Below the pieces are notes generated by a model that had not been told where the DNA came from, searched no databases, and saw only the letters and a list, made by a program, of their open reading frames with translations. The position numbers were made by a program, and so were the translations under genes. This document shows positions 1 to 64,000 of a DNA stretch of 64,000 nt, piece after piece. Source of the stretch: Morchella semilibera (Eukaryota > Ascomycota > Pezizomycetes > Pezizales > Morchellaceae). How positions within the stretch are numbered: the stretch's first letter is position 1; each line of letters begins with the position of its first letter. The DNA is taken from the NCBI GenBank assembly GCA_009192285.1, contig CM018604.1, positions 3,888,580 through 3,952,579 of the forward strand, written 5' to 3'.

Positions 1-330
1 TTCCCGCTGGGGTCCGTTCTAGTGCTGGTGGTTGATAATATTTCTACGTGCCTAGTCCGTATACGACGGGCGATTCTGGAGAAGGTCGACATGTGTGGTA
101 AATCTTTTGTTGCTCTGCAGGCATCGGTGAAGTTGCTGAGACGAGGGGGGCCGTGTGGAATACATAGCAGAAAGGTAGTTGAAGTAACCTGGGTTGTGGC
201 AACATTTGAAGCCAAGGGTCTAAAAGACTACGAGGGGTCAATCCCGCAGGTGGACCTAGCCAAGGCCACTCAAGAGTTCGAGAAGCGGAGGAACCTTCGA
301 GTTGCGAAGTGTGACCCAGCCCCACCCTAG
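1..330 (+). CDS. Open frame cut by window edge, possible 3' end of a gene
   Basis: The frame is open from the first base to a TAG at 328-330 and encodes about 109 residues with no stop. The composition is protein-like, with a charged C-terminal stretch (KATQEFEKRRNLRVAK). No domain is recognised. If real, it is the C-terminal part of a gene that begins before the window. An antisense open frame of similar length exists, so chance is a serious alternative. Confidence 0.2.
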   Translation, partial: FPLGSVLVLVVDNISTCLVRIRRAILEKVDMCGKSFVALQASVKLLRRGGPCGIHSRKVVEVTWVVATFEAKGLKDYEGSIPQVDLAKATQEFEKRRNLRVAKCDPAPP

Positions 331-1048
331 AGCCATTATATCCGTAGCTGAGGCTGGTTCCTGATCCAGTACTTGAGCTAAGGTTGAGGGCCGCCCCGCC
401 CAGTAACAGCTAGAGGAGGATATGTTGACTAGAACGACCCTATAGGGAGAGCTAGATGCCAGTGATAAGGGCGGCCTCAGAGGAAGCATTCCTCGAGTGA
501 CTCCAGAATGATTGTTTCTTACCAGATAAGAGAAGCCACCCAAAAGCATATTTTCTACCCTCCAGGCAATTGAACAGGGCGACGGATACTCGTCCCTATA
601 TCCAAGCATGTCTGCAGTTACGGGTCAGCATTGATAATATCATAAGCTCTGAGTACTTTGCTCTTTCAACATACACCTCCTGGCCGTCTTTCGGCCGTTT
701 AAATCTGAGGGCCTGAGCTTTGGAGAGGGAACACGCCGAAATATTGCCTCATGAACCAAGAAACAGCAGTTTGGGTCAGAGGGTCTGGCCGACAGCGGGT
801 TTAAACTGCAAAATCACATGTGAGCTAGCTGCTTCGAGTACAGGCATTAAATGCTTGGGGCCTGCGGGATCTTTAACTATCTTATAGAATAGTAGTACTC
901 ACTATAGGACGTGCTCCTTTTACACAAGGGTAGCCAACCCACAGTTACTACTCATGCACTCGTTGCATTTACTGCATTTTTGTAATTTGTTCAGGAGGCA
1001 CTAGGGTACTGACACGAACAGCCCCGGATGGATCGGTAGTCTGTTAGA

Positions 1049-1294
1049 ATGTCAAGCGATGTCTATAATTAGTTGGGTGGTTGGTGGCATGTGCAAGGAA
1101 CTGAAGTTACATTACCTCTCAGTGGATTGTGGATGTTGGTTAGGACACCCCAAACAAGTGGGCTAGAAGTGGTGGGAGTTGTTCTGGAACAACTTTATTT
1201 GGTGAAGCAAATTGTTGACAAGAACGACACTGATGCCTTGTACCTTGGGCTACCGGACATAAATAACAGGTGGGAACAGGAGAACAATGAATAG
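1049..1294 (+). pseudogene. Possible decayed small gene with one in-frame TAG
   Basis: From the ATG at 1049 the frame reads seven codons, meets TAG at 1070-1072, then stays open for 73 codons in the same frame to a TAG at 1292. The downstream part looks protein-like (EVVGVVLEQLYLVKQIVDKN, then DTDALYLGLPDINNRWEQ). A CAG-to-TAG change would explain the stop. I recognise no family. It could be a broken gene, a transposon fragment or a chance frame. Confidence 0.2.
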
Positions 1295-1809
1295 GGATGA
1301 GAATGATGAGGATATGATACATAAAAGCCGGAGCAGGTAAGGGATGAGCGGGGATAGGGGAAGGTAGGGATATGATCTGGAAGCAGCGACACACTCAAGG
1401 GATAGCCGGGAGAAAATCTTGAGGTTCAATGTATTAAAGTTTTTGATGAGAAAACGAACTTGAGGGGACCAGTAAGCTTTCTTATATAGGATGAAAGCGC
1501 CAGATATCATAAAAGGGATTTGAGGGATCTTGGCCTGGGAGCAGCAATCTGTCCCGAGTCGGGGGTGTTATGAGATTCCATGTATAACGTGTAGGCGACG
1601 AATTAGCTCCTAGTAGGGATAAATACATGTGGTCATGGACAACCCGGAAAGGACACTCCTCCGGAAAGATATTGTATGCGTTGGCCTCTCGCCCAAACGA
1701 AAGACTTATTAAAGGACAGAGGCTCTCATAGTAGGTACATGTAGATACACCTATCCCGGCCCTGGGACTTGGTCCTAATGTGATCAGTTAATATTCGTGA
1801 TGCTCCGGT

Positions 1810-2228
1810 TCAGCAGAGCTCTAGAAGGTCAACGGTGCGGCATCCCCCATTTAATACAACTGTACAATATTTTAAGATTCTGTAGCCAGTATACGGAAGT
1901 TTGAGAGCTACAGATACAGAAGGAAGAATACAAAGGTCAAGATGCTCTTCCGCCTTTTCGGTTAGGCGCTGACACAGATACCTATACTCGCACTGATCAA
2001 GCTTGTAATTGTTCTGTAGTGCCTGCGCCAACAATGCCAAGCCGGGTGATGACTTGTGATGCAGAACATACGCCTGGCATTGCGGTCCGGAGCCATTAAA
2101 TCTCATAAGCTGCCGCACCTGCACTCGGGGACAAGGGTTTTTTTTCTCAACTCCTACGCCCACCCCCCCGCCTGGTGCCCTGGGGGCTCTAGGGAGCACA
2201 GGTGCAGATCTGTCTCGGCGTTTTCCAT
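1810..2228 (-). CDS. Two-exon gene for a 120-residue Cys-containing helical protein
   Basis: I place the ATG at 2228-2226, in the good context CACCATGG. Exon 1 is 2228-2158. A 56-nt intron (2157-2102) has donor GTAGGA and acceptor ATGAG. Exon 2 is 2101-1810. Joining them (phase 2) gives one frame of 120 residues without a stop. The middle is helical (LALLAQALQNNYKLDQC, then YLCQRLTEKAEEHLDLC) and Cys residues are scattered through it. No domain is recognised. The branch point is weak, and an unspliced frame starting further upstream is also open, so the 5' end is uncertain. The next candidate gene on this strand starts at 2737. Confidence 0.42.
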
Positions 2229-2447
2229 GGTGGAAGCGGACAGAAAATGTAATAAATGTTTTTCGGTGGAGGCAAAACCTAGGATGGGGTTTTAGAGAAA
2301 GGGAATCACTTAGGAGTTGGGTTTGGGGATAAGAAGGACAAAAGCGGGCAAGGGGGGGAAGGGGGATAAAATGAAAAGTAAATACTCTGCTGGATATCAA
2401 TGGATTCACCTCTCTAAAGGCCCATCTCTCATGTTGGTGGTCTTATA

Positions 2448-2737
2448 TCACACAGCTGCTTTCTTTTCGGCTATGATCACGTAAACGCGGTGTGGGCGAT
2501 TCACCAGATACCACTCACCATCCCTCTCTGGCGGGTCCATCCATGTGATATTGAACTCCCCACCAGATAAAAACCACCGAGACCCGTCTTCATCAACTGA
2601 CTCCTCTGGTAAAGGTGAGAGAAACACCTCCCATGCTATCACAGTCACGCCCACTGACAGATAACCCTGACAGGAACAAAACCACCCACCTGTGCAGCAT
2701 ACAGACAACTATCAAGCCGCTCCTGGACAGTCTCCAT
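2448..2737 (-). CDS. Possible small gene divergent from the 2818 gene
   Basis: An ATG at 2737-2735 opens a short frame (METVQERLDSCLYAAQ). About 20 nt further on, a second frame runs to TGA at 2448 and is very protein-like (WEVFLSPLPEESVDEDGSRW, then FNITWMDPPERDGEWYLVN). The two frames could be joined by an unusually short intron (23 or 32 nt), or an indel may separate them. The total would be about 85-90 residues. No domain is recognised. The position, 80 bp from the divergent start at 2818, suggests a shared promoter. I trust the second frame more than the join. Confidence 0.32.
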
Positions 2738-2817
2738 GTACCTAACACCACCACCTCCCAACAACTTTCCCACCTAATACTAACCCACCCTACAGCCAGC
2801 CCCCCATCCCACCTTCA
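2738..2817. promoter_or_regulatory. Short intergenic spacer between divergent starts
   Basis: This 80-bp spacer separates the minus-strand ATG at 2737 from the plus-strand ATG at 2818. On the plus strand it is rich in C and A with CCACC-type tracts, the texture found just before many fungal start codons. If both genes are real it must hold overlapping 5' leaders or a bidirectional promoter. No TATA box is obvious. Confidence 0.3.
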
Positions 2818-3213
2818 ATGTCCATCTACCTGCACCTAAGCACCATCAACGATCTACACGACTCCCTCGAGCACGCGCTAGACATCACTGACTACCTCGA
2901 CGGTGTCCGCTTCGAGAAAAGCTACATCCTCCGCTCCAAGCGTAAACTTCTCGCCCAGCACCCAGAGCTCCACCCAAAGAACAGGGCCCAACTCGACCTG
3001 AAGTCCGTCCAGCGTGGCGGGGCTCTCTATAAGGCCGGAAAGCGCTATGTCAGCATGTGCAGGCTCCTGAAGACCTTAACAGATGAGGAGCAAATTCTCG
3101 TCGAGAATAGACTCGTCTGTATGAATTTCGAGAGGGACCTGAGGAGGCATATTACAGCCGACTACGAGGAGGGGGTCAACGCGGGGTATATCTGGACAGG
3201 TGCTGGTCATTAG
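2818..3213 (+). CDS. Small helical orphan protein, tandem paralogue A (131 aa)
   Basis: A single exon of 131 residues starts at ATG 2818 after a CA-rich leader and ends at TAG 3211-3213. Codon choice favours C-ending codons in the first half. The protein looks mostly alpha-helical: an N-terminal helix (LHDSLEHALDITDYLD), a basic stretch with HPEL near residue 50, and a charged C-terminal helix pair ending in FERDLRR. There is no signal peptide or transmembrane segment. The gene at 3673 shares the order of HPEL, a GG-x(n)-K/R-x-Y segment, an EE-x2-L-x-E-x-R segment and an xER-[DE]-[LI]-RR motif, so the two look like a diverged tandem duplication. Function unknown. The gene call is fairly secure. 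Confidence 0.68.
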   Translation: MSIYLHLSTINDLHDSLEHALDITDYLDGVRFEKSYILRSKRKLLAQHPELHPKNRAQLDLKSVQRGGALYKAGKRYVSMCRLLKTLTDEEQILVENRLVCMNFERDLRRHITADYEEGVNAGYIWTGAGH

Positions 3214-3672
3214 AAATATGACGGCCGCTAAGAGTGCACCGGGCTAGAGGATTTATGACTGCTGTAAATACAAAACAGTACAAATAAATCCTCGTATTAA
3301 CTCAATATCTACTATAACGGATGTTCTACTGATGATACTACCCGGTCGTGGAGGCTTGATTGCTTTTGGGGGGGGCTTTAGAATACGTAGCTTCATACTA
3401 TGTAAACTTTCAACCTGTTCTTGCCCCGCCCCATGCCCATAGCACTTGTCTCTCTCTACGCCAACGGCCCCAGACTAAAGACCCTTGGAACACCCCCCCC
3501 CCCCCAACTTCAGCTCACTGTAGTTGAGAGAATGTAAGTACCTTAATCAGCTACAATACTGACCGCGGCAAGCCATTAATGACCTTTCACATTGTTTCAG
3601 AAAGAAGCATAACACTCTATCGCCGGAATCTCACAAAGGGTCCGATCACCTGTATAATTCAGCTACATCACA
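3214..3672. other. Intergenic region with poly-C tract
   Basis: No gene is supported here. It holds the 3' region of the 2818 gene, a C13 run at 3493-3505 and a leader-like stretch before the ATG at 3673. Confidence 0.5.
3493..3505 (+). repeat. C13 homopolymer
   Basis: An uninterrupted run of 13 C residues lies 168 bp before the ATG at 3673. Similar runs occur at 8979, 24634, 37653 and 53010. Confidence 0.9.
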
Positions 3673-4053
3673 ATGTCGTTCACCATCTACCACCAAATCG
3701 TCATCGAGCTCCGTGACTGCATTGACCATATCAAAAATCTCGGGAACGAGATTGAGCACATTCAAATTTCAGTTCGCTGCCTCCTAAAGATGCAGTTCCT
3801 GCTGTGCACCACCCACCCAGAGCTCATTCAATCGACGCTCCCGTACAACACCCGCATACATGGCGGGTTCAGGAATAAGGCCAGGAGGCAGTATTCCGAG
3901 ATCTTGACTCGCCTGGAGCAATTTAAGGAGGAGGAAGATGGTCTTATTGAGGAGAGGATGTTATGGATCTTCCTGGAGAGGGAGATTCGGAGGGTTTTGT
4001 TTGCTTCGGGGGTAGTCAATGAGATCCTAGAGCCTATGTATTATGATTTGTGA
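3673..4053 (+). CDS. Small helical orphan protein, tandem paralogue B (126 aa)
   Basis: A single exon of 126 residues runs from ATG 3673 (context ACAATGTC) to TGA 4051-4053. It is predicted by eye to be two or three helices: an N-terminal helix (IVIELRDCIDHIKNLGNEIE), a loop with THPEL, and a charged helix pair (QYSEILTRLEQFKEEEDGLI) ending in LEREIRR. Spacing and key residues match the gene at 2818, which lies 459 bp upstream on the same strand. There is no signal peptide or membrane segment. Short paired-helix proteins often act through protein-protein contacts, but nothing in the sequence shows a partner. Function unknown. Confidence 0.7.
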   Translation: MSFTIYHQIVIELRDCIDHIKNLGNEIEHIQISVRCLLKMQFLLCTTHPELIQSTLPYNTRIHGGFRNKARRQYSEILTRLEQFKEEEDGLIEERMLWIFLEREIRRVLFASGVVNEILEPMYYDL

Positions 4054-4506
4054 GGGTATAGTCCTGCGACAATCTCTAGGGACGCCTGTAACTTCTTTTA
4101 TCAACAACATTGGATGGATATTGTTTCCTCCCTGTACAAATGTGGCGATTAGGTGTACGAATTTGAACATCGAGTCTCATCCGCGGACACAATTGGCAAA
4201 AGCCATCTAGCAGTGATGGCGCTTTATATTTGTTGGCCTCATTCTCTTATTATTCAGCTCCCATTAGCAGTTCGCCACTTCATTCTCCGAGTCCCCTTTC
4301 GAGGGGGCAACAGCTATGATGCAACAGTGTTCATTCTCCGTAGTTGATGCCACTAATCACCCCTCCACCACCCCATCCACCACCCATCTTTCTCGTGGTC
4401 TCACCACCAATCTCCTTTCTACATCCGCTCCTATATAGGTTTCGCAACCACCTCACTGCTACTAACATCAGCCCGCCCGCCCAATATCAACCTATCAACC
4501 AACACA
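4054..4506. other. Intergenic region and promoter of the 4581 gene
   Basis: No coding frame is convincing. The last 150 bp are rich in C and T (CCACC and CTCC tracts), as expected for a fungal promoter or 5' leader. Confidence 0.45.
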
Positions 4507-4570
4507 GTGAGTATAGTTACCCCAGGCCTCCGTCTCTTTATCGATCTCCTACCTCCATCTAACTCCCCAG
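4507..4570 (+). other. Probable 5'-leader intron of the 4581 gene
   Basis: Donor GTGAGT (4507-4512), branch-point-like CTAAC and acceptor CCCCAG (ending 4570) define a 64-nt intron. It ends ten bases before the ATG. All three signals are close to the fungal consensus. No upstream ATG-led exon is evident, so it most likely interrupts the 5' untranslated leader. Confidence 0.5.
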
Positions 4571-4580
4571 ATAGTACACA

Positions 4581-5114
4581 ATGTCTTCCGGCCTGCAAGC
4601 TGTTCAAGAAGCCGTCGATAGGATCAGGGCCGTAGTTCCGCAGCTCGACGAAGCCCAGCTCGCCTGCCTCGCCGCACGCCTCAGCGAGGTAGTTTCACAG
4701 TATCCCGCACATTACACGGCCAGCAGTGCTACGGTCGAGCCTGGTGACGTGCACCGCGCGGGTAGCCTGCCCAGGCCCGCGGACAGCTACCTGGAACAGG
4801 CAAGGCGCCACGCTGAGCTGAGGGACGATTGGGCGTTTCGTGAACAGAGGGGGCAGAGGCTAAGAAAGCTGGTTGAGGAAGGTTTAGAGGCCCAGAGGAG
4901 GGGGAGGGAGGAGGAAAAGGAGAAGGCGGAGCGGATGGAGAAGGCCCCGGTGGAAAAGGCATGGATGGATGCCATGGTGCCGGCGGAGAATGTTGGTATG
5001 GAGGCGCTGAGGCTGCGGTTGGAGGCTATATGGTTGCGGAATACCATGAGGGGCCGGGCGGAGGGAGAAGAGTATGTCGAGAGTAGGGGAACCTGGGCGG
5101 GTATTGAGAGGTAG
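4581..5114 (+). CDS. Charged alpha-helical orphan protein (177 aa)
   Basis: One exon of 177 residues starts at ATG 4581 (ACAATGTC) and ends at TAG. The N-terminal 40 residues form an amphipathic helix (VQEAVDRIRAVVPQLDEAQL). A proline/glycine linker follows, then a very long Glu/Arg/Lys helix (about residues 70-125, for example RLRKLVEEGLEAQRRGREEE) typical of a coiled coil or single alpha-helix. There is no signal peptide, membrane segment or known domain. GC content and C/G-ending codons are higher than in the flanks, which supports coding. A probable leader intron sits just upstream. Function unknown; a structural or scaffolding role is only inference. Confidence 0.7.
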   Translation: MSSGLQAVQEAVDRIRAVVPQLDEAQLACLAARLSEVVSQYPAHYTASSATVEPGDVHRAGSLPRPADSYLEQARRHAELRDDWAFREQRGQRLRKLVEEGLEAQRRGREEEKEKAERMEKAPVEKAWMDAMVPAENVGMEALRLRLEAIWLRNTMRGRAEGEEYVESRGTWAGIER

Positions 5115-6465
5115 CTCCGATACCCTTATATCTAGTATCCAGCTAGTATAACCATCAATTTGGCAAGAAGGGAATAAACCTTCCTATGGTGGTAATATAT
5201 ATCACAAAAGAGTATATTTTCTGTGAACACTAGGCTTTCTCTCTCTTATGGATAGAAAAACACGGAGAAATGAAGAATAAGGGAACTACTGTTTAAATAA
5301 AGAAGGTTTTATACACATAAGAAAATGAAGAAATCCAAGGAAGGAAATCAACAGTCATGCTGATTGTTTATTTGTTTACTATAAGAAGTATCGTCACTAC
5401 ATGGCTGGGTACCTTCGCTCGTAGATCTCTGGCAGTCAAACCCCAATTTAGTTACGACAAAGGTGTAACACGCAATGAACAAGGATAAAGGTACCTCCCA
5501 TGACCGACTTCATCGACCAATGTTTCTGTCGTTCTCCGGAGCTCTGCAGCCGGGCTTGTTGTGGTGCGGTGTTGTTTCATCTGTTACTGGATTAACGGCA
5601 GGTGATGTTTTGCATGTTGCGGGGACAATGGAACCTGGGATGTTTGAATCCGCGGATAGAGAGGATAGATGGAGTAGGCTATCTCGGCCATGGGCCTCTT
5701 ATAACCTGGATAACTTCCGGTGATGAATGAACATGTTATGGGAAAGGGCGGGTGCATTGCCATACAACATAGCAGTTGGAAAGGAAACAGTATAGAACGG
5801 GAAAAAAGAATAGCACAAGTTAACCTCTCATCCCAAACCAGATCTGCAGCCCCAAACCTCTCCATCTCCTAAAACTGTACACCAGCCTGACCCTGTGCTA
5901 GGGGGTCTTGGCACAGCCACAAGATACAAGGTCAATGATAACTTTGCTTGAATGTTGGCGTTTTCACATTGGTCCTTCAGGCCAGCAACCCTAGTTTGCG
6001 GTTTGTAGGCCATGCCCGGGTGTCCTGTGGGGACATGTGACCTCCCGTTTGCACTTGGCTGGACTCACAGAATTGCCCCGAGAGGGAGGATTGTGGGGCT
6101 TTGACATTTGTTACTGGTGGCACCATACTTTTGGGTGTTTGAGGATTTCTATTCCATTACTCATGTACCAACTCGTTCAACTGGAATAGAGCGTGGGGGA
6201 TGGCGTTGTGTAATACGCTGGAGCACAAGCGCTTGATGGAACAGCATCGACATGCGTTTCACGGGTATTTGCGGTCCTGGGGAACCACCAATTCAAAGAA
6301 ATTCAAGAATGGGTATTTTCAGAGGTGTACAACAATCAAGAACCAAACCTATAGCATCCACTATCAGCGGCTCTCTGTAGAACAACCTCCCACCCACCCA
6401 TCTCAACAAGCACTACACACGCCACCCCCCGCGCAAACGCCAACAGTCCTGACACCTATATCATC
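5115..6465. other. Intergenic region with weak open frames
   Basis: The first 250 bp are AT-rich 3' flank. Short plus-strand frames from 5475 (82 codons) and ATG 6200 (94 codons) lack homology, introns or leader signals, and I do not call them. The last 110 bp are CA/CT-rich leader for the 6466 gene. Confidence 0.45.
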
Positions 6466-7076
6466 ATGCCATCGTCCGAGATGACCCGTATTCAAGGCAG
6501 AGCCTACTCTCCCACCCGTATGCTAACCCATAAATAAATCTACTCCAGACCAAAGCATACTAATAAATGCAAGTTCTAGAGATGGTCGGATTCCTCGCTG
6601 CCGTGAGCCCCTACATGTGGCCCCGCCGCCGCGCCACCGCCATCACCACTGTCAAGCTCTCGCCAGCCCAGCTGAGCTCTGGCACAGAGTTCGCAGCAGC
6701 GGATAATCTCCGTTCGAGCCCCACCATCACGCCCCCGATCTTCACAAATAGGCCCCAGTGGCTCGTCCTGACGGCTAATCCTTCTCAACCCTCCCCAACG
6801 CGCTCTCCCGTTGTCTCGACGTCGGCTACTCCAGTCTGTATCAGCGCTTCACACCCGATGGTTCACCCAGCCACCACCGATATTGAGAGCCAAGTTCGCT
6901 CACCCCGACTCAGCAGCCGAAAGTATTCGTTTGATAGTCTGGTGGGCGTTTTAAAGGAGCGTATCTCCGCCCATGAAGAAGAAGAACCGTTGCCCTGCGA
7001 GAGGTGTGGGGGAAGTGTCGTACCTGGGAGTGTTTGCCAGGGAGTTCGCGCCAATAGGTGGTTGCGTCTTAACTGA
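6466..7076 (+). CDS. Two-exon orphan protein with C-terminal CxxC knuckle (184 aa)
   Basis: Exon 1 is 6466-6517 and starts at ATG in ATCATCATGCC after a CA-rich leader. A 56-nt phase-1 intron follows (6518-6573, donor GTATGC, branch CATACTAAT, acceptor TGCAAG). Exon 2 is 6574-7076. The spliced product is 184 residues; a start at 6567 without exon 1 is the alternative. Most of the protein is Ser/Thr/Pro-rich and probably disordered, with a basic run (WPRRRATA). A short helix (DSLVGVLKERISAHEEEE) precedes a terminal Cys motif, C159-E-R-C162-G-x9-C172, followed by a basic tail. That motif resembles half of a zinc ribbon and recurs in other proteins of this window. Nucleic-acid or protein binding is inference only. 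Confidence 0.66.
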
Positions 7077-8101
7077 AACCTCGGAGCAGGCGCTCACCTA
7101 TGTTCATGAGTATGCGATATGCTGCGGTGGCGTCATTGCAGGATGTCGGAGTATTATTGCCTTTGGAGAAGGGGTGGAAGCTACCAGATGGATCCTGCAG
7201 GAGTTCACTCGTTTATCTCACTGGATCAATAAAAAATAAACTATACTTTCTTTTAAACTTGGTTTTCTTTCTTTGGTTCGATCAGGGCTGATGGTCTTCT
7301 GCTTCGGAGGTACAGTGTAGTTCCTTATCGTATAGGGAATTGCGCTCTCCTCGTGCCTATAGCTTAGTAGGTCCTTTTCAACAGGCCATATTTACATACT
7401 CCACTACCAGGGTCCCTTAGCGTTACAAAGTTGGGTGGGGGTGTTACAGCCCTACACTACCTGGTGAAAAAGCTCCTTTACCATCGCTGACTATGGGACA
7501 GCCCGATCCCCTTTGTCCCTCCAGCATGCTCGGCCCAATCGGTAAAAGGCCTCATTGTACTGGCAAAGACCACAGAATGTAAATTCCCAAGAACCAGAAT
7601 TAAGACCAACCTCTAGAAATGAATGTGTATATAGATCGAGAGAGCGCTGTGAGACTTGCATGTGCCATTTGCGCTCTCTTGGGACAAAGGTCGTTTGCGC
7701 AGGATGGCCACCGGAACTAACTACTAGGAACACATCCACATGAGCCTAAGGGACGATGTCCAAAGATACGTAGTGAGATCATTTTGGCCCATACAATAAC
7801 ATGGGATTGGAAAATAGTATTAGTATAAAACCATCCGAGGTTGTTTAGAAGGCAGGAGGTTTGTCTATGGCACTGTATTAAATTCAATCGCGTTCATGAC
7901 TGAAAATGGAATCATGAAACTGGTGGGATTTACTATGAAGGAGTACCTTCTTCAACAGCAGTTTTAGGAAACCGCTGTTGATATAAACTTCCTAATTCTA
8001 GAACAGTTAACTATTGTCAGGACCACCCGCAAGCTATCTAGCTAAATACTGAAGCTGCTAGAACCTACCATTAACCCAAAAGCAAACACCAGAGCCAAAA
8101 T
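7077..8101. other. Intergenic region
   Basis: No gene is supported. A minus-strand frame at 7491-7739 (82 codons, GTG-led, with a stop directly upstream) has protein-like composition and could be a fragment, but it lacks a start codon and splice signals. The last 80 bp are the A/C-rich leader of the 8102 gene. Confidence 0.45.
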
Positions 8102-8473
8102 ATGTCTGCCCGATCCTCTAACTGCTCCGAACCTTCCTTCGAAAACCACATGCCACGCATCCAGCGTCTCCGTAGTAAGATGGAGGATCTGCGCTCAACC
8201 AGGAAAATTTGCGCAACGGAGCTGGCCATGTGGGGGCGTATGGTATATACTCCAGATAGTATCCGTGGGATAATCAAGGGCATTATTAAGAAGAATGTCA
8301 TTGTTGATCCCGAGGAGTGGGATAAATGTACTAGGAAGAAGGAGGAGCTGTTGAAGAATATTGATGATATTGATGAACAGCTAAGAAGGTTGCAGGAGGA
8401 GATGGACCCTTTGTTGCTGGGGTTGTGTTGCAAGAAAGGAACTGTTCGATTTGAAGATGAGGTCAAGGATTGA
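8102..8473 (+). CDS. Small coiled-coil orphan protein (123 aa)
   Basis: A single exon of 123 residues runs from ATG 8102 (AAAATATGTC) to TGA 8471-8473. The N-terminus is Ser-rich. Two helical segments follow: residues 17-45 (PRIQRLRSKMEDLRSTRK) and residues 75-105 (KKEELLKNIDDIDEQLRRLQ). The second has heptad-like leucine/isoleucine spacing, and a GIIKGIIKK stretch joins them. A Cys pair (LCCKK) sits near the end. No membrane segment or signal peptide. The size and paired-helix layout resemble the proteins at 2818 and 3673, but no extended motif is shared, so common descent is uncertain. Function unknown. Confidence 0.68.
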   Translation: MSARSSNCSEPSFENHMPRIQRLRSKMEDLRSTRKICATELAMWGRMVYTPDSIRGIIKGIIKKNVIVDPEEWDKCTRKKEELLKNIDDIDEQLRRLQEEMDPLLLGLCCKKGTVRFEDEVKD

Positions 8474-9129
8474 TAAGAGAGTTTTTTTGGGTTTTTTTTT
8501 TTGTTTACACCACTAATCGTATGTTTCTTTGGGGTTAGCGTATATGCGAGAAAATAAGTTATTATGTAGCTTGGCAGATAGAAAGAAAAATTCAAAACAA
8601 TTTGTCCCACATTTTTTTTTTCACGGATTTCTGGGCAAAGTCCGGACTAAAACCACAGCAAATCCCATCCTTCCCTTCCTTCTCCTCCCTACTCCCATCA
8701 ACCATCCCAACTAAATATTCTCCAAAACCTTTGTCCCCACACCGCTCTCCTTCTTCTTCTTCGCAAACCAACCACAAAATAATCATCCCACACCTTTTAG
8801 TCAGATCCTCAATTTTTTCTTGAGAGTAGTTCACCCGAGTTTCAAGGAACTCCAAATCACCAGAACAACTTTTATTCGACCATCCACTTTCTCATCCTAT
8901 TCGTCACCCTCAATCCCCAGTGAAATAATCATTGTAAGAACTCGACCATCATTCAGTTCCTTATCCCTCGAACCGGTACCCCCCCCCCCCCCGCATCCCG
9001 CAAACCCTCTCTCCACCATACAAGCAACAAGCTTTCTAACGCAAGGACCCTGTTTGTTTTAGCCGGCAACTATCCACCCCTTCCAATCAGTCGAGCAACT
9101 TGAAATTATCCACACCTTGCCTAATTCGA
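8474..9129 (+). promoter_or_regulatory. Pyrimidine-rich upstream region of the 9230 gene
   Basis: After the 3' flank of the 8102 gene, the stretch 8640-9060 is strongly C/T-rich on the plus strand and includes a C14 run (8979-8992). Pyrimidine-rich tracts before the start are typical of ascomycete promoters and leaders. Several frames are open only because purines are scarce, and I do not call them genes. Confidence 0.4.
8979..8992 (+). repeat. C14 homopolymer
   Basis: An uninterrupted run of 14 C residues, preceded by GGTA, lies inside the pyrimidine-rich upstream region of the 9230 gene. Confidence 0.9.
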
Positions 9130-9195
9130 GTAAGTAGATTGTAGAATCCTAGTAGTGTATGAGTTAGCACTAACAAAATGTACATCTACAACTAG
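9130..9195 (+). other. Probable 5'-leader intron of the 9230 gene
   Basis: Donor GTAAGT (9130-9135), branch GCACTAAC and acceptor AACTAG (ending 9195) outline a 66-nt intron that ends 34 bases before the ATG at 9230. The signals are near-consensus. No coding exon is visible upstream. Confidence 0.48.
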
Positions 9196-9229
9196 ATCTT
9201 CGTTTCCCATTCGAAACAAACTATCAACG

Positions 9230-10132
9230 ATGGAGACTCCACCACATTCCCAAGCTGGCATGGACAGCCCTTCTCCCCAAAGAGAGTGGAGCAACAGCCC
9301 CCGCATCGAGTTCTTAGAAAGAATGAACGCCACACGCGAAGAAAACCAAACCTCAACCTCTACCCTTGCATCAAGTGCGGGTGGTCCGCTTTCTCCATCT
9401 CCCTCTGAGGAGGACACCTCCCCGACTTGCAAACCTACCAACACACCACGAGCCCCACCCACAACACTGCCAAGAGAGCAAGTATCGGGACGTAGACTCC
9501 GTTCTCTCTCCCCTCGTCTTAACAGCCGTCAGGCGAGGTACGGCTCCGCACCAAGAATCCGAAAGAATACCACAAGATCTACAATAACTGCCCCCCTTCA
9601 CACTACAAAGAAAACCGGTATTCAGCGGAAGGACACAAAAACCAGATCAACCCCCAATCAAACCGCAACAACCAAGGCTCGGAAGGTCAAAGCAGCAGTG
9701 GCCCTCCTTGCAGAAAATCACCATGGATCCTCTGTCCAGAAGGTTAATGAAGCCAAAGCTCTGCTTGATGCAAAGGCTCGCGAGGTCATTCTCCAAAAAA
9801 TCAACATTATCTACGAACGACGTGACTTCCTTCGCCATTCACTACTCTCCTTCCGCAGGCTTCAGACTGAGCCTATAAGACAGTACTACGCTTACCTGGC
9901 ATCTCAAGAGGAAGGCCCCCTGAGAGGTGCTGAGAATCTTACACACCACCTGGCGTATATCAAGCATCAGGGCAGATTGACCGCTGTCCCGTTTGCCCAC
10001 TATCACAGACTGATGGGGCAGGAAGAAATAACTGACCTTGGCGGCAGTCTTGAGGCCCTCCTCAGGCAGGTTTACAATCCAGATGAAACCGCAGAGAGGA
10101 TGAGAAATTGGTACGGGTCGGTGACCTACTAG
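9230..10132 (+). CDS. Basic, partly disordered orphan protein (300 aa)
   Basis: The ATG at 9230 (CAACGATGGAG) opens 300 codons. The frame is open further upstream, but a likely leader intron lies there. Residues 1-150 are Ser/Thr/Pro/Arg-rich, with repeated basic patches (GRRLRSLSPRLNSRQ, TKKTGIQRKDTKTR) that would suit nuclear location or nucleic-acid contact. Residues 155-300 look folded and helical: an Ala/Lys helix (KVKAAVALLAENH), then KAREVILQKINIIYERRDFL, then a histidine/tyrosine-containing region and a C-terminal helix before the final SVTY. There is no known domain, signal peptide or membrane segment. Codon use is balanced and gene-like. Function unknown. Confidence 0.68.
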   Translation: METPPHSQAGMDSPSPQREWSNSPRIEFLERMNATREENQTSTSTLASSAGGPLSPSPSEEDTSPTCKPTNTPRAPPTTLPREQVSGRRLRSLSPRLNSRQARYGSAPRIRKNTTRSTITAPLHTTKKTGIQRKDTKTRSTPNQTATTKARKVKAAVALLAENHHGSSVQKVNEAKALLDAKAREVILQKINIIYERRDFLRHSLLSFRRLQTEPIRQYYAYLASQEEGPLRGAENLTHHLAYIKHQGRLTAVPFAHYHRLMGQEEITDLGGSLEALLRQVYNPDETAERMRNWYGSVTY

Positions 10133-12282
10133 AAAAGGTGGAGAGTGATTAGAAGAAGAGTTATAATTACGAAGAAGAGATCTCTAAGTAATATACACCC
10201 CCGCTCAAACGATCCAAGTCCCTGCAAGGAGGGATGGCAGGTATGGGGTGCGGGGATTGGGGGTGGGGTAGAATAAAGGGCGGGGTCTTTAGTAACTTAG
10301 TGGAAATTTTCCAGCAGAGGGCTGCACGGAGAGTACCGGTGATAGTTTGGAGGACTTTGAGGCAGCAGATAGTGTTAAACGGAATTTACATTTTTTTTAC
10401 TTGGTCTTTCATTGTCTTACGAATTTTCTTTCTTTAACCATCTAAATCACCCGAGTAGAACAGGTCTTCGACTAGAACAATGAATTGGATATATGTCAGA
10501 TAATTACCATTTCTTGATTTGACGATATTACCTCTACCAATTCCGCTGCTCCAAGCAACCGAAAGCAGAACCATCAAACTTTGGCGGAAGCAGTAACTAA
10601 CCCCATGACACTGAAGGAGGATATGGCCTGACTGAACCCACACAGAGTACACGAGAGTCCAATTAAGTGCACCAGCACGGCCCCCCAATGAGGGTTCGAT
10701 GGAAGAATAAAGATAATGGGACCGGTATTACTTTGGTAAGGAAGGCCCGGATTGAAGAAAGGGAGTTGTGTAGGAGAGGAGGGGGCCTTTTTTCCAAGTG
10801 TTTTCGCATCGACTGGGAAGACAGAAACCACCCCGCTAGAGATACCAACGCATGAAGGATCCCTCTACCGGGAGACGGCGAGCCAGTTCCGCGGTTAAAT
10901 TTATTACCTACTACCCCCCTAGATTCAATGGTTTACGCAGGAAATAAGAGAGGTTTGCAGCCAGGCCCTTTTCTAGGTGCCTCCGTGTAGGCGGTGCAAC
11001 GCGGACTTTAAAAGCATAATATTAGAGTAGGAAAGATGCTCTCCGGTTGGGAGGGTTTTTGCTTTAATCCGCCTTTTAATTTTCGATCCCGGCTTAAACC
11101 TTGTACATAGTACCGTGAGTGAGGATATCTCGCGAGGACAAAAGACTTAGATGCGCTACTCGCCCAATGCTTTCTAAATTTCTGTTGAATTTGTCTAGGC
11201 GAACCTCTTCTGAAATACATACATTTTTTCTACCGTGGGTACGCTAGCCCACCCACCCGTGGATAGCCGCAGGAGCACACTGGCCTCGCGGATGTAGAGT
11301 AGATCCACTGTCACAAGGCTATCGTACCTGGCGCCATGCTGCAGAAATTGCCCAGAGGCCACATCGACTATGTTTGTTTGCGATTAACACCACCACCACC
11401 ACCACTACAATGACCATGGCACCCCCCGTGGGCAGTACATTGCAGACAGGTAATGCCCTTTCGAAACTCCGCTATAATTAAAACGATATCACACTCATCG
11501 CATCCTGCATCGCACCTTTTCTTTGTCATTTAGTTTTCCACCATTGGAGCAAAGTAGCTCTCGGGGCAAATGGGTCGAAAGAATTTTTTCCCACAGGCAT
11601 CCACGGCTGGAACGTTCTTTCCACAGCCGGCAACGGTCCCCACCATGTTAGGTCCTAGAGTGAGCACTATCGAGTACCTACACCGGCGACATTTGATGCT
11701 AAGTCTTTTCTAATGGGAGTGGTAGTATTGTTCGGCAAGCATTCTACAGGCGGCACGGAGGCACACGCCATGAGGGGTGCCGCACGATATGCTTCAGGCA
11801 TAACGGTGGGACGTGCCATGGCAATACTTTGTGAGATGGGATGGGGGGGTATTGTTCCAAACCCTGGTGAAGGTTTGTAATCCTGTGATGTTACTGAAGA
11901 TACGTACGGCTCCATGCTAAGGTGGTCTAAAGGGAATTATCTTTCTACACTGCTCGAAATCTCGGTACCCCACCGCACGCACCCCCCACAGCGCACTGAT
12001 TTTGGCGCCAGCAACAATACCTTCTGGTCGGCGACCCTCCTTATCATAGTCTCCCTTTTCGACATTGCTGAGGTGCCGTCGGAATCGCGATGGCCGTCGC
12101 CATCAATGGCACTTCGGTCCCATGGAGTTACATGCGAGCGACTACCATGGAATTCAGTCGCGGTCCCTACCTTGCGTAAAGCCTCCGCGGTTGGGGTAGA
12201 TACAGATATAAAACAATCAATCTAGTAATCCAGATTATTGGTCTGCTACGCACAGCCTCTTATATTGGACCCTACTAACAAT
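10133..12282. other. Noncoding or decayed DNA
   Basis: I see no supportable gene. A GT-rich 3' flank is followed by mixed sequence. A minus-strand frame at 11667-11915 (82 codons from ATG) has plausible composition but no other support. A (CAC)6 run lies near 11391. Confidence 0.45.
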
Positions 12283-12933
12283 TTAGTAGGACATCATCTT
12301 CTGGCGGAGGGGGGGACCATCGCCGAACCCGTTCTCTGGCGTCCATGTGGGGCCTTCGGTGTTTCTTTCCCTAATATCCCACTGAGTCGAACTCACACGA
12401 AAGCCTCGGGCTGTGTTCCTACCTACCATCTCTATCCACTGGCACTCGGGACTGATTTCTCCGGCTGCATCCTTGATGACATCAGACAAAAGACAAAGGG
12501 GTTTCGCTGACGTTCGGGATTTTATGTAGAAACCTTGCGTTTCTACCGACGTTGCCTACTCATGCGTGAGCTTATTGCAGGTGATGTTGTCATTGTAGAA
12601 CAAAACAATGACTCTCTTACCGCTCCTGGACTTATGCCTGGTGGGTGTGTGTGTGGGGGGAGGGGCGTGGTAGTGCCGACACAATATTTGCTGATGGCCT
12701 GTCCAGTGCTTGTCAACAGACTCCCACAAAGAAAGGGCCACCTGTCGAAAAAGCTCCCGCATATGCAATACTACGTTAGCCGATAGCCAGGGTTGCCGTC
12801 GGCAGACAGCGAGGTATCCTGTGAACTGCGGGGGGCGAGTGAAGATGCAGGTACCTACATACAAGGTTTGCAGCAAAGCATTCACAATGGGATTGTCCCA
12901 TTAGGCTCCTAAGCACTTCAGCGCTATCACCAT
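12283..12933 (-). pseudogene. Decayed gene: one frame with two in-frame stops
   Basis: From ATG 12933-12931 a single minus-strand frame runs 217 codons to TAA at 12283. It is interrupted only by TAA (12903-12901) and TAG (12558-12556). All three parts look like real protein: PMVIALKCLGA, then QPWLSANVVLHMRELFRQ, then DAAGEISPECQWIEMVGRN near the end. A C-to-T change in a CAA or CAG codon would account for each stop. No family is recognised; a transposon protein is as likely as a host gene. Introns spanning the stops cannot be excluded, but the flanking sequence reads as coding. Confidence 0.4.
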
Positions 12934-15372
12934 GGGGCCTGAGATGGTTAAAAATGACGTTGAGTTATCCTAGCACTAATTAAACGACAGGTAGAGCCTA
13001 TGATAGACCAAATGTTGAGATACCTAGTGAGGACGAGGGCTCCAAAAACACTTCCGGCTTCTAGATGGCGCTAAACGAGATGCAGAGCTCGATGGAACTG
13101 GTGCAGGCGGGGCTAGGCGCGAGGCCTACTCTCTAGGGGAACAAATGAGGTCCGTGGTTATGGACCTTCTAACATTAGGATCTGGAACATCATGAAGCTC
13201 CATATGGTAGGAATGCACTTCCCGAGACAATAGGGAACGCTAGCCATGAAGACGACGAACAGGGTATGTGGTCGGTGCCCGTGTGGGGCGGGTGTTCTCC
13301 ATGGGGGCGGTGTGAGGATCATATTATATTGTAAAGGCTGATGGAGATTTGTTGCATGGACGCGACACTTCGAGAAGGGCTATAGAGACTGGATCGAGCT
13401 GGTTTACGCCCCCTGGTGCCAGTTTGGGAAGTGAGCTAGAAGTAGGTGTCTTCTCGAGCCCCAGGTGTCTAACCCTGCTTCCCTCTCCTATTTTATTCCC
13501 TCAATTATTTTAGCGGCAGATATAGCCACCACCGTCCCCTTCCTCTGTGAAGTTAACAGCCCGACATCTTGTCTAGCCTTCGCTTCTCTCTGACTTACAG
13601 AACGTACACGGATAAGACTGTGTTTAAATGCGTTATAACCTCATGTTTCCTGTTCCCTATCACTAATAACACAAGTTCAATCATACCTCTATTAATTTCT
13701 AGGAGTGTCGTCTTACAGATCTCCTACTCTCCAACTGTATATATCGCGGGTTTAATACCCTGTATGTAGTCAATATCAAAGTTTAAAAGTTTCTGCGGGA
13801 TGTCTGCCTACGGATATTGAGATATAAAAAGGAAAAACGAAGCTGGACGTCTAGTGAGATGTCCTCGTATCGTGGCAACAGCTTTGTCTATGTAGTAGAA
13901 GGCGAAGGACGATCCGAAGAAGTTGCCGTCATTCCGCTCATGCAACATTCACCGTTACAGTTCATGTGGGTGTTGAGATTATCATTGCGAGCCGGGGAAA
14001 ATATATCCTCCTATGTAATAATTGTGGCAAGGTCTAGACCACTCTTATATTATGTCATTACTGCTGTTTGCCAAGGCTATTATTGTTATAAAAGGGCTAT
14101 TAAACTCCCTCCTGTACTACAGGGAAGACAGGACAAGAATTATATTCGCCGCCAGAGTCAATATCTCAAACAGTGGGGCTATGTCCATAGCCGAGTGATA
14201 CCCCATGATTAAGCCCGATAGTTGTTTTTTTAGTACGCAAATGAGGCCCTAGCGGAACTTGAATTCATCTTTGCTCACTCGGCACATATACAACCTGTCT
14301 TTACAATGTAAGCGTACGGGAAGCACCAGAAATAAACAATCAATTTTATAGCACACAAATAAATTCACTGTAGAAGAATAAGCTTCTTTGTTTAATTCAT
14401 TATACATGAAGCCTCGGGGGTATGGCAATATCGTACAATATTTACCTAAATTTCCACCCCGTCCACCGCAATCGAAATAACAAAGATAGCCAAGAATCGG
14501 AAACAAACGAGCACCGGGAGTCCGTGAGGAGCTCCGGGAGGGGGGGTTCAACGCGGCTCTGAGTGGTGAAGGCTCCAAACCCATACATAACCGTCAAGCC
14601 CGTCGGGCTGAGACTTTGAGACGCGAGAGCTAGGAATGCAGCGCCGGAAACTCAATTAACCATGTTACAGGATACCCGAAAAAAGAGCCCATTATAGGGG
14701 GGTGGCAGAGATGCTGAACCTTCTGATATCAGCTCGTAGGCCAGCACATGTTCAAGCGTGGAGATACATAGTATCATTACAAAAATGTCGAGGTACAATC
14801 CAAAATCTGAAGGGTTTGAACTCGAATTGTGGACTTGGATCAAGAGAGTTTACCCTGGAACTACATCGCTTAGAGGAGAGAGACCCCTATCTAGCCTCCC
14901 CGGGGAGGAAGGGTGGCCATGGGAAGAATACATGAGAAGTATGGTACATGTCAATGACATATTGTTCATATTTCTTCAGGAGAAAGCGAAGATATGAAGA
15001 TAAGTTGTAGTTATCCGGTTATATAGAGGACTGTTTGAGCTTTGGAACTACTTATTTAGCTTAATGAATTTACGGACGACCGGGTATATAGGTGTAATGT
15101 CTCCTTGAACGTAATAAGTTGAAACAAAAGATTGAAACCGTTTCAAACAGGGGGGCACGTCACGGCAGGCCGGGACACTGCAGCTCGGACCACCCACGCG
15201 GCTGGGGAATTTGCGGCAGGTTTTCCCGCCGTGTAGCGCAAGCAAGTTTAATTTCGCCGGGGACATTCAACAACCTACCTTGCAGCACTATCCACGCTTC
15301 GTAATAGAACAAGAATCCCAAGCGTTAACAGCTCCATAGTCACGAACTTTCAAACCCATCTCTCTTTTAAAA
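12934..15372. other. Noncoding or decayed DNA
   Basis: No gene is supported. The longest plus-strand frame (13817-14212; first ATG about 13859) reads through with no splice or leader signals and could be chance. Just before 15373 the sequence becomes T/C-rich, like a leader. Confidence 0.42.
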
Positions 15373-16365
15373 ATGAACAATAATAATCCGCCTGCCTCAA
15401 GCTCCACCGCCTTGAAAACTGTTGAGGATGTGCCAATGTCCTCTGCAGAGCGTCATACTCTGTCATTCATCGATGCCAAGATCCGTGACTTGCACCATGT
15501 AGCTGGTCTGTTCAAGAGGTCCAAAATGTAAACATTACACTTTTATTGACAAAGTTATAGTTCGTACTGGCATTCCCTATCGTGAGGACCTATCTGCAGC
15601 AAAAAGATTCCTGAAGAAATGGCGATCTAGGGCTGTTAATATTCCCCAGCGTGAGTCTTCCGTTGCTTTACCCCATGCACCCATCACACTAACATCGACC
15701 TTCCCCCTGTGCAGAAACCAAACACACCAAACCCCAAAGGATCCCGGTACACACTCGTAGCGTGAACAACAGGGGACGACGTGGTACCCACGCGCAGGGC
15801 GACCATGAACACTATGCGGAGGAGCATCAGGACCCTACTCGCTCCTGTGTCGTGGGGGGAAACGGAGATGTTCCCGGATCTCCAGGTAAGTTCGCACCGC
15901 TTGCAGCCCAGTCTATGTGAAGCGTATTAACATTGAAGTTCCATCTAGCCAACCACGACCCACAGGTATATACGGTTCCAAGACTGCCGTTCACCGCCGG
16001 GGACGAGAACGGCGTTCTCCAACCTTCAAGGCAAGGTGGTCCGTGTGGGATTCTCAGCGAGAACGACGGGTTATGGAACAACCAAGGTATGTATTGTATC
16101 ACTAATAGAATCGCTGGAAAGCCTGCTGACAGTTCTATTAGGGAACACGTCAATCGCCGGGACCTCCGAAGTCGACCCTGGCTTCCGTATTCCGGCGGTC
16201 CACATGAGCGACGAGCGTCGCCCAAATAGGCCCAGGAGGAGGTCCCGCCTCGGTGAGGTCGGAGAGGCCTGGATGTGCGACTACTGCGGGCACAGGTTTG
16301 ACAGCAATCGTGCCAATCCGGATTGGCATTGCTGTTGGCCCATGTGGGGGACGGGGTCTCATTGA
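15373..16365 (+). CDS. Five-exon orphan protein with C-terminal Cys knuckle (251 aa)
   Basis: Predicted exons are 15373-15505, 15561-15650, 15715-15885, 15949-16086 and 16142-16365. Introns are 55, 64, 63 and 55 nt and all phase 1. Introns 2-4 have strong signals: GTGAGT with ACTAAC, GTAAGT with ATTAAC, and GTATGT with GCTGAC. Intron 1 is weaker (donor GTCTGT, acceptor TATAG). The joined frame is 251 residues with no stop. The N-terminus is Asn/Ser-rich, then a helical part (DLSAAKRFLKKWRSR), a long linker rich in Gly, Arg and Pro with an RPRRRSR patch, and a terminal module W-M-C223-D-Y-C226-G-H followed by C241-C242-W-P. The module resembles a partial zinc ribbon. It lies alone between decayed tracts. 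Function unknown. Confidence 0.68.
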
Positions 16366-19300
16366 GAGATGCCCCGGGATTAAATAGCTAGATAATACTA
16401 ATATAAATATTAATATCTAGTATCTATCGCTCATATTTTCGTAATCTCCGTTGCCTAGATCTGTGATTTATATGTGGTGTTAAGTTACTAGCTTGCTAAG
16501 ATAATTGTGATTGTTGTAACAAACACATGCGATATCCATAACACCCAGAGTGTTGCAGGGCTGGATGCTCCTGAGTCAAGGGAAAGGCAAGAGGCCAAGA
16601 TACACCTTTCAAATATGTCCAGTTATTTCAATCCTGCATTCTGTGCCCTGCTGCTCGAAAAACAGGATCTTGCGTTGGCCATGCCGTATGGGAATATGTT
16701 TGGCGCTTCCGTACACGGTACTATTCATCTGGGCTCCGGAAGTGAATCCAAGAACTCCGCCGTGATTATCCAAAGCGCTAACAATGCCTTCTCAACAGTA
16801 TAAATACATGTAGTCTCTCTTGAGTAAGAGCGTCCCAGATAACCTAGAACTCGGCATTTCTCCATGATCCTCCTTAGTGTCGATGAGAACCCATTCAGGG
16901 CCTCAGACGCAGAAAGCTGCTGTTATATCTATTTCCGGGAACATGTGGGTTTGAGTCTAGCATTCAGGTCTAGCCAAAGCCTATGATAATCAGCGCAGTA
17001 TATTACAGGACCTATCCATCATAAGTACTTACAAAGCCGGTAAACCGGAACGTTGTCGAGCATGGTACACCATATGTATGTATCCGAAGGCAACTATATG
17101 GCTAGAAACCTACCGAAATAGTAATTAACACCATATGATGCCCCGCGGTGGCTGGTCTCTACCTTCAGGTTTGTGTTAAAGTGTTTCAACAGTATGGCTT
17201 CGCTGGCGCAAGGGAAGAATTTAGGTACACGGACCCACATGTACCAATCGGAGGGTAATCCATTCCCGATCTGGTTGCATCATCGGATATCCACCAGAGC
17301 CTCCAAACCCCGCCTACAGCCCCACAATTGAGGACCTAGAAAGCTATCGGTTAGAATCGGCAGATCTCCAAACATATTTCGCTATAGAGTTTATACGAAA
17401 CAAAGCCTCATCAACGAGACCTTTGGCGCTGAACGAATCGTAGGTGGGTACCCTTTACGTCCGGTAATTCTCTTGGGGGCTCTGGTCTGAACAACGTTAA
17501 CGAGCCTCACGTACACTACAGCCCCAACAAGCCACCATCATGTTCTTTGAACTCCTTATCATTTTACTGGTTAGCTGGAAGGTTATTATGCTCATGGTGG
17601 ATGAAAATCCCGTATGTGCCAGAGTACATCCCATGCATGACAACGAAGCACAATAGATCTGGACCGGCGCGGGGCGAGGGAAGGTGGGGGTGGAGGTAGT
17701 TGGAGTAACAATCTGGTTGAAAAAACCTAATGTTTGTTTCGATGCCTTAGCTACGAAATTTTGTTAGGCATTTTTCTGCTAGCAGCTTGGGATTCAAACG
17801 ACCTTCCACGGAGTCAATCTACCTAATTAATAGAGTTCAAGGCACATGAACACAATACAATCTGGGCTGCGATTGCGCCCAAGCCCACCCGGAGGTGCGG
17901 CCAACAGGTAGTCCTTGTGGGAGTAGTTCAATAGATGTATTCGAAGATCAACGATCCTGGTTGTCCGACAATACGTGGTTCAATTGGGCCTCTGGACAAG
18001 TTGGCAGAAATCGGGGCATGTAGGGTTTGACTAGAGAGTGAAAATCAGAAAACGAAACGTATCAACTCATGAGAGTTATTTTAATCTTCACTTTTATTGC
18101 CCTTAAGCAACAAGTATATCTACTTCCAACCAAATATCCCCCCACCGCTACCTCGTAGCGTAAGCCTAGCGAACTAGAGAAAGTGAACTCATTTAACCGT
18201 CGCGGGGTATGCACCATAGCCTACTCAACACTGACCGCGCCTCAACAATGCCTACCCCGGGGAGTGAGGTAGCTTTGGAGTGCTAGGTGGGGAGTATGGA
18301 GCGCCTCACATGTACTATTTCCACGATAGGGGACTGGGAGTTCCTGGGAGTATTAATGGGCTATTTCTCCACTGTTCAAACACCATTTGCCGGAAGAGAA
18401 TTTACTTTTAACGGTCAGCAAAGGAGGCTCTGGTGTTGGTGGCCATGGGTTCCAATGGCTGGGGGTCGTTTCAATTCGTCTACACACACTGAGCAATCAC
18501 AGATCATTGTGTTTGACCTGTGCAATGTGTGTGTGGGGGGGGGGGGGGCGGGGTGCGGAATAAGCGGTTTTTTATTTTCTTTCATCTACCACATAGATAC
18601 ATGTATGTACGAGATACAGGTTTAGAGCCGTTCTAAAACGACAAGCGGCACCCCAAGAGGCCGCACTTTCTTTTCTATGTATCTCCAGTAATAGCAATGG
18701 TGATAGTAATACTGATAGTACATATAGTAGTAGATAAACCAGGGGCTCATATAATATAGGCCGATAATAAAAGGCGAGCTAATGAAATACCATGTGTCAT
18801 TTGCGTTGACCACCTGCCCTTGTGGAATTTCTGCTTCGCTTTTTACCTTAGTTATTACAGGTACCTGTGTATTCGAGTTCTGCTGCGGGTCGGACTACTC
18901 GCTGAATGGATGTATACTAATGTAAAATTTCGTTCCACGCTGTGTTGGTTCGAGTTACCGCGGTTCGGTTCTTTTTACGTAATGCCGTCGGAACCCTTAC
19001 ACCACACCTTTTCACTGGCGAATACCAGTCACAGAGTCATTGTGCGCGCCAAGGCAAGGCGGGGCACCCCCGAATATATATTCCAAACCCACCTGTCCAT
19101 GTTTCCTCATCTTTACCAACGTACCCATAGTTTTTTCTAATAGGGATCTCCCTACTGCCTCCACAGGTGGACCGTCGAAACCTCCGGACAAAAAATGTAG
19201 TAGGTTAACGCAGCTCTCATAGGTGGCCCCGCTACTATTTAGGTCTAGAGAAAGCTTCAAGTGAGTGGTTTTCCTATCCGCTTTATGATGAAAACCCTGG

Positions 19301-22300
19301 TTGCTAACGGAGGGCTAATAGGCAGTAATTATGATAATATGGTAGTGACACCCACCTCCCTACTTGTGAGGTTCAGGTTTGTACATCCCCCTTCTGAATA
19401 CCGTTGTCTAATGTACTAACTTTAGTTCTGTTGAATAAAATAGCTTTGCTCTAGCAGGCTCAGCTAAATCCTCCTCTACAGAAACGGTTGGGAGGGGCGC
19501 TCTGAACCCTAGTTCTCTACATTAAGGTATGTAAATGTTCCTACCCCGAGGTAGCTATAATGTCTAGTGCTAGAGATCTAAACATCAATGGATGTGCGTA
19601 AGTATCTATCAATCAATGTATGCCCCTTCCACCTCCGTCCTTGGGGACAGGCATAGCAATATGGTGATATTGTCAACACAGAAAACAGTAATAACCGCAT
19701 AGTCTCCGGTGTCTTATCTTAAACTAGAGACTATCTTGGTAGGTAACAACCCTTATCATCAACCGTTGGAAGGTCGCTGGCTAACCAGAGGAAAGCGTGC
19801 CCATACCAAATTTCATTTAAGCCCTCCTCTATCGTAGGGGTGGGTCGAAAATTGAACGGGGAATGGCATAGGCCGTCGTACAGTTGGGGAATCTGTTGCC
19901 ACTATGGGGTTTGGAATATTGTGAGCGCACGCTCCGCATCACATCGTGTGTGTATGCTGTTACAAGGAGTGAGACGAGGGGTATGCAGTAGGCAAAATCT
20001 TCAATTCTGTTGCACCTCTTGTGTAGCAGGCGGTAATGTGGGCTTAGGGCATATGTGAGACTGAGGGTATAAAAACTATGGTGGAGCTTAAACGCTCTGC
20101 CTAGGCTGATTCCAATTTTGGCTCGAGAGAGAAGGGCACCGCGTCGGGCAGAGTAAGGAGCATAGTGCTTTCTTATAATATCTTGGGAAGTGCAAGAATA
20201 CATAGGGATGTGGAAAATAAAACATGCATGCACATGTTTATACTGGGGAGGCAACCAGACTAAATCAAGAAGAAGCCTTGATTAGACATGAGTATATCAG
20301 GGGGTTGTCCGCTGCTCGTTAAGTGCTCCGTTTCATGCGAGGATTCTATACACTGTGGGATTGTTGGATTAGGAGGGGTCTTTGTTCCGCCATGGGTGCT
20401 TTGGAAAGCAACTCCATTTACAGTTAGCTCTGTCATGTTGCACCGCCCTATACTATACCTGGGGAGTTGCAGAAATGTGGCGTGCCCACAAACTGTCTTG
20501 GATCCTGCGGTGCTGGTTGAACAACACCGGCTAGCAGCCCAAAACAGCTTGTTTGGTAGGCAGACAAGACATGGTTTAGCAGGTAGCACTTTAAGGGAGT
20601 ATAGGAGCACATGTAGGGCAGTGTGCCGAGAATATCCCCAGTTGCTTATTGTGCCTCAGTGGGTGGCGCGGCTATAGGTCCTTACATTTTGGGATTAGAA
20701 CTGGTGCATTATTTGATTGGACCCACGGGACTCAGCGGGGTGGGGGGTGACGCGGCGTGATTATATTCGGTCGGGGCTGATCTACTTACCTGGACGTCCT
20801 ATTGCTTGAGTATCTACCCCCGTATGGTAGAGGGGGGGCATGCTCACCAAGCTCCTTGGTTCTTGATGGCGCCGATGGGAACAGCATCCTGTGGAATACA
20901 GATGCATTTCCATTGGATTTGGATTTGGCATTGGCTATGGAGATGATCAGTTTGGGGTGGCGTGCTGGTATCCTGTTGCGGTCTCTCCACAGCGACACCT
21001 GTCGTTGAGCAGGCAGAAGCCCTCTGATCTTTCCTTTGGATTACATTTGTCCCGGGACATTATCGGTTGGATTGTAGGAGTGCTCCTATAGTGTACCAGA
21101 TCCGTGAATCCCTGTTTCTATGATAGGGGTTTATGAGGTTAGGTCATTATAGGTAGCAGGCTGGTTTTGGGTGAGTGTTGCTTGGAGGCCTGTATCTCTT
21201 TCGGTACATGCAGCAAGCCGGCGTGCGCATGGCCTGTCTCTTGTATCCGCCGCGGGCCTTGTGGGGTCCCGTGGATAAAGAAGACAATTTATGTAGTAGG
21301 CTCAAAGGATAAGGGAAAATCTGTGGGTTTATAACTGTGGAGGGGAACCTTATGGAGGTGTAGGTGTGGCACTGTCATGTTAGTATCCCATCTCAGGATC
21401 GGGTGCTACGGCGATGCCCAGCACGCAAGCTGCGGGGGCTTACCTGCTAAATACAATAGGGGCTTGTTATTCAGCATTTGGGCGGAAGATGTTTCTGGCA
21501 TCCGTCTTGTAGCCTGGCTTAGACCATTTACACTCTCTGGTAATGGTAGATGTACGGCCTGCCCCGAACTTTTGTGAGATACTGGGTGGTTCTCCATAAT
21601 ATCTCCTCAAAGCCCTGGTAGATATATGCAGGTTTGGTACAATGCCGGGGGATGAGGGGGTGCTACTAAACCTCAATGGAAAACACTTACGGTGACACTA
21701 GATCTATAGAATCTTCCTATTACGGAAAAGGCGTGTCTTTTGGGAACGTACTGAGCGTCAGACAGGCAAGGGGCTGCTTTGCAGAGCTGTGGATTGTTGG
21801 GGAGCCCACGCGCTGCACGGTCTGATCCGGGTAAAAGATAAGAAGTGCTGAGAGACGCTACGGGGGAAAACACAATGAAAGTTGTGTCACAGGATATCAC
21901 CCGGTGTCCGGTTGGAGCGCCCCAGCAGTCCTGAACAAAGACTTTCGGTGGAAATGTTCTGGAGTTTTATTTATCCGTTTTACGCCTTTGCCGGCCACGG
22001 TGTTGGCATGAGTTGACCCTATATGGACTGTAGGGATATATATAAGGGCAAGGAGGGTGCAGCGGCGTACCCTTATTCTCTCCACCACGACAGCGCGGGA
22101 TGATCGATCTCGTCCCCGTTTTCGGGCGGACAGAAAATGGGGTAGGTAGAGAACGCAAGTTGGAAGCGGTGGGGGATAGAGGTATTGGGACCTAGCGGCT
22201 TAGTTGAAGCCTGGAACAGTTTCGAAGCGGGTTCAGGTAGGATGAATCTCTGGACTGAGGTGCGATAGGGTAGAGGGTAGGTTGGATTTGCTGCATGTAT

Positions 22301-23712
22301 CAAGCTAATATGAAGTGTACGGGGTATGGCACGAGCAGAATCATGACTCGTTCATGTATTCCGCGGTCTGATGTCCCGTTCTTTTTCATCCCGCACAATT
22401 TGGACCGCGAGGGCTCCGGGGCATTTAACATGGTACTCAAGCTTTTCCTGCCTAGTTTAACACCGTTTGTGCCCTGTTTTTACTCTATCTAGATAAGGGT
22501 GCCACAGCGTGTGATCACCGCCAAAAGTATCAAGACATGACGGCAACCAGGCATCCATACGCCTTGGAACAAATTCCTTGGTTGGAAGTATGACTTCCGC
22601 CGCTGCTGGTGGTCGACCTGTTCTTGGCCCTGTGAAAGGAATTGCTGTTACGAAATCCACAAACTAATTGAGAACAGGAAGTAGAGGCCATGAGTCATAT
22701 TATATCCCAAAGGCAATTAATTTCACATAACCCATATCCGATCGTGGGATAGCACTTGCGCCGCTCCTTGGTAAGCAACCGCCTGGTCGGCGATATTACG
22801 AAAATACGTAGCTGTAGCTTCAGATTGATTTATTCATTTTCGAATTGTAATTTGCTACCACGGGGGATAGATCATACAGTGCGATGCGCCTATGAACTCC
22901 AGCGTGCTGCCTCCGTGGCACCATATGATACACCTGCTTAATAACTTGCACCTCCACACGAATGTCATTCTAGATTTATTGTGTATCAACTAAGGAAAAC
23001 TAAAACAGAGGAAGGGCTTGCACTTATTTGTTGGTTGAGACGCGTGAGGTTAATGGGTTGTTATGACCGGTATTCGCGCTGTCTTCCACCGTCGGTCTTG
23101 CTTCCTTTCCAAGACCTCGTTCTGGCATTTAGATTAGCTATGGATTTGAAGATAGCGTCGTCCCTTTCCGCGATTCAATTGATGGAATAACTCACCTCTC
23201 GCTTCGAATCTTTAATCGTTCTAAACCGTAGGTACGTTTCTAGTACCGAAACCCTATCCCTCAAGGTATTGTGCAACTCGCAGGGGATTGCTCGGTAATA
23301 GTGAGGATAACACACCAGCCAGGGCACTATGCTTCTCAAGTTGTGTGATATCCCCCAGGTAAGAAACGCACATGAGGGCCCACCGCCAATACCTGTCCTC
23401 TATGGTCCTTGGCGTGTTTGCTGTGTACAGACTTCGAAGTATGCCGTGATGGTTGGTATGTGTCTTCGGCCAATATCGGGTTTAAAGAAGCATGTTCTCT
23501 GTAGTCTGTTGTGGGCGGTGGTTCCTATCCCCAATCGCTGAGCCTGCCGCGCAGTTTATGTTAGCGTTGCGGTTCTATTCATGGGAGTGGTGTATTCCAA
23601 TTTTCTTATCTGACAAGGCTTTAGCGCAGCGAAGGGCGAGGCCTTGTACAGGACGTAGCGACTAAACGACTCGATGAGATATTGCCGTAGGTGCTTAGAC
23701 ACTGCTGATTCT
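16366..23712. other. Long stretch without a supportable gene
   Basis: More than 7 kb holds no gene I can defend. Weak protein-like frames are 16507-16803 (+), 18299-18625 (+, from an internal ATG) and 20288-20677 (+, 129 codons from ATG 20288, opposed by a 116-codon antisense frame). None has splice sites, leader signals or recognisable motifs. A G-rich run lies at about 18535-18553. The texture fits old transposon relics worn beyond recognition, but no terminal repeats were found by eye. Confidence 0.4.
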
Positions 23713-24038
23713 GCGTCAACTACCCCTCCAACCATTACTTTCTTTATTTTCCACAGACATATTTCATCTTTGCAACTCTAGATAATAGTATTCCTTGCGA
23801 TACTCACGCGCCTCTGGCGCCATATCCCTATGCCTGCTTCAGCTTAGGGTGTTGCTTCATTCATGCGATAAATAAAGTTGAATGCTCAGGCAACCGAAAG
23901 CAGCACCCGAAGCTGAAGCAGGCATATGAATATGGCGCGAGAGGCGCGCGAGTGTCGCCCGGAATAGTTATTATTTAGGGCAGCAAAGGTGAAATGTGGC
24001 GGTCGACAATAAAAAAAAACCGTTAGAGGTGTAGTTGC
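23713..24038. repeat. Large imperfect palindrome (arms about 140 bp)
   Basis: The left arm (23713-23855) is repeated in inverted order at 23897-24038 around a spacer of about 41 bp. Near the centre the arms match closely (TATGCCTGCTTCAGCTT in both). Matching continues outward through GCGCCATAT, ACTATTCC/AGTATTCC and CACATTTCACCTTTGC/ACATATTTCATCTTTGC to CAACTAC at the outer ends. Mismatches are scattered and many are transitions. RNA from either strand would fold into a long hairpin. It may be a foldback or MITE-type element or an inverted duplication. No target-site duplication or coding frame was identified. Confidence 0.78.
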
Positions 24039-24227
24039 CTTAGTTGTGGTTGCTTGCAGTGGATGTTGCTTTGCTGGATTTTCTTGGCGTAGAGGTGAAC
24101 GAGCAACAAAGAAATCTGTGCCCCTCACTAGCTTCGCTACCTATCATCTCCCATCACTCGGGGGTCAAACCAGTGTCTTTTGCTTCCCCCCTCTTCTGCC
24201 CTCGCCAGAAACACCCTATCAGCCGCA

Positions 24228-24497
24228 ATGCCCAATACAGTTGGCGAGAGCTCCCATCAAGGTATGACACAATACTGCCCCCGCATCGCAATTCACCGTA
24301 CCCCTAGTCCACCCACGCTGACCAGGTTAACATCGATAGGACTTTACGCGTCTTACGCGCGCACTGGAACCGCCACGCCAATCAGAATGCCCTCCCACCA
24401 GATACGCTCTGCAACCCACATGGCCAGCTGCCGACTAGACTTGGTTTCTCGCTATTCAGTTCTTGATGTGGCGGCACGCCGGGCACCTACTGTATAA
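24228..24497 (+). CDS. Possible two-exon small gene (63 aa)
   Basis: ATG 24228 follows a T/C-rich leader (CTTCCCCCCTCTTCTGCCCT). Exon 1 is 24228-24261. A 78-nt phase-1 intron (24262-24339) has donor GTATGA, branch GGTTAAC and acceptor GATAG. Exon 2 is 24340-24497. The product is 63 residues and basic, with no known motif. The intron length is a multiple of three and the intron carries no in-frame stop, so retention would also give a protein (89 residues). The gene starts about 190 bp beyond the palindrome. It may be the start of a truncated gene. Confidence 0.3.
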   Translation: MPNTVGESSHQGMTQYCPRIAIHRTPSPPTLTRLTSIGLYASYARTGTATPIRMPSHQIRSATHMASCRLDLVSRYSVLDVAARRAPTV

Positions 24498-24633
24498 CTA
24501 TCAACTTGTCTCGTCTCTGAGCCTCTCTGGCAAGAGGATTTTTATAACCTACATCTACGGGGATGGATCAAAGGAACTCCATCTATGGTGCTAGTGTCAA
24601 TAGGCGGAAATATTCTCTAACTTCCTGATGGTA

Positions 24634-24645
24634 CCCCCCCCCCCC
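24634..24645 (+). repeat. C12 homopolymer
   Basis: A run of 12 C residues is preceded by GGTA, as at 8979. Confidence 0.9.
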
Positions 24646-26625
24646 ACCAGAACCCATAAAATCTCCCGGCAGGGCTTGTACATCCAACAGAAGAGTTAAC
24701 TGTACCAGTAGTTACGGGGCTTGAGCCAAGCAAGGCCAATGAACCGAGGACGGCGGGGAGCTGCTTTACTCAAGTGGCGTAGATTACACACCAACGCCAC
24801 GCGACACTGCAATTGGGAAAAATGTGGGAGATGGGAAAATCGTCGCCGAAGCATTCGTCAACCGTGGTCCCTGTCAGGGTATTTAGACAGGAGGCAAAAG
24901 CTACTGTCTAAGGGTTACGGAGCTACTAGGTCCAGTTCATGACGGTTGCGAAGCACCGGTGTGATAATTCCCGGAGACACTTAATGGGTCCCGGCTTTTT
25001 CGACCTCGCGGGAGTTTTCAGTGATATCACACTTTCCGTGATGGACTCCTCGGGCGGCCTTGGCCCGCAAAGGGTGATTTACAAACAAGAAAATTCTCGC
25101 ATCTGTCAAAGCGCTATCAATCTGGTGTGTTCCTCTTCGATAACATCAGTCGGCTTTGTCTCCCAAGATAACAAGCTCCAAGACAACAAGCGTCTTTTGA
25201 TTTGCTTGCACGGTGACGGTGTTTGGGACGGTTCACATTTGAGCTGAACCACTAGATGTTCACTGCTAATCACTTACGGGACTGGGAGGCGGTGCGAGTG
25301 GATGGGAGCGCGGCCACGAATAAGAAGGATAGGCACTGCAGGTACGATGGAATGAAGTATAAGCGCTGGTATTCGGTTCGAGTTTGCTAATCTCCGTTGG
25401 AAAAGATAGCTTTCCAGGTGCGGAACATGTCCAGTACTTCATACTGCGTTTGTAGCTGCTCAGCGGGTTGTGGGACGACATAATTCAAACCCGTCCTTCT
25501 ACAACACTACGCACAGCTGAAAAGGTTAGAACCGCAAACAGGACTCTTATAACCGGGGGACTTCGCAGCACGCGCCACCTGAACCCATCGCACCACTTTT
25601 CAAACAGCATTTATTTCTGCTTTATCTTCTACATCTGCTTCGATACCCAACGGAACCGGGACATATCAACTCGAAAGCTCATAATTTCCTTGATCGAAGC
25701 GATATCGCCACAAAACTATATTGGTAAATATCTTACGAGTCTAAATATATCACAACTATGTCACTTCGCCGCCTGTTCGGCCTACTTCGTGGTGATAGCC
25801 TTAGTTATAGTCTCCAACAATTCTTTGAGCCTGCCTCGACTTGTTCAGATTTCCACCTTATCCAGCTAGTAGGCCTTTGCATTTGAGTAAAGCGCCTCAA
25901 GGGGGTTGAGGAGGTGGCAGTAGGATTTTCGTTGGTGTTTTGATTGGGGTTACGCATGGTAAATATTATGTTTCTTGGGTAAAGTTAGAAGCCTTTGATC
26001 CTATTGCTGACCTGTTGCGTTTGGACCTCCTAGTTACCGGCGCTAAAACAGGGAAGGGGTAGAACTCACACAACACATAGGAGGCACTTTCAATATGTCT
26101 CCGTGCCTAGCTTCTAGATGCGTGTGGGTGGGAGGGGCTGGGGTTGTGAAAGAGAATGCTTTTGGGGACGAAGTTCTTTCATCGGCCGTAGGATGTTTAG
26201 TCTTGTTCCAAGGTATAAACAGGTTGAGAGAAGTGGAAATAAGGGGTATGGTGGTAATCAAGGTATGAGATTATAACTCCTAAGCCGCTACCTTTTGGTG
26301 TTTAATAATTGATGACTGATTAATCTAGAGAATTGGCGTTGTTCTTCTTGTTACAGCGAATTAAGGGAGTGTCTAGTGTTCAACTTAAGCTGTTGTACTC
26401 ACAGCTCGTCACTCGATGCATATCGTCAAGAAGCGGGTTTGTGTTAAAGTCTTTATGTGCCTGGTATTTATTATTGTTTCACTAACTGCGAAAGAGACAA
26501 GAACCAGCAACATGCTCTAAGCGTACCAACACCCCGCATACATAACATTGAATCCGTCCGTGGCTCGACTGCTGCATCTACAACTACAGCCATCACCACT
26601 GCTTCTCTAGCACCCATCCCAGTGC
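24646..26625. other. Noncoding or decayed DNA
   Basis: No gene is supported. Open frames at 24939-25247 and 25468-25869 on the plus strand lack gene-like context. Confidence 0.42.
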
Positions 26626-26802
26626 TTACTTCTTCTTCCTAGCCTTCTCTAGGTTTGCTGCAGCGTTCCTAAATGCCATTGGCGCCAGCGCTGCATCTGC
26701 TGCGGACCCACCGTCTTTGGCCGCTTTGAGGGCTCTCTTTGCAGCCTGGAAGACGCCGAGAGGCTTGTTGCTTTGATTGGTTTTCTTGGAACTACCGAAC
26801 AT
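26626..26802 (-). CDS. Small lysine/alanine-rich protein (58 aa)
   Basis: ATG 26802-26800 begins a 58-codon frame ending in TAA at 26626. It starts MFGSSKKTNQSNKPLG, continues as an amphipathic Ala/Lys helix (FQAAKRALKAAKDG) and an Ala-rich helix, and ends NLEKARKKK. Codon use is clean and GC-rich compared with its surroundings. The leader directly before the ATG is a (CCA)n repeat, so the start sits in ACCACCATGTT. It has no signal peptide or membrane segment. The lysine-rich tail suggests contact with nucleic acid or ribosome, or nuclear location, but that is inference. No family is recognised with certainty. Confidence 0.55.
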   Translation of the reverse strand: MFGSSKKTNQSNKPLGVFQAAKRALKAAKDGGSAADAALAPMAFRNAAANLEKARKKK

Positions 26803-27347
26803 GGTGGTGGTGGTGGTGGTAGCTTTTTGGTTGAGGTTCGTTTTTGTGGGTATATCTGGTTATGTTGATGAATTTCTGTACAGCAAGGGAGGCCCGGCAG
26901 AGGTGCTTATATTGATTGACGGAGCGAGAAAGAAAGTATTTCGATCGGGGTGGTCATTATATGGAGCTTGTGCTTTGCATAGGCTCAATAGAACGGAGCA
27001 AACCCAAGAAGCTACCAGCAGTGTCAGGAGGTTTATTGATAGCAGTATAAAGGTGGATTTTGTAATACCAGAACCTTTTTTGCGAAATATCCAAATAAAC
27101 ATATTACTTGGAGTTCCTCATTCTTTCGGGACAACGGACCGAGTGATTGGTCGTGACTAAACCATAGTTAACCGGTAGAGGAAATCGAAGGGCGGACTTA
27201 TAATAGTAAGCAGTGAGAGAAGAAGACCGGAAAATGGGAGGCATCGACGATCGACTACCTCCTTCCAGCACGCTTCACTACTATAGGATGGCATTATCCT
27301 TCTATTTAATTCAGCTATTGTAAGGATGTATGTACAACCTCTCGTGT

Positions 27348-27782
27348 CTAGCAATACCGCACAGTTTCTCCCTTAAAACGCTTCCCAATCCACCGCCTTC
27401 TTCTATTCAGCAAAGAAAAGAAAAAGAAGTGAAACTCAACTCCTCTCTCCCAAACATGAAAAGCCTGAACAATGAAATTCCAATGCAGAATAATATGTAA
27501 ATGGGTCCCCTCCACGTACACTCTCGAACCACCGCCGCACAATAGTCTTCTTTGCTTGTTTTCATGTCGAGGTATTCCAACATGTGTATGTCTCTTCCCA
27601 CAATGTTCAGGCGTTATGGAAGTTGCCCATTCCCCTCTCTGTTGCGTCGCGGCGGTGTGGCTATCTATATAAGACAGTTGCATATAAATGTAGAAATCTC
27701 CAGGCACAATGGAGGACTCTCCCCGGAAACAATCATCAATCAAGCCCCCAAACGATGCCGCGGTGCCATAATCACAGGTCAT
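27348..27782 (-). CDS. Possible orphan gene (144 aa)
   Basis: ATG 27782-27780 opens 144 codons to a stop at 27348. The composition is protein-like (LIDDCFRGESSIVPGDFYIY; HENKQRRLLCGGGSRVYVEG), with several Cys and His. No domain, signal peptide or clear leader is visible. The opposite strand also has protein-like frames here, including a possible spliced one from ATG 27456, so the coding strand is uncertain. Confidence 0.28.
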   Translation of the reverse strand: MTCDYGTAASFGGLIDDCFRGESSIVPGDFYIYMQLSYIDSHTAATQQRGEWATSITPEHCGKRHTHVGIPRHENKQRRLLCGGGSRVYVEGTHLHIILHWNFIVQAFHVWERGVEFHFFFFSLLNRRRRWIGKRFKGETVRYC

Positions 27783-28730
27783 CACTCGCTCAAGCAAGTA
27801 CTTGTAATCGGAGTTTATTGCAATCTTTTCAGATGGTGAGATAGGAATGGGGGGCTATATATTTCTTCATCTCCCTTACAGCAGTTTGCATATAGATACT
27901 TACTAGCGGCCGTCCAGGGAAAATGAATTCATAAGGTATCACTCGGCCAGTTTTGCGATCAGTTTTTGTTTATAATGTGTTGATACTTCATATCTACATG
28001 ACAAAACCTTTCCCCCCACTTCTCTGGAGGCAGGGCAAATCTTCCTCATCATCGTTTGGGGGCGATAGGGGGCTTATAAGACTGCTTTCAGCGGCGAGGG
28101 AGTGTACTGCCATTGTGCCAATACCTCCCAACGTATGTATTGCGGACTCTGGGTGCAAGCCGATATTGAGACAACGCCTTGTAGGCCAGCATAACTTAAA
28201 ACGATTACTGGGGTATTGGTGTATCACATGGTCTCATCATTATATACAACGTTCAATAGCGGCCGATCTTCAATCTCCACAGAAAATGCAGGTTATTCCG
28301 CCACTTCCCGTTTACGGCCGGTCTACCCAGAATATATTAGACTTGACTCTCTCTACTACCCAACGTACGTGAGGCAGCGTGCCGGCGAGGGAGTCTGCCA
28401 CCTATATTAAATACTTGCCAGGGAGTCCAGATCAGGAGCAAAGCTTCTACTAACATCTGTCTGGAGCATCACTAGCAGTAATTTAAGCCATCTTGTAAGG
28501 TTCACCAATTGAGTATTCCTTATTGAAGGCGGTAGGGAAAGACACCGGGTTAATCATAGCTGGGACATCACGGTGGGATTAGAAGAATGTAGTCGTCAAA
28601 AAACCGATCAAGACAGCAAGTGAAGGAGATTTGTAATAATCCCCACTAAGAAAAAGGAACCCCTTTGCCCACTCCCTCGCCTTCGCCTTATCAAGCTGAG
28701 GCCAGGCTTCAGCTTCGTCCAAATCTAAAA
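27783..28730. other. Intergenic DNA
   Basis: No gene is supported. A plus-strand frame at 27953-28372 is open for 139 codons but lacks supporting signals. Confidence 0.42.
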
Positions 28731-29132
28731 CTAAGCCTTACAATGTGGCTCATCGTCCTCCAGATTCGCTCCACACCCCTCACACATCCTCGGAACTGGC
28801 TTCCCATCCTTCACCGGCGGGATGATCAATGTCCCATCCTTATTCTTCTCCACCGTCGCAATGAAGTCGCGCCAGTCAGCTGTGATGACACGGCGATGGC
28901 GTTGACGGCGGAGGGTGGCCCCAGGGGCAAATAGCGGGGGTTTGCTTTCGGTAGAGGCGCCGCCAGGGACGCCGTTGATAACTTCGGGGCCTGTGGGGTC
29001 TTCGTTGAAGGTGACCGAGAGGGCTAGGAATGATTCTAAGGCCTGGAGCTCGGCAGCAGTGGGACTGGTTACGGTAGGCGGGGCATTGGTAGAGTCGGAG
29101 GTGACGGAAGTGAGTGACCTTGGAGGAGACAT
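28731..29132 (-). CDS. Orphan protein ending in a CxxCG...HC knuckle (133 aa)
   Basis: I take ATG 29132-29130 as the start. The frame is open about 43 codons further upstream but has no ATG there, so an additional 5' exon is possible. The product is 133 residues: a Ser/Thr/Pro-rich N-terminus, a short helix (AAELQALESFLALSV), a PLFAPGATLRRQRHRR segment, then DWRDFIATVEKNKDGT and the terminal motif C117-E-G-C120-G-x9-H130-C131. The knuckle matches the ends of the 6466 and 15373 products in form. The FxPGATL segment recurs in the divergent neighbour at 29638. GC-rich codons support coding. Zinc binding is inferred from Cys/His spacing only. Confidence 0.58.
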   Translation of the reverse strand: MSPPRSLTSVTSDSTNAPPTVTSPTAAELQALESFLALSVTFNEDPTGPEVINGVPGGASTESKPPLFAPGATLRRQRHRRVITADWRDFIATVEKNKDGTLIIPPVKDGKPVPRMCEGCGANLEDDEPHCKA

Positions 29133-29637
29133 TGGGATTACGATAGTTGTTGGATTTCTTAATGCTGTAGAGGCTGCTCTTGCAAGGTTGGAGTTGAAGG
29201 TCAAGGGTAGGTTAATGGTTGGATGTTCTTTGTCGTGGTTCTCAGTGTGAACCGCAATCACATCTGATAAGATGATGTGGAGAATACGTCAGGTCCGAGT
29301 GTTTGTGAAAGCAAGAAATTCCCATTGTCAGAGGAAATCCAATCGAAATAATACGTCAAGGTTCCCCGTACAGATTCAGAGAGCTAAAGATTCAGCAGTC
29401 AATTCTAGACCCCTGTATCACGAGAAATCACCTGCCCCGCGGCTGGGAAAGCTAAGAAATATACTGACTAATTAAAATTCATATTGTCGGTAAAATAAAA
29501 GAAATAAAATACAGTAATAGCGGCCCCGTAATCCCCTCTCATCATTCTCACTTAAGACATAACAAACGAGAATCATCAACACCGTCCCTGGCTCCTATTA
29601 ATTTCATTGAGCAATTTAAGTTCGTTCATCTACAAAC
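29133..29637. promoter_or_regulatory. Spacer between divergent genes
   Basis: This 505-bp spacer lies between the starts of the minus gene (29132) and the plus gene (29638). The last 150 bp are AT-rich and then A/C-rich, ending in TACAAACATG. No other element is visible. Confidence 0.35.
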
Positions 29638-30249
29638 ATGCATCTCAAATACATCTTCCTCCTCTTTACATATGGCATTGCCGCATCTTTGAGCGTTGCT
29701 ATCATCGCTCATAAAGCTCCAGTCGTTGCAGTGGAAAAATCCTCCGATGTTCCTGCCCAGGTTGAGTCGACCGTCCATGTCCCAGAGACTCCCGTCCTCG
29801 TTGTCCAGAAGCCAACTGGTATTTCCCTCGAAGCGGTCACCGACGATGTATCCCCAGACGCCGCTGAAACCACCTCTACCACCTCTACCTCCACTTCCAA
29901 CACCCCCCGTAGCACCTCCTCCTGCTCCCCCACTGCGCTTGGGGGGCCGGCAGTCTCCTCAATCCGTCTCCACCTCTGTCAGGCCTCACTCCGCTTCAAC
30001 CGTCCTACCACCACCACCGCGTTTATGGAGGAGCTCCCGAGCAGCACAACCGTCAATTCAAACGTGGAGGCCCTAGTCACCGGCGAGATCAAGACTCCGC
30101 TTCCGCGTAGGCCGGTATTCCCTGGTGCAACCCTAGAGTTGGAGGAGCAACTACTTAGGGATGGAAAGATTATTGCAATTCTGTTCTTGGCCCACATCTG
30201 GCTGTTTATTTACGGCTGGCTGATCTATTGGGGGCAGCCCAGGGGGTAG
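29638..30249 (+). CDS. Membrane or secreted orphan protein with two hydrophobic ends (203 aa)
   Basis: ATG 29638 (CAAACATGC) opens 203 codons. The N-terminus (MHLKYIFLLFTYGIAASLSV) has the form of a signal peptide or signal anchor. The middle is Val/Pro/Thr/Ser-rich, including a TTSTTSTSTSNT run, and could be O-glycosylated. A PVFPGATLELEEQLLRDGK segment precedes a second hydrophobic helix (about residues 178-198, ILFLAHIWLFIYGWLIYW) close to the C-terminus. It is therefore either a two-pass membrane protein or a cleaved type I protein with a very short cytoplasmic tail. The FPGATL segment echoes FAPGATL in the divergent gene at 28731-29132. Function unknown. Confidence 0.63.
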   Translation: MHLKYIFLLFTYGIAASLSVAIIAHKAPVVAVEKSSDVPAQVESTVHVPETPVLVVQKPTGISLEAVTDDVSPDAAETTSTTSTSTSNTPRSTSSCSPTALGGPAVSSIRLHLCQASLRFNRPTTTTAFMEELPSSTTVNSNVEALVTGEIKTPLPRRPVFPGATLELEEQLLRDGKIIAILFLAHIWLFIYGWLIYWGQPRG

Positions 30250-32624
30250 GGGCCTTGGTGACGCAAGGGGGGATGTATCCTTATGGGTGGTGAGAGGAGT
30301 GGAGGTGGGAGTGGTGTGTCTCAGTGGTGAAAAAAAAAAGTTCGTGGTGTTTAGCTTTCTTTTCTTGCGGGAGGACATGAGGCAAAGGTAAATGGTCGCT
30401 AGGGGCGGGGTGTTGCTTGAAGTAACATCGGTTTGGTCCTTTCCGAGTCTCCAGTAATGCGCCGTCGTGAGCTGTATCAGTAGCGTATGTCAGGAGAAGT
30501 ACCATATGCATGTACCCTCGTGGGCGTTCCCATAGTCTTGTGCTAGATCAGCGGTAATAAATCATATTGTTGCTATGTTCATTATATAAAACGGAGAAAA
30601 AGTTCTAGAGCGACAACGGCTGGTGCACAAGAAACAACGGCAATAATAAATCTACTCAAATACCAAGGACAAAAAACAGTACGGTATGCCCATCAAATTT
30701 CCATCCTTAGTCCGATCGTGTAGGACACTATATCTCTTTCATAGACACTACTTCTTTGTCGATATTTCCTAACAGAAGTGAGCGGAATTACAATAAAGCT
30801 CATCCAATGCATCCCTTTCCATTCCTCTATTGCCTCGGACCTCCGTTTCCATCTTATCCCTTCATAAAAAACCGGGCTTTACTGTTTGTGCCATCCCATA
30901 TTACAATTGGTTCCCGTAGGGTTGTGTGAGAAAACGCTGTTACGACATAGAACTAGTGGCAGAAGGTATTCCCGCCGCAGTAGGAAGTCCGGTGAATCAC
31001 CCACCATCACTCGCTGCCAAGACTCTATCTGTAAGGCGAGTTCCTGCTCTCAAACGCCGGGACAAAACCCGGCAACATATAGGGGTCTCAGCGAGGCTAT
31101 GAGGTACTCAAGATCAAAACATTGGGGTCTGTTCTCTGAAACCAGGACAAAGGATGCCCGGGAAACGATATCGAGTACACATCAGGGTTTTTTTATCAAT
31201 ACATAGGGATATCCATGAAGAATCGTTCTATCATCTACACAGTATCATCACTACCGCAATTGGTACACTCAACAGAGTCCTTTTTTGTGTAAGAAAATTG
31301 CGCTATGCTCAGGATCAAGAAATATATGCCACCCCATACAAAGTACACAAGAATTCTTAGACGATAAGAAAGAAGTTGTGGGGGTAAGAGATATCTGCGG
31401 TATACACACATTTTGTTACCAAAGAGGGAAACACATGGTGGCACAACCCCTTTGTCGTAGATTTCTTATAGTCGGATGAGAGTGTGAACAGAGTAGGTAC
31501 GTACTTTTCTTACGCATGAAGCACCAAGCAGAGACAGCGCCCAAGTCTCCCTCTGCATCCCGGGTTTTTCAGAACTACCTATATATATATTCCACCAGTT
31601 AAATTAAAGGGAGCTGCAGAAACGGGAACAGAGAAAGAATGAGGGGAGTATTATAGTTATGAAGTACTATACTCCTACAAGTACAAGGAATTTTTAAATT
31701 CAATATTGTATCCAATAGGCAGTTAAATAAACAAGGCATCTCAACTATTTGGGGCAACAAGGACGGTTTTTAACGCTATAGTGCAATTGAGAGGTATTAT
31801 AATAATCGCACAGTTAAAAACAGAGGGGTGGATTAACTACGATCATAATTTAAAGGAGGTCTTAACAGAATAGAGGGAAGCGACATCAGCTGGTCAAATC
31901 TGGTATCAATGCAGTCTTGATTCGGCATTCAGGTGAATGCGGCAACAATACGGCAATAAAACAAACACCGCCCTCAACATAAAATTATATTTAATCGTGG
32001 ATATATTAAATCGCATATATATTCATCTACAATACAACACAGAGAATATCGTTACAATATGGCATCGGGATGAATACCAAGTCCCTATAACCAAATTCAT
32101 TTTACACTACAGCACTCAAATAAATACAGTAACAGTACCACCTTTGGTAAAGTCTGGTTCTAAAACAGTAGCGAGAACACCCGCCTTTTTGGTATTGTAC
32201 CCAGTCAACCTTTCCATTTCTTTTTTCATGTACTACATGTATTTATTATAGAGCTCTGCCTGATGCAATTCGACCTAGTATATAAAATATTTCTCGACTT
32301 TGGGCATGGTGGCCAGTAGCTGCGAAATTGTGGTTCTTTGCCGCCGCCGTACCACTTCGAGGACCCCCGGGAAACATCTTGTCGATTATCAGTTAAGCTT
32401 TGACCTGATTGCCTTCAAGCTTCGTTGATTGTCTGGCTTAATATCGGTGCAGCGCAGAGCAAGCATCACCATCCTTTTCTCGTGGCCCTTGGTAGCATTG
32501 AAGTACAGTCTTGCACGAGAAAGTTTGCCTACTTGGGAGGATCCAACGTTCTTGGAGGCTGTGAGATATGAGGAAGAAGAGCTAAAAACCATCTGTGTGG
32601 GGCTACCCGGGACATCTAGGTCTC
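30250..32624. other. Intergenic and relic DNA
   Basis: No gene is supported. Around 30926-31101 a plus-strand frame reads like protein (DIELVAEGIPAAVGSPVNHP) between stops and may be a relic exon. The remainder is AT-rich with short frames only. Confidence 0.42.
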
Positions 32625-33038
32625 CTATAACTGAAGGGAAAAACCGACGGAAAATGTCTGTAACAATATCATAGGCTGATCTCGCCCAGAGTCTTTCTCT
32701 TGTCGTGGAGTGGTTTCTGGGCCGGTGCGGAAGGTGGAAGTGGGAGTGGGTTTGCCCAAGCAAACTTCTGCGATTCGACCCTCCTCGAGCAAGGATAAAG
32801 CAAGAGCTCACTTGGTCGGCTAGGAATGCGATGGTATTGATTTAGGTTGCCGTGATATTCATAAGTCTCTGGTAAGTGGCTGTCCGGTTGATCATATAGC
32901 CCCGCAACATTGCTATGGTGTTCAGCCAAAATAATCGATACCCCAAGACCTGTTTATTCTTGATATTAGTTTCGTAAAGTGCAACAATAGTTGCCCGCCA
33001 AACAAACGGTCTTCCCCGCTCCTGTCGGCACTCGGATG
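32625..33038 (-). pseudogene. P-loop NTPase-like relic or small spliced gene fragment
   Basis: Three minus-strand pieces join in one frame: about 33038-32986, 32949-32812 and 32767-32625. The implied introns are very short (36 and 44 nt), both phase 1, with acceptors AACAG and CGCAG. The first piece contains IRVPTGAGKT, a Walker A motif of the kind seen in helicases and other P-loop NTPases. The second reads GVSIILAEHHSNVAGLYDQ and the third is Ser/Thr/Pro-rich, ending at TAG 32625. No start codon is in frame upstream, where a TAA lies near 33055. It is probably a broken remnant. RecQ-type helicase ancestry is possible but not shown. Confidence 0.35.
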
Positions 33039-33114
33039 CTTACATGTAGTTTGTGTTAAGAAAGTATAGACTACGAAACTGGGTTACCATAGTATTGAAA
33101 CCGCGCCCAACCGA

Positions 33115-34189
33115 ATGGACTCCAAATCCACCCATCTCCCCTCCACTGCCCCGCAACGCGCTTCCCCACCCCAAGATTCTCAGCAAACAAGGTGTACATT
33201 AACCAAAACTGGAGGTATTTGACCAATATTCCTTTCCGGCTTCCATTCATGGTCCTTTTTAAACGCTAACGGAAGCCGTTCAGCAACAATGGAAAGCACT
33301 AGGCGCGCCCTTGAAAGTATTTTGCCCTCAAACATTCCACCGCACGTTACCATGGCCCTCAGCAGTGTCGTCAACACCTCCAACGAGCTCGCACGCCGCA
33401 TGGGAACCTTCAACGACCCCTCTGCCACCTCCGATATCCGTCGAGAACTCCTTGACGTTTCCGCAGCAATGGGAATCCAGGTGAATATTCCATTTGGCAT
33501 ACTCAGAGCCCGCCAGGAAACCATGATCAAGCCATATATCGGCAGAGTTCAGCGATATTTCAAGATGGCTTATGGCTTTGACCCCGGCTTGACCTTGGAG
33601 CTGCTGAATAATGTCCTTACTGCGAGGAGTTTGAGGACCAGGTTTTTGGACAAGCCGATCTTTACATCTGGTATGTCAATAGAACAATCCGTCGTTTTGA
33701 GATATGGGATTGCTAACCATACTTGCTATTATAGGAGGCGGTGCCGCGTCGGGGGGGCCTGATAATATGGTAGCCGATCCAGCCCTTCCCGTCCCTTCTG
33801 TGCAAACCACCTCTGCCCCCAAGAGTTCCTATGTGCAGCCTAATCTTGTTTTGGGCACTCCCAAGCCGCACCCCACTCGCAGAGTCATGTTCGAGGGCAT
33901 GGGCAGGGCCGGCACCGGCGGGTTCGTTCTCGATCCGTACGACAACTTCGATCTGTTCGTCGAGCTTGTAGGTGGAAGCGCCAAGGGCATGCAGTATTCG
34001 AGAAATGACGTCGAATGGTCTCCCCTGGGCACTAGAGAGGAGTATGTTGCGTTGTGGTTGGGAGTTGAGGTAGGGCTTAATAAGATTTACCTGAAGAGGG
34101 TGAATGCTAAAAAGATCTATCCGGATGTGAAGATTGGGAGGGTGATTAATGAGGCGTTGTGGGTTTCTGATGAGGCTATGTACTCCTAG
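33115..34189 (+). CDS. Three-exon orphan protein (313 aa)
   Basis: Exons are 33115-33214, 33284-33670 and 33735-34189. Introns of 69 nt (donor GTATTT, branch GCTAAC, acceptor TTCAG) and 64 nt (donor GTATGT, branch GCTAAC, acceptor TTATAG) are both phase 1. The joined frame is 313 residues. If the first intron is only in the leader, ATG 33289 (ACAATGG) gives 278 residues. Exon 2 encodes a helical region (ARRMGTFNDPSATSDIR; FKMAYGFDPGLTLELLNN). Exon 3 starts with a Pro/Ser linker and continues into a folded-looking part with LDPYDNFDLFVELVGGS and GVEVGLNKIYLKRVN. No signal peptide, membrane segment or known domain. Intron 2 and the third exon are strongly supported. Confidence 0.66.
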
Positions 34190-34804
34190 CCTGTTGGTGG
34201 TATATGAGCGAGTAGAGGGTGGCGTGTACAAAGGCCTGATATCTTAGGCTGTGTGGGGGGCTATGATATAAAATACCGCTAGCTGTACTCTATACTAAGA
34301 ATACAATTCTCCGCTCTCCCACACCTTTCCTGACTGATATAGAGAGTGATTTAATGTCTTTCGAGCAATAGCAGAACAGTTGTGCATGTTGGCTCCAGGC
34401 CCGGCCCATGTGTGGATGGTGTGGATGACAATTGACTGTGTATGACCATCCGTCCCGTGATATAAGCAATAATAACGTCTCTTAATTGACAGTGTGACAG
34501 ATAATTTTTGGTAAGCCCAGGCGCCTTCAATCATCTAAGGAATACTAGCAAGGGAGAGATAAATAATTATTTATTAGCAACGAGTAGACCTAACTACCGC
34601 ATATACTATAACATCCTTTACTCCAAACCCTCCTCGCGCCCCAAGGTAACATTGAAGAATAAAAGAACATAGCTCGCAAGTACATGTAGCTATCGGATTT
34701 AATCCCTGCAGCCCGCCACTGCCCCCGAAAACACATTCCCCACCTCCAATAAAGACCCCGAGAAAGCGGTTAACATAACCCCAGAAATAAAAGAATCGGA
34801 ACCT
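34190..34804. other. Convergent intergenic region
   Basis: AT-rich 3' flanks of the 33115 gene (+) and the 34805 gene (-). I see no gene or repeat here. Confidence 0.5.
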
Positions 34805-35140
34805 CTAATCGAATTCAGCACCTGGCCAAGTCACTTGGCCCCGAACATCCCATTCTTCCATTCCCACGGAGTCCTCCTCCTCCTCTTTCCACACCTCGTT
34901 CCTGAGCTCAGGGGACCCAGGGTCACAACTCTCCTTAGCTCGCAGTATGTGCATGGCAACCTCATGGGGCGTGCTAGGGGCAGATTCCTCGCAGCGTTGC
35001 CATGGAGTCGGAACGTGGGAGCTATTCAGAACTGAGTTGTTGAGCCATTGGGTCATAGGATCAATGCCAATCATCTTCTTAGTCGTTGGAGAAGTGGTGT
35101 TTTTCTTGTTAGGAACATTGTTACCGTTGGGGCTCGACAT
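34805..35140 (-). CDS. Acidic orphan protein (111 aa)
   Basis: ATG 35140-35138 (AGCACAATGTC) begins 111 codons ending at TAG 34805. The N-terminus is Asn/Thr/Lys-rich. The centre has IDPMTQWLNNSVLNSS and PWQRCEESAP. A helical part (HEVAMHILRAKESC) leads to an acidic, Trp-containing tail (VWKEEEEDSVGMEEWD). No signal peptide, membrane segment or known domain. The frame is open 13 codons upstream but without an ATG. Start context and codon use support coding. Confidence 0.58.
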   Translation of the reverse strand: MSSPNGNNVPNKKNTTSPTTKKMIGIDPMTQWLNNSVLNSSHVPTPWQRCEESAPSTPHEVAMHILRAKESCDPGSPELRNEVWKEEEEDSVGMEEWDVRGQVTWPGAEFD

Positions 35141-35876
35141 TGTGCTTGGGTTGATTGGGCTTGTGTTATGGCGGTGCAATTAATTGGCTCTCGTAGTATA
35201 ATAGTGGTAGGACCTGGTCTACAGAAGAAGCACTTATTTACCGTTCGGAAAAATAAAATAGCTAAACTTTGTACTATATATCATAAACTCTAGAAACTAC
35301 ATCCGATATTAAATGGAACTGGCCCCTAAGTAATACCATACGCCTGCCCGTTTAACCAGTCGTGCGCCGCATGAACGATGGAAAACAAATAGAAGCTACT
35401 CCTAAGTTTGAGGGTCTTCAGTTGGGTGTATTCAAGTCATTATCCCCCAGAACTAATTGAATGGTGTACTTTTGTTAAAGAAAGCACAGGGATAATTGCC
35501 GCTGATATGCCGAAATACATATTATGCTTCTGTGGGATTGTATTCTTTCTAACGGCTTAGGGATCATCTTTGTATTTGTTCAGGATCCGAGATGGTTGAC
35601 AACAACCCTTCCCACGGCCACCGGGTGTAGTGGCGAGTGCGGCCCTACAGTTACCAATTTAAATGGTGCGGTACTTTTGTCGGCCATGGAGAGTGCTTTG
35701 CTGCCTCAGATTATGAAAGAATGCTTTGCAAGATTCTTTTTTGCGACTAAGTACACGCTGATCCGTCATCATACCAATTCGGCAACGCCAAAGACACATG
35801 AGATGATATATGAAACCATATCTCAACCGCCCATGCCAGACCCAATACGCCAAACAACCCCATATCCAAAAGCAGA
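35141..35876. other. Intergenic DNA
   Basis: No gene is supported. A plus-strand frame at 35524-35880 is open for 118 codons but lacks gene signals and overlaps the 3' end of the next minus-strand gene. Confidence 0.42.
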
Positions 35877-36489
35877 CTAACCACTTGTACTGTCCCTGTT
35901 GGTAGGCGGCCAGTCTGTGATTGTAGCAGATGTCCTTCTCAACGTATTCCGGCGCGGGGGTCTATCGTAGATAGAGATCGGGCGCCTCGGTGGCTCTGGT
36001 GTCGCAAAGTACTCATCGTAGAAAGGTGAGTTTACACCGCCGGTCTCGACAACAATGTCTTTGATTGCTTGATGGGCTCTGTCGAGAGCTTGAGATAGCC
36101 ATATGCGCTCTTGGAGAGTGTAAATGAGCTTCTGCTTTAATTCGGCTTCGAGTCTCTTCATCCGCTCAATTTCGGCGAGGAGGTTGGTACGCGCCTTAAA
36201 GTTGTTAGTTTTCTTGCTGCCGTGATAGATAGAGGGCTGGTGAACTTACAGGAAAACCGGAAGCACCAGGGCTAGGGGGAGGTCCAGTGAAGGAATCTCT
36301 GAGGGTGAGGTTCTTCGTCGCATTCACGCCGTCATGGTAGCGTGAGGTGATACAGGCGGGACCCAACAAACAAGCCTTTCGGGGTACTTTCCGAGCGTTT
36401 GCGGGGTGATTGAGTTCCTTCTCTCGAGCCGCTGAGCCCATGATCAGGGCAATCGGCTCTTTACGGCCAGTGTACCTCCTCGGCGACAT
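35877..36489 (-). CDS. Two-exon orphan protein with a coiled-coil segment (185 aa)
   Basis: ATG 36489-36487 (TTCCCATGTC) starts exon 1 (36489-36250). A 55-nt phase-0 intron (36249-36195) has donor GTAAGT, branch CTAAC and acceptor TTTAAG. Exon 2 is 36194-35877. The product is 185 residues. The frame is open upstream of this ATG, so another 5' exon is possible. Exon 1 encodes a basic N-terminus (MSPRRYTGRKEP), a Cys pair (KACLLGPAC) and a Pro/Gly linker. Exon 2 begins with a clear helix (NLLAEIERMKRLEAELKQK) that can form a coiled coil, then an Arg/Pro-rich tail. No domain is recognised. The splice signals are among the best in the window. Confidence 0.63.
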
Positions 36490-36632
36490 GGGAATATTGA
36501 TCGACGGTATTACTGTGTCAAATTCTTTTTGGGGGTATCTTTTCAAATTCTGGTCCAAAGAGGGCGGGCAGTTAAAGGCAAAACGTTATTATATGTTTCC
36601 TCGCTAACTTCTGGAAGCAGCCACACAACCCA

Positions 36633-36655
36633 GGGTAAGCTTATTAAGCTTACCC
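36633..36655. repeat. Perfect 10-bp-arm inverted repeat
   Basis: GGGTAAGCTT, the spacer ATT, and AAGCTTACCC form a perfect hairpin with a 3-nt loop. It lies about 145 bp upstream of the start of the minus-strand gene at 36489. It could be a regulatory dyad or the end of a small element. Confidence 0.8.
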
Positions 36656-37899
36656 GCCCGCTCCGGATCCCTGTCCTTCAGGTGGTACATCGGATGTAAA
36701 GGTACCCGGATATGGATGTAGGTTGGGAGTAAGGAAATGTATATCTACATGTACTTACCTCTACCAATCATACACTTTGGTTGTATATTGAGTCATGGCT
36801 AAAGCAGCAGCGCAATATTCCGGTCTCCATCAATTTCCTTCAGCGTTTCTTTGGCGATCGCAGATCATCTATACCTCCTCCAAAGGTTTCTAGGATCTTT
36901 CTCTTGTACGATGATAGGAAAGATGTTAGCCACGCCTACGCTGCCAACCACGTCAATTGCAACCAAACATCGAAACCTGATTGAACGGTTCACGGTACTA
37001 CTAACAATGATTACCAAGATGTATTATATACAAGCGGATGATAGAATGCCTTTGCCCTCGAGGTCATTTACTATTTTCTTGCTTCTGGGCGGCTCCACAT
37101 CCGCAACTATTAATGGTTCAAAACAGCAAGGAGCACGTCACAACGTATCACTCGATGTCAAAGGAACCCCCGGAGTCTCCTGCCTGTATATTCGCAACCG
37201 ATTCTTCCTGCATGATTATATAAATTTCTACTGCCCTGGCTACAACCACAGCCCACCATATCAGAGGTTAAAAGTCCTCACTTTTTCGTTGATCTCGCGC
37301 CGGAGGTGCCCTGTTGTTGAATATCATGTGATGGCTAGAGATGCCCACGTCGCCCTAGAGGTCTTAGAGCTGTGGTACGAGCACAGAAAAAAATGTCTTC
37401 AAAAATCAATGCTATCAGCTCAATTGAGACTGTTGCCGCCAGATATTCTATCTGGCTAGATTAATCTAGATATTTGAAGCTTATGGATTGTTATACTATA
37501 ATGCCTCTAGGGGTTAACCGCATACGGCAACCCTAGGCAGGAATGAGACAGATGGTTGTAAGAGTGCTTTCTTGGCCAAGGAGGTCTAGAACTCCGCGCC
37601 GACCTAGGATGTTCCAGCGGACAGATATCACGTACTTCAACAGCAGCAACCTCCCCCCCCCCCCCACTCCATCATCCCACGCCGTTTTTGCTATTGTTAA
37701 CTGGGGGACCGGCGGCTGTTGCGAGTAGTTCTGGTACAGGATATAGAGAGGATAGAAGCTAATTAGGGATATCCACGCCCTACTATATGTTGCGGTATCC
37801 ATTGAATCTCGTGGGGTCTGTCCAACCCTACATATTTCTATTCTCGAAACACATCCTGCCAAGCTGATGGATGTATAAATACAAGAACAAACGATACCA
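36656..37899. other. Intergenic or relic DNA
   Basis: No gene is supported. A 202-codon plus-strand frame (36851-37459, not ATG-supported at its start) and a 228-codon minus frame (37533-38219) occur without splice or leader signals. The minus frame overlaps the more convincing gene at 38043. Confidence 0.4.
37653..37665 (+). repeat. C13 homopolymer
   Basis: A run of 13 C residues about 390 bp before the ATG at 38043. Confidence 0.9.
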
Positions 37900-38042
37900 A
37901 TGCACCTGGCTCGGATATTGCTTCTCTTGATTCCCTTACTCACTTTCGCCTTGTCAGATTCACCTACTGCAACCCCCATACTACCGCTCCATATTCTTGA
38001 CTCAGATTCACCGCCCTGCATATCTCTACGAAGTGTCCTAGG

Positions 38043-38593
38043 ATGGGCGACGAAGCTAGACTTCCTAAGAACCTGTCTAACGGGGAAGGTGAAAAAAGCG
38101 CTTCGGAGGGCACCAAGAGACATGGTTCCACCGTCAAAAAGTCCTTGAGCTCCTATACACTCACACAGGCCGAGATGGAGGAAATTCACATGCTGAGCGA
38201 TGCCGCAAAGATTCACCACGGCTTTGACGCCATTCGGTTCGTTGTGGAAGATAAAACTGAGAAAGAGAGATGTAGGATACCCTAGCGAGATACTGCGCAG
38301 TTTGAGGATATGATGCTCATGAATATATGATTTTAGTGAACGATGCGCGTATGTTCCTGGAGGCTGAGGAGGCTGGGGCCAGTCATGACGTTAGGGGTAG
38401 TATCTACTTTGGTAAAGGCAATGGAAAAAGCGTCCATGTGGACACCGCCCGCCTCACAACAGACCCAGTGTCCAATGCTAAGATCAACACGGATATGCAT
38501 AGTACGTACGAGTGGCGTCGGTTATCTTCAGATATACTGACCCTAATGTACCCAGATCCACCCTCAAACCGCGATCCCCGCCCCCAGAAGTGA
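38043..38593 (+). CDS. Three-exon small orphan protein (143 aa)
   Basis: Exons are 38043-38271, 38337-38501 and 38556-38593. Introns of 65 nt (donor GTAGGA, acceptor TTTTAG) and 54 nt (donor GTACGT, acceptor ACCCAG) are both phase 1. The product is 143 residues, hydrophilic, with helices (TLTQAEMEEIHMLSDAAK; MFLEAEEAGASHD) and a glycine-rich bend (YFGKGNGKS). Upstream, ATG 37900 starts a hydrophobic signal-peptide-like stretch (MHLARILLLLIPLLTFALS). A splice from the GTCAGA near 37952 to CCTAG at 38042 would join it in frame, giving a secreted form. The second intron is a multiple of three with no stop, so retention adds 18 residues. Function unknown. Confidence 0.52.
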
Positions 38594-38785
38594 TAAAGTC
38601 CAAACTTGGAAAAATGGACTGAGGGTAGTAGGAACCTCCAACTTCTCCAACCCTCTTTACTCATCTGTAGATCATACCGGAATGGAATGCCACACATTCG
38701 GCAAGGCTTCTTACACTTGAGAGTAATGCGTTGTAGATGAGTAGCTCAAGGAACACTAAATTCATATAGCTTGCTCCTCCGGGAG

Positions 38786-38793
38786 GGTGGGGC
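38786..38793. repeat. Left target-site duplication of the hAT element
   Basis: GGTGGGGC directly abuts the left terminal inverted repeat and is identical to the 8 bp following the right end. Eight-bp duplications are diagnostic of the hAT superfamily. Confidence 0.93.
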
Positions 38794-38810
38794 CAGCGTT
38801 TCCAACGGGT
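38794..38810 (+). repeat. Left terminal inverted repeat of the hAT element
   Basis: CAGCGTTTCCAACGGGT, matching the reverse complement of the right end at 15 of 17 positions. Confidence 0.92.
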
Positions 38811-38975
38811 GTGACCGGTTTCTATTTCGACCGAAACCAAACTGAGCGGAACTGAATAGGGAGTAGAACTGAACTGAGCTCAACTAAACTATGTTTGTAT
38901 TTGGTTAACTGGTTTTTAGACTACAACGGTTCCCGGAACTGGGTGTATATAGATGATGTTGATAAGAATGCATAA

Positions 38976-41309
38976 TTAGTTACTCCAAGATTTCAGACAT
39001 TCCAATGCCTCCAAAGAATCAGTTCCAAGTCGGTTCCTCATAGTAGACAATGTTAATTTCGCGCCAGAAAACAGCCTCTCTGGCTCAGAAGACATAGCAG
39101 GGATTGACAAGATATCAATTGCCATTTTGGAAAGGGTAGGGTATTGGCTTCGCACTCTAGCCTCCATCCACCATAATCTACTATTAGATACACCTAACTC
39201 CGGAATTGATAAAGAATATTGATCAAGCTCATCAGAATCTGCTGTCCCTAACCTCATATCCAGCCGACACCATGCATCAAACCCTGTACCCCCAAGCGCC
39301 GAGCTTGAATTGCCAATCATATTATGAACTCCACGATACCTACATTCCCAAAATTGTCTCAATAGGGCACGTGCTTGCAGGACTTCACCGGGGCTCCACC
39401 TGTCCTCAAAGTATTTCCATTTCCAAACCGGATTAAGTACTACTGCGGCGACATAAGCAGGTGATTGACGCAGGATTGTAATATATTTATCCAATTTCAC
39501 TTTTCCTGTTTCCATCATACTAATAAGCAGCGGTTCAGTTGTGTTTGTGAGTGATGTAAGGTAATGTTGACGGAGGTAGTCAAGGCAAGGTAACACTTGA
39601 CTAAGGCAAGAATTCCGTCCTTCTGTTGCTAAGGTGGCGGTTTCAAAAGGCTCCAAGAATTGGTGAATATCTTTTAACACAGCCCAGTCTGATGTAGTAA
39701 GGCGGTCACCCTCCAGTGAATGAGAGTAGGCATATAAATCCATTGCCTCATGCATATTGGGACGAAGAACACTACTCAATACTTTGTACCAAGAGTTCCA
39801 TCTCGTCTCATTATCACGGTAGGGCATGAGTCCCCCACTCCTCCTTTTGAATTCCGCCGCCCTCTGAGGACTGTGTCGTATGTGAACGATGAGATTATGA
39901 ATCTTTCCCAATGGCCCTGCCTTGCGCCATTGATTCAAAGTATCTGTGGAAACATCCTCCAAACAGAACTGTTCCGGTTTCAAAGCATGATCTGATCCAA
40001 ACAAGTAGGCTTGAACTGATAGGTTGATAATATGGCCAGTGCACCGTAATCTTCTCTCATCATGGCTCCAACCCTCCATCCCTATCTCACGTAGGTGTAT
40101 ACCAAGAAAACGCCACAAAGAGTCATTGTTGGTTGCATTGTCCATCATTCCATAACCAAGCTTTGACGTCACCCCATATGAGTCCAACAGCTCACATAGT
40201 GGTAACGAGAGATTTTCCCCTGAATGTGATCCATCAACAACCTTTAGACCTAACACACGGTTGCAGAGTTGACCTCCCTCATTGGTAAAGTGCCCGATTA
40301 CCCCCAACAAGCAATAATTATTAGGACTTTGCCACAAATCCAATGTTACATGGATTTCTGATTCAGATCCATGTAGTTCGTTCCGTATAATTTCTCTTTG
40401 AACCTTAAAGGATTGTATCACCCAGGATTGCACTGTACTGGGTGACATAGGAAGCAAAGACATGATATCAGGCCTAATATATTGAGTCCAAGCTCGAAAC
40501 TCAGGACTAGTAACAAAGCTCAGGGGAAGGCTGCGTTTTGCTATCATCTGAACCAATAAATCACTAATGACTACAGGGTCTGGTTGACTGCCTGATGAAG
40601 TGTGGGTGACGTCATCTGCTTGTTGGTGTAATTGTCTTTGCCGGACTCCTACTTCAGCCGCACGCTTCATTGCATGCTGGATAGATATGTTGGTTTGTTG
40701 TAATCTCTGTTGCTTGCGAGATATAGGTTCAATAATGTTGTGGGCTTTTTGCAGATGTTGAGCTCTAGCTGTTGATCCGGTTGATATCAGATATCGTTGT
40801 GGCTTTGTTCGATTACTGCAATGGGAACACTCCCACATACTAGAACCATGTCAGATTTTAATTGCTTTTAACGTTGGTTGTTAGTAGATTATGGCTACAG
40901 ACCTCTCCCCGTCTATCACTATCTTCCTATCATGTACTACATCTCCCTCATTCCATGTCCAGGATCTGGTTTCCATAGTCTTCCTTTTTCTTTGATTGGG
41001 TAGTAATACAGCGGATGGCAACTCAGGCGGCGCAGCTGAATCAATCATTGGTGTCGTGAAATCTGGTATTGATGTTTCGGGTTGCTGGGGCATGTCTAAT
41101 ACAGTATCTGTAGGTGCCGTGGGTGGTGGTGCATATAGCGAATGGTCATCACTGTCTGAAGGCACTAGGGAGGTAAGGGCCGATGCAGATGATTGAGTTA
41201 ATGTTGTATGAGCTGTCAATAGATTGGGCACGGTAGAGGATAAATGAATAGCACTGTACATAGTGCTAGGTGCCAGTGAGCCATGATCTGATGACTGGTC
41301 CGAAGTCAT
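38976..41309 (-). CDS. hAT-family transposase with BED zinc finger (756 aa)
   Basis: This enzyme cuts and inserts its own element. Exon 1 is 41309-40903, starting at ATG (CAAATGAC). A 63-nt phase-2 intron (40902-40840) has donor GTCTGT, branch CTACTAAC and acceptor TTCTAG. Exon 2 is 40839-38976. The product is 756 residues. Residues 1-110 are Ser/Thr/Pro-rich. A BED finger spans about 116-170: SWTWNEG, then C140-x2-C143 and H164-x4-H169, split by the intron. The catalytic core includes VTLDLWQSPNN, DNATNND and RCTGHIINL. The C-terminal dimerisation region has IPAMSSEPERLFSGAKL and LSTMRNRL. No stop or frameshift is present, so the enzyme could be functional. Length and domain order match fungal hAT transposases. 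Confidence 0.94.
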
Positions 41310-41608
41310 TTGGTGCAATAAGAAGCCTCTTCCCTTCTGATATGATTCTTTGCCGTATTGTACACAAAGCTCGGGGCAGGAGCCCCTTCTTATATATCTT
41401 CTGTAGGACAAACTTAGCGCCTATATCTAACGAGATATCTACTATCATGTTACTATTCTCCTGTATATTAGAACTGCCATAGGAATCAGTTTAAATCGAG
41501 CTAGCAAATGTAGGAACCGTTGGGACCAAAGCAGGCCACACTCGATTACTGACCCGAATTATCTCTGAAACCGATTTCCTCAAACCGGGTTTCGTGGTGC
41601 AACCGTCT

Positions 41609-41625
41609 AACCGTTGGAAACCCTG
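41609..41625 (-). repeat. Right terminal inverted repeat of the hAT element
   Basis: Read on the minus strand it is CAGGGTTTCCAACGGTT, the inverted partner of 38794-38810. Confidence 0.92.
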
Positions 41626-41633
41626 GGTGGGGC
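41626..41633. repeat. Right target-site duplication of the hAT element
   Basis: GGTGGGGC, identical to 38786-38793. Confidence 0.93.
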
Positions 41634-42839
41634 CCTGTCTGGCGAGCGATAGTTCTAAAATCAAACCCTTACTATGAGTACCTAGCCCCTGTACTGAGTA
41701 GAGCCTATACTTGTTTTCTTATCTTCTGTCTTTCCTTTGATCGGTTGTTGTTTTTTCTATACCTATCTTCATTTCTAGAAATTTTTCAATAATCCAATCC
41801 GTTTTAGTGTTTGAATAATAAAATATGATTTGCCTCACGCCTCGATCTTTCTCGATTTTATTCTTTCTTGTGAGTGGTAAGTATTTTTACTCTACCTTTT
41901 GCTGTAAGGTCCACGCTGTGGCCGCTGTCCGTGTAAAGTATTCTTATATACCAGCCTTTGCATTGCTAAGGCAGTAGCGAACCAAGCAACGTCGAAACAG
42001 ACCTAGTCCCCAGGGACCCCTGAGGGAGGGGGGAATGGGCTGCACGGGATGCGGAAGCTAAGCTCCAGAACGTAAGTTTCCCCGGAGCCCGTGGTGGGAA
42101 CGCCGCGCCGGTGAGGCCTGCCCACTGTTCTCTTCTCGTCGGCTTTAAACCTAAGGAGGGTAGATTATCTCCTCCCATGGTTGGATTGTTTGCAGGAGGA
42201 ACTAAACACTGTAAGCGGATCCACTCGCTAAGCCGGGAACGGTATTCCTCGTCATTGGTTTGGCTCGGGGGTTCGGTGAGATTTGAATAAAATCAAAGTA
42301 TACCCGATTGATCGAGGAGGCCTTTTAACCTGTCGATGGCAGCGGGACCCTGGCTATCGCCGATAGCTCTGGTTAGCTGCTTCTCCTGCAACTATATGGG
42401 GCTTCGAAATAAGCCAAGGGTTATCACTCGCAGCTGCTGACAGTGCGGAAACCCGGCGCCAAAATACCAGATCAACGGGGATCTAAACGCCGTATTTCCT
42501 TCATAGTATTTGAAGTTTACATCTTCAGTCCAATAGTCTATTCTAGAACGCACAGTTATTATTACCTAGGCCTAGCACCTGCAGCTTTTGTTTTGGTGAG
42601 GGCACTTGTTCAACGTACACGGAAATGATTTGTAAATGTGATCGAAATAAATGTCTTACGGCGCGAGATTTTATTTCGTATCATACTACTTTACCAATTC
42701 TTCAGCTTATTCGCTCCACGGTGACTAATTCCGAGTATCTCAGTACGGTTTACGAATTGTGGAGGCCCGGGCCGGTGTTCGCCCAAATAATTAGATAATT
42801 AGGGCGAGGGTCTTGGAATAGCTTCGTTGCCCCTTCGCC
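41634..42839. other. Noncoding DNA beside the hAT insertion
   Basis: No gene is supported in this stretch. The sequence is mixed, with G/C-rich patches around 42000-42130. Confidence 0.42.
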
Positions 42840-43107
42840 GCCATCGGGTAGTTCGGAGCCCCACCTGTGTTGCGGTAGTTGTGATGCGTCAGTGGTAGGA
42901 CCTTTACCAGCGCCTCATGTGGTGTGGGGTTACTCGCAACCATCTTTGGTGGGGGGTTCGACTCCTGCGTGTATAGTGGGTGGAATTGGGAAAACACATA
43001 AACTGCCAACAGTCTGAACATGTGTACCAACCTAGCTGAGATGGTAGGGCCTGGGTGATGTCCCGGTATAATCCTATCGATATGAATTCTCTGCTTTTTT
43101 TTTTTAC
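42840..43107 (+). mobile_element. Possible tRNA-derived SINE or Pol III unit
   Basis: An A-box-like segment (TGCGTCAGTGGTAGGA, about 42885-42900) is followed some 55-60 bp later by a good B-box, GGTTCGACTCC (42955-42965). About 130 bp downstream a run of T residues (about 43096-43106) could end Pol III transcription. The surrounding sequence does not fold as a proper tRNA cloverleaf; the T-stem pairs poorly. A tRNA-derived SINE is the better reading. No second copy was found in this window. Confidence 0.38.
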
Positions 43108-43530
43108 ACACACAGTCGGCAAGACGCTGTGTGCTGCTGCTGGCGGGGGTTCAGCATGTTCGCGTTCCCGTGCTGGCCGTCCGACCTTCAGAACCAGTGA
43201 ATAGTTACCCCCCTTCGAGCCGCTACAGGGCCCGAAAACAACGTGATAGGCTTCAATATCGGATTATATGGATTGCATCGCCACTATTGCAATCTCGCCT
43301 TTGGTGGAGACCGTCTTATCTGGGGCGAGAGAGCGGATTCAATAGATATAGGGATTTTGCAGCCAACGAAAATGTTATTTGTAGCTTCCTTCCTCCTGGT
43401 CTTCCTACGCTAAGTCGTTGTTTTCTACGCCTTCCCCTTTTTGTAGCCCGCGTTGTTCTCGCGTTGTTCTCCCCAGCCACGGCGGCCCGCCAAGCGCATC
43501 ATCATCTCCTCAATAACGAACGAGGACTTC

Positions 43531-43800
43531 ATGTCTGACATCAACCCATCAAGAACGACAACAACACTGAACAGACAGAATGGTCAGGATGGCCTCTCGC
43601 CTTCTTGCTGTCGAAGTGTTTCAGCCCGTATTTCTACCCGAGAGCTTCTCACGTCTTACACTCAGTGTTCCCCCGGTAGCCAAACCACCTTGTTTACTCA
43701 CTCCACCAAGACTTCGTATCTTCCTGCTGTCTCATATGTCTTGATGCCTTCTCTCCCAGGATCCCTAGTTTGCATTACTAACAGTGATTCTCTTCTTTAA
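43531..43800 (+). CDS. Possible small Ser/Thr-rich protein (89 aa)
   Basis: ATG 43531 follows a T/C-rich leader-like stretch (43380-43500) and opens 89 codons. It starts MSDINPSRTTTTLNRQNG and continues Ser/Thr/Leu-rich with three Cys (SPSCCRS, YTQCSPG). No domain is recognised. A second plus-strand frame from ATG 43822 (93 codons) lies just downstream and may be chance. Weak call. Confidence 0.25.
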   Translation: MSDINPSRTTTTLNRQNGQDGLSPSCCRSVSARISTRELLTSYTQCSPGSQTTLFTHSTKTSYLPAVSYVLMPSLPGSLVCITNSDSLL

Positions 43801-44066
43801 ACTTCACGCGTTATTAGAACGATGAGAGAATGTAAGTTTAAAGTTTGTAAAGTAGCATCAGATTACGACGACTCTTACACCCATAGCAGTTCTAACAACA
43901 AGGCCAAGAATGCAGAAGATTCTCTAGTTACTACCCTTCCCATCACTCTCCTTCCTCCCTTTACGCTTGCGGCCGCCATTCCGCTTTCTTCTCTCGGCTC
44001 TCTCCCTATTTGTTTCCTTCCTTCTTCTAGGATACCTCTCGCGGGCACTGTGAAATACCCTGTTAG

Positions 44067-44627
44067 CTACATTGACCGTTTGGGAAGAGCGACTACATAC
44101 TGAACAGGTTTATCACCGAAGCCTGTGTTACTAGACTTGGGAGCTGAGTTGCTGTTTTGGGCTTCATCACTTTCAACGCGCTCTTCGACAACAGGGTGGT
44201 GGGTGTCCAGCCCCCCTAGAAGCAACGGCGTGCGAACACGCTCATAAATTGATCCCCAGGGGTACCCATCGCGAGGGTACCCATCCGCATCGTACCCAGG
44301 AACGCCCATGTTCCAGCAGAAGAATGTGACATTAGAGGCGCAGAATGAACTGCACGAGAAGCGCCAGGTCACAAGAGTGGTTATAGCATGGTCGATAGGG
44401 ATGATGGCATCGGTTAACTGAAGTGCTTCGAGGTCCGGTAGGCTGATCTCGGGGGTTGGCAAGATTTTAGGTGTTTCAGGGCATTGAGGATTATCTGGTG
44501 GCGGCGCATCTGATAGGACTCTGGCCCAGGACTTGACACCGTTGGTTTGGACCTTGTTCCTATTACCAGAAAGAATGGTTGTTGCCATAGCCTTCCTCAG
44601 GGGAAGATTGGTTGGCTCTGAGGCCAT
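44067..44627 (-). CDS. Orphan protein with a Trp/Cys cluster (186 aa)
   Basis: ATG 44627-44625 (GTTATGGCC) opens 186 codons to TGA at 44067. The N-terminus is polar and basic, then Pro-rich (PETPKILPTPEISLPDLEAL). A central cluster, W88-R-F-S-C92-S-S-F-C96-x7-C104-W, is followed by a Gly/Tyr/Asp/Pro turn region (GYDADGYPRDGYPWG) and an acidic Ser/Asn-rich tail. No signal peptide or membrane helix is convincing, although the Cys cluster is fairly hydrophobic. The W-x(n)-C-x(2-3)-C-x(n)-C-W pattern loosely recalls the end of the 15373 product. The start context is good. Function unknown. Confidence 0.62.
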   Translation of the reverse strand: MASEPTNLPLRKAMATTILSGNRNKVQTNGVKSWARVLSDAPPPDNPQCPETPKILPTPEISLPDLEALQLTDAIIPIDHAITTLVTWRFSCSSFCASNVTFFCWNMGVPGYDADGYPRDGYPWGSIYERVRTPLLLGGLDTHHPVVEERVESDEAQNSNSAPKSSNTGFGDKPVQYVVALPKRSM

Positions 44628-45555
44628 AACAGTTTGGTTGTTGATTTGATATGATGTACTGACCTAGGAAGGAGGATGTCTACCGATGTAGGAGGGGCTC
44701 TATATGCAGGCCCTGGCCAAGACGAGGGAGAAAGTCATGTATACTTATACTCCTTGCAACAGGTAAAAAGCCGACTCTCGGTTGTACCCAGCGGCCGAAG
44801 TTGGGAGTAAACCCATCTGTGGGTCTTGCAACTGTAAGATTACCCCGGACTAGGGGGCTCCACTCCGGTGTGGAGCTTCTGCCCTCCAAACCCACGAGTA
44901 CCCCCCAATAAGTACCACCCAAACATGAAGATCCGGGATAACTAATGAAAGGGGGAAAGGAAATTATTACAATGCTATAATATACAAACGCTGATCGAAA
45001 CTGATGAAACTGATGAAACAGAGCGCAGGTATATACGTATACACTGTTTAATTGAGTATGCGGCGCTCTCTACGCTCACGGTCACTTACACCCTACACCA
45101 GAACGTCAAGATGACATAATTAACCAGGAGGCCTACTTGAATGAGCTAAAGCAACTATGTACCTCTTGGTGCGCGCCAGCTGACTTAGATGATGGATAGT
45201 CACGTATCGACTGGAGACCCAGGAATGGGGAAGGCAGAAGCCTTTTTGCACCATGTTAAACACTTGAAGCAGATTTTGTAACCCGAATATTTGTACCGCC
45301 CAAGAACCTGAACTTTAACTACAAAATCACGTATGTTGCGACCCTTGTTATCTTGCTCTTTAACAACCACCGGCATTTAAATACAAGACTGTGCTTGACA
45401 TTAGGCCGGAGGACACAGCACAGGTTAAAGAAGAATTTGGTATCATAAAACATATAAATTACAAAATTCAAAATAACCAGCCAAATTCCCGCCTAGCGTA
45501 TATCTTCTCCTTCCGACTAGAAGGAAGTCATACATGGTGTTTTAGATGCTCAAGA
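44628..45555. other. Intergenic region between two minus-strand genes
   Basis: It contains the upstream region of the 44067-44627 gene and the 3' flank of the 45556-47103 gene. A plus-strand frame at 45391-45597 is short and unsupported. Confidence 0.45.
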
Positions 45556-47103
45556 TCAAGGGGCAATAGGGTAGAGGATGAGGGAAACCCAGAGTAGAAG
45601 CAGAACCAGCGGAAACACTGAAGTGTTCTCGTGATAGTTGAAGGGTAAGCAGTTGTTGTCGGGAGGGTCGGTAATCTCTTTCATCACGTTATTACCTCCA
45701 GCGGGCTGCTGACCGGCCGAGCCATCGGAGACACATGGGCTCGAAATACACCCTCTATCTCTGTTGGCCGTAGCTGGAATTCCTTCCATATTCTGTAGCC
45801 GGGAGTAGGGTAACGTGGTTAGTAGTGCACACAACGAAACATCTATTAGGAATGGGGAATTATTTTATACCTGTAGTTCTCCGCTAGCCTTTACTCCTTT
45901 TACCACTTCAACCATTTGCGCCGAGGTTCCTGCATTCACTCCTCTACTCGCAGCACCCTTCGTTACAATACCATGCAGCCCATGGTGAATTGGTTCCTCC
46001 AATATAACACCGAGCATCTTCTTAGTGAGTGTATTGGTGACGGTTTCCCATCCGGTAAAGATATCCGCACCCACGCCCACAGTTGTCAAAACCAAAGTAG
46101 TTGGACCACCCCGATGAGCGAAGTGAGCGGGTGTTATTATTTCGGCCCAACGGGGACCCCTTTTGGCAGGGCATTTCTGCTCTAAAGCATTTGGGTTGAG
46201 CTGACGACCTTTTTCCTTGAGCAAGGGAGGCATTGGGCGTGGCTGGCTCCCCCCCTCGTCGAGAGCATCGTCAGCCCAGTTGAAGCCAGGAGTAGGCAGA
46301 ATATCTTGTCCGGCCGAGGTTCTATTGTCAATCGTATTGGAGCCTTGCCTCGTTTTGCCGCTCGTGGTATTACCTCCCTGGCAAGATCTTGGGTTGGTTG
46401 GGTCGGGGGTGGAGGGGGTATGGTCCGGTCCAAGTGGAGCATCGGCAGCATTAGCTGGTATGATCAAAGATCCTGTTCTGCAGGCGGCCTCTACCCCAGT
46501 CTGAGTAGTAGTCAAGGAGGTCTGGTTTTCATTTTTGGTAACTTGACGAGGATCTGAGTGATGTTCGAGTCTTGGAGTATTTGAGCTATTTCCGGTCTCA
46601 GTAGTAATAGCTGAAGACGGTTTGCTACCCCCACCGATGATATGGCTTGAGGTGGTTGATGTCTCCGCCTGGACAGAGATAGAAAAGGAGGTTTCGATCG
46701 AGGTAAACACAAGCCCCGTCCCGTTAGAACTGTGAACATTTCTGGTAGTGATAATCTCCACCTCGGTGTAGGTGGAAAGATATTGGGGCGGAAGCAAAAT
46801 CTCTGTGAGGTCGCCATCCGCGGGTGATACTGGCTTAATCTCAGGAGTTGGAGGTGGAAGCAACTGAATACTTGGTGTGCCGGTGACAATAACTGGGGGC
46901 TTGTAGTCGGTCTTGACTTGTTTTGGGGCTTTTCGGATGTTAGGGTCGCGCTCTTTCAATATATTGACGTGACCAGAAGACGGCAGGCTGGTGTTGCCGG
47001 ATCCGCTGCTGACGCATTTGAGCTCTCTGCTGGTGCCAGTAGCTCTGAATCCGGGAACAAACTCCTTGATTTGTTCCCATCGGTGGGTAGACTTCGTAGG
47101 CAT
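45556..47103 (-). CDS. Two-exon Ser/Thr/Pro-rich protein with C-terminal membrane anchor (489 aa)
   Basis: ATG 47103-47101 follows TTCTCCAGA. Exon 1 is 47103-45871. A 78-nt phase-0 intron (45870-45793) has donor GTATAA, branch CTACTAAC and acceptor GCTACAG. Exon 2 is 45792-45556. The product is 489 residues. There is no N-terminal signal peptide (MPTKSTHRWEQIKEF). Residues 60-330 are Ser/Thr/Pro/Gly-rich and probably disordered. A more ordered part contains RWAEIITPAHFAH and GWETVTNTLTKKMLG. Exon 2 adds two Cys motifs and ends with a hydrophobic helix (FPLVLLLLWVSLILYPIA) three residues from the C-terminus region. This layout suggests a tail-anchored protein; a GPI signal is less likely without a leader. 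Function unknown. Confidence 0.66.
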
Positions 47104-49575
47104 TCTGGAGAAAATGGATTATGAGCAGGAATAGGTTGTGAGAAATGGTTTTAAATACGGGATATCTTGAGACAATGTGGTGAGAATGGGACGGACCGTT
47201 AAGAGGTTTTATCAGGGGTTGGGAAATGTTTTAGCTATAGTCGGTATAGTATGGGTAAAGACCCCTCATTCATTCCAGAAGCAAACCGCACCACCGCATG
47301 ACTGACCTGCATACAATTAGGAGAACTGCAATGTGTATAGGTATATAGGTGCTGCCAGCGCGTCATGAATTATCACTCGGGGGACGCATGGTCGGCGTCC
47401 TTTGCGTGGGGGTGAAAGACTGATACATTATTCCCGGCCTCAGGATGGCCTGTATATATCGACGGATAATAGGATATGGACTGCTCAGAATAGGCAGTAC
47501 TATCGTCAAAAGGAGTGGATTAATTAATCCTATGATGATTATGCAAAGTGGACATCGTCTTTCCTTTTATAGTAATCAATAATAAAGAAAATATCTGTAT
47601 AAGGAAAAGCGATGTCTATAAAGAGAATACAAAGAGATAAAGAAATAGCTGATTTGTCAGCTTCTTTATATGGAGACATTCGAGCATATATGAGCGAGAT
47701 TTGGATCTGTCGTATGACGCTATACCTACCGTGCGCCCCATGATATAGTTAAAATAATTCTGCTAGAAGGGACTATATCCTTCCCGAAATCATGAAATAG
47801 TATGCATTCCTTCTTCCAACAAAAGATCCCAGAGCGAATGTCACGCCATTGCTATTACCACTGGCATGATCTGAGGTTTGCATATGATGATACATTCAAC
47901 TACGCTACGCAAAGCCCACACGGGGGTGCTAAAAAGGTTCCAAGATCGCGACTCCAGCCCAAGTGACCGGGTGGTCACGTGCAGAGCCCGTTCAACAATC
48001 TAGCATGGTAGCCGATCCTGGTAGGAACTGTACCAATGGTGGGTTAGGATAATTGAATGGCTTGAATATTCTCTTTGTCCTACATGTTTCTAAAGAAATA
48101 TTAGTCAACCGATGAATAGGATCAGTATTAATTCTACGTAGGCAGCGCGCATGACAGGAAACTAAATTTCTCAAATTGGCACGCTGATATTGAACAGATT
48201 GGAGGCCCTGCCAATCGGGCCGGGGTTACGCTTGAAACGCGGAGATCAAGTTAATTTTAATTCTCCCCTAGCCCCCTGTACGCACATACGTGCGTTCCAA
48301 GGCCAGCACATTACATTTGGATTTCCTAACCTGTCGTAAAGGAGGGGTCTATGATAATAAACTCTGGTACGGGAGATGATACCTCCAAAGTCTGCAACCT
48401 CACCTATTAGTGTCAAGGAAATACATCGACCGTAATCCTACATACAACTAACAAACTAAACAAAGAAAGCGTTGACGACGACCACTCAGGGTTAGGGTTT
48501 AAATCATCAGAGAGAGTAAATAGTCTTGAGGCTCCTGGTAGAGATTCTATGTTAGTATCGGGTGCGAGCTCGCGGGTGAAGGCGCAACATTGTTATTCAC
48601 AGTGGGGAGGGAGTATAGCACGACCGGGTGTGTGCTTTAGGTATACCGGTTAATTAAAATCACCTGTGCGGCTCATAGAAAAAGTGCTAACAACCGTGGA
48701 CCGATATTTGTGCAACTCCTTACCGGCTACGGTAAAGGTCATGTTTGGGGGAGAGCGCTCGCTCCCATAGTATATATCGGTCCGAGTAGGAACCACAAAG
48801 TTGTCTACCAATTCCGTATCGTTTCTTAATATAACATGATTGTTATTTGCAAAGAGGGAGGAATGAGAAGTTGATACTGTTGGGGGCCTTTAGTAATAGG
48901 GAAATATTTAAATGTGGGTGGTGGGAAAGAGGCAGGTATATTCATAGGCGAGTGATCAGCTGTGAAACTAGATAGTTGAGGGACATATCCACGAGGGCGC
49001 ATTACTTTACAGCTGCCAAGGGAAAGGCCGGAGTTGTAAGATAAGGGAGAGGCTCCCAACCCTGAACCATAAAGTATCGGTCATTCCTCACCTAGTCCCT
49101 CATCTCTCTAGTATTTCGGGGGTCTGGTGGACCAAAGGGGTTCAAGTTATGCGCCTGATCAGCAACAATTAATCGAGTCTGTGAATGATTATTTAGGTTA
49201 TGCCACAGGGCCATGTCTGTTCTACTCATATAGAATAGTTGGTTGTATGAAGTTCCCCCTGCAGCTATGAATATCAATTACCTCCCTACCGGGCGCAGGT
49301 GAACTACAGTATTGTTTATACACGTTTCAATGCCACAGACCTGAAGCAGCTATATATACATGTATTTATCAACTATGCATGGCGGACTTCGGGAACTGGG
49401 GCTCTGAGGCGGGGCACATACCCTGCTACTATATACTACAAGGGAGGTTAAAGAGAAGCGATTTACATTGCGTGGCTTTTAGGATACAGCCTAATACCAC
49501 CTAATTCCTGGCCCAGAAGCTCAGGTCTTCTGAAATGGTGGTCTTTTCTTTCACTTGTACTTAAATCCCTAAAGT
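47104..49575. other. AT-rich noncoding or relic DNA
   Basis: No gene is supported. A minus-strand frame at 48826-49059 has protein-like composition but no clear start. A two-unit telomere-like motif (AGGGTTAGGGTTT) lies at 48488-48500. Confidence 0.45.
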
Positions 49576-50068
49576 TCACCTTCGTCTGCAAACCACTCCA
49601 TAAGTCATACAGTCGTTGTACTCGCACCTTTGATATTTCATAACATTAAATCTTCGCATCTTCAGAATTTGAGCAGTCTCTGCATCGATGCACTGGCTTA
49701 TAGCCTCCAGACTAGACTCCCACAAGAGCAGCGTCACAAAATGTTTCACGAACGAGGAGCACAACTCGCAGGAATCTGAACCTTGCTCTACCACCTTGTA
49801 TGCCCTTATATACCATCCTCCTTTCATCCTCTTTTATATTCCTCCTTTGTGCAGCATGTCTCTTCATGCAATAACTCATCTTTCTCTCCACCATCTATTC
49901 TCTCCCGAAGGACCTATCGAGGAAGGTACTATCTGCCTTCTATCCTCTCCTCCAAAGGGACTCAATATTTTGCTTCTCTATTCTTTCTGGGCCTCCCACC
50001 TTTTTACCCTTCCCACTAATCTTACACCATATAAGGATCACAACGGCTGTCGTATCGAATGCCCTTGA
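49576..50068. other. Two weak opposed gene candidates
   Basis: On the minus strand, ATG 49827 opens 83 codons with a Cys-containing helix region (DSCELCSSFVKHF). On the plus strand, ATG 49856 opens 70 codons after a T/C-rich stretch with TATATA at about 49806. The starts are 28 bp apart and divergent. Neither has splice signals or known motifs. They could be real small genes sharing a promoter, or chance. Confidence 0.22.
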
Positions 50069-53009
50069 CTTGCACACCAATACTACCTCAAGAGGGGTGT
50101 GGTCTAGAGTTCAATCCACTACCAGCCCCTGTTAACCCGCTGCTGCAGACTGGAAAGCAGAGTGGGTAGAGCTCTCTCCTTGGTGGGTTGGGCTGCATTT
50201 AAGGTCCCCATAAACGGATCAAGCGCCCCAAAACACTTAAAAAGTAACTGCCAGGTAAATATTCTCTATATCTATAACAAGTCACCAAAAGTGCTCATTT
50301 GCCCTAAACACTCCTCTCGCTCGCGGAACGGCATAGACTGACAGTTCGTAGTTCCTGGGGTGAGGGGAATGGCTTCTCCCAAGTGAGAGGGTGGGCAAAT
50401 GATCGAAACCGGTATGCTGCCTGTTCCCCACTTCTGTTTTATATTAATTGCTAAGGCAAATACGCAACGTATTAGATGTATGGTTAGGGAAGTGGAGAAA
50501 GACGTCACGATAGACCTTTTCATCATTAGAGTAAGTTGAAACATCCGTTCCATTTATGTTTGTCGTGTTTGTTATGCTTGACCCTTAGACCAAATAACCC
50601 TCATTGAACTCCTTATTTTGATATTCTGTTACTAATATATTCTGAAAACGTAGGGTTCCGTCGGTACCGGTTCCGATATTCTGTGGCCCGGTGGCTTCCC
50701 GCAGGAAAGAGGTATGTACAGAGGCCTGGACACCTTTGAAAAACCAACGTTACTAATCCTTCGAATTCAAACACCAGTATCACGCCCATTAAGTACTCTT
50801 GATAGGGCAAGCACCCCACATCATCGTGTTCCCTCCTGGGCCAGACTTGGGTATATTCTATCTCCCAACTACCCGCAGGGAAAGCGAGCATGCTAGCTAA
50901 CTGATATTGGCTGTAGGATATCTCTGATGAGCTTAGGGGAAGGTAGAGCGATACAGAAAGAGGTATAAACTAAGATATCTCTATCTATCGTAGGAAGGTA
51001 ACTAATCTCTTTGAAACCAGAAGAGGTTATACACTGGGATAAGTTGGCGGTCTTCGTGGGGTTCACCCAGGCCCTGGACGAGCTTTCCTGTATTATGACA
51101 TGGAGTGAAAGCGCATTCCGAAGGGTCTATCCTTCTCCGGGCGGGGAAAGAACAGTATGTTAAATAGTTTGCTGGTCTTGAATGACAACCGCTAATGCAA
51201 GGCTAGGACAGAGAAGGAGACAAACCCCGCTCTTATCGAGAGCCGCGGTCTATCAATCTAGGCCACCGCCCTGATGGGCAGCTACAGTCACGGCTCCGCC
51301 TCCTGCAGCTTCCAGCTGCCTCAATATGTTCGCGCGTTAGGACTGCCCTCGCCCGCTATCAGACGTTCGCCCAAGTACCGTCATCTAGGCTAGAGGGCCT
51401 ATAGTTTCCCCGCTATCAGCAGCTCAGATTGAATACATCTGTGGTGCTGCTGGCCGACATACCAGTGGTAAGGCGATCCGGGGTATAGAAAGATTGTGTT
51501 CGGGTGACAGAGGCTGCTGGGGGTGGAACAAAAGCGCTTGTTCCCCCCTCCATAGGGGGTGCGTGCCTGGTGCAGATCTACAGGGGAATCTATGTATTTT
51601 TAACCATGCATATATGTTCGCGATCTCCACCCACATTTTCCAGGTCCCCCCTCCCAGCAATAGATAGTTCACATATTTCCTCTATACATAGGCCACTGCC
51701 TTCCCACCCAGCACTCATACTCTCTACACCGCTGCGCTGGCCAATATACTACTTTTTATGTAGAAAATTCATAACGCCCTTGGCCAACGCGTGAGCGCAA
51801 ACCGTCGAGTAAAATAGAGTACTATATATAATCGGTGTCTGTCGGAAGTATATTTTATAAGGCTCATACCTATTCGCAAACCTCTCTTGTACCTGGTCAC
51901 CATCCCCGATGTGCTTACTGCGGGAGTTGTGGCCCGGGCTTTGTGAAGAGCTTGAAGTGTTTCTAGCAGTGACAAGCGTGAGTCACGACGCATCACTCGG
52001 CGTTCTGTTCTTGGCATTTTTGGTTTCGATAGTGAAGAAAAGGGGGGTCCGTTGATTGGCTGACTAGGGGGAGGGGGAGGTACCTGCTATGGCCACAAAG
52101 AGCCACTACCATGTCTCGGCTCGAGAGAAACCATCGCTGCTGAAAAGAGGTCATGTTATCTCCTGGTTAAGAAGAGAGAGCTACAAGCCAGCTTGGCCAA
52201 CTACCCATAACCGGCATATTTTTGGACTTGTAACCCCAGCGGCCATCAAAACGTGTTCCCAGCAGCGGTTTCGGGTGTAAGGAACCCACCCACTTATGCT
52301 AAGCATCTGGAAAAAGGTCAACCCACACCACCGGAGGCCCAGGCCAAAAAACGGGAAGCCGGGGAGATAGCTCGATCAGAGAGCACGCACTGAATCTTTA
52401 TTGTTAGCCCCATCACACCTTTAAAAGATGTGCCTGCTTCCTGAAACCGATAGGGTCCCGTTCCACCGCTCTTATGGCAATGTAAAGGACCTGGGGGTAG
52501 GAAAACCTAGGCACGGGGGCGTGGAGCACCGCATTTCGGCTTGCGGGGGAGGGGTACAGTTCATTGTACGGGTAGTGCAGGAAAACTGCGGAGGCGCTGG
52601 CACTAAAGCTACCACAATATCTGAGTGGGGGCAGAAGCGGCCAAGGTCACTTTAGGGACAACGACGAAACCGGCCGAACAACGAGCAGGTATTTTTGGCG
52701 GACAGGGCACAGTCGCTCAGGGGGGTATCTAAGCCTGCAGCCTGTGCTATCGTCGTTGCCCCAGGTTTGTCGTTGCCCCCAAATTGACCTTATTAATGTA
52801 ATTACACCATTGTGGAAGAAGGGGCAATGGAATTTAAGAGAGTAAAGCTAAAGCTAAAAACACAAATTGGGCTATGGCGGCACACTATATACTCCCCATA
52901 GAGGGGGATCGTGCAACGAAGTGCGCACCATCTTTGGGGGTTGCTTCTACAGTAGCCGCGGGGACCTGCTAATATAATTTGAACTCAGTTCGTTCATAGT
53001 TGCAGCTAT
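50069..53009. other. Noncoding or relic DNA
   Basis: No gene is supported. At 51900-52017 on the minus strand an ATG-led segment reads like a first exon (SLLETLQALHKARATTPAVS) and ends near donor-like GTACAA or GTATGA sites, but no partner exon was found. A plus-strand frame from 52089 (63 codons) is equally uncertain. Confidence 0.4.
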
Positions 53010-53021
53010 CCCCCCCCCCCC
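53010..53021 (+). repeat. C12 homopolymer
   Basis: A run of 12 C residues about 580 bp before the ATG at 53604. Confidence 0.9.
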
Positions 53022-53603
53022 GGAGCCGGAAGTAGTATATGGGAGGAGCATTCTGGACGGGTGCTGTCGAGTCAACACCGGTGATATCCAGCCCCTATCG
53101 CGCTCTATCCGGTGCTATTTCTGCGTACACTTTTGCCATCTCTGGTGCATCTTCTCCCAGTTCGCCAGAGGTGGCTGCCAGCGGTGTAGGGGAACAGAGG
53201 CACACGAAGCTGGATACAAAGTCTTGAAACCCCAGCTCTATTCTAGATTCATCTAATAGTACTCCGGAACCGGCTATCCATTATTATACATCGGGGGACG
53301 ACTCGCGAGCGCGGTACATGATACCGAGTGATCTCTCATGATCGTTATCATCGAGCTCCCGTCCCTCCGTCTCAACGCTAACCGCTCCATGTTGGGTGAG
53401 AGACTTTGGGTCAATTTTGGCGCCGATTTTCCCCGGTCATATCCACGAAGCTCTGTCCCTGCCTGTCCCTCACTCCTAAAACGCGCGCTCCATTAACCCG
53501 CCCCCCAAAAGTGGAACTAAAGGTCCACACATCTATTGGACACTCACCTGCTCTCCCACACACCCTTTTCAAAACACCCAACAGCCCCTACAAGCAGTTA
53601 AAA
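53022..53603 (+). promoter_or_regulatory. Upstream region of the 53604 gene
   Basis: The last 200 bp are C/A/T-rich, as in fungal leaders. The coding frame stays open about 66 codons upstream of ATG 53604, but that part is leader-like in composition and its own start is not an ATG. Confidence 0.35.
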
Positions 53604-54491
53604 ATGGCCCCCCCAGTGCCCATCGTAATTCTCACCACCCCCTCACCAACCAGTAAGATTCACCCACTCTGTGTCCCGACCACAGCCTACCCCGTCTCCA
53701 CCGGTACCGAAGCCTGCAAATCCCCAATGAGTACCCCCTCACCAGGCACCTCCCCCGCCACTTCCACTACATCCGTCCTTCTAGCCCCTACTAGCGCTGC
53801 CTCCTCCGTCTCCGTACCGGCGGCGCCCCGGTTTGAGAACTACAGCACCTTCTGCTCCCACTGCCGCATAGTCCGTCGCGAGCATAAGTACTCTGCCCAG
53901 GACGCACCCGCATCTGCAGTAGCCCAAGAGGGCCCGGTCGACATCGGCCACTGGGATGATGACGGCCATACCACACCCTCCCACAAGCGTAATTGGGGCG
54001 GCCGCCTGCGTACTAGAATTAACGCTCGTAGTGAAAAGATCAAGGGGACAGGCGTGATGTCCAACGCCGTAGCGGCGCAGAGTTTTGCAACGTTGGAGGA
54101 AGTGGTCAGTATTTCTGGGTGCAAGGAGTGCGGAATTGATTCCAACGGAGGGAAAGAGCCTGAATTGCCCAAGTGTATCGATAATGGGGAACCGTGTGGT
54201 GCTGAGCATGAAGTGGTCAGCGGTATCATGCAGGAGGGGAATGAATCTACAGGGCTCATTCCTGTTTTCTTGGACCGCTCTACGGGCGCCGGGAATATTC
54301 ATGACGATAAATGTGCGGTTACTCTTATGCTGGATACAGGCGCGGGGGAGATCGAAGCCGAGGGACAGGGACTGAGCATCGACGAGCAGCGTAGGGTTGA
54401 GGAGTTGGAGGGCGAGAGTGAGATGGTGTTTTTCGGAAGGTTTGTGGAGGGGGAGGAGTGGGCGTTTGTGCCTCTGGCGGTTCAGGAGTAA
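53604..54491 (+). CDS. Orphan protein with three Cys pairs (295 aa)
   Basis: ATG 53604 (TAAAAATGGCC) opens 295 codons ending at TAA. Residues 1-75 are Pro/Ser/Thr/Ala-rich and disordered. A first Cys pair, F-C84-S-H-C87-R, is followed by a basic patch and KRNWGGRLRTRINARSEK. A second pair, G-C173-K-E-C176-G, and a third, K-C191-x6-C198-G, lie in the centre; the four central Cys could bind one metal ion. The C-terminal 90 residues are acidic (VEELEGESEMVFFGRFVEGE). No signal peptide or membrane segment. High GC at third positions supports coding. A role as a nuclear or regulatory protein would be inference. No family recognised. Confidence 0.67.
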   Translation: MAPPVPIVILTTPSPTSKIHPLCVPTTAYPVSTGTEACKSPMSTPSPGTSPATSTTSVLLAPTSAASSVSVPAAPRFENYSTFCSHCRIVRREHKYSAQDAPASAVAQEGPVDIGHWDDDGHTTPSHKRNWGGRLRTRINARSEKIKGTGVMSNAVAAQSFATLEEVVSISGCKECGIDSNGGKEPELPKCIDNGEPCGAEHEVVSGIMQEGNESTGLIPVFLDRSTGAGNIHDDKCAVTLMLDTGAGEIEAEGQGLSIDEQRRVEELEGESEMVFFGRFVEGEEWAFVPLAVQE

Positions 54492-55227
54492 GACAAAGGA
54501 AAATGCTCGAAGTTTGTATGGGTACCTGCCGTTAACCTTTGGTGCGGCTCAATTAGAGTAGAGTGCGGTGTTGGTTCCGTGGAGAAGTCGGGTGATCGGC
54601 ACCGAGTAGATTTCAAGTCTAACTACATTCAAATAAATCTCAGCCGCTTGAAACAAGTTTGTGATATGTGTCCGCGTCCTTTAAACCTCCTATTTCAGAT
54701 ATTCCTTCAACCGCGTCCCGACTGGGCTTTTGCGGTTTTATTAAATATATGTGTATTGCATTCCTAGGTAGAGGCAATAGAGAATCACCAAGGCAGTGTT
54801 ATCTTTACGGCTATGTATGGGTATTTCTGTTCTTTCTCGTGGCAGGAATGAAAAATTTACTCTACTTCCACTATCACAAATAAAGATGATTACGTCTCTT
54901 GACCTACGCCAGTAAGGATGCAATGCTCGTTCCAAGACACAAACCTTCACTCGGAAGCCCTAAATCACTGCACCTGTGTTTCTACCCTTGATGGCTGGCT
55001 CTGGACAAGTAGCAGTTTATTATATAATATTCGTCTATCCCTCCTTTCCGCCAGGACTTGTGGTAGTTTTCTACTCTTCTCCCCATTCCTTCATACCTCA
55101 CATCTCATTCCCCAATATTCATATGCCCCTCTTTATCTCTCCAATTTTTATACCATCCTCCCACCCCCAAGCATCCCATGATGCTACGCAAGTAAAGACC
55201 TCATCCGCCGAGATTTAACCCCCAATC
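54492..55227. other. Intergenic region with T/C-rich stretch
   Basis: No gene is supported here. From 55030 to 55180 the plus strand is strongly T/C-rich, resembling a promoter for the candidate at 55228. Confidence 0.42.
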
Positions 55228-55480
55228 ATGCGGAGGCCCCAGCCCCTGGGGATCTGCCAAAACCCATGCTCCACAACCTATATTGATTGTTCGAGGCCCA
55301 AGGTAAGAGAGGCAACAATCCACCGTTCACGAATCCTAGGATTGACAAAATTAAAACTCATAGACCCTCATTCCATTCCACCTTCTCGCATTGAGTGGAG
55401 TATTGAGTCGGGCGAATGGCCCTAACAAAGAACTCATTCCGGGCTCTGCGGGAGGCTACCAGGCGAGTAAAGGCAATTAG
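55228..55480 (+). CDS. Possible two-exon small Cys-containing protein (63 aa)
   Basis: ATG 55228 follows a T/C-rich region. Exon 1 (55228-55302) encodes MRRPQPLGICQNPCSTTYID and five more residues ending CSRPK. It stops at a strong donor, AAG/GTAAGA. A 61-nt phase-0 intron (55303-55363) has branch ATTGACA and acceptor CTCATAG. Exon 2 (55364-55480) adds a short hydrophobic helix (IPFHLLALSGVLS) and a polar tail. No family is recognised. It overlaps the long antisense frame at 55358-56101, so at most one of the two is likely to be a gene. Confidence 0.3.
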
Positions 55481-56242
55481 TGCCTGAACCTTTATAGGGA
55501 GAAAGCCCCAGCACAGTAAGTGAATTTTCATGTTTCTCAACTCCGCTTCGAAGTCTATGCTGTGTACACACCCGTCCCATCTCCTCTTGCTAACGACCTG
55601 GTGCCACAGGAACACCGATAGAGGGAGCAGGCCCTGGGTGGGCCAATCATGGTCCTCCACGAAAATATTTTGTGTTCTCTCTTCCCGGCCCGAGTGTTCC
55701 TCGCCCCTCTGGGCAGGGATTTCGGGATCTATTTCCGCAAGTAAGACTCCAACCTCTGACTTTCCCAGACCTCTTCTTGTATCTATCCATAATGACAAAT
55801 TGATATTATTTAGGAGGCGTAACCTGTACCCAAGGTGCTCGTTTGAGTGCCAACGTAGTGGCCCCACATGAGTTATCATGACTATATCCAACACCTTTGT
55901 GTGGGTGCCGGTAGTCTGTACGGGTTCTTGAGTAAGTTCCCCTAGTGTAACCATTCTGACAAACTCTGTCAAGCACCATGACTCACTTATGTCAAGGAGT
56001 CGATATAGGGTGATGTGGTCGCGCAACACCGAGGACCCATCGAGATAGTAGGGGCGGTAACCTCCAACAAAGGGAATTTGCCGGTGTGTCTGCCCGGTAA
56101 GCTAGTTGTCCAACGTAATATAGATACCAGAACTCAAAACTGACCGAACAATCGCATATATAGCAATTACCCACGGCGCGAGTACTACCAGACCTGGTGT
56201 ACTCCCTCTACCTATAAGAGAGATAGGAGTTGTCTTACGCAT
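55358..56242 (-). pseudogene. Long frame with one in-frame TAG, probable decayed gene
   Basis: From ATG 56242-56240 a minus-strand frame runs 295 codons to TGA at 55358, interrupted once by TAG at 56104-56102. The first part holds a hydrophobic helix (LVVLAPWVIAIYAIVRSVLS) suggesting a membrane segment. The part after the stop is long, open and protein-like (RPYYLDGSSVLRDHITLYRL; SWCLTEFVRMVTLGELTQ). CAG-to-TAG would explain the stop. No domain is recognised. An 18-bp block inside it (56211-56228) is identical to 60783-60800, so both may belong to one repeat family, but there a different frame looks coding. A host gene or a transposon protein are both possible. Confidence 0.36.
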
Positions 56243-57319
56243 AGCCTCCACTTGCTGTGGTACCGGGTGGGGTCAAACTATATTGGTGGCCTGGTATTAA
56301 GGCGGTAGCTAGGGATGGCTATCTCGGTCACTGGGGAAGGCACGCGCAAGGAACGTGAGTTCTTGCACATAGTCCCGGGTGCTCTTACCGCCGACGGCAC
56401 CCTTTTACGGTTTGTATCAATATACAACCTATAGTCTCATACATCCCATAGTAAGAGAGACAGGGTTGTCTAGGCCAGTGAGCAGCTGAAATGCCCATAC
56501 AGGGTGGTGTAATAGCAAAAACTATCACAATTTCAATACCGATAGTTGTTAGTGTGTGTGGTAGATATGTTCTCGATTTTGCTTCCTGGTTGCTCTGCGC
56601 CCATAATGATATTTGTGTTTGAAGACCTTTCCTTCTCTATTCTAAAGTTACAGCTCGAGAAGCGGATTCTTCTTTGTTGCCGCGTATGGGAGTATGTCCA
56701 TCAAGTTGGCCGAAAATCCCGTAAGCGCCCAGACGCACATGTATTGTGGGTATTTCGAACTAGTAGCGGAAATATATGTAGTCAAGAAATATATAATAGA
56801 CCCCATTACTACTTTATCATTGAGTACCAAGGAGATGTCTTATATAGGGATATACATACGTTCTGGTACAAAGTCCACGGCACAATGGTTGGCTGTGCTC
56901 GGAAGCAACACACATTACAACACGGGATCAGAGTTGGGGTCGAGTGACGGATCATGATCACAGTGCATTTCGCTGTCTACTGGATGACTAATGGCTGCTA
57001 CAACAACCACCCTTCATATTTTGTCCCCTGGCAACGGGTATACTCAACAATTTAAGACAGACATAAATAATCCATCAGAGATAAGTGCAGGTAATAATCA
57101 TTCCTGGGTAGCTAATATTAAGAGGAAAAGGAACAAAGACAAGCAGCTATGTATGTTATCCATCATATGCCTGTATGAAACCTTTTACCTATTCCTCAAC
57201 GACCACGAACGCTGAGTAGGTTGTCATTTCTCTAGCCAGTACACATGTCTTTGATCCTTTTCTCGCATTATTGTGATCACCATTCGGACAAATCGTTCAT
57301 ATGGCCCCTGCTATTACCG
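56243..57319. other. Intergenic or relic DNA
   Basis: No gene is supported. A plus-strand frame at 56546-56947 (133 codons) lacks supporting signals. Confidence 0.42.
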
Positions 57320-57751
57320 CTAATTGATAACAAGCGTCACCTCCCCAACAACATCATACCCCCTGATCCAATCACTCACATCCAACCTATCCTCGCAACA
57401 GTCACCCACATTTGCCGCCTCCTCCTCATCCCCCTCCTCGCCGAGGGCAACCGGCCGCCCTCCCATCTCCGCCAACGTCCTCCTCCGCTGCTCCAGCAGC
57501 TTCTCAAACAGCAGCTTCATGCACCAGTCCAGTTCGTTTACCCTGAACTCGCAGTCCAGCAGGATGCGCTGCAGATGCAGGATTCGCATTTCGTGGTCGC
57601 GCCGGTTGGCAGGCGGGGAGGTTGCGTTTGGCTTTGGTTTGACGAGGGCGAGGAGTGCGTGTAGCTCTTGCGCGAGGTGGAAGTAGCATAGTGCCTCGCG
57701 GATGCGGGTGTCGTTTAGGTGCCGGTAGAGATGGGCGAGCGTGGGGTCCAT
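57320..57751 (-). CDS. Small helical orphan protein (143 aa)
   Basis: ATG 57751-57749 (CGCACAATGGA) starts 143 codons. Just upstream, CTAACACCCCCCAG looks like a branch point and acceptor of a leader intron, and before it the leader is C-rich. The protein is largely helical: residues 5-35 (DTRIREALCYFHLAQELHA), a Pro/Asn linker, then residues 50-95 (HEMRILHLQRILLDCEFRVN; DWCMKLLFEKLLEQRRR). An acidic linker (EEGDEEE) and a short C-terminal part with DVSDWIRGYDVV follow. No signal peptide. The paired-helix layout recalls the 2818, 3673 and 8102 products, but no shared motif proves kinship. GC-rich third positions support coding. Confidence 0.63.
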   Translation of the reverse strand: MDPTLAHLYRHLNDTRIREALCYFHLAQELHALLALVKPKPNATSPPANRRDHEMRILHLQRILLDCEFRVNELDWCMKLLFEKLLEQRRRTLAEMGGRPVALGEEGDEEEAANVGDCCEDRLDVSDWIRGYDVVGEVTLVIN

Positions 57752-58296
57752 TGTGCGGCTGGGGGGTGTTAGTTGGGGTAGATCGAGATGTGGTTGGGGG
57801 GGGGAAGGGGGAGCAGGGGGATGGACTTGGTTTAAGTTGGGGCACTGTGTATTAGGTAGTTAGCTTGATTAGGGAAGCTTTTGTTAGACAGGTATGTTGA
57901 TGTTTCGATTAACGTGCGAGGTACCAATGGCAGCTGTGATTGCTGAACGAGCGGAAGAGAGGGAGAGAAATGTGGGGCTAAGTCGAGGCAGAAGCAGCCC
58001 CCGTACCTGCTGCCTATTGACCACGGTGGTACCAAGGTCTTAGTTTAAGCGTTCTGAATATCCGCCCAACTTGGGAATTGCTGAAACCAAGGCTCGAGTG
58101 ACTGGTCATGATTGAACCGACTTCAATTCTGTACTTTACCAGTTCCTAGGCATTCCAAATATCGGCCGACTCTTAGAAGCAGCACATATGGAACAATAGT
58201 AGCGAGATATTTTGTAATAAAAGTTTGATTTCTCACAGGGGTTAAGTGTGTTGGCGAGCAGGCGGTGGTCCCGGCCATCCGTCCTGGAGATACATT
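57752..58296. other. Upstream region of the 57320 gene and intergenic DNA
   Basis: C-rich leader on the minus strand next to the gene, then mixed sequence up to the microsatellite. No other feature is supported. Confidence 0.42.
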
Positions 58297-58663
58297 GTTT
58301 TTTTTTCGTTTTTGTCATTTTTTATTTCTTTTTTTTCTTTTTTCTTTTCCTTTTCTCTTTGTTTTTTTTCGTTTTCGTTTTCTTTTTCTTTTTCTTTTTC
58401 TTTTTCTATTTCTTTTTCTTTTTCTTTTTCTTTTTCTTTTTCTTTTTCTTTTTCTTTTTCTTTTTCTTTTTGTTTTTCTTTTTCCTTCTCTTTTTCCTTT
58501 TCTTTTTCTTTTCCTTCTCCGTTCCCTCTTCCTTCTCCTTTCCCCCCCCCTCCCCCCTCCTCCGCTCCCTTCCCCTTTTCTTTTCCTTTTCCCATTTCTT
58601 CTCTCTTTATCTCTCTTTTTTCTACTTTTTCTTTTACCTTTTCTTCTACACTTTTTTCTTCTC
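58297..58663 (+). repeat. T/C microsatellite, mainly (CTTTTT)n
   Basis: About 370 bp of almost pure pyrimidine on the plus strand, centred on TTTTTC units and grading into CTTCTCC-type units at 58510-58570. All three plus frames and two minus frames are open through it only because stops need mixed bases. The Phe/Ser/Leu or Lys/Glu/Arg frames are not genes. Such tracts can form triplex DNA. Confidence 0.93.
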
Positions 58664-59616
58664 TGGGGGGCCAGTGGGGACATCACTGATCAGGGAATCC
58701 AAGTTTGATAATACATATTACGGACGGGAGGCAAAAGCATCGAATTAGGGATTGGAGTACCGAAAGAATACCAAGCTCTCTTAATGTTCGGTTGAGAGTA
58801 ATTAATGCAGCCAGGACTTTCTCGAGTTTAAGACCAATGATCTAATTTTAATTTCTCGTCCTGGGTGTCTATAGGTCCATAGCTCAGCAAAGACAATTAT
58901 AGATATCTCATTCTAAACCGACCACCCGCCCATGTCCGCTACCATCATGCTGTCAACCCTTCAGTATAGTAACTCACACCGCCAAACAAGATGAATTAGC
59001 TGTTTCAAGGAGGATAACTATAACTGCTTAGGCCCTGATAGGTAACCGTCCTCTAGATCAGGCACTTTTCGTCGTCTCTGACATTGGGGGCGATTAGCAC
59101 AATAGAGTTAAGGGCCCGCTGGCAAAGTGGTGATGTTTTCCAGGGACGATAAGGTCATTTACTTATTTAGTGCCTTCTTCGTGGGTATTCAGGTGAGTAA
59201 GGTAGGACACAACCGGTAAAATGGAGTTGACTAGGTTATGGACAGTAATGTCAGAATATGCTAGGTGCGGGGGCTATACCGTTCGGCTTTCCGGGGGATA
59301 GAATAAATTTCGTAAAATGTACTCCAATTGCCGCTTTTCATGCATGTGACAAGAAAGCCCGCCGAATAAAAAGACTCTTTCTCGATAGCTTCAGGTAGAT
59401 ATGGGAAGGCATGGAGGGTCCTTTAGAAAATATAGGTTTAGTTCTGTTGTATTTTTAACAACCTAAACATTTATCGCAAGATTAAGAACCTCCTATCCGC
59501 TAAAAGAGCTTCCACAAATATTCTCTCAGTACATGAGAACTCCTATTCAACCTGCCACATATTCTTCCACCCCAGTCCCTTGTCATCTTCCGTCTCATTT
59601 ACGAGCTTCGTCGAGG
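58664..59616. other. Noncoding DNA
   Basis: I see no gene here. Confidence 0.45.
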
Positions 59617-60036
59617 TCATCGTAAAAAGCCACCAAGTTCAACAGTGTCATCAGGGACTTCGCCGTCCCTAATTACAGCTTGTAAGACCTGGTCCAAAGC
59701 CAAGAGTTGCATTCTATGGTTACGGAGAATCCCATGAATGTTGTGGAGTATGTAATAGATGCGGACGTAGATAGCCCTCATTTCATCGTGCAGATTTTGC
59801 TCGTTGGGATTTCCCGATAGTATCACACTGGAGCATTTTATGTTCTGTATGGTGCATGGCAACGCGAAGGTTGACGTCGATTGTCTCACTCTCTTGAATC
59901 ATTTCGGTGATACGTTCGTAAAGTTCCTCGAGGGTCTGAATAATAAGTTTAGTATGAATATTCTGTATAACTGAGGTAGAATATGACTAACCTGGTTGTG
60001 AGAGCTCACTTGCTGAGGAGTGGACCAATAACTCAT
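59617..60036 (-). pseudogene. Frameshifted two-exon helical orphan gene
   Basis: ATG 60036-60034 begins exon 1 (60036-59992, MSYWSTPQQVSSHNQ). A 56-nt phase-0 intron (59991-59936) has donor GTTAGT, branch ATACTAAAC and acceptor TTCAG. Exon 2 starts at 59935 with a clear helix (TLEELYERITEMIQESE) but stops at a TGA after about 50 codons. The next frame then reads well to 59617 (NLHDEMRAIYVRIYYILHN; DQVLQAVIRDGEVPDDTV). A one-step frameshift near 59790-59830 would join them into about 140 residues, similar in length and layout to the 3673 product. It is probably a recently broken member of the small helical class, or contains an unrecognised splice. Confidence 0.42.
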
Positions 60037-60702
60037 TTTGAATCAGCTAGTCTCAGTCTATTGGTATAAATTAGTACCGCAAGTATAACTATGACGAGCA
60101 GGCAAACAAACAGGGGAAGAATATACGCGAACCTTTTCCTGAATGATAATTATTCCGGGCAGTTCTATGGAGGTTTGGTTGGGTCGTATTGGAGAACTTC
60201 GAGAAGGTTTGACGAAGGATGTAGAAGGCGGACTTATCCAATTCGGATTGCAAGGCACATTGTACCACCACACTTGTTAGGCAGGTAAATCCCAGGACTG
60301 GACTGCCCCAATTTTGTGCGGATAGGGCTATACCTATTTCATGGGATACCCGTAGTTTGCTTTGCCTCGGGGTGCCAGCCCCTTGGCGGAAACTGAGGTA
60401 GGTCTGGGCGGATGACTTTGGTATGTCAATAAGGGGGATTGCAAGGTTGCAATATAGGTCGGTACTACGGTCATGTAAATTCTTCATTCGATCTCACAGC
60501 TATAGGTTCTTACAGATCACAATATATAAAGCGTCCTTATCAATCTGTATATATGACATCCGATCGTGAAACATCTGCCCCTCCCTAAGCTACATAGGAG
60601 GCACCCAGTACCTATTATCACCCACTATTTATAGCGTGGAGAGTTCTTAGGTAGCTCTTACTCGTCAGGGACGGCACTCACCCGTACACCCATTCTACTT
60701 AC
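60037..60702. other. Intergenic DNA
   Basis: No gene is supported. A minus-strand frame at 60089-60487 (132 codons) has weak composition and lies directly upstream of the 60036 start. Confidence 0.42.
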
Positions 60703-61381
60703 CAGCCATATTCATCCACCCCATCTACCGCTACTTCCATAACCCTTCTCCCCTCCTCCAGCTGTACCAGTCTCCGAACCCTCCTATAAGAGAGATAGGA
60801 TTGTCTGAAGCAAACCCCATCACGGCAATAGATAATAACGGATGGCCTCATCGTGGGTCATCCGGTCAGTGGTATGGATAGGCCTACTGCTCCCTTTTGC
60901 CCCCGAAACTATACTGATTGCTACAGAAGAGCCTCCATAACTACCGTAGAATATCTGTGGTGACGGGATGGGGCCAGCGATGGAGTCCAGGGAAATATAT
61001 AGAGGCATGTAATATCCATTCCACTTGATTTTCCAATGGAAAAATTCTAATCACCGGATCGTATATAGGAGTTGGAGTCCAGGCATTTTATTGCCGGGTA
61101 TATTTCCGATGGCATACTCCCCTCTAGGTGGATAGAAAAGTATCGTACTTACCCTCACCCAAACTGAACTACCCGCTTCGATGGGGATGCTAACGAGTGA
61201 TATTTCCAAGAACAATCTCCTGCACTGCCAATAATTCAGGAGGCCATGCACGATTTAGTGCTGGTGTTAGCCGTCCATGATATACTCCCATATATATGAC
61301 TGGATAAAGGAAGCGGCTTCTCGCACCACCGTTCTTGCAAATGCGGGGCCCGCAAGGAAAATTAAAGGTAATGTATTTCAA
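60703..61381 (-). pseudogene. Decayed protein-coding relic in several frames
   Basis: Successive minus-strand pieces read like one worn protein. 61381-61190 contains RSRFLYPVIYMGVYHGRLTP. 61251-61051 contains STILFYPPRGEYAIGNIPGN. 61008-60820 is in the same frame as the previous piece with one TGA between, and contains PQIFYGSYGGSSVAISIVSG. After a further frameshift, 60830-60703 contains CFRQSYLSYRRVRRLVQLEE and ends at a GTAAGT donor-like site. At least two frameshifts and one stop separate the pieces. No family is recognised. The 18-bp block 60783-60800 recurs at 56211-56228, suggesting a dispersed repeat. Confidence 0.33.
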
Positions 61382-61447
61382 TTATTCGGGTTTGTCATGT
61401 GCCCCTGCTGATACCGGTTTAGGCCTTGTTGACCATGCATTCGGGGG

Positions 61448-61553
61448 CCGGTTGTGTACCAGCTAGGCTCCTCTGATACCAAGGTTGCCGACCTGGGGGG
61501 CCGGTTGTGTACCAGCTAGGCTCTTCTGATACCAAGGGTGCCGACCTCTACCA
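61448..61553 (+). repeat. Tandem duplication, two 53-bp units
   Basis: Units 61448-61500 and 61501-61553 both start CCGGTTGTGTACCAGCTAGG and end near GCCGACCT. They differ at a few positions only, such as CTCCTCT versus CTCTTCT and AGGTTG versus AGGGTG. A recent local duplication is likely. Confidence 0.9.
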
Positions 61554-62012
61554 CACGTGAATGGTAGCAAATGTCCGGAAGGAGGTATTCCTACGCATGT
61601 AGAGGGGAATCCTTGTATGTGCACCTAACTTACTCCGGCTCGAGATGAAGGCTGACAAGCAAAGAATGATATCCAACCGCTTAACTGTCGGCATAACAGT
61701 CAGAGCAGGGGGAGGCATGTTTGAATTGCTGGCGGCTGGTTGGACGAACGCTGGAGTCATTGCGACTTGGAGAGGTATAAATATTCACAATTGGGTGTGG
61801 ATTCAAGGAAAGTAGGTTTAGCACTACCTTTGTAGCAGTGCGGAACAAAACTAACGTGTATTCACAGGTGGGATATTGAGGACGGTTCAAACTGGTCATT
61901 CTTCGACGTCTCGAGGCACACCACCCCGGTAGCCGCCTCCTGGTGCCCTCCCCGTGTTGAATGGCTAGGGTTAGTATTGGCTCAGCGACTAACCCTGAAA
62001 TACGGAACTTTA
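61554..62012. other. Noncoding or relic DNA
   Basis: Minus-strand frames (61548-61760; 61681-62052) lack gene signals. I call no gene. Confidence 0.4.
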
Positions 62013-62038
62013 GTTGGTAGCCCAGCTGGGCTACCAAC
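62013..62038. repeat. Perfect 26-bp palindrome
   Basis: GTTGGTAGCCCAG is followed at once by its exact reverse complement CTGGGCTACCAAC, with no spacer. A perfect 13-bp-arm palindrome is rare by chance. It may be a protein-binding dyad or a junction between inverted element ends. Confidence 0.9.
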
Positions 62039-63260
62039 CGAACCGCTACCACATGTCTGCGGGGGTCCTAATGTATATGGAATATATAGTAAATATCAAG
62101 TATGTTCATACATATACGGTAATCTGCCCGTGGGGATCTAGGGTGGGAGGTGCTTGTTATCACCTTACGAAAGGAGGAGATCTAAACTGTTCGTTGCCGG
62201 GCCCCACCAACATAGAAATACTCTATTATGTCTTTCGTTTCCTATAGACATTGTAGACTAATTTCCTGCCATAATATAATAAGTAGACCTAAATTTGTCC
62301 GTCCTGTTCCCCTCCTTTTATAAGCCGTGTAACCCACATCGTCTGTTTCTTGATCCACCCGCCTCACTCATCCGCCCACCAACGCCGCCTCCAGCATACC
62401 CTATCAGAAACAGAAACTCATGTACTACCAGACGGGTGATATATATTATGACAATCAACCGCAGCGCTAGGACACGGAGAATAAATCCATGTATATTGGA
62501 ACACCCCGACACCAAAGCACATGACTCCACCTACCTAACCAGAAACAGGAACAAAATAAAGAAAAAGAACGGTCCAACCAAGTATTATCAATCCAATAGA
62601 CCGCGGGAGTGGTGGATAAATACAGGCGAATGGGGTCATGATTGCGCATCGCATGGATGTCTATGTAGTTGCCCCTAGGCTTGACAAGTACCTTGACGGC
62701 GTGAAAAGTTCTAGAGGTGAGCATAAGAAACGAAAAACCCTGATGCTGTATGCACCCACCAATAATGCCGAGCTGCACATCGGTACAAGCAAGGAAATGA
62801 AAGTGAAGATAAATAAATGAAAGAAAGACCATTAAATGGAAGCAAGATGCATAACCAGAAGATGGCAGGGGGTAGAGGCCCGTGCAACATAACGAGAAAA
62901 GAGGAGCCCTGAGCCACTCTTTGAGAAACGAATAGCATAAGAAAACATCATAAGGGGGAAGAGAACTGAAGGAAAATGACTTGAAATAATTGCCCCAAGC
63001 GTACAGATGTCCTGGAGCTAAATCTCTTGGTCGCTCCCCTCAAACACTACCATCTGGTAGTCACGGCGGATACCAGGTCGTTTAAGCCAGGATAATAGAG
63101 TCAATTCGGTGTGTGAGCCACCGGATCGCACAAGGTCTCCTGGGAATCACGGCGCTCGGTGATTGTGAAAAGCTTGTACTTGCTCCCTCGCGGATTCTCG
63201 GCCCTTGACCTGGGACAGTTTACGTCCTCTATCCGCTGTTAGCGAATTATATGATGGAGA
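62039..63260. other. Intergenic DNA with a promoter-like tract
   Basis: No gene is supported. 62300-62420 is C/T-rich, includes TTTTATAAG, and leads to ATG 62419, but that frame stops after 16 codons (MYYQTGDIYYDNQPQR). It could be a broken first exon. Confidence 0.4.
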
Positions 63261-63498
63261 TTAGGTAGCTCGGAGCGCACGGCCGCAGTTGTTATTCCTA
63301 TTCAAGGTACCAAGAGTAGTGTTGAAAGGGCAGGTTTTGCCCCTGGATTTGAACGTGTTGACATGGCGGCATTGAACCTCTAAATATGTAACATGTCCTA
63401 TAGCTAATTGTAAGCAAGCAAGCACCAAAAAGCCAGCATATTGGCAGGATGAAATGCGTATTACCACATCCCCACTGTGTTGGAGTGAAGTAGCACAT
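63261..63498 (-). CDS. Small Cys-rich protein with MC...WGCGH start (56 aa)
   Basis: ATG 63498-63496 follows a C/T/A-rich leader. Exon 1 (63498-63465) encodes MCYFTPTQWGC. A 67-nt phase-1 intron (63464-63398) has donor GTAATA, branch-like GCTTACAAT and acceptor GCTATAG. Exon 2 (63397-63261) completes 56 residues ending in TAA. The joined protein starts MCYFTPTQWGCGHVTYLEVQ, then C21, C34 and C49, so the codon split by the intron restores a C-G-H motif. Short fungal proteins beginning Met-Cys with a Cys-Gly-His motif about ten residues in are, from general knowledge, common and uncharacterised, and metal binding is plausible. An upstream acceptor (ATTAG) would add two residues and lose the direct CGH. 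Confidence 0.55.
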
Positions 63499-64000
63499 CG
63501 TATTGAGTTGAGTGAATAGGGTGTAAATGTGGGGTTTAATGCTCTGGAAGTTTTAATTCTGAAAGTCCAGTATGGGTGGTTGAAGGAGGGTTGTCGGGGA
63601 GGGATTGGACAGGATATAGATCTACTTAGTTCTTTGGGTGTCATGTGACATGGGTCATGGGTTAGGTGTTGGTAGCTTAAGCTGTCCAGCCTACATGTAA
63701 AGATACAAGTTGAATAACCTATTAGGCCATATTGACCTCGTGATTGGCCGATGAAGCCCACCATGAGGACGAGAGGATCCATGGCTAGGCTGCCCGCGGC
63801 GGGAGGCACACACAAACTTGGTGATAGGAGCAAAGGCTTTCATGTAGGGTTAGGGTTCGACACCACTGTGTAAATGTTTCTTGACGTCTTCTCTCTTACT
63901 ATTGGGTGCCTTGCCTACGGGTAGTCTTTTTTTCTGACCCAACTGAGTGAATATTGTTCCCTTTTGGTACGTATCTGGAACGTGTGCCATCGCAAAAGCG
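63499..64000. other. Upstream region of the 63261 gene and window end
   Basis: Next to the gene the minus strand is C/T-rich (63540-63610), fitting a promoter or leader. A two-unit telomere-like motif (TAGGGTTAGGGTT) lies at 63845-63857. No other gene is supported. Confidence 0.42.

Follow-up and report, generated by a model that had tools for sequence, protein, structure and literature searches.

It is an open question how orphan proteins come to have a folded part, and it is raised by a 64,000-nucleotide stretch of the Morchella semilibera contig CM018604.1 (positions 3,888,580 to 3,952,579, hereafter the window). A preliminary description of this stretch had proposed that otherwise dissimilar small genes share a C-x2-C-G...C knuckle, mostly at the C-terminus, and may form a lineage-specific class. 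If a knuckle this small, some 15 residues long, recurs at the ends of otherwise unrelated orphans, it would be a directly testable route to such a part, with metal binding giving instant local structure. The features under study are listed below in window coordinates; the gene models of p1, p2, and p3 are predictions made in this analysis.

6466..7076, + strand: orphan gene p1, predicted model, 184 aa once intron 6518-6573 is removed
6518..6573, + strand: predicted intron of p1, GTATGC ... ACTAATAAATGCAAG, 56 nt
6996..7037, + strand: p1 knuckle CERCGGSVVPGSVC, 12 residues ahead of the stop
15373..16365, + strand: orphan gene p3, predicted five-exon model with introns 15651-15714, 15886-15948, and 16087-16141 and an ambiguous first intron
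16276..16335, + strand: p3 knuckle CDYCGHRFDSNRANPDWHCC, 9 residues ahead of the stop
28731..29132, - strand: orphan gene p2, predicted model, 133 aa, single exon
28740..28784, - strand: p2 knuckle CEGCGANLEDDEPHC, 2 residues ahead of the stop, candidate ligands C117, C120, H130, and C131
44067..44627, - strand: orphan ORF carrying a C-x3-C...C cluster and lacking a terminal CxxCG knuckle
53604..54491, + strand: orphan ORF whose CxxC pairs are internal, likewise lacking a terminal CxxCG knuckle

The C-terminal Cys motifs described for p1, p2, and p3 are present in the DNA, and the Cys numbering given for the p1 and p2 products agrees with re-translation. The predicted p1 model translates to a protein with Cys at positions 106, 159, 162, and 172; its tail has three Cys as the sole candidate ligands, His being absent there. 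The p1 intron has an alternative acceptor at 6579, which would lengthen it to 62 nt and likewise keep the reading frame; for comparison, a median intron length of 63 bp has been published (PMC7014384). The intron scan also leaves room for a competing p1 intron whose GTGTGG donor lies in the interior of the knuckle. The p2 translation contains Cys117, Cys120, and Cys131, all confined to the final 17 residues, as well as His79 and His130. Introns 2–4 of p3 have canonical ends and lengths of 64, 63, and 55 nt, and its product ends in WMCDYCGHRFDSNRANPDWHCCWPMWGTGSH directly before the stop. Since intron 1 is ambiguous, the Cys numbering of p3 is model-dependent, but its tail presents C, C, H, C, and C, plus one more His, as candidate ligands. 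No intron removing the p2 or p3 tail was found by the rules of the scan. For the two remaining ORFs, the internal CxxC pairs of 53604 and the C-x3-C...C cluster of 44067 are as described, whereas the sharing of the terminal knuckle is not: neither has a terminal CxxCG knuckle, the CxxCG...C stretch of 53604 ending 104 residues ahead of the stop, and both were rejected as members of the set.

The recurrence of the knuckle was assessed with the pattern CxxCG-x5..18-C within the last 45 aa, comparing long ORFs (at least 130 aa) with control ORFs of 60–129 aa. Such tails occur in 5 of 197 long ORFs versus 1 of 1658 short ORFs (Fisher p 7e-5, a value that is partly post hoc, as the pattern was picked after inspection of the window). 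Outside the window only, they occur in 2 of 149 long ORFs (p 0.019), and the independent replication of the enrichment consists of two flank ORFs. Without the G, the pattern is weaker, at 8/197 long versus 23/1658 short ORFs (p 0.013) and, outside the window, 5/149 long ORFs (p 0.07, short of the 5% level). ORFs of 100–129 aa with CxxC...C tails were counted as background, and the single short case is -2221 (70 aa, CPVCGGGVGGGIPC), which was dropped as a candidate, being short and scoring as non-coding. Two flank ORFs that the preliminary description had not covered, -35606 (ending in KCSVCGRWREPGTKCCDVRVGCE before its stop) and 69002 (WCATCGGGFNKGVGCCAVTV), are both long and fit C-x2-C-G-x5-G-x2-C exactly, and a third, -31422 (ending in FCRRCFATGVGGTVCCGTVIPV before its stop), has the same spacing with F replacing the first G. 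The flank ORF -63033 contains CRFC...CNFC, i.e., two CxxC. The disordered Ser/Thr/Pro linker, which had been regarded as a shared trait, proved ordinary: the Ser/Thr/Pro content of the knuckle ORFs is 0.15–0.31, and that of 39 surrounding long ORFs has a mean of 0.23 (sd 0.06).

The preliminary description had taken placement of each motif in a different known family as speaking against the class; no Pfam family above its cut-off covers the knuckle proteins. NCBIfam, a library built for prokaryotes, gave no match at E<=0.1, p1 had no Pfam match at E<=1, p2 had no match better than E 1 among PDB sequences, and a scan of viral contigs gave no relative of p2. In the Pfam and PDB sequence searches, the resemblance is knuckle-level or sub-threshold only. 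The p2 tail aligns to positions 5–20 of the 26 in Zn_ribbon_3 (PF13248), with which it has in common the initial C-x2-C-G knuckle plus a Cys further on, but its score is 14.1 bits where the cut-off is 27, and about half of the model is matched. This model is absent from the Pfam results of the other seven tails, and its three matches in the genome are all below the cut-off. Zn_ribbon_3 has two CxxC knuckles, whereas the p1, p2, and p3 tails have one CxxC each. Weak likeness links the p3 tail to rubredoxin, at the first knuckle of that protein (E 0.0026), although the tail has one knuckle only and lacks the second CxxCG. It also aligns to positions 15–37 of the 45 in Zf_2nd_IFT121 (PF23145; E 0.0088), but its 16.1 bits fall below the cut-off of 25 (12.8 bits, E 0.098, for a longer piece of p3), and the remainder of the IFT121 protein is absent in p3. 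The p1 tail shares C-x2-C...C with the gag-type CCHC zinc knuckle (PF00098), the last Cys being equally spaced (C1, C4, C14); in a gag copy of the same genome, this knuckle reads CYYCGGVGHLVRDC. However, a residue other than His occupies position 9 of the motif C-x2-C-x4-H-x4-C in each of the six aligned tails and in p3, and PF00098 gave no Pfam match in the tails. Similarly, the p1 tail resembles the CxxCG half of C2H2 zinc finger chains (C-x2-C...H-x3-H; E 5e-4), but the tails are without HxxxH and have no Pfam match to this finger. An AlphaFold run without relatives gave mean pLDDT values of 41.2 and 36.8, too low to use. Literature searches in an open-licence library, judged by title and abstract opening, listed nothing that describes this type of C-terminal knuckle in morels or truffles.

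The whole genome was searched with p1, p2, 53604, and the tail region of p3 from the window and with three proteins from the flanks, 44067 being left out. p1, p2, the p3 tail region, and 53604 matched only themselves, and these four, -35606, and 69002 have no relatives elsewhere in their own genome at the thresholds used, in a search that scores first-look candidates only, so that weak relatives may escape it. Four extra weak matches all fell on an acidic, disordered stretch of -31422. Leave-one-out profiles built from five tails recovered 1 of 5 at E<0.01; the -2221 tail is in the six-tail profile and not in the five-tail set, and p3 was left out of both because its spacing is longer. As judged from these sequence comparisons, a single class by descent among the terminal-knuckle proteins is not supported. 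Of the class originally proposed, the recurrence beyond chance is supported and extends to the flanks; common descent is not supported.

Our preferred explanation, which we hold tentatively, is that several orphan proteins bear a minimal zinc knuckle, gained or kept, as a C-terminal cap with predicted metal binding. It builds on observations of the sequence, of its terminal position, of the enrichment, and of a lack of relatives in the own genome, while translation, zinc binding, cap function, and disorder of the protein bodies are predicted. The recurrence in the flanks, the enrichment after matching for Cys content, the confinement of the p2 Cys to its tail, and the likeness to known knuckles were counted for this reading; the three ligands and competing intron of p1, the absence of a good PDB sequence match for p2, the replication in two ORFs, and the background tail codon scores were counted against it. 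The design would be a rubredoxin-type turn, C-x2-C-G, followed after 9–14 residues by either a single Cys or a run of Cys-Cys, His-Cys, or His-Cys-Cys. In a complete copy, four side chains from a single polypeptide would most likely coordinate one structural zinc ion. The copy may thereby provide a small folded C-terminal end for a protein otherwise poor in recognisable structure, and such an end could confer resistance to C-terminal trimming and offer a contact surface. The common layout may have arisen by repeated independent gain or by divergence that left only the ligands, without a recognisable gene family.

The main competing explanation is a combination of coincidence and gene-model error, in which chance arrangements of Cys, located where open frames end and in part belonging to introns or 3′ untranslated regions, were picked by eye from about fifty ORFs; we consider it rather unlikely. 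The post hoc choice of the pattern, the competing intron in p1, and the poor recovery by leave-one-out profiles are consistent with it. So is the composition of long-ORF ends, whose C, W, and G content shifts toward the non-coding, and a residue-shuffle test therefore overstates the enrichment. Nevertheless, among ORFs matched for Cys content by requiring at least 3 Cys in the tail, the knuckle is present in 5/33 long versus 1/313 short ORFs (p 3e-5), and within its rules the intron scan detected none that would remove the p2 or p3 tail. Coding scores cut both ways: the last 25 codons of p1, -35606, -31422, and -63033 score at or below background, whereas the p2 tail is clearly above it, alone among the CxxCG knuckle tails of the window and flanks. 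p2 as a whole also exceeds background, and a coding-like frame lies downstream of it, which again suits a gene-model error. Because this codon-based score separates real ORFs weakly, leaving even a hAT transposase at background, it was treated as a hint only.

A genuine local family that arose through tandem duplication and then diverged to such an extreme that only its C-terminal knuckle was retained is doubtful. It would fit the position of six ORFs (p1, p2, p3, -35606, -31422, and 69002) inside about 105 kb, and a genome-wide query with a consensus of the tails hit two places only, both adjoining the window. However, that query was built from those same tails and only two candidates were scored at first look, the protein bodies are without relatives, and the profiles miss four of the five tails. 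Knuckle tails occur in 0 of 32 ORFs of at least 130 aa in 40 kb elsewhere in the genome, which points the same way as a local family, but this sample is too small to judge local enrichment. The preliminary description had further held that each protein carries half a site and is hence an obligate dimer or dependent on a partner. Half-sites completed by dimerisation or a partner are known from the zinc hook and the zinc clasp, and two observations agree with such an arrangement: p1 has only three Cys in its tail, and the tails of p1, p2, and p3 all lack the second CxxC that an ordinary zinc ribbon has. Yet p2 offers C, C, H, C and p3 C, C, H, C, C, i.e., at least four candidate ligands per chain, and flank tails with CC likewise have four or more in one chain; only p1 is limited to three. 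Since the HC and HCC runs supply these additional ligands, the step from half-sites to dimers is wrong for p2 and p3. Nothing in the data shows a need for a partner to bind metal, and we regard this arrangement as improbable.

The cap reading can be extended to the surroundings of the window. Among 35 long ORFs scanned across 264 kb, a hAT transposase is the sole Pfam match. This may be an orphan-gene island of 264 kb or longer, where a minimal cap for a single zinc, C-x2-C-G-x5-G-x2-[C/H]-C, recurs at the C-termini of unrelated proteins; genes that are new or evolve very fast would then have converged on one of the smallest metal-bound folds, which would stabilise their ends. We consider this extension possible but unlikely. 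The mating-type locus was rejected as the cause of the orphan zone, as none of 1 MAT-alpha and 10 HMG-box matches (E<=0.01) lies on C2, which carries the zone, and so was RIP, the dinucleotide indices of the zone being similar to those of four distant loci. As morels are edible and of economic importance, such an orphan-rich chromosome stretch is a natural site for studying how genes are born or diverge in a runaway manner in a fungus of this kind. In Pyronema confluens, another pezizomycete, the accessible text of the corresponding paper mentions no terminal zinc motif for orphan genes and reports very many of them, more than 20% being upregulated in sexual development (PMC3778014).

The terminal cysteine motifs that the preliminary description assigned to three orphan genes, termed p1, p2 and p3, are all present in the DNA. 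They are listed here with five ORFs from the 100 kb on each side, named by their start relative to the window (negative, before it).

6466–7076, plus strand: p1; knuckle CERCGGSVVPGSVC, stop 12 residues later
28731–29132, minus strand: p2; knuckle CEGCGANLEDDEPHC, stop 2 residues later
15373–16365, plus strand: p3; knuckle CDYCGHRFDSNRANPDWHCC, stop 9 residues later
−35606 to −34515, plus strand: 363-aa ORF; C-terminal end KCSVCGRWREPGTKCCDVRVGCE, up to the stop
−31422 to −30460, plus strand: 320-aa ORF; C-terminal end FCRRCFATGVGGTVCCGTVIPV, up to the stop
69002–69634, minus strand: 210-aa ORF containing WCATCGGGFNKGVGCCAVTV; third knuckle Cys 24 residues ahead of the stop
−63033 to −62182, plus strand: 283-aa ORF; complete C-terminal CRFC...CNFC pair
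−61008 to −60487, plus strand: 173-aa ORF carrying FCSGCPMYRVPGSSSCEKH and VCDRC...CVLC

Across the window and its flanks (264 kb), four ORFs no shorter than 40 aa have precisely the spacing C-x2-C-G-x5-G-x2-C: p1, −35606, 69002 and −2221, the last a doubtful 70-aa ORF. A 252-aa orphan at −51049 to −50291 (plus strand) has a Cys-rich C-terminus, TKCVNLKLPCEGSRWLCDCGHHDLRKKVRV, with a different spacing. The products at 53604 and 44067, which had been grouped with p1–p3, drop out as terminal-knuckle proteins, both being without a terminal CxxCG. At 53400–54548, where the window is richest in GC, a long 363-aa frame on the plus strand overlaps a long 255-aa frame on the minus strand.

The p1 model requires a 56-nt intron, whose branch site is good as judged by eye; a 62-nt alternative likewise preserves the frame. 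Three p3 introns (64, 63 and 55 nt) have canonical ends, and a further one, the first of the gene, is ambiguous; the median intron in the published Morchella crassipes genome is 63 bp (PMC7014384). A simple-rule splice scan of seven tails placed a competing intron within the knuckle in p1 alone, and past it in 69002. By eye, GTGAGG and GTAAGG donors lie close to the p2 knuckle; the scan found no matching branch site and acceptor for them. Directly downstream of p2, the frame LDEAEAWPQLDKAKAREWAKGFLFLSGDYYKSPSLAVLIGFLTTTFF (28582–28724, minus strand) has a coding-like score and is possibly another exon or gene.

Stop-to-stop ORFs were taken from the window, its two 100-kb flanks and 40 kb of distant sequence, and their final 45 residues were scored for the pattern CxxCG-x5..18-C. 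It occurs there in 5/197 ORFs of at least 130 aa versus 1/1658 of 60–129 aa, a mostly non-coding comparison set (Fisher, 7e-5), and its choice after the window had been seen counts against this enrichment. With the window left out, 2/149 longer ORFs have such a tail (p = 0.019); the distant 40 kb has 0/32, a sample too small to judge. Without the G the contrast weakens to 8/197 versus 23/1658 (p = 0.013), or 5/149 outside the window (p = 0.07). Long ORFs have raised Cys, Gly and Trp towards their ends, suggestive of read-through into non-coding DNA, and the comparison was therefore matched for Cys: among tails with at least three Cys, the motif occurs in 5/33 versus 1/313 (p = 3e-5). When the 264 kb were dinucleotide-shuffled 15 times, motif ORFs averaged 0.07 among an average of 32 ORFs reaching 130 aa, versus 5/165 observed. 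Over the last 25 codons, codon scores are at or below background in p1, −35606, −31422 and −63033, slightly above it in 69002 and clearly above it in p2. At the level of sequence, the terminal knuckle is a modest, real regularity. The Ser/Thr/Pro-rich body proposed as its companion is not distinctive, because the knuckle ORFs have the Ser/Thr/Pro content ordinary for the region.

Descent of the knuckle proteins from a common ancestor was not borne out. Across the genome (56,756,124 bases, 23 contigs), p1, p2, the tail region of p3, 53604, −35606 and 69002 matched only themselves at E ≤ 10 (for p2, 0.001 with the whole protein and 10 with the tail), in a search that scores first-look candidates only and may miss weak relatives. 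The −31422 ORF gave four extra weak matches (E 0.02–2.9), all to its own acidic disordered stretch. Leave-one-out profiles of five tails re-found p1 (E 0.005) and placed −35606 at a non-significant E 6.9, the remaining three being absent among the best 14 matches listed. A consensus tail found two places, both flank tails used in building it. A single family of knuckle proteins is not detectable. Contigs C9/C10 and C12/C13 gave equal-score matches at near-identical coordinates in both members (C9:140681/C10:140730; C12:852049/C13:852027; C12:379654/C13:379690), the pattern that near-duplicate scaffolds would give.

Rubredoxins and zinc ribbons usually have a CxxCG turn as their knuckle. The tail of p3 is similar to rubredoxin in its first half (E 0.0026) and to the second IFT121 zinc finger of Pfam (16.1 bits, E 0.0088; cut-off 25), the p1 tail resembles C2H2 fingers (E 5e-4), and p2 matches half of Zn_ribbon_3 (14.1 bits; cut-off 27) and nothing among PDB sequences better than E 1. 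Each tail leans to a different family and none passes a cut-off, as would fit a likeness at the knuckle level only. Half-sites had been proposed, perhaps with obligate dimers; the ligand counts of p2 and p3 exclude half-sites as a general rule. With four candidate ligands in p2, more in p3 and three in p1, a zinc site within one chain is possible in p2 and p3, and dimerisation is not required. A metal role for the knuckle is plausible.

The orphan-rich setting (window 1–64000, at C2:3888580–3952579; with its flanks, G000:C2:3788580–4052579) may exceed the knuckle in interest. In the 264 kb, 39 ORFs that do not overlap one another reach 200 aa; 35 of them were scanned against Pfam (two from the start codon only; −94800, −70513, −20256 and 73426 left out), and a single one matched at E ≤ 0.01:

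38976–40838, minus strand: 620-aa hAT-type transposase ORF; Dimer_Tnp_hAT, E 2.6e-18

At the same threshold it is also the sole match among 33 scanned window ORFs (of 48 of at least 130 aa; a few scanned from a start codon on), the excised p3 tail against IFT121 being the exception. Such scans may miss conserved genes split into short exons. In the distant 40 kb, four places only, 21 ORFs reach 150 aa; of 10 chosen from these, 9 had a match at E ≤ 0.01 and six passed the curated cut-off, three of the six coming from a retroelement. Without transposon ORFs, 0/34 pass in the zone versus 3/7 in these four places (p = 0.003). Eight shuffles gave 1–2 ORFs of at least 200 aa each versus 40 observed; the ORFs of the zone are real as a group. 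Nr hits are given for 92.5% of 11,565 genes in the published M. crassipes genome (PMC7014384), and orphan therefore means here the lack of a known domain, not absence from other morels. Retrotransposon pieces at G000:C3:1000001–1010000 (L031) include reverse transcriptase, a match to a chromodomain and a CCHC knuckle of gag.
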